The translations under genes were made by a program, and so were the position numbers. Positions 1 through 64,000 of a stretch of 64,000 nt of DNA are shown here, piece by piece. The first letter of the stretch is position 1; the number at the start of each line of letters is the position of its first letter. The notes beneath the pieces were generated by a model, which was given only the letters and a program-made list of their open reading frames with translations, was not told the DNA's origin and did not search any database. The stretch spans positions 248,001 to 312,000 of the forward strand of contig JAFCMP010000539.1 in NCBI GenBank assembly GCA_017506865.1, given 5' to 3'. Source of the stretch: Tribonema minus (Eukaryota; Sar; Xanthophyceae; Tribonematales; Tribonemataceae).

Positions 1-593
1 CGCTATATGGAAGCCTTTGTGCGACCACGTAGCGTACATGTTAGCCTTTATGCGCTCATGTAGCGTAGCAGCAAGCGCTTGTTCCGCCTTGCTTAACAGA
101 CTGTGGGCTCAGGCTGTTCAACAGCGTTGAGCACCTCAGTACCTCTCTGGCCGGCACGCAACTTCACTTCAGCCGAATATTTTTGGGTGTCCGCTGCTGC
201 GGCTGCAGGTCTTGTAGTAACTGTATTCTAGCTGCGAGGTACTCAACAACATCTGCCGTAAATGACGGCACCATAACATACAGTTTTACATTGTGCATTT
301 TGGTTTACGGCCCAAGCTACTGCATGAAAAGTTATGCGCATGAGTACGATTCATCAATGATTGAGGACAACTGTACAAACCCATATGGCTACATACTAAT
401 CAGAAGGGGCACACACTTGTTTGCTGCTGCATGCACAGCACCATGCAAGCAGCACCGACAGCACTCTCAGTTGATCTGGTCACATGTCTGATTTCTTGCA
501 AGGTGTCTCACTCCAAGACGCTCTTACATACAATGCATGACCCCTAGCCCTAACCTTCCCTCCCCCCCCACGTCCCACCCCCCCAAAAACCAG
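1..593. other. Upstream region of the nitrate transporter, no gene recognised
   Basis: The stretch holds no reading frame that resembles a protein. The transporter's N-terminal segment (about 30-60 residues in this family) must lie in an upstream exon, either hidden here or outside the window. The last ~50 bases are rich in C runs and end in CAG, the 3' splice site used by the first recognised transporter exon. Confidence 0.5.
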
Positions 594-3083
594 GCACGTT
601 CGCCTTCTTCATGGCCTTCGCGTGCTGGTTCAGCTTCGCGCCGCTGCTAGCGGTGGGCACCATCAAAGCCAACCTCTCGCTCACCGCCGACGACGTCTCC
701 AACGCCAACATCGCCGCGCTGTGCTCCACCGTCATCGGGCGCGCCATCCTCGGCCCCCTGTGCGACGCCTTCGGCGCGCGCATCGTCATGGCGTGCCTGC
801 TCTTCTTCGGCGCCATCCCCACCTTCTTCCAGGGCCTCGTGCAGGACGCGCAGGGGCTCGCCGTGTGCCGCTTCTTTGTGGGTTTCCTCGGCGCCACGTT
901 CGTCGCCAACCAGGCGTGGTCCTCCGCCATGTTCGGCAAGAGCATCGTGGGACGCGCCAACGCAACGTCTGCGGGCTGGGGTAACCTGGGCGGCGGCGTC
1001 ACGCACCTCATCATGGTCGGCCTGTACGAGGGCTACAAGCAGGTGACTAACTAACTAGGGTTGCACGAAAACGTGCAAGTAGTGGGCCACACGAGTATGG
1101 CGTAGTTGGGGCGTATTTGGCAACCTGGAGTGGTCAGCCTGTACGAGGGCTACAAGCAGGAGACCAAGTAGGGTTGCGCGAACACGCATGTAGTTGGCCA
1201 CACAAGTTGCGGCGTATTTGGGGCGTATTTGGCAACCAGGAGCATGTTTTGAGCTAATCTCGACATGATGCCACATGCTGCGCAAAGGTCGTATCTGTGG
1301 AGCATGTGGTGATGAGGCTGCTCGACGCCGACCATACAGTCCACCACAAAAGGGGCGCGAACTCAGAATGCAACTTCAACATGCGCTGTTTTTTGCAACC
1401 CTACAGGTGACGGACCCCGAGACGGCGTGGCGAGTGAGCTTCATCGTGCCCGCCGCCGTCGTGATGATGTGCGCGTTCGCAGTCTTCCTGCTTGCTGATG
1501 ACTGCCCCAAGGGCAACTACAATGAGCTCATCAAGCACAACTCCATGGTGCGCAAGTCCAGTAAGAAGTCGGCCGAGTCGGCGCTCAAGTCGCCCAACTC
1601 GTGGATCCTGGCGCTGCACTACGGCTGCTCCTTCGGTGAGTGCGCGCGGTGGAATATTTACGATGCGTTAGCGTTTGCGCCGTATTTTCGCACACTGATG
1701 CTTGCCAGGCTAAGGTTCTTGATTAGGCCTTGCATGTAACAGAAGGTACTCTTTGAAAACATATACGCTGCAGGCCACCTTCTACGTTCACACGCAACTC
1801 TTGGGTTGTGACGCGTCACCGAGGCGCCTTCCTCGTTGACTGCTTGTAGCGGGACGCTGGGCGCCCGTTGTATTTGCGCTGCAGTTGCAATATGCTGGCA
1901 AACTTTGTTCGTCGCTGCTTCCATGGATTGACAACTCCAAAAGTGCCTCACAGCGGTAGGCCACTTACTGATGTGTTCAAAACTTTAGTGCGGTGACACT
2001 CCACCCTCACAGTTGAACTTGATGCGCCTTCTGAAGTGGAGAGGCGCATGTAGTGGCCTCCCTATATTCAATGCAACCCATAGCCATACGTGCTGCACTG
2101 ATGCCCCTGGGCCGGCGTCGCAGCTAATCGCCTTTTCAGCTGTTCCTCAAACATCATCGCAGGTGCACGGACTGACACTGATCGACACCAAGCCCTTGTA
2201 GACAGATGCAATGCAGACATGACGGGCTTGTCGTTCGCTTGGCGCAAACGCATGCGCAAGCCTCAATACCGGGCCACCGCACCATTTTGCGCGATCATTT
2301 GTCAGGCAGCATGTGCTCTCACTAAGACCAGCAAGTGTAGTATTCAGCTCTCGTTTTGTCCTGCGAATGCAGACGTATGCATAGTGTTCGAAGTGAACGC
2401 ACTAAGTCTCACTCCTCCCCTTTGCCCCCCCCCCCCCCCCCCCCCTTCTCCCCCCAGGCATCGAGCTCATCGTCTTCAACGTGTCCACCTCGTACTTTGT
2501 CAACAGCTTCGGCATGAAGCTCTCCAAGGCGGCGCTCGTCTCCGCGGCGTTCGGCTTCTTCAACATCTTCTCGCGCCCCGGCGGCGGCTTCCTCTCCGAC
2601 ACCATGAACCGCCGCTTCGGCGCCGGCAGCAGGGGCATGCGCGGGCGCATCCTCACGCAGCTCATCCTCATGCTGTGCTCGGGCTCCATGCTGCTGGCCT
2701 TTTCCTTCCAGGAGGACTCCATGGGGGGCTCCATCGCGTGCCTCATCGCCTTCGCCATCGCCATGCAGGCGGTCAACGGCTCGACGTACTCGATCGTCCC
2801 CTACGTCGCGCCGGAGGCGACCGGCGCGGTGAGCGGCATGACCGGCGCGGGCGGCAACGTCGGCGCCGTCTGCTGGTCGCTCATCTTCCGCTTCGGCCCC
2901 GCGCCCAACCTCTGCTTCCGCATCCTCTCGTACATCGTGCTCGGCGCCGCGTGCACCGTGCCGCTCATCAACATCCGCGGCTATGACACGCTCTTCACCA
3001 AGGCCAAGGACGAGATGGCGGCGATCGACGTAGATGGCGTGGATGTCAACCGCACCGCGCCCGTGGCCGCCGAGCAGATCTGA
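594..3083 (+). CDS. NRT2: High-affinity nitrate/nitrite transporter (NNP/NRT2 family, MFS), 3' exons
   Basis: This major facilitator of the nitrate-nitrite porter family imports nitrate across the plasma membrane with protons. I read three exons: 594-1042, 1407-1635 and 2458-3083. All are flanked by GT-AG, the junctions are phase 0 and phase 1, and the last ends in TGA at 3081-3083. Exon 1 starts with the WFSFAPLL helix and carries the family signature AGWGNLGGGVTH near its end. Exon 3 opens with FNVSTSYFV and carries the second glycine signature GMTGAGGNVGAV. About 434 residues are present, against roughly 430-550 in the family, so only the N-terminus is missing. The hydrophilic stretch after DDCPKGNY in exon 2 is the central loop. 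The C-terminal tail after the last helix is short. Family assignment is secure; substrate preference is inferred. Confidence 0.93.
1014..1245 (+). repeat. Tandem copy of the exon 1/intron 1 boundary of the nitrate transporter
   Basis: The end of exon 1 and the start of intron 1 (from 1014) recur from 1131, a 117-base period. Both units carry CTGTACGAGGGCTACAAGCAG and then a TAGGGTTG-type stretch ending TATTTGGCAACC. The real donor reads CAG|GTGACT; the copy reads CAG|GAGACC and so has lost its GT. Confidence 0.85.
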
Positions 3084-3981
3084 GCGCTGCTGCTGAGCGC
3101 TGCTGCTTATTGTCCCGCGCACGCTACCGGCGACGCCTGATTACTTTCCCTGGCGGCGGCGTTGCTACTGCTGTCGGCGCTGCGCGTGCCTGCCTGCGCC
3201 GCAGCGCGCGGCGCAGTGTGGTGCGTCTCTCCTGTGATACATACCCTGCCCAAACTTCAAAACTTCAAGGAGTCCCCTCCGCCCCCGGTTGTGTAATTTT
3301 GTCCAGATCCCGCCGCCGCTTCCCGCCCTCGTTCCAGCGGTTGCCAAGGCAATTGTACTACCACGATAGTGCCCCCCCCTCTCCCCCTGACGCGACGAGA
3401 CAGTGCGACCACGTGTCCTACTAGTGTCCCCTCGTCTGCCAGAGACGCAATGCGGCGCCGGCTGCGTCATGCACGCGTGCAGCAGTGCTCTAGCTAGGTT
3501 TGTACGCTAGCGCACGCGCACAGCATTACGCCCGCCCGTTTTGAGCCCCGTGGACGGCGGGCCAGCTCAGGGTATGCATGTATGTCTTTGTGTTGTGCAG
3601 CCAGCATTTTGACTCCTCTGCTGGTCTGCTGCAGAGTTTCCCTGGCAGCACACTTGCCAAGATACCTACATACCCCCCCCAGATAATTTACATGTTTGTC
3701 CTTCCACTGCCCTGCCGCTGGCTGGCTCATTGTTTATTGTTGCGCTAGCTGTGGTGTCATTCAGTTTTATGCTGTTTGCACTAGTTCAAATTGCTCGTCA
3801 GTCTGCATCATGCTGACCAACATAACACTCTCAAATTTGCGCTTCATGGATCCCTTGCAGACATGTACCCCTGTGGCCGAGTGTCCACCTCGTTGCTTCA
3901 CAAATGTGCGCTGTGCTGGGTGTTCTGCACTTGCTGTAGAGGCGTGTGCATACATGGCACTGGTTGATGAGGTTAGCCTAA

Positions 3982-4128
3982 GCACTATTTGCCGTCAGCA
4001 AGACACTTCATGAAAAGCAAGTCGGTCGCTTAGTCTGCACTGCATGTGCACACTGCGCACTATTTACCGTCAGCAAGACACTAAATGAAAAGCAAGTCGG
4101 TCGCTTAGTCTGCATTGCATGTGCACAC
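3982..4128. repeat. 75-base tandem duplication
   Basis: The segment starting GCACTATTT at 3982 recurs at 4057, with a few substitutions over about 72 bases. The shared core includes GAAAAGCAAGTCGGTCGC. No gene is evident in it. Confidence 0.85.
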
Positions 4129-5166
4129 AAGGGAACTGTGTATAGGGAAGTACTCAGCAATGACAGCTTTGAAGCTGTCAACGAAGGTCGGCTGCATGCC
4201 ATGTTCTTGAAGTCAAGTTCGCCACTTCCACACATGTACGCAACATGTCGAGAGCAAGCACTTGTTGTGATGCCTGTCATCTCCAAAACGCCACGCGTCA
4301 AGCATGTAATGTGCTGCAGCTTGGATGAGGTGACAAGCAGCACCAAAACTTGAATACATCTACAACAACAACAATGGCGCAGCACAAACTTTGACACATG
4401 GAGTTTCCAGCATGATGACTGCTTCCTTGCGCACGCAAGCTTCCATGCATGTACGTGGACTATGTTTTGCAGTGCAGAGCATTGTGTGCAATGCAGACAA
4501 ACAGCCAGCACAGCATGCTATTGCACCACATTCAATTATGCCCACCGGCGCTTCAGTGTACACACTGATGACACCAGTGTTTTGAGCGGTGAGCTCAAAA
4601 TGGTCTATGTGGTGCAAGCTGTTGTCAAGAACACCATGATGTGTGCCACCACCCTTGAAATGAGGGCATCGTACGATAGTAATGCTGCTTGCATGATCAA
4701 CTCCAGCTTGCATGACATGGCATCATTAAGCTTCTCTCCATCAAGAATTGAATGACAGCAGTGCTCAGGACCTGTGGCGAACATGCTGGTTGTTGCAATG
4801 TTGCTAAACACATACAATCGAGTGCAAGCAGCAAGCTCACATGCCACGCACATGTACTAATCCTCAACCTGAACTGTGGCAATTGAAACTGTGTGGAGTA
4901 AACACAAGCGGCTTGCATGCCATGTCCAACATCATTGCGGCACCTGATCTGTAACAGGAACACAGAGGGCGCAGTGCACTGACAGGGTATGAGCCCTATC
5001 AACACACTGAATACTGGCCTCCAACTCATCACACACACAAGAGGCAGAAAGCAAAATGCACAAAACCAATCATCCCCAGAAAACATGCATTTCATTGATA
5101 GCATCGCCAGGCACCACGTAACATGCCAGCACACATGTGCCAGCACGTTCACCGCGGGCACCGACA

Positions 5167-5231
5167 ATGACAGCAGGCATCACTGCCGCTACCCGGTACA
5201 ATGACAGCAGTCATCACTGCCGCTACCCGGT
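5167..5231. repeat. 34-base tandem duplication
   Basis: ATGACAGCAG(G/T)CATCACT and the following GCCGCTACCCGGT occur twice in a row, at 5167 and 5201, nearly identical. Confidence 0.8.
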
Positions 5232-5564
5232 CCGAGCTGCTCATATATACATGCAAGCGTGTGCCACCTGAAAGAGGCTGACGCAATACCATCCCCCCCC
5301 CCCCCCCCCCGTTCTCCCAGTTCTGATTGTTATCCCAGCAAATGCTGAACTGCAGAAGGCCTGAAGTTGCCTACGCGCTTTCCTACATGATGTTTCGGAA
5401 AGCAACAACGGCAGTGCCAGAGGTGCAGCTAACAAACAGCAGCAGCACTACTTGACAGTTTTCGTGCTGCCACAGCTGCTGTTGTACTGCACCCCCTCAC
5501 CCTTCAGAAATCCTCCAACTGCAGAAACAGGTTTACCCTCCCTGTGTGTAGGCACTATGCGCGC

Positions 5565-6629
5565 TCACAGCGACAGCTTGGCAAACATGATCACAGGGGC
5601 ACCGCCATTGCAGCGGCGGCACATGCGACCGCCACCACGCCTCATGAATGGGCCCTCACCACGCATAGCGCCGCAGCCACGAGCGCCACAGCCGTGCATG
5701 CGCATCCTCTCGCCCCCGCCGCACCGCATGCCCATGCCGCAGCCACGCACGCCAGGGCCGCCGCCGCAGTGGCGCACGCTGTCGCTGTAGCCGCCATGCA
5801 CTCCCCCGCCGCAGCGGCGGGGAGGGCCACGAGCAACAGGGCCGCACATGCTCTTCCCGCAACGCCCGAAGCGGTTGATGCCACCGCCACGCCCGCAGCC
5901 ACGGCCACTAAAGGAGCCCATGCCGAAGCCGCGGCCACCGGAAGCGGCGACGTTCTCACCACGGCGGGGGCCGGCAGCACACGTGCCGCTAGCACCTCCG
6001 ACGTTGGCAGCAGCCTTGCCGGCAGGCTTGCCGGCCTGCTTCTTCGCGCCAGACGCCTCAGGTCCGCGCCGGAAAAAGTGCACCTCGTTCAGCAGCTCGC
6101 GCTGGGGCTTGACTGCGTCCAGCGCCTCCTTCGAGACGACGCCCCTCTTGACCCACATGCGGGGAGGGGTCTCCAGCGCGGTGAGCAGAGCAGCCATCTG
6201 GCGTGGCCCCAGGTCGACGCCGTGCTGCTGCAGCGCGGCGCGGATGGGGCCAACGTTGGCCGCTGGGTCGGAGGTGTCGTTGCCGTCCTTGTCGGTGTTG
6301 CTGGCGGAAAGATCCTTGTCGCCCTCGCTGACTGTGGGCTCAGGCTTCTTCTTCTGCGCCAGCATCTCAGCCCGCATAACGTCGCGAGGCACGAGACCCA
6401 GCCTCACGAGACGCCTCGCAGGCAGCTGAAGGAGGGTGAAGATAGTCGCCAGGTGGGCAGGCGTGACCTTGCGGAGAGAAGCAGAGTCGCGCTGACCCAG
6501 GACCTTGGCGGCGTGGACGTACAGGGAGCTGTCGGCAGCAGGAGTGGCCAGGCCAGGAGCGGCAGCGGCAGCGGTCTTCATGGCTGGTGTAATAGTGGTC
6601 ATACTTGAAGATATGTTCTTGTTGTTCAT
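5565..6629 (-). CDS. Protein with Arg/Gly/Cys-rich (RGG-like) C-terminus, function unknown
   Basis: This is a single open frame of 354 residues with GC-rich coding composition. Residues ~1-45 are Ala/Thr-rich. Residues ~45-95 (from KVTPAHLATIFTLLQLP) and ~125-185 (from GPIRAALQQHGVDLGPRQ) look like two small helical units, each with an LP.R or PPRMW turn followed by an RxGxV segment: LVRLGLVPRD and WVKRGVVSKE. They may be a duplicated fold. From about residue 225 the chain becomes a low-complexity tail of Gly, Arg and Cys (SGRGCGRGGG, RGCGAMRGEG), similar to RGG-box RNA-binding tails but unusually rich in Cys. A role in RNA binding is inference. The start is the first of three close ATGs, and another could be used. 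I do not recognise the N-terminal part. Confidence 0.65.
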   Translation of the reverse strand: MNNKNISSSMTTITPAMKTAAAAAPGLATPAADSSLYVHAAKVLGQRDSASLRKVTPAHLATIFTLLQLPARRLVRLGLVPRDVMRAEMLAQKKKPEPTVSEGDKDLSASNTDKDGNDTSDPAANVGPIRAALQQHGVDLGPRQMAALLTALETPPRMWVKRGVVSKEALDAVKPQRELLNEVHFFRRGPEASGAKKQAGKPAGKAAANVGGASGTCAAGPRRGENVAASGGRGFGMGSFSGRGCGRGGGINRFGRCGKSMCGPVARGPPRRCGGGVHGGYSDSVRHCGGGPGVRGCGMGMRCGGGERMRMHGCGARGCGAMRGEGPFMRRGGGRMCRRCNGGAPVIMFAKLSL

Positions 6630-7489
6630 CTGCAGCAGATGTTGTTGTGGTGTGAGTGCAGAAGATCTGAGGTCACCGAGTTGAAGTTACCAAGCACCGT
6701 TCCCGGAAATGGGCACAGAGCGTTCGCTGCCTGTTCTCCTCGATTGTGATTGGTGGGAGTTTCACCGCCTGCCGACTTTCTCCGCTCGTAGCCGACTTTG
6801 ATTGTCCACCAAGCTATTCTAAAAAAAGGGTTGCATCAAAAGCATCACCAATGCATACGAGGCGCAATCGACCTTAGTGCATCTGGTTGTGTTCCAAAAT
6901 TGAATGCAGAATCATTTACAGGATCAGCCAGTCCCAGCCTGCCGTGTGAGCGCCAAAAAATAAACAGCATCGACATAGACGCACACGAGGTCGCCTCTTT
7001 CAGTATGGAACACACACCAGACTGGATGAAGCTCTCTCGCTTGTGATGCTACGAAGGACATGGCGATAAATGAGGTTGAGCACTGTGACGCCCCACTTCT
7101 TATGACAGCTGTCTAGACAAGTGAATGGACGTTTTGCCAACAGATATTGATCATTGACGTGCAGTGAGGTTGGGGCACGCAATGCACCCCTTCACCATGA
7201 CAAGTTCATAGACATTCTGCTGACATGACTCCCAATGTGATCATTCGCCTGTTTGACGCTCTCAGCGACAGCTCTTGAAAGCAACATGGTAGCTTGCTCG
7301 TCAATAAGCATGGCAGCTGCTGCGGCTGTCAACATCTGTGCATGAGTGAGAGCAGCATCGACCTGTACATCGCGGATATAGCCAGCACTCTGGCAGAAGC
7401 GATCGCATTGTAGAATACAGCAGTATCATTCACACAAGGGTGTGTGTGCAATCCAATAGAGAGCACACGCACAACAGCACTGCCAGTGC
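6630..7489. other. Intergenic region: upstream of the RGG-like gene, downstream of TAM41
   Basis: No convincing gene. It lies 5' of the minus-strand RGG-like gene, so its promoter should be within the first few hundred bases, and 3' of TAM41. No TATA box stands out. Confidence 0.5.
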
Positions 7490-10400
7490 CTACACCCACC
7501 CCTTCCGCACCTTTGCAAGTGCGTACAAAAACGACTTGCGCATGCCCGCCGACACCACCCCCTTAAGCCCCTGCCACCGACTAGACGCGCCGACTATCTG
7601 CGCGAGCCGCTTTGCCAGCGCCTGATTGGGCGACGCGGACCTCGCGGCGGCCAATAGGATCGCCCGATGGCGCCCCTGCAGTACCGCGGACGGGAGGCGT
7701 TCGACCAGCGATGCGCGCGCTGCGGGCGACGCGTCTTGCGCAAAGGTCGACAGGTCGTGCGCGCGGGACGTCACCTGCGGCACTGCCTGCGAAGTTCAAG
7801 GGCAGTTGCAGGGCGCGGCGCATGAATGTGAGCGTTGGTGGGCACGTACTTCAGCTTTCTCCGATTGGAGGGCGCAAAAAGCCTTTTATTGTTTTGGATT
7901 GCAAGTGTGGTTCAAAGCGATCACGCACTTTGGTACAGCTGGTAGTGGTAGCCTTGAAAGGGACGTGACCCAGCCTGCAACAACTTCAACAACCACGTGA
8001 CACTGCTCATCCTGCGCATGATGTTCTCCGAGCGCGTCATATCCCACCGGTTGCTGCTTGCATTTTGAGCAACGGACAAAGTGATGACTTTGTGAAAATG
8101 GGCTTGGATGCGAGCTGCGGCTGTCGGAGCCAGAGGGTAAACCTTACCAGCAAAAGACCCCGCCTGCCCTACACCTCTGGTCCCTCCCCTGTGCGCAGGG
8201 ACACGAGTCTTCTGCTATTACTAATTCTAACCCTAACCCTAACCCTATTTACTACTGTTGTGGCTAATCGTCTGTATGAGCATGCATGGTATAAATTATC
8301 ATGGTATGAGCTCTTTTCCTTGTGAAGTACTCCAAAAAAGAACTCGTGACTCACAGCGGTGACCACCGCAGCATGAGTGAGTCAAAGGCGTAGGTAGGGT
8401 TCGCCCGTGCAGCTTTATCACTTGCCTGCAGCGCTTCGCGATACAGCGTCTTGAAGGCGTCAGTGCTCAACAAGGACCCAACTTCAACATGTGCTGAGCT
8501 CTGCTCTGTCAGTACGAACTTCTTTCCTGAAGTTTCTCAGACTCGTGACTCACAGCGGTAACCACCGCAGCGCGAGACAAAGGCATAGTTGAGGTTCACC
8601 CGCGCAGCGTTTTCACTTGCCTGCAGCGCATCCCGGTACAACGTCGTGAGGGCGTCAGTGCTCACCAAGGACGCAACTTCAACACCACAGCGCGCGACAA
8701 AGGCATAGTTGAGGTTCACCCGCGCAGTGTTTTACTTGCCTGCAGCGCATCCCGGTAGAGCGTCTTGAAGGCGTCGAAGCTGCCGCTGACAATGTTGCTG
8801 ACCTTGTGGGGGTTCTCCGCAATGCCCATCCTGATGTCGCCTGCGCACGCTCAAACCATGCACTTGGCAGCGTCAGAAACAAGAAACAAGCTCGTACATA
8901 GGGCAAGAAACCTCAACGACTTAGTGTCAGAGTAAGGTAAGTAGGTCACATAAGAAAAAAATGCCCCCCCTGACCACTATGTACCTACAAGCACGTGCAA
9001 CAAAAGAGACTGACAGGTAACATAATTGTAGCGCAGCAGGCCTGTTCCCCCCACACCTGCAGAGGTGCAGCTGGGGGTAGGGTAGGTCAGGGTTGTCCTT
9101 GATGCTTGTAGTGCCGCTGAATGAAAGCCCAGCTGATACATGCCGAAAACACCCAGACAAGCACGGGCATGACACAATGGAAATGAGCAGAAGCCACCAG
9201 TATAAGCACTTGAAAATGCTTTTGATAATCATAAAGTGCTCGCTTTGGGGCGTGAAAAAGCCCAGGTGGTTGATGTCAACTTTGCTACCGGAATCTAAAT
9301 GTACCTTACGAAGAAAGGTCGCAACGCGCATTGACCATGACTTCAAAAAAATTTCTCGAACTACAGTAGTGCCATTCACTTCAATAAAAGAGGTGAGAGC
9401 GTAGCTCACCGCCGCGCCAGCAATGGACAGCCAAAGACCCAAGCAGACACAACGCTTTTGGCTAGTTAATGCAAGTGTTGCTGGAAGTGCACTTAGGCGG
9501 CCATGATGGTACAGTATACTTGCATGCGCAGGCGCATCATTTGTCAGCATGACCCAAACTCAACATGTGCTGTGCTGTGCTGTTCGCTGTCAAAAGGCGT
9601 ATCGAGAGCTCTTCAAGTAGGAAATGACGATAGCAGGGGTGCTGTTAAGGAATTGAGGCCGTTGCGCCGAGGTGCTTGGGGCAGCACGTAGTTGTGAATG
9701 CAATACAGCCTCGATGCACACACCCTGAGTGCAGCACAGGGGTTTCGACGTCAAGTTCGTCACAACTCTTTCAACACCTCACAACTTCATGTGCAACCTG
9801 GGCAGCATGGCCCGCCTGACTTCAAGAACAAGTCCTAAGCAGTTAGCGGCAGCAGACTTTTCCCAGATTTCCTGGAGTTGAGGAATGGGTTTTACATCTT
9901 GAATTTTGGACGGCATGCATCACACCTAAACTGTTGTGGACAGACGTCCATCTGACCGGCCCGGTATATACTGTATGTATGCAGCGTTCGCGTCACACAT
10001 GCTCGAAAATTGTCGTCGCAGAGAGGTTCGCATACAACAGCCACATAAAGAAACGGTGATGGCACCACGCATACCACAATCCGTATAGACCGACCCGCAA
10101 AGGCCAGGTGTATAGTTGAAGTTCAAGTGTAGACCGACTCATGTACACTTGAACTTCAAGCCCGCCGTGCAGAAGCATTCAGGGCGATCTCACCGTGCGC
10201 GGCCGCTGCACCACACACATCTCAACTCTTCAAGTTGTACTTCTAGCACTCGGCCACTACCTGCTTACGACAGCCAGGCGATCTTCAAGAACAGCTGCTG
10301 GTCGGTGAAGCATTCGAGATGACCAAACGCGCGCAGCTTTCATGCACACACACATCTCAACTCTTGTAATTCAAATTTCAAGACAGACCTGCGTACGACA

Positions 10401-13400
10401 ACCCGGCAATCTTCAAGAACAGCTCCTGAGCGCCAAGGCATTTGAAATACCCAAGGCGAGCGCTCTGGCTGCATTGCACACACACCTCAACTCTTGCACT
10501 TCAAGTACGCACACAGACTTGAAATTGTCAGACACTACCTGCGTACGACAGCCCGGCGATCTTCAAAAGCAGCCCCTAAGCGCCAAAGAATTTTACATAC
10601 CCAAAGCGAGCGCTCTGGTTGCATCGCACACACACCTCAATTCTTGTACTTCAAGTACGAAGACAGATTTCAAGTCAGACACTACCTGCGTACGACAGCC
10701 CCGCGATCTTCGAGAACAGCTCCTGAGCGCTGAAGCATTCGAGATAACCGGACGGCGCGCAGCATTTGATGCACGCTCATACCTCTACTCTCGCACTTTA
10801 AGTACTAAGACAGACCTGCGTATGACAGCCTGGCGATCTTCAAGAACCACTGAAGCATTGAAGATAACCAACGCGAGCGCGGTGGTTGCATCGCACACAT
10901 CTCAACGCTTCAAAGTACTTCAATTTCTCAGACACTACCTGCGTACGACAGCCCGGCGATCTTCAAGAACAGCTCCTGAGCGCTGAAGCGCTCCGGCAGC
11001 AGCAGCAGCGCCGCCACCACAGCGCTCGCCAAATTCCCCTCCACCGCGCGCGCCACCCCCCCTCCCCCCCCCCCCGCTGCTGAGCACTGCGGCGGCCGCA
11101 GCGTCTGCACGGGCTTGTGCATGCGCCCCGCCGCGTAGAGCCAGCGCCACTGCGTGAGGTCAGTGACGAGGTCTCCGGTGGATATGACGCCGTACTTCAT
11201 GAGGCGCCCCGCGTGTGGGCCTATGGGTATGGGCACCATGGTGTTGTACAGCATCTGGGGGGCGGGGGGGGGAGGGGGGGGGGGGGTAGTGTTAGGGTGG
11301 GTTAGGGTCAGCGTGAGGTCTCCGATGGAGATTACGCCGTACTTCATGAGGCGCCCTGTATGAGGGCCTATGGGTATGGGCACCATGGTGGTGTACAGCA
11401 TCTACGGGTGGGGGGTGGGGTTATGGTCAAAGGTGAGAGTGATGCCATGCACATCCCAGCCCTGACCCAATCCTATCCCCAGCCCTGATCCTAAACCTAT
11501 TCCTAGCAGCAACCGCTTCTCATGCCTTTGCCACTTCCTCTTGTCCTGGCACCCACAAGGCACGGCACATGAACGAGCAACAAGGTGTTACTTCAACTTG
11601 AAGTGCCAACAGCGAAAGGAAGAGCGTGAGCGTGAGCGTCACTCACCTAAGCCCCGTAGTTCTCCTGTAGCCTGGCGGTGCCCGGCGCGCCCATGACACA
11701 GCATAGATGCAAGTTGTGTTACTTCAACTTGAAGTGGCAAGAAAATCACTCACCCGCGCTCCACAGTTTTCCTGCAGCTCGGCGGCGCCAGACATGCTCA
11801 TGGCGCGGTATAGGAAAAGCAGGTGTTACTTCAAGTTGAAGTGGAAGGAGCGTCACTCACCCGCGCCCCGTAGTTCTCCTGCAGCCTGGCGGTGCCCGGC
11901 GCCCCCATGGCTCGACAGATTGACGAGTAGTGGTGAGGGTTGCTGTCTAGATTGGCAGCGTGCCACGCGCGCGCGTCATCGACGCACACCACCAGATCCA
12001 GCATAGGCATGGCCGACGGCCGCGCCGTTTGTTCGTAGCCCTGCACGACAGCGGCAGCAGCGGGGCGCGGTGCATTGCAGTGTTGGTATTGAATGTAGCG
12101 AGGCATTGCAGTACATACTGACATTGAATGTAGCGCTGCACGGCGGCAGCGGCAGGGGAGCGAGGCGCGTTGCGGTGTTGGTGGTGAGTGTAGCGCTGCC
12201 TGGCAGTGTTGCAGTGTTGGCGTTGAGTGTAGCGCAGCATCGTGGTGCGGTGCGGTGTTGGCAGTGAATGCAGCGCTGCATGGCAGTAGTGGCAGCGGAG
12301 CGCGGAGCGTTGCAGTGCTGGCGTTGAATGTAGCGCTGCATGGCAGCATCAGCAGCAGAGCGCGATGCGTGGCATTGTTGGTATTGAATGTAGCGCTGCA
12401 TGGCAGCATCGCGGTGCAGTGCGCTGCATGCACGTCAGTGCGCATGGTCATGTCAGGACCATCGCCCGTTTGTGCATACAGTATACTTCGAAGTATAGTT
12501 TCAAGCTGCACGCCTTTGCGACCAAACTCCTGAAGTCATTTACCATGGTTGCCTTAATAGATCAGCTTCAAGCCAGATCCAGGTGGCGGGCAGACAGGGC
12601 GGATGCGCGCGCCATAGCACACACCCTAGCGTGGTCGCTTGCAACGCGTTTTTCTTATTTGTGGTCTCTTGCCGCACATGAGGATTCAATAAAGCCTGCC
12701 GCAGGCCCCGCTTCCCGGGGATCAGCCTGTAACAGTCTGTAACTGCCAGCAGCGGGCATGATAAAGGCAAACCTAACTGCCTGTGCTTGCAGGCCTGCCA
12801 TAGAAGGCGGCAATAAATGACTGGCTATCGGCAACCATGTCTCAATAGCAACTGTCACTAACGAGTTGCTTGCTGGGCGCCCAGAGTGCAACAGGTGACG
12901 CACCAAGTGTGTCGTCGGCTGCATGCGTTGAAAAGGTTTGCCAGAGGCGTTGTGATAACAGATGAAGCCAACTGCGCGTACTGTTTAGCTGCTTTTGAGG
13001 TTTGCGCTGTAGTCTAATGATAAGCACCATCATACTGTTGTGCCACAAACTGTGAGGTTGGCAGCGCCGCGTGCACCGGCAGTTACACCGTAACCGACGC
13101 CGACCTCAAGGCCGGGTTGAAGTTGAACGTTTCAGTCACACGCCAGAGGTCCATGCGCCAACCGCGGCACAGCAAGTAACTGTTCCCTGTGCAAACACGA
13201 GGCGCGCATTGCGCGACTTCGACAACAACGGCATGAGCACATGGGCACTTCGCTCGAAGCGGTCTACTGGCTTGAAGGTTGTCGGCCCTCGAAGTTTGAT
13301 TGAAGATGGCTGGCTCATTGGTAATCGAGCCGGACCAAGGAGCATCGAATGTGGCATGGCTGTCATGATTGACGTCTGAGGGTTTTGACAAAGAAACCTG

Positions 13401-13897
13401 TGCCTCCAATGCACGCCACTGCAGTGATAAAGAAAGCGATCACGCTGAACACTGAAGTGCTGTTCCATACTGGCTACTTAGATTGCGGCTCGCCGACGCA
13501 GTAGCTCCCATGCACGCTCTCCAGCAAAATCATATGTGCCTTCAATTTCTCTCTGCGTGTTCCATTCTTCGCCAGCAGTTTGCTACTGTTGACCCAATGC
13601 ATGGCGACACTTACGAGAAGTGCAACTCCAACAGCCAGCTGTCGTGCCAGCAGCAAGCTTTTTTTCATTGCATTTTCTTGATTCATTGCAGTGCGCCGTG
13701 TGTTCACGTACCTCTTGTTTCAAAGCGCCAGATCCATATGCGAACGCGTACTCCACTGGCGGCAGAGTCGCCAGTATGTCCTGCATGTCTGTGGTGCTCA
13801 GCACGGAGGAAGCCTGTGCGCAAAACAGCCGCGGCGACACTGGCGCTCTCACCGCCCAGCATCCGCACCTCCGCGCTGCCGCCGCCGAGGCCAGCAT
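7490..13897 (-). CDS. TAM41: Mitochondrial CDP-diacylglycerol synthase / translocator maintenance protein TAM41 (MMP37), five exons
   Basis: TAM41 makes CDP-diacylglycerol from phosphatidic acid and CTP on the matrix side of the inner mitochondrial membrane, the first step towards cardiolipin. Exons in gene order are 13712-13897, 11861-12040, 10939-11254, about 8741-8840 and 7490-7786, giving ~359 residues, as expected for the family. Exon 1 begins with an Ala/Arg-rich presequence (MLASAAAARRCGCW) and ends with the nucleotidyltransferase YGSG (residues 54-57). Exon 2 carries MPMLDLVVCVDD with the acidic residues and then NPHHYS. Exon 3 has LMKYGVIS, LYAAGRMHKPV and ALLLLPERFS. The 3/4 junction rebuilds LSYAGDIRM, followed by NPHKVSNIVSG. 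Exon 5 ends with IVGASSRWQGLKGVVSAG and KSFLYALAK. The first three junctions are phase 0, 0 and 1. The donor of exon 4 is uncertain: GC-AG in phase 0, or a GT four bases on in phase 1 paired with a nearby acceptor. Introns contain many copies of exon ends. Confidence 0.9.
8229..8246. repeat. Interstitial telomere-type repeat
   Basis: Three CTAACC units in TAM41 intron 4. Confidence 0.85.
8349..8740 (-). repeat. Tandem echoes of the TAM41 exon 4 donor region in intron 4
   Basis: The 3' part of exon 4 and its donor region (minus strand CGCTGCAGGCAAGT and what follows) recur at about 8580-8680 and 8400-8470, each with 100-150 bases of shared intron. All copies keep the sequence GCAAGT at the exon end. 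Together they form a three-unit array with the real exon at its right-hand edge. Confidence 0.8.
10240..10938 (-). repeat. Array of six or more echoes of the TAM41 exon 3 donor region in intron 3
   Basis: The exon 3 end (encoding ELFLKIAGLSYA, donor GTAGTG) is repeated at roughly 10815, 10680, 10530, 10390 and 10260 with a period near 140 bases. On the plus strand each shows CTGCGTACGACAGCC, then GATCTTCAAGAACAGC. Divergence tends to increase with distance from the real exon. Confidence 0.85.
11305..11403 (-). repeat. Acceptor-side echo of TAM41 exon 3
   Basis: A near-perfect second copy of the first ~90 bases of exon 3 (encoding MVPIPIGPH and LMKYGVIS) lies about 150 bases upstream in the gene. 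It retains an AG before its ATG, so it could act as an alternative acceptor, but reading through from it inserts a TLTLTHPNTT-type segment from G/C-rich intron sequence. The copy next to the full exon (ending 11254) is preferred. Confidence 0.8.
11580..11850 (-). repeat. Donor-side echoes of TAM41 exon 2, each with a palindromic spacer
   Basis: The end of exon 2 (LQENYGAR, then GTGAGTG) recurs at about 11745-11815 and 11640-11700. Between the units sits GTTACTTCAACTTGAAGTG or a close variant (about 11586, 11716 and 11825), a near-palindrome. Period is about 110 bases. Confidence 0.85.
12060..12430. repeat. Minisatellite of roughly 50-base units in TAM41 intron 1
   Basis: Variants of TTGGCGTTGAATGTAGCGC followed by TGCATGGCAGCA and a GCGGAGCGCG stretch recur about seven or eight times. 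Unit length and sequence drift along the array. Open frames inside it are repeat products. Confidence 0.85.
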
Positions 13898-14199
13898 CCC
13901 TCACACTGCAGGCTGTATTGCAATTGTGTTATGCAGGATCTGTTGCTTGCACCGTCGCCTGACGGTTGCTGAGGCGCAATTACATGCAGGCAGCCCGCTA
14001 CACAGGTGGTACTGTACTCCTTAAAACATTCATCTTCAACTCTGATCTTCAACCTCTTGAACTTCAAATCATCCAGTGCTTCGTGTGTGCTTTGCCCAGC
14101 CGATCAGCAACAAACCCTGCACTTTGGCTTCCATATTGACGACGGATCCCATTTCGCCACAACCATCAGAGTCGATCTGGAAGCAACCTGCAGAATCAA
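13898..14199. promoter_or_regulatory. Shared intergenic region of divergent TAM41 and LCMT1
   Basis: Only about 300 bases separate the TAM41 start (minus strand, 13897) from the LCMT1 start (plus strand, 14200). Both 5' untranslated regions and both core promoters must lie here or overlap the first exons. A bidirectional promoter is likely. No TATA box is obvious. Confidence 0.6.
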
Positions 14200-17100
14200 A
14201 TGCGATCTTCGGCGGACGTCAACGATGCAGCGGTGAAGGGCACGGCGGACGACGCCATTACGGGCAAGCTGAGCGCTGTCACTCTCGGATACTTCGATGA
14301 CCCCTTCCTGGTGCACTTCAGCAAGCCAGCGCCCGGCCAGCCAAGCCGCAGGCCTCCCATAATCAACAGGGGCAACTTTGCCAGGATGGCTTGTGTTGAC
14401 AAGGTGGTCAGGGCGTTCTGCGGCTGCGAGGCACTCAGTGGGGACAAGCAGGTGAGCTTGGGGTGTGTATGACACACCGAACTTTGCAATTAACATAATT
14501 TGACCTGATTATCAACTTCACTGCGCTGGAACCATTTTCGAAGTCGGCCATTCTGAGAAGTGTGATGTTACCACTGGTGTAATCAGCAGTTGCAGTATTT
14601 CGAGTGGTGCGGTGTATGTATGCTCTGTGCTCATGCGCGCTACGGAGTCAAACCTCATGATGGCGCACTCATTTCCGCTTCTTGCAACACATCATGAAAG
14701 TGTCCCCAAGCGCACTCAAGAAACTGCAGCGTCACGCTCACACGTTGTGGAGCACCATCGTTGCTGGTGTGTGCAGTCCGCATCATGCGCATCCACCGCT
14801 GTTGCTTCAAACTTTCACCTACTGGCATGATGTCCATCTCAGGGTTTGCGCCCTGGCGCACTCGAGACACAGCTGCTGCCCCCCTCACACTTGCCCCCCC
14901 CCCTTGCGCCATCATCACCCTCCACGACCATTCCACCTCTCGAAACGACGCCGCAGGTGGTGTCCCTCGGCGCAGGCAACGACACCACGTTCTTCCGCCT
15001 AGCGCGCGACAGCGCCGCGCCCCGAGGCGGCTACTTCGAGATCGACTTCCCATCCACCATGGAGCGGAAGCTGGCGACGCTCCTGCGATCGCCGCCGCTG
15101 CGCCAGCTGGCACCACTCACTCAGACTCAGACTCTCAGTCAATCCGAGTTGCCCCCCACCGGCGCCCCCCCGCGCAAACCTCAACATGTGACGCTCTCCG
15201 ACGGCGCGTATCGCCTCATAAGCGGGGACCTGCGAGACGCCAACGGGGTGGTGAGGGCGCTGCTCGCGGCCGGTCTCGATCCGCAGGCGCCGACGCTTCT
15301 GGTGGCAGAGTGCGTGCTGGTGTACATGGAGCCGGCGGAGTCCGCGGCGCTGCTGGCGGAACTCTCCGGGAACTTTCCGTGCAGGTGTGTATTTTTGGGG
15401 GGCTTTCGGACGTGTTGAGGAGTTTGGACCTGATACGTGCAGCTTCTTCAATTTTGTGATGTGACCCTAGTAGGGTAGGTTCACGTTTCAAAAGCAGATG
15501 AGTGCGCGGCGCTGCTGGCGGAACTCTCCGGGAACTTTCCGTGCAGGTGTGTGTTCTGGGGAGATTGGACCGCAGCGCTTGACGTACTTGCACCTTGTTT
15601 TTTTTGTGGGCTTCACAGAGTAACAAGTATCGCGAAGTATTTGCTTTGTGATATGACCATAGAAGGCCAGATGTGCGTTTCAAGAGAAGATGTGGCATTG
15701 TCGGCTCTTGAATGAGCTGCCGGCACCACTCTCATTCCAGTGTCGTGCAAATGTCGCTTTGTCAGGATGCGCTGCATCCTTCTCACACGCGAATCACCCC
15801 CGACGCCAAGTTGAGCAGTGATGCATGATTTGGGTCAGAGTAGGTTTTAGTGTACATGAGGTTCAGGGCAAGATTTACGGTAAGGGTTAGGGTCAGGGTG
15901 CTCTGATGACTCATTGGCGACGCAAGGCTCGCCCGGCGCCGACAATCTGCTGATTACGCAAAGTGCATCTCGCGTACGAGATGCTCACCCTGATGACAAG
16001 CTTGGCGCATTGGGTGCTCCAACGCAACCTGCACTGGTACAGCTCGTCAACCCTAACCTTAACCACACTTGACTGATGTAGACCCAGGTCGCGCAGCATC
16101 CTCGTCTTGCGTTGATGTCGCTAGGCTTGACGGGCCTAACCGTAAGCACTGGCGAGTCACCGGTCAACCAGCGTCCTCCTTGCATGCGAGATGGTCAGTC
16201 CCGGCGACAGTTTCGGAGCGGCGATGCGCGACAACATCTGAACTAGAACTGTACTTCAATACATGCTTCAAAGTGGATACAAGAACTAGTATCACTAGGA
16301 GACAGGCGCTACATACTAGCATTGATCTTCTTCTTTTTGACTTCTGGCCCTGCGCACCATGCAGCATTCTCCTCGCATATGAGATGGTCAACCCCGGCGA
16401 CAAATTCGGAGCGGTGATGCGCGACAACATCCGATGTTGGATTGCCGCATATAGACAGGCCTTGCTAGCATTCATCTTTTGACTGTAGGATGTTGCTCTG
16501 ATGGCCGTGCAGCATCCTCCTGGCGTACGAGATGGTCAACCCCGGCGACAAATTCGGAGCGGTGATGCGCAACAACATCCGCGCGCGCGGCTGCCGCCTC
16601 CCCGGCTTCGACCCCTTCCCCTCCCTCGGCGCGCACGTGGCACGGCTCAACGCGGCAGGATACAGCAGCGCTCAGGCGTTGGACATGCTGACGGCGTACG
16701 AGAGGGTGTTGGACGCGGCGCAGGTGGCGCGCGCGGCGCGCATAGAGCCGCTGGATGAAGTGGAGGAGTGGACGCTGATCATGGTGAGCGCTGCCACGTG
16801 GCATGTAACAGACAGTTACAAACAGTCACATGATGAACATTATTACGTATGTGTGGCGCGAATAGAGCCGCTGGATGAATTGGAGGAATGGACGCTGAGC
16901 GTTGCCACATGGCACGTCCAACAGACAGTTCCAAACAGTTACACTAATGAGGTGGCACGTGTCGAACATACAGTTACATAGCAGTTTCGCTGAGGTGGCG
17001 CGCGCAACGCGTATAGAGCCGCTGGACGAACTGGAGGAGTGGACGCTGATCATGGCAAGTAGATGCACTTAGAGTGCAGATGCATGGCACGCCTAGCCTT

Positions 17101-18675
17101 ACTCCTAACCCTAGTCACGGGCAGATGCGGATATTCCTGGGTCGCGTCAGCAGAGTTTGGTGTATGCGATTGCTGTCCTCGCACACACACAAAATGCGCG
17201 TTACGGCGCGCATTGAGCCGCTGGATGAATTGGAGGAGTGGACGCTGATCATGTTGAGCGCTGACGCGTGGCGCACTGGAGGATCAGTTGCAGAACAGGT
17301 ACAAAACACGGGTACAAGTTGAAACGTTCCGTGCCTGAGCGCTGCTCACGCACATACACACAATGCGATCACGCGCGCGGCGCGTATAGAGCCGCTGGAC
17401 CAACTGAAGGAGTGGACGCTGATCATGGTGAGCGGTGCCGCGTGGCGCGCGTCCAACAGACAGTTACAAACAGTTACACCAATCAGGTGTTACGCATGTG
17501 TCGCGCGCATCGAGCTGCTGGACCAACTGAAGGGTGCAGGCTGATCATGGTGAGCGCTGACGCGTGGCGCGTAGACAGTCAGTTACGAACAGTTACACAG
17601 TAAGCATTACGTATGTGTGGCGCGCATTGAGCCGCTTGATGAAGAGGACAAGTGGACGCTGATCATAGTGAGCGCTGACGCGTGTGCTGCAACTGCAAGG
17701 CATGAGTGTCACTGGCGCGTGTGAGTGGGCGAGGGGCGCCGAAACAGGCAGTTACGAATAGATGCGGGAGGATTGCTGATCATGGTTAGTATGTATGGAG
17801 CGCTGCCTGCGGCTCAGCTAGTGAAAACGGTGAGGGGTAGGTCTAGGATGAGGGTGAGGGGTTGAGCTTAAGCTTGCTGTGCAAGGTGTCAAACATACTG
17901 ACGGACAGGTCGGGAAGTCCCTGTAGCGTGTGTCACCAGGCTCTCCAGCGCCTGTCATCGCCCTTGAGAGGCAGGCGCCTGATCTGGTAATAAAATCAGG
18001 ACCTGCACACGCACGAACGCGCCTAACCCTAACCCTAACGCTGCTGTATGCGCTGGAAGGTCGAACGCTGGTCATGGTGAGCGCTGATGCGTAGCGCGCT
18101 GGATGAACAGTTACATGGCGGTTACAAAACAGTGGCGAGCAAGGGCAAGAAGTTCCATGTGCCGGAGGGCTGTTCTTCTCGCACATGCACACTAATGCGG
18201 TCGCGCATTGCACATGCGGCGCGCAGAGGCGCTGGATGAGCTCGAGGACCGGACGCTCATCGTGGTGAATGTGGGCGCGTGTTTTGATGTGATGTGATTG
18301 ATGCCAACCAACAATCACATGAGTTGCCGGTCGGTATCTCTCGCACGTGTCAGCTCGCCAGAAAGGCCAGTATACCCTGTATTAATTGACTGTCTAGCTT
18401 GAGGTACCAGTCGATCTCCTGCTTGGCAATCAACGCGCACAGACCAGGGCGCTACGAGTCATTCCTGACCCTGCACCGTCAGCAGTTGCTCAACTGAACG
18501 CCACACTATACCTATATCAACGCGAGCGCACTGACTGACGGCCAATACGTACCTACCCCCATGTGCGTCCGCTTTTCTACAGAGCCACTACTGCCTGGCG
18601 CTGGCGGCGCGCGGCGAGCAGGCGGAGCAGTTCCTGCAGAGCTTGAAGCTGCCGGCGCCGCTCGTGAGAACTTGA
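14200..18675 (+). CDS. LCMT1: Leucine carboxyl methyltransferase 1 (PP2A C-subunit methyltransferase), four exons
   Basis: LCMT1 methylates the C-terminal leucine carboxylate of the PP2A catalytic subunit with S-adenosylmethionine, controlling holoenzyme assembly. Exons are 14200-14451, 14957-15384, 16513-16783 and 18583-18675, with phase 0, 2 and 0 junctions and total 1044 nt, giving 347 residues (human protein 334). Exon 1 encodes AVTLGYFDDPFLVHF and PPIINRGNFAR, the family N-terminus. Exon 2 opens with VVSLGAGNDTTFFRL, the SAM-binding glycine loop, then YFEIDFPS, and ends with LLVAECVLVYM. The 2/3 junction codes CSILLAYEMVNPGDKFG. Exon 3 continues with RNNIRARGC and ends EEWTLIM, and exon 4 starts SHYCLALAA. 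The start ATG lies just before the conserved region; an upstream exon is not excluded. Introns 2 and 3 are packed with copies of the neighbouring exon ends. Confidence 0.93.
15495..15570 (+). repeat. Donor-side echo of LCMT1 exon 2
   Basis: The last ~45 bases of exon 2 and its donor (ACTTTCCGTGCAG|GTGTGT) recur about 155 bases downstream with almost no change, followed by matching TTTTGGGG-like intron sequence. The copy keeps a usable GT. Confidence 0.88.
15960..16512 (+). repeat. Acceptor-side echoes of LCMT1 exon 3 in intron 2
   Basis: The start of exon 3 (ATCCTCCTGGCGTACGAGAT, then GTCAACCCCGGCGAC) has earlier copies at about 16365-16440 and 16180-16245, and a weaker one near 15965-16000 (CTCGCGTACGAGATG). 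The copies extend to GGAGCGGTGATGCGC. The last unit, from 16513, is the real exon, since only it continues into conserved LCMT1 sequence. Confidence 0.85.
16784..18275 (+). repeat. Array of about nine echoes of the LCMT1 exon 3 donor region filling intron 3
   Basis: Copies of the exon 3 end (ARIEPLDEVEEWTLIM|GTGAGCGC) occur near 16857, 17008, 17210, 17380, 17508 and 17623. More decayed ones lie near 17775, 18048 and 18220. Spacing is 110-190 bases. Each is followed by the same intron motif, with CAGACAGTTACAAACAGTTACA clearly visible in several. Some keep GATCATGGTGAGCG (17380 and 17508 units); others lost it. The array makes up most of an intron of 1.8 kb. Confidence 0.92.
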
Positions 18676-19370
18676 AGTTTTCACCCTGAAAAGTTCAAGT
18701 TCCGTCGGCGGAGGCCGCGCCGTCTACGGGCTAGCCCGGTGGCGCGCGCAGTCCCCCGAAGGACCAAAGAAGCGCAGCGGCAGAAGCGACTGCGTGTGCG
18801 CGCCACCCGCACGTGACTGCTGCTGCCCGACCCCCCCCCCCCGTCCCGAGGCCTCCAACGCGCGGCACCGAAATCAGCAATTGCTTAAGCGTGCCAGCGT
18901 TCATCGCGAAGCGCAAGCGGCACGGCTCAGCTGTATTTGAGGCAGCACTGCAGCAGCGCTCAGCGCTAGGCGCACGCGAGCATTGGCGGCCGCGGTGCTG
19001 CGAGCGCGCAGCGCCGCAGCCCCATCGATGCTGATGGTGATGCTCAGCAGGATGTGGGCAGCGGCAGCGCTCGGATCTGCGCCGTGTGGTTGAGCGCTGA
19101 CGCCACGCCTGCCGAGCGGACCGTGCCGCGCAGCACCGGCGCAGGGGGGAGGGGGGCTGGCGCTGGCTGAACGTGCGCGATTGCGCAGTGCGCGGGGGGT
19201 TCGCATGGCGAGTATCTTCGTCCGGATTTTGATGCCGACAGGCACCATCATCAGCGGCATTCGCGGGGCCTCTACCTCAACTTTGAGGTTAGTCACCAAT
19301 GATTCACCACACAGCGCCAATGCGATCGCGGCCTGATTGCAGCGCCTCGGCAGCGCCTGGCCAGCGCATT
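18676..19370. other. GC-rich region downstream of LCMT1, no gene recognised
   Basis: Open frames exist on both strands (the longest on the minus strand, about 18901-19440), but their products are Ala/Arg-rich and resemble no family I know. High GC alone explains the length. It includes a C-run at about 18830-18843. Confidence 0.4.
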
Positions 19371-21560
19371 TCGCCAGTTGAGCGCAGAAACCGCTACGAT
19401 GCCGCTGCATTTGTGCGACTGCCAAGCAGTCGCGGCGCACTCGGTGAGATGCGTCAGATATGTGCTTAGGGGTAGGGTTCAGGTGAAGGTGAGCGGTCTT
19501 CGGAAGGGCGCATCGGGGCGCAAACGCACGCTGGACGGGATGTCAGTGGGGAGTGGCACAATGCAAGTGCTGCAGTCACTGTGCTCAGACATCAGAACTG
19601 CAGTGACGCCAGAGGTCAGACTGAGCCTGCTGAATGGAACCTCTGGAGTTGCATATTGACGCTCATGCAATTTCATACTTTCTACTTTGAACTGAATGTT
19701 TCGCATATGCATCGACGCATTGTGTCCGCATTATCATCATTGCGATTTTGACAGTGTCTCGATGCACCTGATGTAGACCTTTGTAACGGTGGTTGAACCT
19801 CATTGCATCAAATTTTGAATCAATGAGCAAAGCTCACCTACTGCGCGCTTGCAGCTCTCAGACTGACTGCACCTGCCCAGTTTGGGAGTCGTCTGCAGTG
19901 CGCACTGCTGCACCACTGGCACTGGCAGCAAAGCAACACTGGAATTTGCAGTGCTCTCACTTGCTCCGTGTTGGCAGAATGATTGAGACCGTGATGTCGA
20001 CGATCCTTCAAGCTTTTTGCGCCCTCGCGAGAACCCGGGTCATAAAGTGCAACAATCACTTCATATATCTGCAATTGAAAGTCGATGAGTACAGCAACTT
20101 GAATCACATATGATCACGACACGGTGTCATGGTTTTTCAGCAATACTGGTGGCCAGCGGGCCATGTTTTTACGCGATCCGACGTGTCGTGCAACGCCCCC
20201 ATTAGGGATGGTGCTACGACGGGTTCGAACGTGTGCTGCAGCAGATGTGGTCTGCTTTCTGTAAGTGATAACTACTACTACGTCGTCGGTGGAGAGCGCC
20301 AAGACTTATCAATACAAAACACCAACACGCACACTGTCAATTCCACTGCTGGGCGCAACATTGCGGTTCTCGCCAGTGTGGCACACCAAACTCACAGACT
20401 CATATGCAGACTCGGACCCACTGGTGACACGCCAACTTGAAGACTCACTCAGGCCTTGGTCCCAGACACCACACAATGCTCTACTAGTAGCTGTGGGAGC
20501 TGAAAAAAAACAAGTAACTACTGTTCTCAGCGGTGTTCTTGAAGCTTGTGACTCGAAGTGCTGGCACTACAGTGGTGAGCGATGCTCCACACCGTGACGC
20601 GGGAATACCGGACAGCTCAGCAGGCTGCAACATTTACTAGTTACTGTAGCTACCTACGTCTGAACTGCATTTGAATCTTTTGAGAGAAAAAAAAAAGGAC
20701 CTGAATTGAAAAAATGGGACCCAGCATCGAACCCCTTTGGCCAAATCTGGTTGAACTCTGCCAGCGTTCGTTGCGGCACTTCAACATGATGTTAGTGTCA
20801 TGAGGCGGAGGCAACAGTGTTGAAGTTCGTTAGAATTTCATGATGAGCACTGAGCACTAAGTCTTATAATTTAAAAACCTTAACATTTACTAGTAGGTGA
20901 ACTTCCCTTCTTACCTGAAGTGCACAAGTTGAGGTACCTCACGTGAGAGTTCAAGTCCATGCTCAACATGGGGTATCTCAAGATCCTAATGGTAGCTCTG
21001 TCGGGCCTACAGTCAAGTTGGTACTACTGAGTCAGTGGCGAGTTCTTGAAAGGCGTGGTGATGGCAACCATGGCACTCTGCGCGTTCGTGCCGCCGACGC
21101 CCTTGCCGCTGAACTTGAAGTAGTACTCGATGTTGACACTTAGCAGCTTTGCCGGTGACGATGGCGGCGGGCGTGTTGACAGTGAGGAGACCGCCTTTGC
21201 GACTCCGTTAGCAACTGATGCTACATCTGAGTCGGCACGGTACTCGAGGATCCTCAGGCTGTGGCGGGCAGTAAGCTGCTTGAAGCGGAATACGCGCTTG
21301 TGGCAAATGTCGGCGACTGGGTGGTGGATCACCATTTGAAGTAGAGGGTTATCATAGACTCTGAGGGGTCACTCGCTGGCGATACTACATGAACTTCTTG
21401 AAGGCATGCCTTCTCTGCCAATAATTATTATTGTAGTGAAATGCAAGAATACAATTAATACAGATACCATGGCTGCAGCGGGGCCCCGGGGGGGTGGGTG
21501 TTAATTTGTGCTGAAGGTATCGCAAAAGCTGCATTACCTGTATGACAGCAAATTCTCACA
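19370..21560 (-). pseudogene. Decayed duplicate of the 3' end of the large repeat gene (source about 27.24-29.60 kb)
   Basis: Segments here match the 3' end and flank of the large minus-strand gene in the same order and orientation. About 19490-19560 matches 27380-27445 (GCGCATCGGGGCGCAAACGCA), 20310-20400 matches 28235-28320 (CACTGCTGGGCGCAAC), and 21025-21240 matches the penultimate exon 29169-29375. The exon copy still encodes YYFKFSGKGVGGT and VAITTPFKNSPL but is frame-shifted in the middle. The terminal exon (28470-28718) has no recognisable counterpart between the matching flanks, so the copy lacks the real C-terminus. It is best read as a non-functional tandem segmental duplicate. Confidence 0.8.
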
Positions 21561-24500
21561 GTCACTCGTGATACGATAGGGTTTAGGTTTTGAACCCCGG
21601 GGGGGTTCAAGTTCAACTCAATTTGCTGCGTTGTGCAATATAAATATGTATGCTATGCAAAGTTGTGAATGCCGTCATGTGAGTAGCAACTCAAGTACGC
21701 GTCAGAAGTAAGTAGCATAATGCAGAAATTCAGGGACATGCCAAACGACGACCGACCGTGACTCAGGCTGCTGCAGAGCCTGACCGTACCATTCAATTTG
21801 GTTAGGTCATGCATGCAATGTGCATTACAGCGCCCAGTTACAGCGCCAGCCTTGATACTGCAGTGCGATACGTGTCAAGCACAAATGCGCTACACACGAT
21901 TTGCGACAACACTCCCCTGGACTCGCAGCCACCAGAGCCAGAGCCAGCTCGCAGTCCTGCGGATGTTGACGGTAAAAAATGCACAGAACTGAAACTTTCT
22001 TCGACTGACCCCTCGGCTCATGCATGCCTCGGGTTTGTTTTTTGTCCTCGGGTTTGTTTTTTTAATACAACGTTGCAACTGGCTTTGCTGCAGTTTTGCC
22101 TGAGAGCTGCATCACTTCGCGCTGCTGTTCGGCTTACGTCGTAATCGCCATGGAGGTGATGCTAAAGTTTGCTGAAGTTTGTGCTGCAGCTTGTGCTAAA
22201 CAGACGCTTCGTGTGCTAAACAGACGCTTTGTGTTCCAAACAGACGCTGTGTAGTCTAACAGACGCTAGGCGTGCTAAAACACGCTGCGTGCTAAACACA
22301 CAGTCCCGAGCTGTCCCCTGGCGTAACAGCGTGCGGACGGGGTGCCTCCTTGGCCGTTTTTTTCATACTCGCGAACGGCAACGGTTCGGGTGTTTGGCGA
22401 CGCGCTCGTAAATTTTGAAGAAGTTTCACAAAAAGCGCTTGGGCTGAAGACCTAGGTGTAAGCGATAGAAAAGAAGCCTCCTGCTGCGAGTGAAGGCGCC
22501 CTGCTCGACTCAAGGCAAACATCGGCAGCGTGCCACTGGCGTTCTTGACCGCCACAGTGACTGAGCTCTCAGGCAACTTTTATGAGAAAAACGTTCGGAC
22601 GCTGTCTGATGTTACAGTACCAGCTTCAGGAGGACCTGGTACTGTGCATCCCAGGAGGAGCTGGTGCAGCAACGTGGAGAGCGCGCTCTTCTCAGGTGAG
22701 GCTATACCTGGTGCATTCTCTGGCATGACGGCGGCAGGAAGTCGTTCCAGCACAACGAATCCGAATCATTTGTGATGGGGGGGCGGGGCGGGTGTTGGGC
22801 GGGTGTTTGACGATGTGAACGAGATCTCTTGACGCAGCTGGCGCATCATGGCTTCATTCTAATTTTCAGGAGCGGCTCACAGGCGTCTGGCTACCTTCTG
22901 TCAGAGTCAGACTGACTCGTTGACTGTCTATTCTGCCCCCCCACCTGGCCCTCATACGTGCACACAGTCATCACTGATCGCATCTGTGCTTGCTCTGCTG
23001 TTCCAACTCAGTTGCTGTAACAGTTGCTTGCAATCATGATGCCTACATGGGCACGCATTGGATGGCTCAACGGGGTTCAATTAAGTCTTGAAGTTTTGTA
23101 TGGGGTGGCCCCGGGGGTTCATTATACCATCATGCCATGGTACGTGCTCGGACGACATCATGGTTTCAATGGTGAGCTGCCTACGGGTGTCGCATTGCAT
23201 GAACAGCTATAACAGCATCAACAGGCACTGACATTGTCAAGTTAAACACGTTTTTGATTTAAAATCTTCAAGTTGTTGCTACTAGATTATGTTATCACAT
23301 AGGATAATAAAATATTATTGTAATACTATTTTAATAGCCCGGTACCCAAATTCTGGGGTTTCTCCCGTCGGCGACCACTGGCAGAACTGGCAGGGGTTGG
23401 TTTGCTTCGGGCACTTACCTGGTAATACCATGGCCCCTAGCGTGGTACTATACTCTGAGGCTAGCAGCGTGCAAGTGGTCTCCTAGTCACATAATGGCGC
23501 TGACGCGCGCTGCACTCTACAGCAGGAGTCTGAGACAGCGAGACGTCCCACAGGGCCAGGCCTCCAGACTGAGTGTGCCGCTGATTGCCATTATTGTAAG
23601 CCGATTACTACTAAGCCGATACTACTGTAACAGTAAGACGTTTGGTGACTTCAACATCATAGAGACACTTCAACTGCGTTCAACTTGATCATTATTGTTG
23701 ACTGTAATCTAAAACACAATGGCATGTCGCTTTCTAGCATCCAAGGTCGCTGTTATGCCAATTGTGTCCTTATAGCGGCTAACTTTTACGAAGAAACCAT
23801 TTTCAAGTTCCGAATCAGTCAAGTTAAAGATTCTCCTAATGGCAAGCATCATTGATGCACACATTGCTGCACACCACCCCTGCTGTAGGCGGTGTGCTGT
23901 GTTGCTACCACTATAATATATAGTAAGAGTATGTATCAGACAAGATACTGCAACAATTATTTGTTACTTCCTCAGGGCCTGTCTGACCCTGCATCGCCGC
24001 CATGCTTCATGGCAAGCCGCTTGACGCGTAAGAGTCAACTTGAATGAACTGATTTTTTATCATTTTGAGACAAAGAGTCTTAGAGTTGTGGTCACGAGAT
24101 TTGCATCATCTCCTGAGGACCTGTACCATCACCATTTGCGGCGCGGACTGGTGCAATGGATGGCCCATAATGCTTATTTCCATAAAATTCCGTATGGCTT
24201 TGGCTCAAAGCCATCGCGGTTCCTCGGGCTAGAGTTGCCTCAGCCTGAGGAAGAACCGGTATTTGATTTCTGTTTTCAAATTTGGACCCGTTCGAGAGGG
24301 GTGTGCCTCTTGAAGCTTGAAGTTTTTGAGCCGCGGCGGCCGAACGGATATGTATACGTAGCATTTAATCAATTAACTTTTTCGTAGCCATCATGATGCA
24401 CGCTCAGTGTCACGTGACTTCCTCAGGAGTCAAGACAAGTATAGAGTCTGACGTCTAAGAATGTGAATTTAGCTGTGATGAGGTGATGCCTGTGGCATAA

Positions 24501-27240
24501 ATCACTACTGTAACAATGATTTGGTACACACAGAACGTGCGCGCGCTTGCGGAGACCGGCCCAAATAATGTCAGATTTGCGGGATCGTCCTCTTATTTTT
24601 AATAATTTGTAGACTGTATAATTACTAAATTTCCTTGACTCTGCTTTTGATAAATTTCCATGGCTGATTTTTTGTGGGTGGTACTTTGTGCAAAAAACGT
24701 TTATGGTCCTAGACTATTGTATCTCAACAACATGCTGGCATGAAATGTGGCAAGTTTTGTGATGAACTGATTCAGAGTTCCAAATGATCCATGCTCAAAT
24801 GTGACTTGCATTAGGCAAAATTTAATGACGGTACACCAGCCAATGATTATGCTTCAATGGATTTCGGTGCAAGATCAGAAACTTAGGATTAATAATTTTT
24901 ATCTCAAAAGCCACTGGCCCCAGCGACTGTTGAACTACGGATATAACTCTTTGAAAGTCCGACCGGAGTCCCTGCTGAGTCAGACTTACACAATTTGTCA
25001 ATCAATCGTGATGCCTTTTGCTTCTTTGCAGCTCGCTTTCAAGTCTTATGTCCGACACTCAGCATTTGATTTAGGGTTATGGGTTAAGTGAACACTAATC
25101 CTAGACCTAACTTGAACCCTTAGAACTTCAAGTCACAACTGGCTTACACACCACGCGATGTCTGATGCTTCATTGCAGTTTGTTTTCAAGATCGGACACT
25201 CAGCAATGGAGGGCCCCCCAGGCTTACAACTGTCAAACTTCAACGTGAAGGTCAATGACTCCAAGTCAGGTGAGCTATATTCAATAAGTTAATTAAATTT
25301 AACTGACAATGTCATGTTCTCCTTGGGTTTTTTTATTGTCATTGTCATGGCAGTAGTCCGCACTTTCAATATCCAGGAGATGACCCCAACCATTGTGCCA
25401 GGCTAGTAATACCTTGACATCAGAGGTCAACAGGCCAGTGATGGCACCATGTCTGTCAGTGTTACGTGCCATTGCACGCCATGTGCTTGGCAAGCCATCT
25501 TGCCACCGTGGCACAATCAGGTCCGGCAGAACATTGCACATACCAACTTGAACTACCGTAGCGTCAGGGCACTGTCTGCTGAGCTTCACATTTACCATCA
25601 ACTCGGTGGCGGGCAAGAACAACTGCTGCACATATCAATTGGCATGATGATCTAAAGATTTGGTGACATACACAGTGTAGGGAGATGAAACGGCCATAAC
25701 CACTGGCATGCGGGGATGGATTAGAGTTGGCATGTGCTCAGCCTGTTGGCGTCTGAATTGTCCCTGTCGCCATCTATCTCAACGATCCTAACACCAACAG
25801 TCACTGTGTTCAGTTGTCCAATGAATACAGGAACGCAAATGAACTCCGTGACCCGTTAGTGTTAGAATAGGTAGAAAACCACTGCAGCACGTTGCCAATC
25901 AGTGATCACTCAGACCCACGTGCATGCAGCAATTCAAAATTCAAATGCTGCACTGCTGCTGCTACAATCCATGCTGCTGGCACGAACACGCGAAGAATAA
26001 GTTGGTAGGCAGTTTTAATGCAATATTTGAAATATCAAAGGCAAAACAAATGTGCGCGGCTTCGCGCACAATCTTCATCAACACCTATAAACAGTTGTCA
26101 ACAACCGCAACTTCCACCTATTTGATATGTTTAGCATAACAACCACCTATTGGCACACAATTTTGCTTGTAGGCCAGTACAAAACCGTCGTGCGAATATT
26201 GCATGTCAACGTGCTGGCAAGGCCGTGATGAGCGTTGATGATGTAAGGGATGGCACCATTAGACTTCTTGAGTACCAAACATTGCAGCTCCTACCAAATA
26301 TTTGCGAATGCTGTAGTGCTCACTTGCTGCAAAAGGAGAGAACTGCATGTTGTACAAAGTGAGAATATGCCATCGCCATTAAACGCCTGTAAGATGTAGC
26401 CCAAGAATTTCTGAATTTGGCGCAGGACATGTCACTGACAGATGTAGCCAAAGGATTTCAGAGTCTGGAATTAGCACAGGATAGGGATTTCCTCAGAAGG
26501 CAGAGAAGCTACAACATCATGTTTACATTTCACTTGAACTTTGGCATCATTAGTAACTTTGAAATACATGTGCGTGCCGGCTCCTGTCGTCGCTGTGTTC
26601 TTTGGCCCACAGGTGCCTCAAAGCTGACTTCGCGCAGTGGGTAACTTAACTCGTTGTACTACATACAAGTACAAGTCACATGGAGGAGGACGTAGGGGAG
26701 GACCCCGAGATGCCATTTGGCGGCGGCGGCGTTTGAGTGGTTGTCGTTGCGACACTTTTAGACTGTCATACGACATGTAGATTCCTTACAGCTAGATGCC
26801 AATCATCTGGGCTTTTTCGCGCCCTGAGCGAGAATTAATAAAAAGTACAAGTCACCCGCTATGCGAAGTCATCTTGGAGGCATGTTGGCGATGTCTTGGA
26901 TGTGCTGCGCATCTCGTCGCACATGCTGAAAAGGAATGCTCTTTTGAAAAAGCAGTCCCCCCCCCCCCCCCCTCCCAAAAAAAGAAGCCGTTTAAGCCTA
27001 CTTTAGGTCAAGCCTCAGCGGCTGCCATCATTGCCGTACATATGTATGTGCTATCCGGGCTGATGGCGTCATGATACGTACACATATTTTCTCAAGAGCT
27101 GTCAAGCACAACACTGGTGCTACATCTGCAGCGCTTGACCAGACAATGACGTGTCAACACTCACGCCCATGCTGCAGCAGTCGCATATGCCAGGCAGCCA
27201 GTGAACACGAGGTACGCCACTTGCTTGGTACCTCTGTGCC
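21561..27240. other. AT-richer region without a recognised gene
   Basis: Composition is more AT-rich than elsewhere. Short open frames occur on both strands (for example 24040-24387 plus and 25299-25631 minus), none of which I recognise. It contains a run of CAGACGCT-type repeats near 22200-22290, a C-run at about 26957-26972, and one candidate exon with an acceptor-side echo, listed separately. An undetected gene with small exons is possible. Confidence 0.4.
25179..25269 (+). CDS. Candidate internal exon of an unrecognised gene
   Basis: A 91-base open segment lies between TTGCAG and TCAG|GTGAGC and encodes FVFKIGHSAMEGPPG followed by LQLSNFNVKVNDSKS. Support comes from its strong splice sites and from a diverged copy of its acceptor side at about 25015-25075 (LAFKSYVRHSAF), the same echo pattern seen at real exons in this window. 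A more distant FTFHL...NFEIHVRAG frame lies near 26520. No flanking exons or family could be assigned. Confidence 0.3.
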
Positions 27241-28469
27241 CTGAGGCATGCTCCGTATCAGCACAGTTGCAACAGAAACCGCTCTACATCTAGCATTTGT
27301 GTAGCGGCCAAGCAGTCACCATTGGTAAGAATATGTCAGGTAAGCGCTTAGAGTGAGGGTTAGGGTGAGGGTCGGCTGTGTTTGCGAGGGCGCATCGGGG
27401 TGCAAACGCACGCTGGATAGAATGTCAGCGGGGGAGGTGGCACAACGCACGTGCTGCTGTGCTCAGACATTAGAGCTGCAGCGTGTCATGACACGAGAGC
27501 TTACAAGTGAGCTTGGTGAATGGAACCTCTGGAGTTGCATACTGACGCTGCTGATGCGGTTTCATACTTTCTACTTGCAAGTGGATGAATTGCGTGCGAT
27601 GACGTATTGTGTCTGCATGATTGCTATTTTGACAGTGTCGCAACGTGGTGTTGACAACTGACGTGGGCTTTTGTAACAGTGTAATGAGTGTTCATCGAAT
27701 TGAAATCAATGAGCAGAGCTCACCTCTTGCGCGTGCAGCTCTGACTGCACTTGAGGAGTTGTGTGCACAGCACTGCACCGCACTGCACCAGCAAAGCCTG
27801 TGGCATTTGCAGTGCTCTCACTTGCTCCTTATCGGGAGCATTGAGACTTTTTGCGACAAAGTATATGGTGGCAAGCGTGATGTGATAATTCAGGTTTTGT
27901 GTGCGCCCTTGCGAGAACGCGGGAAAAGTGCAACGATCATTACATACATACATGTAGATTGCATTGGTGAGAATATATCTGAGTGCCGTTCTCATATCGG
28001 GTGGCAGGTCACTGTTGCACCGTGCGTCAACGAGCACAACAATCACATATGATCACGTGTCATAGGTGTTCAAGCAACAGTGGCGGCCAGCGGGCCATAT
28101 TTATTACTAAATCCAACGTGTTGGGCAACGCCCCGCTAGGGATGCTCATGCACAGGGGAACATGTGTGCAGACTGGTCTGCTTCCTCAATCAACTCCTAC
28201 TACGTTGTCGGCGGAGAGCGCCGAGACTTGTCGATACAACAACACCCACACGCACAGTCAGTTTCACTGCTGGGCGCAACAACATTGCGGTTCTCGCCAC
28301 ACCAAACTCACAAACTCAGACTCAGACCCGCGCCAAGACTCGGGTCTCTGGAACTACACAATGCTCTAGCCGCGTGAGCTGCACGGCTGCTACGCCAGCG
28401 GGTTCAAAGCCACACATGGCAGTGCTCGGCAGTGTCACACAGCAGCAGCGCTCAATCATCCCCTCCCCC
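27241..28469. other. 3' flank of the large gene
   Basis: This is the presumed source of the duplicate at 19.4-20.4 kb. It contains a TTAGGG-like stretch near 27350. No gene is recognised. The polyadenylation region of the minus-strand gene ending at 28470 should lie in its right-hand part. Confidence 0.5.
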
Positions 28470-29990
28470 TCACACCACGGCGTAGATCAGGCTGACGCCG
28501 TTGAGGTTGGGACCGTTGGCGCGCACCGCGGTGGGCTTTACGGTCAAGTTGGCGGCGGTGGTCTTGAACGTGGGACCGACAGTTTTGTCGACGGAGAGGA
28601 CGGTTCCGTCCTGGTTCTTGACCTCGATGGCGGCGTTTGCGTCGCTGCGTGTGCCGGCCACCTCGAGCGAGCCGGTGCCGTTGGCGGCGGCGGTGTACTT
28701 GATGTTGGTGATGGTCACCTGCGGAGCGTCACCACGTGACAGTGTCAGTGCTCAGGTGTATGCGTATGATTAAGATTTGTGGGCAGTTTTGGTGTGAGTG
28801 TAGTGTTGTAGGTGACGACACACTTGCGGAGCATCGCCACACGTGCATGTCAGCACTCTGCGCACATGTAATGCTGGCAGTTCCAGTAAGTGCTGGATAC
28901 TGTTCTCAGCAGTGCTGGTGTTGTAGAGTGGTGTTGATGACGCTTGTGGTGCCCTGTTCAGCATCACCACGTGTGCATGTCAAGCAGCCATCCATCCGCA
29001 GTCGTGACAGACATGTAACCAGGTTCCCTCGAAGCAAGCCATTAGGTATCTTTCCAGGATACCAGCAGTTATTCCGAGGATACCAGCAGCACACCTCCCA
29101 GGCTACATCTAACTTCTTCGACAAATGCCCCAGCCGCCCGGTGTTCACGCATGTGGAGCGTCACTCACCACCGCGGTGCCAGTGCTCAGCGGCGAGTTCT
29201 TGGAGGGCGTGGTGATGGCGACCGTGGCGCTCTGCGCGCTCGTGCCGCCGACGCCCTTGGCGCTGAATTTGAAGTAGTACTTGACGCTCGCTGCTTTGCC
29301 CGTCACGGTGATGGCGGCGGCGGGCGTGTTGACGGTGAGGAGGGCGCCCTTCGCGACGCCGTTGGCATCGTACTCCTGTGATGGGAAGTAACGGGAATGC
29401 GCGCTTGTTAGCGCAGTGTCGGCGAGCGGTGGAGGGTCACCGTTTGAAGTAAAGGTGCGCAGGGCACAAGCTGCGACATGTACTTAGGCACAAGTCCATG
29501 AAATACAAGAATACAGAAACCCATGGGGAGGGGGGGGGGGGCTGTGTTGAAGGCATCACAGGAACGCACACGCTGAATACCTGCATGCCTGGCCCAGCAA
29601 ATCCTCACAGTCAGTGTAGGCTTGTGGTTGAGTTGTGCGGCATACGTGCCATGCCATGACTGCAACGCTCAACCCTATGATGACATGTCAACGTTCACGT
29701 CCATACTGCTGAGGGCAGTCACATGTGCCTGTGAACATGGAAGTACGCCACTTGCTTGATGCCATTATGCCCTAACGGCATGCACCGCAACAGCACAGCA
29801 GTCGCAACATGCATCTGCGGCGAAAGTCAACTTCAACTTCAATATGATGTGCAGCGGCGACGCACCTGTGCAAGGTAGGAGGTGACCTGAGGCACAGCGG
29901 GTGCGCTGAACGTAAAGGTGATGGTTGTTGTGGTGAGCGTTGTCACCACCGCGGGTGCAGCGGGTGCGGGGACCTTGTACCAGCCCAGGA
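28470..29990 (-). CDS. Large gene, C-terminal exons (A12 linker, unique exon, terminal exon)
   Basis: 29866-29990 starts like an A exon (LGWYKVPAPAAPA) but runs on into a Thr-rich strand ending VTSYLAQ. 29169-29375 (69 codons) encodes ANGVAKGALLTVNTP, then VKYYFKFSAKGVGGT. The terminal exon 28470-28718 encodes VTITNIKYTAAANGTG and ends LNGVSLIYAVV before TGA. Phases are 1-0, 0-0 and 0-stop. These two last exons lack the CTTDG pattern and probably form a different beta-rich domain. Confidence 0.85.
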
Positions 29991-32900
29991 CTGCAGCAAA
30001 ACAGCAGCGGTTCAAAGCATTAGCTTCTGAATTTACGCAGGTGCATGCGTTGACGATGAGGGTAGGAGATGGGCAAGAATTGGCGTGGTGGTCAGTATGT
30101 AGCTACGCAGTACCCCTGGTGTAGAGATGCAGCGCCGTTGTGCGTTCTTTGCAGTGCCGTGCCGAGCTAGACTTGCAGACATCTTGTGGAGAAGCGCTGA
30201 GTTTTGGCAGGAGGTTGGAAGCTGGATTTATTATGTGCGCGCCTTGACACATTTGCGCCAACATGCACTGCTGTGCTTCATACATGAAGCAAAGAGAGGG
30301 TGCTCAGGCCCACGGTTCCAGTTCCAGAGCCATTGACAATACTGTACACTGTGCTGGATTGCACTATGTCACATCTGGGCAGCACGCTTCAGGAATTGGG
30401 GCTAGTGCAGTAGTTGTGGGGTTGAAGTTCAGGGCAGGGTATGGTACGTAGGGTTGCACCAGCTAGCAGTGGTCTAAGCACTGCTCTTTTCTGAAGTCTA
30501 CACTCAATCTCTTCAAAACAACAAGCATCAGGCCTTGCGTGCCTGCTCAGAGTGGACAGCAGCACCGGCTCATACAAAATGTTGAGCTTGCACGCAGTGC
30601 AACGTAGATGCCAAGTCTTGAACATATCATGGTCCCAAGCACCAGTTCGCGTGCGGCTTTGCCCATCTGGAGTAAGCCTGATCCTAGCTCCAACCCAGCA
30701 CCAAGGTGGCCACCACCGAATGACAAAGCCTGGCATGCAACAGTGATGTTCAAGTGATCTACGCAAACCGCATGCAGTCTGAGAGTGTGTTCGACCAGTG
30801 CCACAAGGTGACTGTCACCAGTCCCCAACTTCAGCTCACTAAAGTATCAACGCATCAGTTTGGTTGAAGTTGCTGAGCCTCACATGCAGTCTGCGAGAGC
30901 CCACCGGAAGCGTTCTGTGCGGTGCACTGGACGCGGAGCTTCGCTGCGGTGACCGCGATGGTGGCCTGCGCCGTGTAGGCCGTTGCGGTGGGGGACAGCG
31001 TGTTTGTGTTCTGTCGCAGGAGAACGCAAAGTTCCAGAAATTGGCGTCAACATATTTGTCAGGTCATGAAGGTAGGGGGCAATGATGTGTCGGGTGAATG
31101 CAAGAAGAGTGGGGCATCTGGGCGATCTATTGCGGCAACACCAGAAAATGCCGTCAACATGACCTCCGCCTTGGCAGTGGGCGACAGCGTGTGCGTGTGC
31201 TGTCACAAGAGAATGCGCAATGCCAAAAGCCGCCAATGTCAAACTGTCTGGTAAATGCAGAGTTTGTTAACATACTACCAGGTGATGGTAGAGGTCAAGG
31301 AAAAAAATCAGGTGAAGGTGTAGGTCATGTTTTTTTGTTAGAGGTTGGCATGGGGCCGGGTGAACGTAGAGCGAGAGAGGTACTGATTGAGGTTCAGCAA
31401 TCATCACGGCAAGGACCTGTGCACGAGTGCTGGCGCAGCACTTGCACGGACGGCACTGGCGTCAAACACAGGCGCCACTTTTGCGAGCTCCTCAACCGTA
31501 CATGCATATGCACTCCAGATCAACGCCATGTGCTTACGTATTGATGAGATCGATGCACACCTGGCTCAAAATGAAGGTTAGGGGTAGGTATAGGGCTCAC
31601 CGTGACTATGGCACTGCCGTCAGTAGTGCAGTAAACAGTGGTGCCAGCGGCCACTGCTACCACCACGTTGTTGGCAGCCACTGCCGTGTCGGTGGTGGCG
31701 CCGCCGGCGGGAGCGACTGCGACACAGCAATGACAGGCATGTATGTATGTTACTCTGAATCCTGCAGGCATATCATGTACTTCGAAATAGCAGTAAAGGG
31801 TGCCTTCAAGAGTAATACTCGTGGCTTTGCGTGTATCGCAGCCCCGCAAGAGGCTGGGTGTTTGGCGCGTATTCAACAGAACATGCAGCAACGTACGCTG
31901 CCCCGTACCCTAAGAGCTCGGACAGCTGATGTGCTGAGACACTGCAGCATTGTTAACCCGCCGCATGTGTGCCATCGCCCGGTCTGCCAACACGCATGCA
32001 AAGCGCCCGTTGCAAAGACGTGCAGGCATGCTACCAAAACACTGCCATCTACGATCATGACAATCGGACAGAGTACTGAGACGAGGTCACGGCACAGGTG
32101 CTGGCAGCAAAGCACCCTGAAACTGGCACCCGGCCGGGGGTAGTCGATACGCCAATGGAGCAAGTGCGCGGCCTGGTACGCGACGCCCGGCGGCACTGCT
32201 TACACAGCGCAGGGGTGGCAACGACCACCGGGCCAGCTGGCAGCGGCAGTCCTGTCTTCGAATCGGGTCAGGCACATGATCACAGCGATAGGCCTGAGGA
32301 TGCTGCCAGCGCAGCCGGACGGCGCCTCGAGGTGGAGGCGGCAGACATACTGTCGACCTTGTCCGCAGCAGGGGCGGGGAAGGCAGGAGGGCTGGACGGC
32401 CTACGCTATGAACACCTCTTGATGGCCGCTGGGCCTGGTGCACCAGTGAAAGCAGCCACCCGCCCCGTGAGCAGTGCCTCGCCAGGACTAGCTGGTGATT
32501 CAGAATCAGATGTGATGGAACCGGCATTCGCCCATCACCTGGCCAAGGTGTTCACGACGCTGCTTGTTGAGCCCGAACTGCTGCCGGAGCAATCGCAACG
32601 GCTTCTCCGCGCCGCGGCCCTCTCAGGCATAGGACAGAAGCGGCGTCCGATCGCCTGCTCCAGTGTCTGGCGCAGACTCCTCGGGTCCACAGCGGCACGG
32701 AGTGTCAAGGGCAAGATATCGGGGCTGCTGGCCTCCATGTCGCAGTTTGGCGTAGGATACCGGTCTGGCGTCGAGCATGTGGCAGCGCGCGCGCGCGTGT
32801 GGCACGAGCTGTATGGCACCACTATCCAACTGGACTGTGAGAACGCATTTAACAGTGTGGATCGCGCCGCCATTGTGCGGGGGCTTATGCTCTTCTGTCC

Positions 32901-35900
32901 GGAGCTGCTCCCGCACTTTGAGTCCGTATACTGTGGTGACACTGCCCCAGAGATGCGGGTGGAGGTGAACGGTGAAGCTCGCATTATCTGCTCCCACCTA
33001 GGGTGCCAGCAAGGGGACCCTCTAGGGCCGCTGTACTTTGCAGTGGCAGCGGCCTTCCTACTCTTCTACCCTGATGGAGTGAATGCGACGCCCGGCAGTA
33101 TGCCGGCCTACGGCCACAGCACAGCGGAACCGCCAGCCCCGCACTGCGCTTTCCTGGATGACCTCAACGTGCTGCAAGCTGCCTACTTTGACGATGCAGC
33201 GGCCGCTGGGGTGGCAGAGGTGATCCGCCGGCTGGCGGCAGGGGGCCTACGCGTTCGACCAGACAAGTCGCTGGCCATCGCCATGCGCGGCACAGTGTTT
33301 GATGAAGCGGCCAGAGCACGCCTGCGCGCCCTTGACATACCGTTTGTGGACGCCACCATGCCAGAATCCAGTCAGGGCTTTACGTCGGTCGGGGTACCGG
33401 TAGGGCACCCAGCCTATGTGTACGCTGCCATGAGCAAGCATCTTGTCGATGCAGGGACATGGCGATTGTCGTGGCAGCTAGCTGGAATGGCGCGGCATCA
33501 CCTACAGGCAGCACAGTTCATTCTACGCAGGTCACTGACGAAGCGCATGGGCTTCTTAGCTCGGGTCGTTGACACGGCTTTGAGTGAGACATGGTTGCAC
33601 GCGTTTGACGGGTTCTGTGCATGGACGCTCGAACGCATGCTGCATCTGCACGGCTGCTCTACCGCGGCAGCCATGAAGTCACACCTGCTGGCCGCCTGCA
33701 CTGCTGGTGACAATGAGGAAGCCAGCAGTGGCAGCGTGCTGGTATTGCCGCGCTTGGGCCCGCCAGAACTCACGGACATCGCAGTGCCACTGCGGGCGTC
33801 ACGGTTGCCGGAGCGACGAGGCGGTCTGGGCATGCCGCTTTTGGGGCTACTGGCACCAGCCGCATACACGGCCCAGGCATGCACAACACTGAGGCCGGCA
33901 ATAATTCATGCCACTGTGGCAGCAGGGGCCCTGAGGCTCGGCACTGACGAACACGGCGCAGTCACCTGGTTCGCGCAGCACTCATGCGCAATACGCGAGG
34001 ACCAGGGACTGCCGCCAATCATCGAGGCCGTGCGACGCTCTACGCGAGCGCTGACAGCTGATGGCGGCGAAAAATCACGCACAGCTGTGGCCGAGCAGCT
34101 CCCAGCATCGTTGCTACGGTGGGCAGCAGATACGACGGCCGCAGCGTCGACGCTCCCCACTGCGGTGCAAGCGATCTACGCCGCAACTGCCGTCACGGAG
34201 ACAGTGACCACTGAGCCAGCCCCACACACCCACGGCATTGTGCCTGGCGCCGAGGCGGCCGCTGCGGCGGCGACCGTACCTGGCCCTCAAGCCGCTGCCG
34301 CGGCTGCCCCTTCCACGCCCGCTAAAACACAAACTAGCGCGGAAGAAAGCAGCTGCAGCGGCGGGCAGGAGGACGACGACGACGACTGGGAGGCCTATGC
34401 TGACGAGATCTGCAGGAAGGTAGTGCCCCGCCGCCGGCGCGGTCACTTCACGCACGGACTACAAGCCGGCCTTTCAAATGTTCTTCGACGTCAATATGAG
34501 GATTGCCTGGTGGAGGACCTAGAGGCTGCCTCGGCTGGTGCCGTGGGCAAGCCGACGCAGGCTGCACCTATTGGTGACTCGCGCGACACCAGCCGCCGCC
34601 GCCAACAGGCTAGCGCACGGGTCCTGGCGCAGCTGCGCAGCCAGCGTGCGTCCGGGGCAATGGCGTGGATGAGCGTGCCACCCACTGCCAATGACCGCCC
34701 GGGTGCGGCGCCCATGTCCAGTATGGCAGCAGCCACGATGATTTTGATTGCGATCTTCATAGACGGGTGGGGCATACAGGGCGAGGTGTGCCCATGGCGG
34801 TGCAGTGATGTGAGCCCCACCTCCACGCATGCGATCAGCTGCCCCAGCCAGCACATACGGGGGCACAACGCGACACACACTGCCCAAAAGCGGTGCCTGC
34901 AGCGCATCTTGAGACAGCACCATGTCTCTATTGTCCGCAATGAGGACGCTAGCGTCTTCAAGGTACCGGGGTATCGGGCGGACACAGTCATTGACCCAGG
35001 GTGTCTGCACTTTAGCAGTGCATACCGTAACAAGGGAATAGTGCTAGACACAAGTGTGCGCGCGCCCACAGCGAGCTCGTACCTGACAGGCAAAACAAAT
35101 GCCTCGAACACGGACGGCTATGCTGCTGGGGTGGGGGAGGACGCGAAGGTCAAGCACCACACCGGCACCTTGACGTCATCTTGGGCTTTTGTGCCATTCG
35201 TAGGGTTGGCACATTGCGTATATTTGGATTTTGCATACCCGCATATATACGTATTTTTGGCGTACAATACGTATATACTGCGTATATTAGCGTATCTGAC
35301 AAAGCCAAATCTCGCTACGACGACTTGTCGTCTTTAGATTTCTCTGAAACCAGGTGCATTCGAACGGGCTCAGGGTGCTGATTACAGACATGCAGACACT
35401 AGAAATAATTGCCTTCATAAAGTGTCATCAGAGCAACACTTGAAGTGTGGGATTTTCTTGAAGTTGGCCGAAATGCCAAAAGAAGCTTGGTTACGGCCTG
35501 AGTGCGCCGACCGCATGGTGCCGCTGAAAAGCTGCGCCTCGTCAGAGGGCAGCGTGTCTGTCAGCATGTGCAGCGACTCCCTTCCCATCGTCCTCTTCCA
35601 CATCACCGACAGAACAAGCCGTGAAGGCTCATGCAGGCTCTGCTGGCCAGGTGCGAAGCTGCCTGAGCCACTGAATTGCCAAGTTCAGGCTGTGCAGGCG
35701 CCTTCTGTGGCTTGAGACCACCGCTCAGCCCTGCCTTTCCGCTTCTGGCCCCCAGATAGCCCTAGCCACCTTACCCTTGGCATGCGCTGGGCCACAGGCA
35801 GCGCTCGTGAGCACCACAGCGGTGCAAAAGCGTATACGCGAATATACGCCCCGTTTCGGCGTCCACGCGTATATATACGCGTATGTACCAATATACCGTA

Positions 35901-38900
35901 TATATACTATCTACGCACGTGCCAACCCTAGCCATTCGTGCAGGAGTCGTACGGACGGCTGGGCAAGCAGACAAGCCTTTTTGTTAAGGAGTTGGCAATG
36001 CACTCAGCACTGTGCTCAGGGGGGGGGAAGGCAGATGTGTTACGCAAGGCCGGGTTAGCTAAGCGTCAGATCCTCATTGAGCTGAGCATATCGCTGGCGC
36101 GGGAGTTGGCGGAGCGCGTCATGGCGTACACACGTGGAGCGCGAATGCTGGGCTGTGTTGCGGCGCCGGTATCCAAGCTCCTAGGGCACAGCGCAGACTA
36201 GGCTGCTGCGTTGACGCAAGCTTTTCGATTGCATAGGCAACCCGGCCTCCCTTGGGCCTTTATAAATACAAGTCCATACGTACTGAGACATGCAGAAACC
36301 CATAGCTAGCGGGACCCAGGTGCCAGCACTAATGCCATCACCACCCACAATCTGGTTCACTGATTGCTTCGTTTAGTTGTAGCGCCTTAGTAAAATCGCA
36401 ACCGCTGCAGGCTCTAGAGGGCCTGGAGCTTTCACATGGACAGCCGTATATTATCTATCAATCAAGGTTGTCGTCAACTCACAAGACGATTGCGGCTCCT
36501 GAAGAGCTGCTTACCTGCAGGTGTGGCCGGCGGAGGTAGGGTGGTATACCACTGGGTAACTGCAACAACACAAAAGGCCAAAATCACAACAAAACAAGCG
36601 TGAGATAGCATGTTGCAGAGCAAACACGGTGGAGCAGGTTGCTTCACCACCACGTGTCAACTTGAAATGATCAGTGAGAGCATCACGCTCTTCACCATGC
36701 ACAGAAAAGCAGCCCCTTGCTAGGGCCACATGCCATGCACATGCAAGCCGATGAACGTCGTAGGTTCAGGGTTGGGGTCAGGGTCAGGTCTTCGAGTGCA
36801 GGAGGCGTGTTGACATGCTAGCCTAACTATATATTTTTCACATCAGGCAAGAGCTACATGGAACGTGCACATTGACATGGTGACCTGATGTGTGTGAGCT
36901 TGAGTCATTTTTCTCATGCTACGATGGTGAGGCATTTGGTCAGGGGACATCGGGCTGTTACACGGGCATCGCCTCACAAATGCTACTTTGTAAAATTATT
37001 AATTCTTGCTCAGGGCCCAAAAAGCCTAGTTGGTGGATGTCCCGCAGGCTACCAGAATGTACATGCATCGTGTGTACGTACCTTACAAGGTGCTGCTGTT
37101 ACTTCAAATAGTGATATGGTAGCAGAAAGAGCAGCAATGCTTACCTGGCGTGCTGTGCAGGCCAGAATGTACAGGTATCTGTGTGAACAGTCTTATAAGC
37201 GCTGCTTTTTACTGCAAGTAGGTACTTCAAGTAGTAGGAAGAGGATGCGTACCTGGCGCGCTGTACAGGCCAGAATGTGCAGGTATCGTGTGTACGTGTC
37301 TTACAAGCGCGACTTTGTACTTCAAGTAGTCACTTCAAGTAGTAGAAACAGTAGCAATGCGTACCTGGCGCGCTGTACAGGCCAGTGTATTTCGTGCTGA
37401 CTGCGACGCAGTTGAGCTGCGTCAGCTGCTTGATGTCGACATCGGTGGCTGCTGCATACACCGCTGCCCCCTGCGCAACGGCCGTGCCCTGCAAGACAGC
37501 ATCACAGCGGCAACACGCACACACAACCTCATTCATACCGTAGCTTCACATGGTCGTCGTTGTGGGGCACGCAAAAAAACCTCGTGTATTGAGGCACATG
37601 GCTTCACACAATGAGGTGGAGCAGGTTGTGCAATGCCTTCATGCGCTTTTGCGCCTACACGGGTCAGGGAGAGCAGTAGGACCACCTGCAGTGATACTGT
37701 TGAAGTATGTGAGTGCCTTCACTGCCTCAATGCCGTCGTCCCCCATTTGCGTGCGTATTGCTACTTTCAGCACCATCTGACTTCGACACATTGTCGGTCA
37801 ACAGAACCCACATGACAAAGTGGATGACATTGACATTGGCGGTGATTCATCGCAGCGCAGATGCCTTTACATGGGTCAGCTCCTGACATGTGTGAACTGC
37901 GCTCTTGACAGGCACAACCTTCACTCGAAGCGCCATGAGGTCTTCAAGTTCCCGCTTTGCGGTACTTGTGGACATGCTTTGAGAAAATTGAAGTTCACGT
38001 TCAACAGTACTGATAGCATGCGACAGGTTCAGGCTTACCGTCACCACAGCGGTGCCGTCGGCGGTGCAGAAGATCTTTGTGTCCGCCGCCACGCCAATAG
38101 ACACGCGCGCTGTTGCCAGCGCGTGCGCAGTGTCGACACCGCCAGCGGGTGTAACTACCAAGGACAGGCACATAAGAAATGACAGCAGCGCATGACAGCT
38201 TAGGGTTAGGGTTCGCGGTAGCAGTGGCGTTGGGTTGCCAGGACGGCATGTATACTAACCCTAACCCTAGTGTGCTCTGTGCCAGCACCGCCGGCACAGT
38301 CGATTGCTGCAGTGGCAAGTGCATCAAGCGCACTGCGGCATCGTCTTTACGCAGGATGTAGGGTAGGCAGCCAAGTGTCATACACTGCATCTTCTTCTTT
38401 GCGTGGGGCAATTAAACGTCAGTAACATCATGGACCGGTTTTTTGGTCATGCGCTGTCCCCGCAAAAAAACTGGACAGAGTGTACACACACTCTCACCTA
38501 TGGGGGCAGCAAGGGGCGGCGGTGGTGCGAACCACCGGGTGACGACTGCTCGGGGCACAGAGCAACAGCAGCAACAAGGAAAGAGACCAGGATCAGTTTT
38601 ATAGCTGTGCACAAGGCCGCCTGAAGTTGAGGTGACGATTTATCAGGGTCACAATGTATGTGAAGGCGAGATGGTCATGTCACAATGCTCAGGGCTGTAG
38701 CTGCCTCGCCTGACGTGCTAGCAGAGGGAGCTTGGTAACGTACTTCAAAGTATGTATGCACACCTCTAGTACTGTGAGTACATGCGTGTACTTCAGAACT
38801 ATGTGACAGCGCAAAGTGCCACCATTGTGCCAGAGGTAGACGGCCCAGCAGCCCAGCAGACACAACTCAGCCGAGCAGACAACTCACAAGAGCATGTGTT

Positions 38901-41900
38901 GCCAACAGAAGCGGCAAATGAGGAATACGATGCGAATGTCTGTCTGAGGTGGCACTTCACAGTGCGCACCAAAGGACTGTACCTCAACATGTGCTACGCT
39001 CTGCCCTGTCACTGTGTATGACATGCATGATCTTCATATTTGAAGTATCACACGCTCAGCGTGCTCGCTGCCACGCTCACCTGGCGTGCTGATCATCCCC
39101 GCCGCGCTCTTGGCCACACAAGCTTACTTCATCATCCAATCACCATACATTGAAATAATTGGCAAGCATCGACGAGGCTCAGCATTTCAGCACTCCTGGC
39201 GCTTGCTCACTCTCGTTGATTGCACGACTTGGTTTGGGGTTAGGGTTACAGATAGGGTTGGTCAGGGTTAGGGTCACCACGCATGGTACTCTGGTACTGC
39301 AAGTTGGACGCTCACCTGGCGTGCTGACCATGCCCTCCGCGCTCTTGGCCACGCACGTGAACGGCACCGACTTGGTTACCGCGACGCTCGTCGTCAGGCT
39401 GTAGGTAGTGGCTGCCGCAGCGATGGTATTGCCCTAACACGCAAGCGCGCACAAATACAACGGCGCAGAATACACGTGCGATAAGAGTGAGGTGTAGTGC
39501 ACAGGTCAGAGTCAGAGTTGAAGTTTGTCCAGCAGCGTGGTCTTGGAGTTGAAGTCTGGTCCAAGGACGACACGTAATTACTCCATGCAGCGTGCTGCAA
39601 TCAACGAGCAGAGCCGCACACGGCGCATCATATATGCCACCACGTGCCGAATGCCTCCAAGTCTTGGAATGTAAGGCTGCAGACCATGTCCTGGGCAGAC
39701 TTGAGAACGTCTCGCCCCATTGGGATTGATCGCAGTGCCATGTGCTTGCCGGATGCAGTGCTGGGCGCTTCAGCATGATGCGGAGCACTGCCACATTTCA
39801 CAGCACACAGTGCTCAACAACATCACTGTTGGCATACGCCCCATGATCATTGCACCTTGAAGAATTCACCGGCGGTCCAGAAGGCAAGGCAGTATTGGCC
39901 TTTGACCCTGTACGTTCACTTCAACGGGGTTAGTTGCCCGTGCAGTCAGAAATGCACGACATTGGGTAAGGTTAGGATTGGGGTTAGGCTGAACCCTAAC
40001 CCTGACCCTAGGTGGTGCCACCCATCCGTTTCTGTGCTGAGGTTTCAATGTCAGGTCTTGTGCTCAGGGGCAATCGTAGAGCATACGCACAGGATCCTGC
40101 AAGAAAGGACATTTTTATCTCTGGCAAACACGTTCTAAAAGTACTCAATGAAGCCTATATCCTGCTAGCAATCAAACGATGGACTGCAACAATGGCTCAC
40201 GGCCTACATCGATATCTAATGTCGCCCTGAGGACGCAGCAGTCAGCGGTGTCATCTGAACATGGCCACCTTGTGCACTTCATGTATTGAAATCATGTAGG
40301 TCCAGTTTTGCGGGCTTCATCTTACCACTGCAGCCATCGTCCCGTCAAAGGTGCAGGAGACGGTGGTGCCAGTTGCCACGGGAACCACCGCCATGAGCGT
40401 CTGCGATGCGGTAGCCTCCTTGTCGCCGCCGGCCGGAGTCACTGCGTGAAGTTCAACAGCAAACATCAAGTTTTGCAGAAGTTCAGTAATGAACATCAGG
40501 TTCTTGCACAAGTTCAACAAATCGCAACACGTACACAGGTGTTGTGCAAGTCTCCCTCAGCGCGGTGTGATGCCGAATATGAGTTACGGGGAATGAATCA
40601 AAGCTTGGCTCTAGTCTCACCCTTAGAGCCATTCTGTACGGCTGTTGCGGCCATGAATTTCTGGTGTGATTCACGAGCCAGCATTCCATACGACAAAAGC
40701 GATGCAGTTCATTCAACGTGACCTGCGTCAGAGGTCACTGACGACACAGCGCATGCTACGACGCCACAGCGGTGCTGCTGGCACTATCAGCATTCCCACA
40801 GGCCACGGCACGCGCAACGACTGCAGCGCAAGCCTCTGTGCCTCGCCAACGAGTGCCTGGCGTACGCACTATGTTCAGCCGCGCCGTCTGATTGGCTGAA
40901 ATGTTCTCGCACTTCTTTAATCACGCTATGTTTCCTTCATCGAGCCTGAAAGGTCGTCGTGAAAGTCACGACCTGATCTGCCGCTTTTCATGACCACCGC
41001 CACTGTTTTTCATGATATTTCACGCCAACTTGGGACGTACAGAGTGGCAGTTACCCCAATTCACTTCAATCATGAAGTCGAGCTCAAGCGATGCACCAGA
41101 AAAACAGCAGGCTGCGTCATGCTTCTGCAATGTAACAGCTACACGATGTCAACATTGATATTCCATCCCAGTACAGCTCATGTCATCCATGTTCACAGTC
41201 ATGTTGATGTTATGTTCAGATTCATGATCTCATTCATGGTCGTATTCACGTTCATGTTGATGTTATGTTCAAATTCACGATATCATCCATGTCCTCATAG
41301 TGTGATACCAATGTACTCACATGCAGGTGGCGCGGGCGCAGGGGGGAGCTTGTAGAAGACGGTCACTGCAATGGGTTTGGACAACAGCAGCAGCGCTCGA
41401 TAAGCAGGTGACATTGATGCACATTCAATGCAGGGATGCACTGCATAAACTCGAAGTTCTGCTGTTAACATATGAATGGAATGGTATGTGCATGCTGCAC
41501 GTATATGCGCATGGAGCAGTAACTGGAAGCCCGTAGGTATGTATGTATGTGCATTGTGTTCTTGAGGGTAGGCGGCGACAGCGACAGAGAGTGAAAAGAT
41601 TGTGACAACACAATGCTAAGAAAGGCACCAAGGGCCCAATCCTGCATGCACTACAAACACCAAAAATTTCAAGTGCATATGCAGGCGCGCTCACTCTGCA
41701 AGGAGAATAGCAAGGGCTGGTCGGTGGGCTGCGATGCAAACAGAACAGAGCTGATGCACCGGAGAAACCTGCCTCAGCTGCTCACGTACGTGTGTGTGAG
41801 GGTAAAATAACGCTAACATGTAGCCCTGACCCTCCCACGGAACCCATGGAGCACCATATGGGGTGCCAGATACCGCTCTTGCTTTCTGCTGCCTTCACAC

Positions 41901-44900
41901 TTCACTCTTAGACTTGTACTTGTAAAGTAAAGGCCCCAAGGGAAGCCGGGAGTCCCACATCATAGCGTTTGATCTTCTGCAGCAATCTAGTCGGCCCTGC
42001 GCAGAATCTTTCGCACACCTGGAGTGAATTTGTTTTCCAGCAGTTCACGCTGTACCGTGTACACGAAACAAACTTCACGGTGCGTGACCGCGTGCCAATA
42101 TAGACTTGCACAACGCAGCAAGCAAACCCCTGATGCCATGGGCGACTTTTCGCGTCGACAAGTGCATTAATAGCGCCTGCACGCACCTGGCATGCCAATG
42201 GCCCCCACTGCGCTCTGCGCGACACAGTTCAGCTGCGTGTCGCCATTGATGTCCATGTCGCCTGCCTCCGTGTGAGCAATGGCGCTGTCGGAGATGCCGG
42301 CGTCCTGAGGGTTGGGGTTAGGGTTAGGGTTAGTGATAAGGTTAGGGTTAGGGTTGGGTTAGGGTTAGGGTTAGCTCTAGTGTTAGGCTTGAGGATAGAC
42401 AAGAAACAAAACCTTTTTCAATAAATTCCGGAGCTAGTAGATCACACTACTTGGCAGAGCAGCAGTGGAATGGACAGCGGCACAATGCAGGTGAGCACGA
42501 AGCAATTGCTTCCACTCACCGAGAGCAGATTCGTCATCCCAGTGGTGCAGAACACGGTGGTACCCTTTGCAACTGCAATGGTGACGCTCATAGCCTTAAC
42601 AGCAGTTGACGCTGTGTTGCCGCCAGTTGGCGTCACTGACAATGGAAGCGACAAAAGGCAGGCGCAATATGCAGCAATGAGTAGTCAGCCCGCTGTGTCA
42701 GCAATGCGTGCACTACGTGCAGCCACAGTGCTCTGTACTAGAAGCATTGCCCCAGCAATATGGTACTTTCATTGAAGCAACAGCCTGTCCTGGGATTGCT
42801 GCCTCTGCCAAATTGGATTTGCAGCCATTGCCATGCAGGCAGCTGCGACAAAGCTTCATGCAACGTCCATTGCAGTTACTGTCTCCGCGGCTTTACAAAA
42901 TACTCTGTGGTAGCCGCTTGGGGCAGGCGGCAGCTTGTGGTCATGTAGCCTAACCCTACCTCGCGTCCTATTCAAGCACACAAAATTGCCAATGCGCAAA
43001 GCAGCTCTGTACTTCAAGCACGGCACGTGGCCTTGCAAGAATTCGCACTGTGACACAGCGCGCATGAGCAGATACTCTGTAGGTAGGTAGGTATACCTTG
43101 CACCTACTTGATAGGGTTTCCGCCCCTTGAGCGGAACTCATTGAAGCACAGCACGCTCGTGGTCATGTGGCTATGTGCCAGGTTACGCAAGCCTTCTGAA
43201 CCTGATTTCAGCAGCATGCACACCGAGCACTGCATTCAATCATGCGACATTGTGCCCGGCTTGCGCTGAGGGAACGGGAACTTACGTGTGGGTTCTGCGG
43301 GTGGAGGAGCCACCTTGTACCAGCCTCCCACTGCAACGGAGAATGCATACAGTACAACTTGAGGTCAGATCAGTACAGACGCTTTGAAGTTTTCGAAAGA
43401 CACGTGTACATTCTGGTGGCAAGCTGGACCTCTACCATCTGCCGCTTTTCGCACCCTCAGCGACAATTGATTCACAGAAATACAGACAAAGCACAGAGTT
43501 CTGGCCTCCCTCGATCGAGGCCTTCATCCGGCCTCCCTTGAGGCCTTTACCAGGCCTCCGTTGAAGCCTTTATTCATAAACGCAGGGCCAAAAGTACAGC
43601 TTAAACTATGCATGAAGGCTGAAGTTGAAGTTATTGGGCTTGGAGTTGCTTACCGATGTCAGTCAGCGCCCCGTTGTGACCCTGGGCGACGCACTGGACA
43701 GTTATGAGTCTGAGTTGTGAGTCTGAGCTGCTGCGAGTCATGAGGGCCAAAGTTGAAATTGTTGGGCTTGAAGTTGCTTACCGACGTCAGTCAGCACTCC
43801 ATCAGAACCCTGGGCGACGCACTGGAGGTTCATCGTCGCTGTGACCTTCATGCTGTCCGTCGCGTCAGCCGCAGTGGCGGTGCTGGTGACAGTGGGAGTC
43901 TGCCAGGAGTGATGAAAAATGGCAAGTTCATCAGTTCAAGATTGATCACTGATAATCATGAGATGGCATGGAGTGCTTGAAGTTCTGGTGCAAGGGGAAT
44001 TGTCGGTACTCTCCCATGCACCACGCACTTGCGTCTTCATTGTCTAAGGAGTGCACACAAAGATTCGCACTGTTCTGTTGCAGCGTGCGCACGGTACACA
44101 TTCTGTGCTCTGCGACACATGCGCGAATGTGCCTTGAACTCAGCAAACGCCGAAGAACCATGCTGCGTCTCTGCTGACGTCACTTTACTGTGCACAGTTG
44201 TGAAGCGCAGCGTCTGATGTGCCAACGTACACACACGCGCATTTGATACAACATCACAAGTCTCAACGTACACACGTGTGCATATGTACAATACAGCATC
44301 ACTTTCAAGGTCTATGCTACTCACGTTAATGAAGTCTGTGCTTCCATCGGTGGTGCAGTACACCACTGTACCGTCCACCACGCCAATGGTCACGCTCACG
44401 GCCTCCACCGCAGTGTCCGTGCCCGCGCCGCCACTGGGGGCCACTGCAGTGAGGTTTTGAAAAAGGCGCTGAGGTTCACATTGGGGTTATGATTGGGTCA
44501 AGGTTGGGGTTGATGACGTGCATATCATTTCAGCCGTTTGACGTCACTATAATCAGCATGTCACAAGGCTTATGGCAACTTTTGCACAACAGGCGCTTCA
44601 GCAGACTGAATGTAGGGTTAGGGTTAGGGTTAGGGTTAGCATACGGAAGCTCACAGGATGACACACACTACAGAACTGAAAGCTCCCAGCGTCTGGCCTT
44701 TGTGGTGCTCCTGGCTTTACCACTGAGCTAACAAGCTTGTGCACTCTTGCTAACAAGCTGGTGCACTCTTGGCAGGGCAGCCGTCCCCTTCTGGGGTGCC
44801 AGGATACCACACCTTATTTCTGATCTTTACTCATCTGTACTGCAGGACGCCCTTGCAACGACAAGTGATCGGACACTGAGCTGCCCTGAACTGCTCATGC

Positions 44901-47900
44901 CACGCGACATTGAAGTGCAACATTGAAGTGCTGTACCTACACACATACATGGCGGTGTTTCACAGCTCCAACCATGGACTGCATGCAGTTCAGTATACTG
45001 CCACTGCATGCAGGTCAGTGTGTCTGCATGCAGTTCAGTGTACTGCCACCGAGAGGCTCTACATGATCACTCTCAAGCACCTGCAAGCAAAGCCCACTTA
45101 GTGTAGCACGACCGACAACAGCTATGCCCGCAGCGTTGCGGTGGCTCTGACTTGCGGCACTGCACATAGACTCGGACTCACAACTCTGAGGAATAAACAT
45201 CAGAGTAAGACTACTTTGGGAGCGGTAGAAGGGCAACTTCAGAAGGTCATGCAAGTTCCAAACACTCACGTGCGGGTGGCGCCACCTTGTACCATCCGGA
45301 AACTGCACAATCAGCAATGGGGGCGGCAGTGAACAGCGGTCTTGAGGGTCAGGACACAAGGGCCTACAATGCAAGACGGGTAGACGCAGTGGTGACTGCC
45401 ATCTATCATTCAAAGTGAAGTGTCAGTGCTGCGCCGCTTCCACAAGCCGGAAGCTCTGCAGTCGTTAAGCTTGCGCGTCGTAATGCGCTGTGGTTGCACT
45501 GCAGTGCTGTTCGCTAGGACCCTGAGGCTCTGTGGGCCTGAGAGCATACATGTCCAGGGCAGATACAGACTCTGACTCTGACTCTCAAATGCTGTGCCCT
45601 TGAGTGAATCGCATGGGACTGACGCTGGCACAGGCACTGCTGAAGTTCCGCACTAGGCTGCGCAAGACTCAAACAGGTACCGAGATGCAGCATCTCAACG
45701 GCACCTCGGGGCACGCGAAAGGACCATGTGCACTTTTTGCAACGAGCCTCGGGGACAGTGGACTAGTGGACCGTTAGCCCCAACCTTACCCCCTAACGCT
45801 ACATTATTGCTTGCCGGTGACCAGCAAATACCAGTAAGCATGCAGACGTAGCAGAGCACAGAGCTGGCAGGCTTAGAGAGAGCGATTGATGGGGGCAATC
45901 ACCGCAGTAGCGTTCTGCTAATTTAGCAATTGATTTATTTTAAAAAAAGAGAAACTGTACATTCTAAAAACAGAACAAGTGCACAGAAAACAATTTCACG
46001 AAATGACGTCCGCCTGCAGAATGCAAGAGATGTGCATCCTGATTGACGCAGTAACCCTCACCCCAACCGTAACCTGTTGTGATGTAGGCGCCCTCTGTGC
46101 TCTGCGCTTCGCCTGCGATATGCAAGCGATATGCATTCTGATTGACCTAACCCTAACCCTAACCTGTTGCGGTGTACGCGCCCTCAGTGCTCTGCGCGCG
46201 GCACGTCAGCTCCATGAGCTGATCAATGGGCACATCGGTCGTTGCGTCGAATTCCGTCTCGTCGGGGGCAATGACGGAACCATCCTGGTCAGCGATGATG
46301 CAGACGCGACACAATTGCAATGAGGCGGAGGCTTGCCTGCCAGCGAGGACCAATTTGAGGATTGCCGTCAACCATGGTGTATTTGTTGCACATCTTCAAG
46401 GTATGCACGTCAAAGTATAACCTGCAAAGTACTGCTGAAGTAAGTGTGTGATTATACTACATAGAGGCATCATTGTATCATGAGTTTGTAATGTTGTGTG
46501 TTCCTGTAGGTTCAGTTCTTGCACTGTTGTCACCGAGCTATCTTGGCAAGCGGATACAGAGAAACATGTTGGAGTGTAGTCACCATCTGTGATGTAAAAA
46601 TGTACCAGCGGAGACATGGCATTCACAGCAGTCAATGGGACACCAGACTAACCCTAACCGTAACCCTAAGACGCGCTTGCAGCGCTGTCACCGTGCTCTC
46701 AACTGGGATCAGCGGATGCTTGATGATACAGATGACAAGCAGGTCACTCGCGCCACTGCAACCGTGACCTGCCCCGCCACTGTGGCCACACACAAACAGC
46801 AGTACCTTCCATCACAGGCATGCAAGCGCTGTGGCCACTTTTCCCTGCTGTCACATCTGCTTGACCCGGAAACAGCATACTTCGAAGTATGACTTCTTGG
46901 CAGATCCAGCACTATACATACTCTTACTTCTGGAGCTCGAATTCAGAAGCAATGATGATGCAGTTAGAAGCAATAACACTGGCCACGTTTCCCGGCTGTC
47001 ACTTCTGCTCAACCCAACAGCTGCGTCACAATTTGCGGAAAATCAGCGATCACAATTCTGCATCAATAATAATGGAAGCATTAATGCTGATAGTTGAAGC
47101 ACTAATGCCGATAGTTGAAGTATAATGCAGGCTGGTGACTCACCGCTGCAACAGCCACCTGCCCGGGGACCGTGGTCGTGCACCAGACCGTAGTGCCATC
47201 AATCACGTGTACAGACACTGTGCCGGCAGCCACTGCGCTGGCTTTGTCAGCGCCGCCCGCTGGCGTGACTGAAACAGCAGGCAGAAAGTGGCATGCAATC
47301 GCAAGGGAAAAAATATGAGTCGCTGCTGAGCATGTTGCCAGTGCGTTGGGCAGGATTGTGATGAGCATAATTTAAATGCTCTTGGCGGTGATGCTGCACG
47401 CAAGTGGCACCCGTTGTACACAATCTACAGCTGCAACAGCACCATGCTATCAGCCGAAAACTTTGCGTTGCTGTTGTCCGCACTTGCCTCTGGCACCGCT
47501 GAGACGCACAGGACAGAGGGTATGAGCTTGCAGGTGTCGCAAAGGTGCTGCCACAGTTCTTGCGCTTATGTATTTAGAACACCATTCTAGCAAACAAGCT
47601 CGGCTGCGACAAAGTGTCGTGAATTCGAGTGCACGCCCACTCAGAGCATCTGTTACACACATGTGTGGCCATTCTGCTGCTGATCTCTGTGGTGAAGTTG
47701 TGTGCAATGCGCCGTAGCGTTGGCTGCTGCAGTAGTCGCAAACTGCTGACACACTAGTAATGCAGTGCTCAGCACTTGCTGCTGAGCACTGATGTGACTC
47801 TTGACGTTCAACCAACAATTGTTTTGTCCACTGCATATCTGTAGAACAGACCACCATGTTCCGCACCACAGTTCCGGCAGCGCTTGATGATGACAGTTGC

Positions 47901-50900
47901 CATTTAAGCTTGATTTAGTTCAGTGGGTGGCACAAATGCACAACAAACATAGCTATAGGGCACAATTGAAATTGTCCACCAGGTGTACATAGTACAGGGT
48001 GAGTACAGAGAGCAGTACGTACCTGAAGGGGGTGCGACGGTGTACCATCCGGTAACTGTCACAGAGACAAACAGGCAGGGCACATTTGAAGTGTTGGCAA
48101 CATGATGGTAGTGTAAATTAGATAAAGCTGAGCCACGGTGTGTCAGCACCACGATGCAGTATCTCTCAGAGTATGCATATATAAAAGTAAAATACGCCCC
48201 GCACTGCGCTTTCCTGGATGACCTCAACGTGCTGCAAGCTGCCTACTTCGACGATGCAGCGGCCGCTGGGGTGGCAGAGGTGATCCGCCGGCTGGCGGCA
48301 GGGGGCCTACACGTTCGACCAGACAAGTCGCTGGCCATCGCCATGCGCGGCACAGTGTTTGATGAAGCGGCCAGAGCACGCCTGCGCGCCCTTGACATAC
48401 CGTTTGTGGACACCACCATGCCAGAATCCAGTCAGGGCTTTACGTCGGTCGGGGTACCGGTAGGGCACCCAGCCTATGTGCACGCTGCCATGAGCAAGCA
48501 TCTTGTCGACGCAGGGACATGGCGATTGTCGTGGCAGCTAGCTGGAATGGCGCGGCATCACCTACAGGCAGCACAGTTCATTCTACGCAGGTCACTGACG
48601 AAGCGCATGGGCTTCTTAGCTCGGGTCGTTGACACGGCTTTGAGTGAGACATGGTTGCACGCGTTTGACGGGTTCTGTGCATGGACGCTCGAACGCATGC
48701 TGCATCTGCACGGCTGCTCTACCGCGGCAGTCATGAAGTCACACCTGCTGGCCGCCTGCACTGCTGGTGACAATGAGGAAGCCAGCAGTGGCAGCGTGCT
48801 GGTATTGCCGCGCTTGGGCCCGCCAGAACTCACGGACATCGCAGTGCCACTGCGGGCGTCACGGTTGCCGGAGCGACGAGGCGGTCTGGGCATGCCGCTT
48901 TTGGGGCTACTGGCACCAGCCGCATACACGGCCCAGGCATGCACAACACTGAGGCCGGCAATAATTCATGCCACTGTGGCAGCAGGGGCCCTGAGGCTCG
49001 GCACTGACGAACACGGCGCAGTCACCTGGTTCGCGCAGCACTCATGCGCAATACGCGAGGACCAGGGACTGCCGCCAATCATCGAGGCCGTGCGACGCTC
49101 TACGCGAGCGCTGACAGCTGATGGCGGCGAAAAATCACGCACAGCTGTGGCCGAGCAGCTCCCAGCATCGTTGCTACGGTGGGCAGCAGATACGACGGCC
49201 GCAGCGTCGACGCTCCCCACTGCGGTGCAAGCGATCTACGCCGCAACTGCCGTCACGGAGACAGTGACCACTGAGCCAGCCCCACACACCCACGGCATTG
49301 TGCCTGGCGCCGAGGCGGCCGCTGCGGCGGCGACCGTACCTGGCCCTCAAGCCGCTGCCGCGGCTGCCCCTTCCACGTCCGCTAAAACACAAACTAGTGC
49401 GGAAGAAAGCAGCTGCAGCGGCGGGCAGGAGGACGACGACTGGGAGGCCTATGCTGACGAGATCTGCAGAAAGGTAGTGCCCCGCCGCCGGCGCGGTCAC
49501 TTCACGCACGGACTACAAGCCGGCCTTTCAAATGTTCTTCGACGTCAATACGAGGATTGCCTGGTGGAGGACCTAGAGGCTGCCTCGGCTGGTGCCGTGG
49601 GCAAGCCGACGCAGGCTGCACCTATTGGTGACTCGCGCGACACCAGCCGCCGCCGCCAACAGGCTAGCGCACGGGTCCTGGCGCAGCTGCGCAGCCAGCG
49701 TGCGTCCGGGGCAATGGCGTGGATGAGCGTGCCACCCACTGCCAATGACCGCCCGGGTGCGGCGCCCATGTCCAGTATGGCAGCAGCCACGATGATTTTG
49801 ATTGCGATCTTCATAGACGGGTGGGGCATACAGGGCGAGGTGTGCCCATGGCGGTGCAGTGATGTGAGCCCCACCTCCACGCATGCGATCAGCTGCCCCA
49901 GCCAGCACATACGGGGGCACAACGCGACACACACTGCCCAAAAGCGGTGCCTGCAGCGCATCTTGAGACAGCACCATGTCTCTATTGTCCGCAATGAGGA
50001 CGCTAGCGTCTTCAAGGTACCGGGGTATCGGGCGGACACAGTCATTGACCCAGGGTGTTTGCACTTTAGCAGTGCATACCGTAACAAGGGAATAGTGCTA
50101 GACACAAGTGTGCGCGCGCCCACAGCGAGCTCGTACCTGACAGGCAAAACAAATGCCTCGAACACGGACGGCTATGCTGCTGGGGTGGGGGAGGACGCGA
50201 AGGTCAAGCACCACACCGGCACCTTGACGTCATCTTGGGCTTTTGTGCCATTCGTGCAGGAGTCGTACGGACGGCTGGGCAAGCAGACAAGCCTTTTTGT
50301 TAAGGAGTTGGCAATGCACTCAGCACTGTGCTCAGGGGGGGGGAAGGCAGATGTGTTACGCAAGGCCGGGTTAGCTAAGCGTCAGATCCTCATTGAGCTG
50401 AGCATATCGCTGGCGCGGGAGTTGGCGGAGCGCGTCATGGCGTACACACGTGGAGCGCGAATGCTGGGCTGTGTTGCGGCGCCGGTATCCAAGCTCCTAG
50501 GGCACAGCGCAGACTAGGCTGCTGCGTTGACGCAAGCTTTTCGATTGCATAGGCAACCCGGCCTCCCTTGGGCCTTTATAAATACAAGTCCATACGTAAA
50601 ATACGTCACGTTAATGTGCAGGTGGCGTATACCGTGCATGCGCCGGGCGCTGATTGACACCCTTGATACGATGGCCAGAGCTCATGTTGAACAGCATGCG
50701 CTTCTGTTGAGTGCTGTCAGGTGCTCAGCGCAGTCCACGCACACTTGAGTCTACACTGCAGCAACGCGGTCGCTCAAATGATCTCACACTTGAATTGACT
50801 TTGCACGAACATGGCAGGAATATGGCAAAATGCATTTTTTATCAGGCAGGGCATCCTGTCGAGCTTTTGTAAGTGATGTGTAGCAACACCACCTCTGTTG

Positions 50901-53900
50901 CCTCTCAAGTGCTGCCCGGAAATAAATGCGCATGTGCAGCTGCCAAAGCGGTCAACAACTTCAATTCTGTGCTGCACACACACGCACCTGCTGTGCCGAA
51001 GAGGCCCTCCTTGCTCTGAGCGACACAAGTCACACTCTGAGTCGCCGAGAATATGGGTAGCGAGTCTGTGTACTGCTCCGCGGTGGCGCCAAGTTTGTCA
51101 CCCTGAGAAACATCAATTTCGAACATGGTCGTGTCAGCCTGAAATCTTACAATACGATCCGCATATGTAATCGCATTCCTACTTTGGCTCTTTCAGCGTG
51201 AGACTCATGATGAGATACGATTTGCATTTCATGGTCGCGCAAGTTGCTTTGAGGTTTTGCAAAGTAGGCAGGCTTGAGTCAGATGCGGGTCAGATCTTTC
51301 TGACTCCTCAACGTATAAGTTACGTTCAGTGCCATTGGCGGCAATGATCCTGTGCGGGCACCTGCTGCAGAACTAGCTTCTACATCAGGCCTATTTGCAC
51401 AAGGCTACAGCTTTTGAGTTGAATCAACAAGCACAGCAGACAATCACGCAAATGCTCCGGCTTCGACCCCTCCCCCCCCATACCAGCGCAACGGCAATTA
51501 ATATTTCTTTGCTATATTTATACATGAGCCTTGTGTGCTACTCTGCTGCCGTACCCTTAGCATGGTAAAAACTTCTTCATCTGCCAGGCCGTCCTCCGGT
51601 GATAGGCGGCCATTTTCGGGCGCAGCAAACGATGTAGTTGCTCGCTGACGCAGTGCGAGGCTAACCCTAACATTGACCCTGACCATAAACCTGACCCTAT
51701 ACCTAACCCTACCCCTAACCCTACGTGGAACACATACGACTGGCGCTGCCAGTGTACAAGCCGTACTTACCCATTTCCACTGCTGCACGGCAACATGCAC
51801 CACCAACAAAAGTGTCATGTTCATTATCAGCTCACCATCAGCACCGCCGTTCAATGACTACATGCACAAGCACGGGCATCATATTCACTACCAGCTTTAC
51901 ATCAGCACATGTTCATTGGCAGCTCACCGTCAGCACCGCCGTTCCATCGGTCGTGCAGACAATGCGCTATTGAACACCGAGCAGGGGAATCGTTTGCAAG
52001 CCGTACTTACCCATTTTCACTGATGCACGGCAACATGCACCACTAATAAAATTGTCATATTCATTGTCGGCTTACCGTCAGCACCGCCGTTCCATCGGTC
52101 GTGCAGTACACGCTTGTACCGTCCACCACTGCGACGGACACGGTGGCTGCGGCAACGGTCGTTTTCGCGTCGGTTCCACCCACGGGCGTCACTGAGGTGC
52201 GCAAGTTCAAACATGAAGATGGCGCTTTTGAGTTCTTGATCCAGTGCGGCATGCGGAACAGAACAATACATAGGGTTAGGATTAGGGTTAGGGTCCACTG
52301 CTGCAATGGACACGGTGGCTGCGGCAACTGTCGTTTTTGCAGCGGCGCTGCCCGCGGGTGTCACTGAGGTGCGGAAGTTCAAACATGAAGTTGGTGCTTT
52401 TGAGTTCTTGCTCCAGTGTGGCAGGCATGTGAAACAGACAACACTGGGGTCAGGCTTAGCGTTGCAATTAGGGTTAGGCTAGCCCTAAGGAACAGACGTC
52501 ACGCAACTCAACACCACTGTCCATCCTCCTCATTGATGCGCACGTTTTGCAGCAGTTTCTGATTGGCCTGCGCCTGGCACTGTGGCCTGCGCTTACAGCT
52601 ATGTGATGTTCGCGTTCAGTCAGTGCCTGATAGGGGTGTACAAGAGTTCAGAAGCAAGCCGTACCCTCACTGCTGTAGGCTGTGGTTGTGGAAATATAAT
52701 GTATCTGCCCCACCTTACAGCAGCAAGCCTTTATCTGAAGTTGCCGAGATCGGCTGAACGTGTAGCACTGCAAAGCCATGCGTCACAAAAGTCTACTCGT
52801 GGCTGAATGCAGGGCATGATGGTCATGCACTTGTCACACAATGAGACTGATCAGTCAAGTAGGGTGCTGGGCTGCGGGCACAAGTTGAAGTTTGAGCAAT
52901 TGCGGTATGCAGTGGTACGGTTGGTGCCCTCAGCTTCCTCCGTGCATTGCAAGGGTGTTGTGGCACCCAGTGTCCTCACTGCACCTTTGTCTCTTAGGGT
53001 TAGGGTTAGGGTTAGGGTTAGGGTTAGGGTTAGTGTTGTCCCACTGCCCCTAAAAACATGCCAAACCCAGCATTGCCATCATCTGAGAGTATAGGCACGG
53101 TGTGCTCCACTGTGCAACCTAGCAGGATATTCAAGGAATAGGGGACGTTAGGGTTAGGGTCAGTGGTACAAGTCAGGTCACTCACCTACAGGCGCCGCTG
53201 GCGGCGGGGGCTTCTTGAACCACTTGGACACTGCAATCGTACCAAAAAACAAAAAAAGAACAGAACGTTCGCAGCGGTCAGCATCAGTGCTCAGCAAGGT
53301 GGAGCTGCTCATGCACCAATCATCAGACAATGTCAGGCGCGGGGGCTGCAACAACTGCGCAATGTGTAACATGCAACCTGAGCCGAATTCTGCCCCCAAG
53401 CACACTTACGAAGACCGTCCAGCTGGAATCGTGTACCGGCTTCAGTGTTACTGGCCTTTGCTTAGTATTGCCGACGACGTTTACATCAGTACCCACTGGA
53501 CGCTTACAAGTATCAGTGCTGGCTTTTTGCCGTTACGCTCACAAGTGTCAGTGCTGAATAGAAGCATCTCATTTGAAACTTCAAGTGCCACTACAACCAG
53601 CTACTCAGCTGTGCGCGGGCGCACTGTCACAACAAGCTCTGCATGTGCAGGGCAAGCGCCCTGCAGTGGGAAGAAAGAAGATAGACATGCACTGATCTCT
53701 GTGGCGCATGCAGAATGCTCACGCACCAATGGACGCGACCACCTAGGAATTGCGATTGCTGAGTGCTGAACAGATGTGGCCGGCCGTCTTCGAGGTGAAC
53801 TCGAAGTAGTCAACAGGGCTGGTGGGCCTCTTACCCTAACGTTGTAACCCTGGCACTATCCACTAACACTGACCCTAATGCTATCCCTAACCCTACCCCA

Positions 53901-56900
53901 AAACCGCTGCCGCCACAACTGGCAGAGTTTATGCCACTGCGCATCAAAGCCAAGGACAGCCGCAATTGAAGTAGTAGCAGAGGACTGAACATTTATTTGA
54001 AGTTCACCTGCGGCGCTGAACGCTCCCGCGTCGCTCTTGGCAGCGCAGTTGAGCACTGTGGAGGCGGCGATGGGAATGGGGGCGGTGTACTCCACGGCAG
54101 TGGCCGCCAGCACGTTCCCCTGTTGCGGCAAACACGCACGGAAAATTCAATATTGTTGTCAGAGCAGTAGTCGTGACGGAAGATGTCACTCTCACGAAGC
54201 CTGTTGCAGTTCGCACGTGCAGCAGCTGATGCGGCCCGCACATCAGATTGTTGCCCTGTTGCAGCAATAACGTACGGAAGGCGCTCTTATTACGTGGCCG
54301 GGAATACATCTTGAAGTAGTGACTTGAGGTACTAAGTGGTTGAGCGCGAGCATGCAGCATGTCAAAGTGCAAGCACAAAACCTGAACCTAGCTGATATTG
54401 CACTACCTAGCGACGAGAGGCCCACTGTGAGCACTGCTGTAACGCTGCGGCACAGTAGACATTGATGCCGGCCACCATAATCATGCTGAATGTAATCGCT
54501 AATCATAACCCTAACCCTAACTAATACTGCACCGCTGAGCAATGTGACTCACCGTGAGAACTGCTGTAGTGCTGGTGGTGCAGTAGACATTGATGCCAGC
54601 CACCACAGTCATGCTGAGCGTAGCTGCCATTCGTAACCCTAACCCTAATTACTGCTGAAATGCTGAGCAGTGAGAGACTCACCGTGAGCACTGCCGTAGC
54701 GCCAATGGTGCAGTAGACGTTGGTGTCAGCAACCACGTTCATGCTGTATGTAGTTGCTAATCACAGCGTTACAGCTAACTAATGCAGCAAATGAGAGACT
54801 CACCGTGAGCACTGCTGTAGCGCCGGTGGTGCAGTAGACCTTGGTGCCAGCCACCACATTCACAGTAACGGCGAGCGTGCCTGCAGCTGTTGCCTCGGTC
54901 GCGCCACCAAGGGGCGTCACTGCGCAGCGCATGAGCGCAGAATTCATTTCATGAGTGCTGCGCGCCTCTAGTGCATCAGATTGACTCACTGTCGGCCTTC
55001 AGCATGCAGGCATGCCATGTACTGAAAGTTTCTGAGATTAACGACTGCACTTGTAATCATGTTAAATGGGCTTGAAGTGGAAAATAAAGCGGCTACGGGA
55101 CTCACTGCGCGACACTGATGTTGCCGCGGAGGAGAAAAGGCTGTTGTAAACAGATGCTGCTTCACATCAATAGCCACCACAGTCAGCCTGTTGCTAAGCT
55201 GAGCATCAGCACGAAGATTGCTGCCCTGCACGCGCGAGGCAGCGCATTGCGATGGCCTCTGGTTATGGGAACAACCTGAACCGTGACGTCTGACGACCGG
55301 GGCGCGGCAGCAGCTGGGATCTGCCCCCAAAGCAAGAAACAGGGTTGGGCTAACCTAAACCTAAGTCAAACTCCGAACACAGAGTGCACCTGGACTGGCG
55401 CCGCAAGCTGCTTTTGAGATGAGAGTAGATCATCCACGGATCAAATCGTGTTTGCCAGGGCTGCAGGGAAGGACCACTTACGTGCAGGCAGCGCTGGCGG
55501 CACCGGCGGCATGTACCACATGGTCACTGCAACGCCACAAGAAAGCAAACAACAGTGCAGAGACATGGCAAGCAACCTCATGAGTAAGCTGACACGGTTC
55601 GTTGGCATAAAGCGTCGTACATCGTCGAAGAGTCTGCAGCCCCGTGCAAGCCGGATCATCAGCAGACGGTGCGATATCATATATGTCGTGAGATTGTCAC
55701 ATCCTGCAACGAACTATGTGCCACCACACCATGACCTTGCCTGACCCTAACCCTGACCCCAATTCTAATACTAACTTCAATGTCCATCTGCTTGCTCATC
55801 ACACAAACTATCAGTGAGAGCCCATCATTCAAGCGCACCGCAGCGTGCATGAAGCACCATTGTGAAGGCGCAGACGTGGTGCAGATCAGCGGCGGAGCAC
55901 TGCTGCTGTGCTGCACTGCAGCGCGCAGCGCCACGGCGTTTGGCCTCAGCACCAGCATCCGTGACCGCAACGAGGTCAGTGCAGCCTTAGGGTTAGGGTT
56001 AAGGTTAGGGTTAGGGTCAGAGTCAACTCTTTGGGTACCTGCGCTTGCAGTTACTTAGTGGTGAGCGGATCTGTGAGCGGAGAGGGACTGCGTGCAGTAT
56101 GCAAAACGCCAGCTTTGAGGATTTGCTCTTGAGTTTGCCTACTTAGAATTACAGGGATTAACTGTAGGTGAATTTGCTGAGAACTGCGCAGCGCCGGCCG
56201 TGAGGCTTTGCTCTTGGGTTTACCCACCTTTGCTTTTGAAATTGAAAACTTCAACAGTTCAAAAACATGGAGCGTTCACTGGCAGGCAACAAGTCCGCTC
56301 ATGTAGACCGACCGGCCCGCCACAGCGGTCAAACCCTAATCCTAACCTTAACCCTAACCCTAAGCAGCAACACCGCCCGCTCACACGCAAAGATGTTGTA
56401 CTGTACTCGACTAGCTCTTTTTTGTTGCTCATCAATGCGTGCGTGTGGAGTTGGATATGCGCAGTGAGAACTGCTGCAGGTCACGATGGCAGCCCAACAC
56501 TTCTGTCAAGCGTACGTTGCACGCCATGCAGTTCACAGGTCCGCAATAACGTTGCTGGCTATTCAGGTCAAGGCTAGGGCTAGTTTTACACTGACGGCTG
56601 TGCCTCCCCCCTCCCCCCACCCCCCCCGCCCCATCAAAACACCTAGCTTGCTGAATAACAGGACTAACACCCTACTTCGTACATAGCAGCAGTACCCAGG
56701 TTCTGATCTGCAGATCTATTTGATGAACCACAAAGCCAGCATTTGAACCAGTATGATCTAGCCCTGACCTTGTGAGCCGTAGTTGCCAGCCAGGCCCTTG
56801 GCGACGCAGTTGACCAGCATCAGGTTTGGGACTTGGATGGCGGTGGTCACCTTGAGGGTGAGCGCTGTGGCGCTGAGCGTTGGCGCAGGACCCTGTGAAA

Positions 56901-59900
56901 ATGTTCAGTAATGTGTAACAGCAAGTTGAGCAGGGTCGGTCCATGTTCTTGAACACTGCAACTGCAGTGCAGTGACGGCACAGGACCCTGTAAAAACGTT
57001 CAGCGCCGTGCAACAGCGAGTTGAGCAGGTTTGCAGTTCAGTGCATGTGACATGCGTTCAGGGTGCTGCCTGAAGAGGGGAAAATGTGATGAGGCTCAGT
57101 CAAACTGCATCGATCGTCAGCCGAGTTGCACCAGAATTGTCGTTTGGAGTGCTGCCTAACAAGAGACCAAATACGATGAGGATCAGTCAACTGCATTGAT
57201 CGTCAGGTGAGTTGGTTCAAGGTCATCTGCAACGGCTGTTCACTGCAACAGCCAAATGTGCTGAGCGTCTGACAACACAGGCGTCTGACGCGCGCATGCC
57301 AGGACACCATGTAAGCACCTGGGATTAGGTTTAGGGTTAGGGACAGCATATGAGCGCCATGTTCCAAGAGATGCTACTGCGCCCAAGGCGGCAGTTGTCG
57401 CAGCAGCTGTCAGAGAGCGCGAGGCCGGAATATGAGAAATGCTGGCGACAACTGGCCCCCCTGTAGTCTAGTAGATTGCAGGGACAGGCAACACATGGTC
57501 CATGCAAAGAGGGGCTATCATGATGCGGCCAATTGCGTGTTCACATCTGGTCCCGATTTGAGAGTGCTCAGTTTACTTGTAAGTCTGTAGCACACATGCA
57601 GAGACACTGCTCGGTTGGTCCGTCATAATTTACTGGGGCGCATGGTGGCTCACCATCAGCACAGCGTTGCCGTCGGTGGTGCACCAGACGGTGGTGCCAG
57701 CTTCAACTGCAACTGTGACGCTATACGCCTGAGCGGCGGTGGCCTGCGCCGCGCCGCCAGCAGGAGTCACTGCAGCGCAAGAAGTTGAGGTTGAAGCAGA
57801 TGCCGTGAAGAGCATGATTTCAGAAAAGGCAAGTTAAAGATGCGGTCAGCAAGAAATACGCCTTAGTACTTCCTCTGTACCCTAGTAGAGGCAAGGCTGC
57901 TAGCACTGCCACAAACATCAGCACTTGGCAGCAGCATGCAAGCGCGCAGGCAGTTCCCCGACGTACACGGAAGGCAATGCAGCCAAATGCTGTAGCCTGG
58001 GCTCATGCACCCTTGTCCAGCACAAATCCCCTTCATAAACTTCTGGCACAGTTGAAGGGGAAGCCTGGTAGGGCACAGTCTTCACGATGCATGGAGCCTG
58101 TGTATGTGTGCTCACGATGACACCCAGCCACCATTGGCAGTTTGCCGACAACTGTCTACTGAAGCGCAGGGGTAACAATAGGGGTACTGAAGCACATGGA
58201 TAACAATTGGGGCAGGGTACGTACGGGTAGCATGTCAACTTGATGGTGGGCAGCGCTCAACAATGTTCTCACCTGCAGGCGCCGCTGGCGCAGTCGGCAG
58301 CTTGTACCACCAGCCCGCTGCAAGGCGGCGCGCAACAAGAACCGGAGGCAGAGTGCAGCGGGTCAACAGAGGCTAACCGAGTGATGTAGGGCTGGGGCTT
58401 TGCAGCATGGCATGTATTCATATGTATGTAACCCTAACCCAAAGCGTTGCGGGTCAACAGGGGCCGAGCGAGCGATGTAGGGCTAGGGCTTTGCAGCGCG
58501 GCATGAAACATGCACATGTGAACACCGTGTTTGTTTCATGTGAGAGCAGAAATGTGCTCTGCCGTTGTATGTTGTGCCATTTCATGTTGTGTCAGCATGC
58601 GTTCACACGCTGCAAGCTCCGCGGAGCATCGACATGATCGCTGCGAGAGCCCCAGGGGGTGATGGTGATCCCCCCGACAGTTACGGCAGTTACAAGGACT
58701 CACCGACATTGCTGACGCCGCCGGCAGCGCTCTCGGTGACGCAGAGAAGTTGTGTGAGCTTGGGAATGACGATGTATGTGCTCTCCTTGTACGCCACGGC
58801 AGTTGCGGCAATGGTGGTGCCCTGCGAAACGTGACAGCGGGGCAAGAGCATTTTAAACAAAAGTCACATCTGCTGTTTTGCGGCAATGTTCTGGCGGTCA
58901 CTTGTCAATGCATTTTTGTGCACGCTGCGTGTGTACGCAAGGAAGCAACAGGCTCGCTGGCACTCTTTGCTGATCCTCACAGTATGATGTGATTGAGAAG
59001 CTTCAATCTGCACTGACTAGTCCAATTTACTGCGTAGCTGTAACTGTGCATGCATGTCGAAGCGTCTGAAATTCCAGCTGAAATTGAAGTAACACGCATC
59101 GCGCGTGTCGAAGCAAGCCAATCTCCGTTGCCGCCAGACATGCACTCTGTCACTCCGGGACGACTGCAGCATTTTCAAATCATACTTCAAGTATCACAAT
59201 ATGATACTTGAAGACGCGTGTGACAGCTGCACTCACCAGTACGATCGGCGTATTGTCCCAGGTGCAGAACACCGTGCTGCCATCTGCAACGGTGCTGAGG
59301 ACGCTAGTCGCGGCCACAAATACGTCAAGTACCAATGATACTTCAAGTCTTAAGTATACCTCCGATATCAATAATACTTCAAGTATCGTGTGACACAGAC
59401 CCACTCACCAGCACAATCGGCGTGTTGTCCGATGTGCAGAACACCGTGCTGCCATCCGGAACGGTGATGATGACGCTAGCGGCGAGGGATACTTCAAGTA
59501 TCAATGAAACTTCAAATATCAATGATACTTCAAGTGTCAATGATACTTCAAGTATCAATGATACTACAAGCATAACATGCCAGCTGCACTCACCAGTACG
59601 ATCGGCGTGTTGTCCATGGTGCAGAACACCGTGCTGCCATCCGAAACGGTGATAAGGACGCTGGTTGCGGCGAAGGGTGTGAACTGGTCCGGCCCGCCCG
59701 CGGGGGTCGCTGCACAGATATACATACATGCCCAATGCACACAGGTGAGACATTATCGAGGGGCATGATGAACATGTTGGTGGGACGTATTTAAACACAG
59801 CGATGAGCTACACCTGCAGTGTAGCACAATGGTGGCGCAGATACGTACACACTCAGGGCATACTGGTGAGATCGTGTTTGTCTACATGTGTATAAATATT

Positions 59901-62900
59901 GAGGTTTGATCAGGGCATATTGGTGATTGGGTTTGTCTACATGAACGTGTGGTGATCTGTTATGCTTGAGAGTATGTGTAAGAGTGGCTGCATCTTGCGA
60001 GTAGCGTACAAGGGCACAAGTCGGGTGCCACGTGAGGATCGCTAAACGTAGGATTTTTTGCCCATTGGTCATGTTCTCAATACTGCCAATGTGAATGGAG
60101 AAATTGCACATCGTAACACTCAGCAGCATGGCACAATGTCACAATGTTGCTATTATACTGCAGGCTTTGCAAGGGTGCTTTGCACAAGGTCTACTCAACT
60201 CACAGTTGATTGTAGCAAATGCAAGCTCAGACAATGGCATGTCACTAGCTTGACTGCTCTGACAACTGACTGCACTGACTGCTTTAAAGTTCGATTGAGA
60301 TACGCAATTTGTGCACTCACCAACAGGCGGGTTGGGCTTGGGATGGTCCTTGTACCACACGGTGACTGTTGAACAAGGAAGCATGCCAAGTCGAAACAGA
60401 CAACAGTCTCAGGGCACTGATGATAGGCATGTAATCAAGGCCATTAAGACGTTGCTCCAAGGGCATTTAAAAAAAAAGTGAAGTGCCCAAGGTTGCAGTG
60501 TGGCAGCGGGATACACTGGAGTCATTAAACGTCTTTAGCAGAGTGGCACGCAGGCACGCAAGCACGGACAATGTACTGAGAGACAGTATTGGCAATGGCC
60601 ATGACACACATGTTCCTTCCCAGCCCCTGTTCCTAACCGTACTTTTGAATTTACCGCTTACCATAACCTGATGGCTACTGACAGCTTGCTAACCCTAACC
60701 CTAGCAGAGCGCGGCTGAGATGCGCGCATTCGGTGACCTGTCAACCCTTGAGCTGCTGTCCTCAATGCCAAATGTGCGACCACGAATAAGTGCAGGAGTG
60801 CACAACGCGCCTGGCCGCTTCTGCGACCACCAAGAGCAAAAGTGCTGTACATATGCTGAGCATGCCAGCTGCGTGGAAGCATGGTGACTTGCGCTGCGAC
60901 ATGAACTAGGCATGCAGGTATCATGGAGACGCTCCTCAAGTGTGTAGTGGACAAAGCATATCCTTAGGTTTAGGACTAGGAAACTAGGAGTAAGGGCAGG
61001 ATTAGAGTATGTAACAGCACCTGCAAAGCTGAAGATGTCAGCTCCGCATTTGGTCGCACAGATAGGACTGCATTCTGACAGTGCGCAAAAATGTGACATG
61101 CCAGCACATCACCTACTTCCAAGCGGCTCTATCCTTGCGACGCTTCACAACAGCGCATGTACGCCTCTCTGACCGGTTCCAGAGTGTGCCATGTGGCCCC
61201 AGTAGAGCACCAGAAGTGCAAACACTTTAAATTACGACAGACAGCAGGAAGACACCCGGCCGTCCGGCCCCTTGTTGGCGCATTCATGAATTCATGAATG
61301 ACGCCAAGTTCAAGAGTAAAAATTTGAAGTTCTGCATTGTACCTGGCGCGCTGAACATGCCAGCTGTGCTCTTGGCAACGCAGCTCAGCTGCACCAGCTG
61401 CGTAACGGCTATGGCGGTTGAAGCCGTGTACGCCACGGCCGAGCCGGCCACCTGTTTGGTCTGCAAACATCAAGCGCGAGCACGCGCGTGCACGCACATG
61501 TCAGCAGCGCAATGAGGTGATGAGTGTGCCTGCAGAAAGTGAGTGCGAGAAAGTGCGCAAAATGAAGCCGCGGTCAATCATCACTGTCCGCAGACTCATG
61601 CTGTGTCGGGCAAGCTGCTGACATCATCTTGTGATGAGGCAGGTTGCAGAAGTACATGATATACGAGAAGTAATAAAAAGTACATGATATACTTGTAGCC
61701 TTTGTGCTGAAGTATTCAGCGCATACATGTCTGCCGGTCAACGCAGCAGGCTAACGCAGCTGGCTGAAACCTGTCAACCTAACCCTAACCCTAACCCAAC
61801 TCTCATCGTGACGCCAGCCCTGACCCTAACCCCCAGTCTGGTCCATCGCGCAATTCTAACGCCGATGGAACTCGCTCACTTGCTCTGACGCGTTTGTTCA
61901 GCGCAAAGCTTACTCACAGCCTACTTGCTCTACTTGTGAAGTCCACTGCTGTGCCGCGCTCACACCAGCTGCCCCAGGCACAATTTCTATCTAGGCTTTC
62001 CACTTTGGCACAATATCCACGACTGTATATTTCTGCTTCAGCAGTAAATGACCCGCGCAAATCAACAAACATCTACAGCTCGGGGGCGGGAGTTGCACAG
62101 TAATGAGAGAGAGCTACAGTACAATGTCACTTGCCACCTTGAACTCGGGGCAGGGACGTTGTTGCAGCTTTTGTGTGATAGACATTACTGTGATTAATCA
62201 CAGATCATTTCAACCCGTCACTTTCAACCCGTCGCTAAGCTTTTGGGCAAGCACATGCCGCCTGCCACTGATGCACAGTCGCTGGTAGAGCAACTAGATT
62301 AACTTCTACTCTACTTGTACTGTTCAGCTTACCGCAGTGAGCACGACTGTGCCGTCGTTTGTGCACAGCACGGTGGTGTCGGCGGCGACGGTGACCAGCA
62401 CGCTCGCCATGGGGATGGCCGCATCCTGCGTGGCTCCACCCGGGGGGGTCACTGTGAATGGAGATTGGACACAACAACAGCAAGGAAGAGAGCAGGTAAA
62501 TCAAGCATTGGATTATGAATTGATGTGTGAGAAAGCGGCGGCCCAAACGCCGTATTTTGTAAACCATTTTTGGCCTCCATTCATTGTGACCTAACGGTCA
62601 ATAGAATCTTACCATAACGAGTGTGTACGTGTGGTCATCGTAATACTCCACAGTGGAGAAATGAAAAATGCGAATGAAGCATATTCGGAGGTGCTCATAT
62701 GTATGCAGGGCCTTGTGTGGACCTTCAGATTGGGGCTGACCCGAACCCACCCCCTAACCCTTGTTCAGACTGTCACACTCATCTCGGAACCGAGTTGCGC
62801 ACAAAGCGACCGGACACTGAGCCTGTTTCAAGCAAGACATATCTCTGGTCTGGCAACACCGAGCTTCTGGTGTGCAACACCTGTCTAGTCTGATGGCGAG

Positions 62901-63771
62901 TCAAACACAGATGTCAGTGTGCTGCACGGGCAACGCCTGCCGGTCAGCGGTCACAACGAGCCATGTTAGTCTTGCTAGTGCGTGTTACTGCAAGATGTCA
63001 ATGGCTAGCTCCTGTGCGCACAGTCCATGTGCTTACCTGCCGGGGTTGCCGGTGGGGAAGGGAGCTTGTACCAGAATGACACTGAGGAAAAGGGGAAACG
63101 AGACAGCAACATTGCGTTCATCAGGCTACAATCACGCAACGAGATCAGCAAGGCGGATTTTTATATATTATAATGCAGCACTATATCATGTGCGGCATGC
63201 GTGCTGCATACGTACGTATCCCTGCATGTTTACTCTCTATGGGTAGGTATCATGTGCTGCATGCGTACATACCCCTACTCTCCATGAGTAGGTGTCATGT
63301 GCTGCATGCGTACCTACCCCTACTCTATCTGGGTAGGTATCATATCATGTGCTGCATACGTACCCCCTCTCTGCAAGCCACTCTGCATAGATAGGTATCA
63401 TGTGCTGCATACGTTTGTACTCCTGCATGTATGCTCGAGCGCCTGCGCAGCAGTCACCGCACCCGTGCCTGTCAGCACCGCCCTCGCTGACAACGCTGAA
63501 TTGCGTCTTTGGAAAGGCAGCAGAGGGGGCCATGCAATTCAAAGTAGCTGCATTGCTGAGTACATAGATGTATGCTGTACAGCTCATCGACGCTGAAGGG
63601 TACAGGCGTGGATGTCAAGTTGAAGTTGAGTCACGTCAAGTTGAAGTGGGTACCTTGCGTGCTCAGTCCGCCACCGTCGCTCTGCGCCACGCAGTTGAGC
63701 TCCATGGACGCAGTCGCAGGTATATTGGCGGTCGCTGTGTGCTTGGCGGCTGTGGCAGCCAGCACGTTGTT
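28470..63771 (-). CDS. Giant modular protein with at least 11 tandem chitobiase-C-terminal-like (CHB_HEX_C_1-type) repeats; 5' end outside window
   Basis: I reconstruct 37 exons totalling 3777 nt (1258 residues plus TGA at 28470-28472). After a first B exon, eleven modules follow, each of three exons. A (usually 45 nt) encodes a W-Y/F-K plus Pro/Ala linker. C (~116 nt) encodes VTPAGG...GTTVYCTTDGTAVL. B (~118 nt) encodes GNxLAATAxxYTxxI...LNCVAKSxxGxFSAP. Introns A/C and B/A are phase 1 and C/B is phase 0, so each module is a symmetric 1-1 unit. C plus B matches the CHB_HEX_C_1 layout (T-T-D-G-S strand, then a Y-T-x-P-I strand and a C/A-V-A-K-S-x-G strand). Each module has one Cys in C and one in B, which could form a disulfide and suggest an extracellular or secretory protein. 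The last three exons encode a linker plus two non-repeat segments. A further exon may lie at 63936 and beyond. Function is unknown; cell-surface or carbohydrate binding is a guess. Confidence 0.88.
28820..28990 (-). repeat. Acceptor-side echoes of the terminal exon of the large gene
   Basis: The segment around the terminal exon's acceptor (plus strand TGCGGAGCGTCACCACGTG, then TGTCAGTGCTC) recurs at about 28833-28860 and 28938-28985. Both are diverged and lie on the intron side. Confidence 0.6.
30884..36559 (-). CDS. Large gene, module 11 (exons A11, C11, B11), split by a retrotransposon intron
   Basis: A11 36515-36559 (TQWYTTLPPPATPA), C11 31601-31716 (APAGGATTDTAVA, then TTVYCTTDGSAIVTV), B11 30884-31010 (NTNTLSPTATAYTAQ, then VQCTAQNASGGLSQT). 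The A11/C11 intron is about 4.8 kb because it holds the first retrotransposon copy; without it the intron would be about 0.6 kb. Confidence 0.87.
31140..31225 (-). repeat. Acceptor-side echo of exon B11
   Basis: The B11 start with its acceptor (plus strand GGGGGACAGCGTGTTTGTGT, then TCTGTCGCAGGAGAACGC) has a copy at about 31175-31220 (GGGCGACAGCGTGTGCGTGT), with similar flanking sequence. Confidence 0.7.
32073..32082. repeat. 5' target-site duplication of retrotransposon copy 1
   Basis: GTACTGAGAC occurs here and again at 36280-36289, exactly flanking the element. Confidence 0.85.
35193..35200. repeat. 8-bp target duplication of the hAT-type element, left copy
   Basis: GCCATTCG is repeated at 35931-35938. 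Retrotransposon copy 2 carries this octamer only once, followed by TGCAGGAG, so the empty site is visible within the window. Confidence 0.93.
35201..35930. mobile_element. Non-autonomous hAT-type DNA transposon (730 bp) nested in the retrotransposon
   Basis: Perfect 12-bp inverted termini TAGGGTTGGCAC / GTGCCAACCCTA are bounded by an 8-bp duplication. The TAGGG start and 8-bp duplication are hallmarks of the hAT superfamily. Subterminal regions are dense in GCGTATA / TATACGC motifs on both strands, as expected for transposase binding sites. No transposase is encoded. The interior has an open frame at 35422-35715 that I do not recognise. The uninterrupted copy 2 of the retrotransposon gives the exact pre-insertion sequence. 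Confidence 0.92.
37040..37290 (-). repeat. Donor-side echoes of exon B10
   Basis: The B10 end and donor (plus strand GTACCTGGCGCGCTGTACAG, then GCCAG) recur at about 37250-37285 and 37145-37170, with a weaker CTACCAGAATGTAC near 37055. The intervening units share a TACTTCAAGTAG(T) element. Period is about 110 bases. Confidence 0.8.
37365..38545 (-). CDS. Large gene, module 10 (exons A10, C10, B10)
   Basis: A10 38498-38545 (48 nt, VTRWFAPPPPLAAPI), C10 38039-38154 (TPAGGVDTAHALA, then TKIFCTADGTAVVTV), B10 37365-37488 (GTAVAQGAAVYAAAT, then LNCVAVSTKYTGLYSAP). Two to three echoes of the B10 donor region follow in the intron. Confidence 0.87.
39080..39120 (-). repeat. Donor-side echo of exon B9
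   Basis: Plus strand CTCACCTGGCGTGCTGA and then CGCGCTCTTGGCCAC occurs both at the real B9 end (39311) and at about 39078-39116. Confidence 0.75.
39316..41365 (-). CDS. Large gene, module 9 (exons A9, C9, B9)
   Basis: A9 41321-41365 (TVFYKLPPAPAPPA), C9 40326-40441 (TPAGGDKEATASQ, then TTVSCTFDGTMAAV), B9 39316-39433 (GNTIAAAATTYSLTT, then FTCVAKSAEGMVSTP). The B9 acceptor is TTAG rather than CAG. Confidence 0.87.
42187..43330 (-). CDS. Large gene, module 8 (exons A8, C8, B8)
   Basis: A8 43286-43330 (GGWYKVAPPPAEPT), C8 42520-42635 (TPTGGNTASTAVK, then TTVFCTTGMTNLL), B8 42187-42304 (DAGISDSAIAHTEAG, then LNCVAQSAVGAIGMP). The acceptor of B8 is directly preceded by a CCCTAA-type array that serves as its pyrimidine tract. 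Confidence 0.87.
42311..42374 (-). repeat. Interstitial telomere-type array adjoining a 3' splice site
   Basis: About nine GGGTTA units with a few variants, directly beside the acceptor of exon B8. In the gene's sense the intron ends in CCCTAACCCTAACCCCAACC, then CTCAG. Confidence 0.9.
43500..43580. repeat. Three tandem GGCCTCC...GGCCTTTA hairpin units resembling the retrotransposon tail
   Basis: Units at about 43502, 43530 and 43553 resemble GGCCTCCCTTGAGGCCTTTA. The retrotransposon's 3' tail has GGCCTCCCTTGGGCCTTTAT. It may be a tail-only remnant of a related element, or an unrelated short tandem repeat. Confidence 0.5.
43640..43720 (-). repeat. Donor-side echo of exon B7
   Basis: Plus strand GAAGTTGCTTACCGACGTCA and CCTGGGCGACGCACTGGA at the real B7 end have a close copy at about 43640-43700. 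Confidence 0.8.
43782..45302 (-). CDS. Large gene, module 7 (exons A7, C7, B7)
   Basis: A7 45270-45302 (33 nt, SGWYKVAPPA), C7 44325-44443 (APSGGAGTDTAVE, then TVVYCTTDGSTDFIN), B7 43782-43899 (TPTVTSTATAADATD, then LQCVAQGSDGVLTDV). A partial copy of the B7 end lies at about 43650-43700. Confidence 0.87.
44612..44639. repeat. Interstitial telomere-type repeat
   Basis: Four units of TAGGGT in the intron between C7 and A7. Confidence 0.85.
46040..46165 (-). repeat. Echo of exon B6 donor with telomere-type intron start
   Basis: Two units each read, on the plus strand, ACCCTAACC...CTGTTG(C/T)G followed by GTG...GGCGCCCTC. The real exon end is at 46164 and the copy is near 46075. In both, the intron begins as a GTTAGGG-like repeat. 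Confidence 0.75.
46164..48055 (-). CDS. Large gene, module 6 (exons A6, C6, B6)
   Basis: A6 48023-48055 (33 nt, TGWYTVAPPS), C6 47144-47268 (TPAGGADKASAVA, then TTVWCTTTVPGQVAV), B6 46164-46284 (DGSVIAPDETEFDATT, then LTCRAQSTEGAYTAT). The B6 donor is the first GT of a GTTAGGG telomere-type repeat. The retrotransposon copy at 48197 lies in the intron just before A6. Confidence 0.85.
48187..48196. repeat. 5' target-site duplication of retrotransposon copy 2
   Basis: GTAAAATACG occurs here and at 50596-50605, flanking the element exactly. Confidence 0.87.
48197..50517 (+). pseudogene. Retrotransposon ORF copy 2: C-terminal part from motif C onward
   Basis: The frame starts inside the reverse transcriptase at HCAFLDDLNVLQ, so motifs A and B are missing and the product cannot be an active polymerase. 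It is open through the Cys/His cluster and endonuclease-like region to the natural stop at 50515-50517, ending KLLGHSAD. Upstream codons in the same frame belong to host intron sequence. Confidence 0.88.
48197..50595 (+). mobile_element. Non-LTR retrotransposon copy 2, 5'-truncated, in an intron of the large gene
   Basis: 2.4 kb, nearly identical to copy 1 from 33137 onward apart from a handful of substitutions and a 6-base difference in the acidic GAC run. It lacks the hAT insertion, so it preserves the uninterrupted 3' half. The 3' end is the same AGTCCATAC as in copy 1. It is antisense to the host gene, between exons B5 and A6. Confidence 0.92.
50988..53230 (-). CDS. Large gene, module 5 (exons A5, C5, B5)
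   Basis: A5 53186-53230 (SKWFKKPPPPAAPV), C5 52076-52191 (TPVGGTDAKTTVA, then TSVYCTTDGTAVLTV), B5 50988-51102 (GDKLGATAEQYTDSLP, then VTCVAQSKEGLFGTA). Partial copies of C5 lie on both sides. Confidence 0.87.
51910..51990 (-). repeat. Partial copy of exon C5 (donor half)
   Basis: Plus strand GCTCACCGTCAGCACCGCC and CCATCGGTCGTGCAG repeat the C5 donor region at 52070-52105. A shorter GCTCACCATCAGCACCG copy lies near 51830. Confidence 0.8.
52290..52400 (-). repeat. Partial copy of exon C5 (acceptor half)
   Basis: About 52297-52395 repeats the C5 start and the preceding intron, encoding TPAGSAAAKTTVAAATV with its own CTCAG acceptor. It then runs into a GGGTTA telomere-type repeat (52270-52292) where the rest of the exon should be. 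It is cut off mid-exon. Confidence 0.82.
52994..53033. repeat. Interstitial telomere-type array
   Basis: Six perfect TTAGGG units plus TTAG, the cleanest array in the window, in the intron between A5 and C5. Confidence 0.95.
54008..55536 (-). CDS. Large gene, module 4 (exons A4, C4, B4)
   Basis: A4 55492-55536 (TMWYMPPVPPALPA), C4 54804-54919 (TPLGGATEATAAG, then TKVYCTTGATAVLTV), B4 54008-54119 (GNVLAATAVEYTAPIP, then LNCAAKSDAGAFSAA). C4 has Gly-Ala instead of Asp-Gly. Three echoes of its donor half follow in the intron. Confidence 0.87.
54420..54745 (-). repeat. Three donor-side echoes of exon C4
   Basis: Copies of the C4 second half with donor lie at about 54684-54745, 54554-54620 and 54423-54490. 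The closest two still encode VVADTNVYCTIGATAVLTV and VVAGINVYCTTSTTAVLTV before a GTGAG donor. The farthest has lost frame. Period is about 130 bases, with CCCTAA-type repeats between units. Confidence 0.9.
55985..56018. repeat. Interstitial telomere-type repeat
   Basis: About five GGGTTA-type units, one altered to AAGGTT, in the intron between B3 and A4. Confidence 0.85.
56769..58317 (-). CDS. Large gene, module 3 (exons A3, C3, B3)
   Basis: A3 58273-58317 (GWWYKLPTAPAAPA), C3 57654-57769 (TPAGGAAQATAAQ, then TTVWCTTDGNAVLM), B3 56769-56892 (GPAPTLSATALTLKV, then LVNCVAKGLAGNYGSQ). B3 is two codons longer than most B exons. Confidence 0.88.
58704..60365 (-). CDS. Large gene, module 2 (exons A2, C2, B2)
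   Basis: A2 60321-60365 (TVWYKDHPKPNPPV), C2 59594-59709 (TPAGGPDQFTPF, then STVFCTMDNTPIVL), B2 58704-58821 (GTTIAATAVAYKES, then LLCVTESAAGG). C2 has Asp-Asn in place of the usual Asp-Gly after the Cys-Thr. Two echoes of its donor half lie downstream. Confidence 0.87.
59233..59570 (-). repeat. Two donor-side echoes of exon C2 and an 18-base satellite between them
   Basis: Echoes at about 59407-59490 and 59233-59315 encode DGSTVFCTSDNTPIVLV and DGSTVFCTWDNTPIVLV before a GTGAGT donor. Between the real exon and the echoes lie about five units of ATACTTCAAGTATCAATG (59499-59570), with further ATACTTCAAGT pieces at 59165-59215 and 59337-59390. The unit contains the palindrome GATACTTCAAGTATC. 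Confidence 0.92.
61343..63081 (-). CDS. Large gene, module 1 (exons A1, C1, B1)
   Basis: A1 63037-63081 (SFWYKLPSPPATPA), C1 62333-62451 (TPPGGATQDAAIP, then TTVLCTNDGTVVLTA), B1 61343-61460 (TKQVAGSAVAYTAS, then LSCVAKSTAGMFSAP). All have GT-AG borders and fitting phases. Confidence 0.88.
61776..61797. repeat. Interstitial telomere-type repeat
   Basis: Three to four CCTAAC units in the intron between C1 and B1. Confidence 0.85.
63175..63425. repeat. Minisatellite of about 50-base units
   Basis: About five units of GTAGGTATCATGTGCTGCAT followed by GCGTACATACCCCTACTC, with variation. CTACCC and GGGTAG within each unit could pair into hairpins. It lies in the intron between module 0 and A1. 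Confidence 0.88.
63654..63771 (-). CDS. Large gene, first B exon in the window (module 0)
   Basis: 118 nt, phase 0 to 1, preceded by CTGCAG and followed by GTACCC. It encodes NNVLAATAAKHTATANIP and then LNCVAQSDGGGLSTQ. The matching A and C exons would lie upstream, beyond the window. A GTGAGT donor at 63931-63935 suggests another exon whose left edge is 63936. Confidence 0.85.
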
Positions 63772-64000
63772 CTGCAGAGGACAGGGGGTAGGTATCAGTA
63801 AGGGTATGTGAAGTATTGGTTGGTCCGAACTTCAAGCTCAGAGGTGGTGCAGAGGTGAGTGTACGCGGCATATGTTGCAGCCATATCTTTACATCTGCCC
63901 CACGGGGGGGGTGCAGATGGCCGCAATTGACTCACCAGACCATGTTCTGAAGCAAGCCGCTGCCGATCAAGTACTGCAGTACCTGCCCCAGATTACATAT

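Follow-up and report, generated by a model that had tools for sequence, protein, structure and literature searches.

Repeated copies of exon ends and splice sites in Tribonema minus introns, a probable trace of frequent local duplication

In Tribonema minus, a yellow-green alga belonging to the stramenopiles, exon ends are copied repeatedly together with their splice sites and a stretch of intron, mostly at 80–200 bp, into the neighbouring intron, and older copies tend to sit farther from the exon. These copies, here called echoes, look like neutral by-products of frequent local duplication that lengthens introns, not the work of a machinery aimed at splice sites, and we give this reading a probability of about two in three. 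The trace is ordinary in kind (duplication plus purifying selection) and, as far as the one eukaryote genome scanned can show, probably unusual in extent.

The window, i.e. the whole 64,000-nucleotide stretch of DNA in which the echoes were noticed and to which positions refer unless stated otherwise, sits on contig C536 of an assembly of 158.18 Mb in 554 contigs. Joining its three nitrate transporter exons gives a protein 100% identical to Tribonema minus protein P0001. The exons of TAM41 and LCMT1 were placed with profile HMMs, and the boundaries of the third TAM41 intron are weak (score -2.0).

593..1042, plus strand: nitrate transporter exon whose donor is echoed (frame, splice sites, 100% match to P0001)
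1407..1635, plus strand: nitrate transporter exon (frame, splice sites, 100% protein match to P0001)
2458..3083, plus strand: last nitrate transporter exon (frame, splice sites, 100% protein match to P0001)
11858..12028, minus strand: TAM41 exon (HMM 28-83)
10934..11257, minus strand: TAM41 exon (HMM 82-175)
8722..8844, minus strand: TAM41 exon (HMM 173-214)
7502..7774, minus strand: TAM41 exon (HMM 219-322)
14951..15384, plus strand: LCMT1 exon (HMM match 14951-15361; donor 15384/15385 read by eye)

Self-BLAST of the window returned 66 local direct pairs covering 10.9% of its length, against none in a Markov-3 shuffle of the same sequence. The copies attached to these genes are as follows.

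1014..1130, plus strand: source unit of the transporter echo, comprising exon end, donor and ~90 nt of intron (self-BLAST, 83% identity, period 117)
1131..1242, plus strand: transporter donor-side echo, with GA in place of the donor GT (self-BLAST and alignment)
11634..11807, minus strand: TAM41 donor-side echoes, periods 107 and 214
11306..11419, minus strand: TAM41 acceptor-side echo, 86%
10194..10847, minus strand: TAM41 donor-side multi-copy echo array; a DNA search matches its own locus only
8383..8656, minus strand: TAM41 donor-side echoes, 91% and 82%
15500..15561, plus strand: LCMT1 donor-side echo, a copy of the end of the HMM-matched exon
16722..17684, plus strand: multi-copy local array downstream of the verified LCMT1 exon; a DNA search matches its own locus only

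The transporter echo spans the donor at 1042/1043, with 28 of 29 aligned bases identical in the exon part and 72 matches, 9 mismatches and 9 gaps in the intron part. The corresponding figures for the LCMT1 echo at 15500-15561 are 46 matches and 1 mismatch in the exon part, and 20 matches, 4 mismatches and 6 gaps in the intron part. In TAM41, donors are spanned in 3 of 3 cases and acceptors in 1 of 3. A preliminary description had placed echoes in four named genes and at every intron-containing gene of the window; alignments bear out the transporter, TAM41 and LCMT1, but echoes do not occur at every junction, with 1 of 4 echoed in the two complete transporter introns and no copy pair found by self-BLAST in the intron at 1636-2457. 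The fourth gene, a supposed large repeat gene, was approached by profile-scanning ten ORFs, which yielded two sub-threshold matches to CHB_HEX_C_1 (E 0.08 and 0.3) and no verified gene model. On the minus strand between 21000 and 63800 runs a series of ORFs with repeated motifs of the "YCTTDGS" kind, which resembles CHB_HEX_C_1 below threshold and is perhaps one very long repeat gene. Two ORFs, at 32080-35337 and 48112-50517, have by eye a long near-identical stretch in common; the former matches the reverse transcriptase profile RVT_1 (E 2.5e-07), so that both are probably recent retroelement copies.

The same pattern is found at loci chosen by homology. Exon coordinates were taken from genome-wide Pfam searches for Ras and kinesin, 20 kinesin loci of 10 kb and 20 Ras segments were extracted, and donors and acceptors were set by GT-AG, frame and profile continuity. 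Exon pairs were skipped if no acceptable splice solution existed (2 kinesin, 4 Ras) or if exons were missing between hits. This gave 56 refined introns (34 kinesin, 22 Ras), of which 10 with a score below 5, one of them also longer than 3 kb, were dropped to leave 46. Counting a junction as spanned when a local copy has at least 8 nt on each side of it, copies span 23 of 92 junctions (10 donors, 13 acceptors), in 12 of 31 loci; before the score filter the count was 29/110, made up of 21/66 in 33 kinesin introns and 8/44 in 22 Ras introns. Local copies account for 15.9% of 312.5 kb and for 18.2% of intron interiors (mean of 42 introns), and about one fifth of the verified intron DNA can be recognised as local copies. 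The proposal of a recurrent process that lengthens introns is thereby upheld, local DNA with junctions included having been copied into introns at many loci. Regional differences are strong: coverage per kinesin locus (n = 20) ranges from 0 to 43%, with 0-1% at three of these 10-kb loci (L001, L012 and L018), although exon hits in L012 lie 2.7 kb apart.

Periods agree with the earlier estimate of about 90-190 bases, 195 of 308 primary pairs falling within 80-199 bp; their remainders modulo 3 (103/95/97) reveal no frame preference, and tandem arrays reach up to 7 copies. In all 48 spanning alignments the outermost copy is the real junction, as protein continuity requires. Among primary pairs of the 46 introns, 35 are wholly intronic (some of them between two echoes), 24 span a junction and 9 are exon-only, which contradicts the idea that few echoes lie wholly within introns. 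The companion claim, that few lie wholly within exons, holds: not one copy pair is contained in verified exon over 18.6 kb.

Codon positions indicate which copy is the source. At junctions with at least two echoes, differences in which the echoes agree against the real exon are distributed over the three codon positions as 0/0/10, compared with 39/30/41 for echo-specific differences and 80/58/71 for differences between echoes. After copying, then, the real exon has changed at third positions only (10 polarised changes), and echo-specific changes are spread evenly; together this identifies exons as the source and makes the echoes look neutral. Their splice sites behave likewise: the donor GT is kept in 18 of 22 copies and the acceptor AG in 22 of 27, a change of ~9% per site, which equals or falls slightly below the divergence on the exon side (9.7-11.4%) and amounts to half of that in intronic sequence (18.5-19.6%). 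Decay of echo GT/AG is thus about neutral, half of the intronic divergence representing one neutral branch. In the best pair per spanned junction (n = 23), divergence is 8.5% in the exon part versus 14.4% in the intron part, as expected when a constrained plus a neutral partner are compared with two neutral ones.

That echoes serve as alternative or decoy splice sites maintained by selection is very improbable on this evidence, although several observations could be read in its favour. Most echo GT and AG dinucleotides are unaltered; where a donor has changed (4 copies), it has become GC in 3. Exon-derived parts contain far fewer gap positions (12 per 1221 aligned sites) than intron-derived parts (187 per 1851), and even between echoes they diverge less (18.2% versus 24.0%, 44 comparisons); both contrasts speak against fully neutral echoes, unless they stem from detection bias or from low complexity of intron sequence. 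We set the conservation of exon blocks between echoes aside, as a judgement and not a test, because echoes were detected through their exon side. Against maintained function stand the neutral rate of GT/AG decay, the lack of codon-position bias in echo-specific changes and the lack of a frame preference in periods; selection on the coding sequence of echoes was considered and is disfavoured by the polarised codon positions. The suggestion that echoes seed splice sites that are put to use thus finds no support in the sequence evidence.

Divergence also increases with distance from the exon, as had been proposed. In 44 two-copy comparisons from 14 junctions, those sharing a junction not being independent, the farther copy was more diverged in 34, less diverged in 9 and tied in 1.

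Whether duplication is directed to junctions is less clear-cut. With exons masked, coverage on the donor side is 0.11 in the first 20 nt and 0.13-0.23 further in, and on the acceptor side 0.12-0.39, with no peak at junctions on either side in the 46-intron set; a uniform process would itself leave the ends less covered, since partners are available on one side only. Uniform duplication of 65-200 bp was simulated with exon constraint, small indels and rate differences between genes, with or without deletions; the substitution, indel and deletion rates were of our choosing and interior coverage was matched by hand. Mean numbers of spanned junctions were 10.9 and 11.8, versus 23 observed, and none of 60 runs reached 23. 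Maxima of 22 and 21 came from runs in which interior coverage was left free to depart from the observed value, and in the 47 runs with coverage near it the maxima were 16 and 19. Earlier trials comprised 12 runs under three settings, one of which reproduced the interior coverage, and 32 runs, with at most 15 spanned junctions. Spanned junctions thus probably amount to about twice the simulated uniform expectation, a moderate and non-exclusive excess, which is perhaps inflated by purely intronic pairs decaying faster than modelled. The ratio of junction coverage to length-weighted interior coverage is 1.11, with a bootstrap interval (0.75-1.51) that includes the null maximum of 1.04. The supposed focus on junctions therefore survives as a probable, approximately twofold excess; copies are not confined there, no peak appears once exons are masked, and intronic pairs abound.

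Twofold excess and age-ordered arrays are what would be expected if breaks or template switches occurred preferentially at exon-intron boundaries, for example at the edges of exon nucleosomes, at co-transcriptional structures or at transposon ends coinciding with splice sites. Given the flat exon-masked profile, the wide interval of the ratio and the possibly faster decay of intronic pairs, we regard such a junction-directed process as unlikely. The same low standing applies to its bolder form, in which junctions are recurrent duplication origins and introns lengthen from their ends like age-layered conveyor belts. If this were true, each round would copy exon end, splice site and adjacent intron inward, displacing older copies, and junctions would be marked by exon chromatin or by transposon ends turned splice sites.

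The relation of copies to coding DNA was approached with a codon score that marks as coding-like 86% of exon sequence and 4% of intron sequence when applied to its own training set. After masking of coding-like DNA, the fraction of non-coding DNA covered by copies is 14.5-15.4% up to 200 nt from it, 13.5% at 200-400 nt, ~6% beyond 800 nt and 3% in non-coding blocks of at least 3 kb (n = 6); a looser mask gives a weaker trend (0.10 within 400 nt, 0.06 at 400-1600 nt). The drop beyond 800 nt indicates that copies arise, or persist, unevenly across the genome. Equal abundance of such duplications in intergenic DNA had been named as the observation that would speak against a junction focus, and in this rough version of the check copies are rarer far from coding-like DNA, but the distant blocks are probably rich in young transposons and hence no clean intergenic control.

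The copies are not simple tandem repeats. Aligned length has a median of 0.48 of the period, and in the 25 pairs of at least 84% identity the class medians are 0.33-0.73, where simulated head-to-tail duplication predicts ~1.0. Simple tandem duplication thus fails to explain copies that match over about half their period: either less than a full period is copied, as happens in template-switch insertions, or the spacers diverge more rapidly. Similarity over the whole period, i.e. true head-to-tail duplication, is seen in two young non-coding cases, at window positions 3982-4128 (94%) and at L045:868-1005 (98.6%). The latter is a fresh, wholly intronic duplication of 67 bp in one transporter paralogue, absent from the other, with 71 bases aligned at a period of 67, an overlap of ~4 nt. 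The distribution of pair identities has its maximum at 76-79%, and only 16 of 264 pairs reach 92% or more, which is not what a process of constant rate gives; duplication was perhaps more frequent at earlier times.

Classic minisatellite slippage or satellite expansion could account for arrays of up to 7 copies and for these two clean repeats. It appears a poor fit to periods centred on 80-200 bp, to copies matching over half their period and to the many arrays that follow exon ends; in place of many homogeneous head-to-tail units there are few copies, with divergence graded by distance, and we consider this origin highly unlikely. Less probable still, indeed close to negligible, is an assembly artefact. 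All observations do come from the assembled sequence of a single assembly, but most copies differ by 5-30% and have an age order and codon-position polarity that lie beyond mis-assembly.

A comparison of haplotypes was dropped: the contig pairs C144/C223 and C179/C90 looked allelic, but their divergence is mosaic, up to 33%, and they consist of dense, apparently intron-poor coding sequence. The four 10-kb stretches concerned (L041-L044) contain 0, 1, 1 and 6 local-copy pairs and are perhaps endogenous viral or otherwise foreign regions. A link between echoes and telomere-type repeats was likewise rejected (Spearman 0.15, p 0.35 across loci), such repeats showing a weak proximity to copy edges (21% versus 14% within 10 nt). 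As an observation in its own right, interstitial telomere-type repeats form 112 arrays (11 nt or longer) in 312.5 kb; verified introns contain 24 of these and verified exons none, and doubled permuted hexamers have 0-2 occurrences versus 379. They are present at several loci, including positions 42308-42374, 44613-44639, 51661-51723, 52994-53037, 55987-56017 and 56332-56363 of the window.

The echoed transporter intron itself appears to have a different origin, as suggested by the following elements.

1043..1406, plus strand: introner-like intron, absent from the paralogues on contigs C46 and C519
1169..1403, plus strand: dispersed 225-bp element with inverted ends TAGGGTTGC/GCAACCCTA, present as a full-length copy at 78% identity
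1056-1131, plus strand: partial copy of the 225-bp element, within the duplicated unit
1040..1047, plus strand: 5′ flanking repeat CAGGTGAC, a putative target-site duplication, followed by 8 further bases before the inverted end
1404..1411, plus strand: 3′ flanking repeat CAGGTGAC, whose CAG is the acceptor

The element family is dispersed in the genome, with 120 matches to a 31-mer (at most 3 mismatches) and none to a reversed-pattern control. Three of eight further copies start directly after CAGG. Three relatives were read on both sides. The one on contig C116 has both ends, flanks CTCGCAGG/GTCGCAGG (7 of 8) and 3 extra bases; that on C490 has a degenerate 3′ end, and for that on C526 the fetched stretch shows no recognisable 3′ end. 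The C116 copy (L056, C116:88600-89300) forms a predicted intron in a second gene, which we take to be a glutathione transferase from the way it reads. The reading frame is restored across the window intron and, as we read it, across the C116 one as well. Close transporter paralogues on C46 and C519 are without the intron, and a distant one on C34 has an intron about five codons upstream. At the intron site the window protein is closer to sequences of other species than the C46 and C519 paralogues are, and the intron may represent either a gain here or a loss in the ancestor of these paralogues. With a dispersed family, inverted ends, flanking repeats and a predicted paralogue-specific intron, the intron at 1043-1406 looks by its structure like a transposon-made introner. 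Having its ends at or near splice sites, it would suit a junction-directed process, but the element is in none of the 46 test introns, and introners therefore do not explain the echoes. In 355.5 kb searched, one partial copy (L017) was found beyond the window copy and its duplicated part.

The reading we prefer remains local duplication that affects non-coding DNA near genes at large and most likely arises when breaks are repaired with fill-in or template switching. A duplication internal to an exon would be removed by selection, whereas one spanning a junction would leave the exon intact and place the copy in the intron, and would therefore survive. The next duplication would fall between the exon and the older copy, hence the age order, and exon-anchored pairs would stay recognisable for longer because one partner is constrained. 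Some moderate additional bias towards junctions is possible, but is not required. The conservative alternative of the preliminary description, duplication with purifying selection on exons, thus explains most of the data, though not the junction excess or the short matching blocks.

Intron lengthening is usually attributed to transposon insertion. The arrays described here serve as a dated record from which intron growth can be measured and its direction and neutrality read from codon positions. Decaying exon copies may be mistaken for exons in gene prediction, and intact decoy sites about a hundred bases away offer a natural test of how splicing ignores them. The intron at 1043-1406 would be a further example, from a stramenopile, of an intron made by a transposon and missing from paralogues.

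Introners have been described in Micromonas and Aureococcus. No paper in the collection searched mentions both Tribonema and introners, and Tribonema is not named in the main text of the 2022 survey PMC9860276. With the introners of that survey the transporter intron has in common inverted ends, 8-bp flanking repeats and dispersed relatives; they would account for the origin of this one intron and not for the echoes. As for the echoes, no description of repeated junction copies inside introns was evident from title or opening of the abstract among the literature matches listed. Work on rice and on paired nicks is said to have found small tandem duplications from the filling-in of DNA breaks. 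Such duplications have been ascribed to fill-in by Pol alpha-primase/CST (PMC8355091). They are local and attributed to break repair, and L045:868-1005 with its overlap of ~4 nt is similar; the copies here differ in matching over about half their period and in recurring at the same exon ends. Intron gain by tandem duplication of AGGT (Rogers 1989, Hellsten 2011, as described in PMC4974935) likewise combines local duplication with splice sites. Its hallmark pair of donor and acceptor copies in the same intron was seen in none of the 46 introns at the BLAST threshold applied; five of them, above 1.5 kb, are longer than the distance over which pairs were sought. Direct repeats near splice sites, of 4-30 bp and read as insertion scars flanking introns (PMC11782384), also lie at intron borders; those described here are longer blocks of exon end plus intron and lie inside introns. 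In the potato RdRp gene, a tandem duplication across an intron-exon boundary occurs together with an 83-bp intronic duplication (PMC4974935). The crossing of a junction by a tandem duplication is common to both; the potato event created a new intron, whereas in Tribonema minus the copies lie within existing introns, at many loci, and repeatedly.
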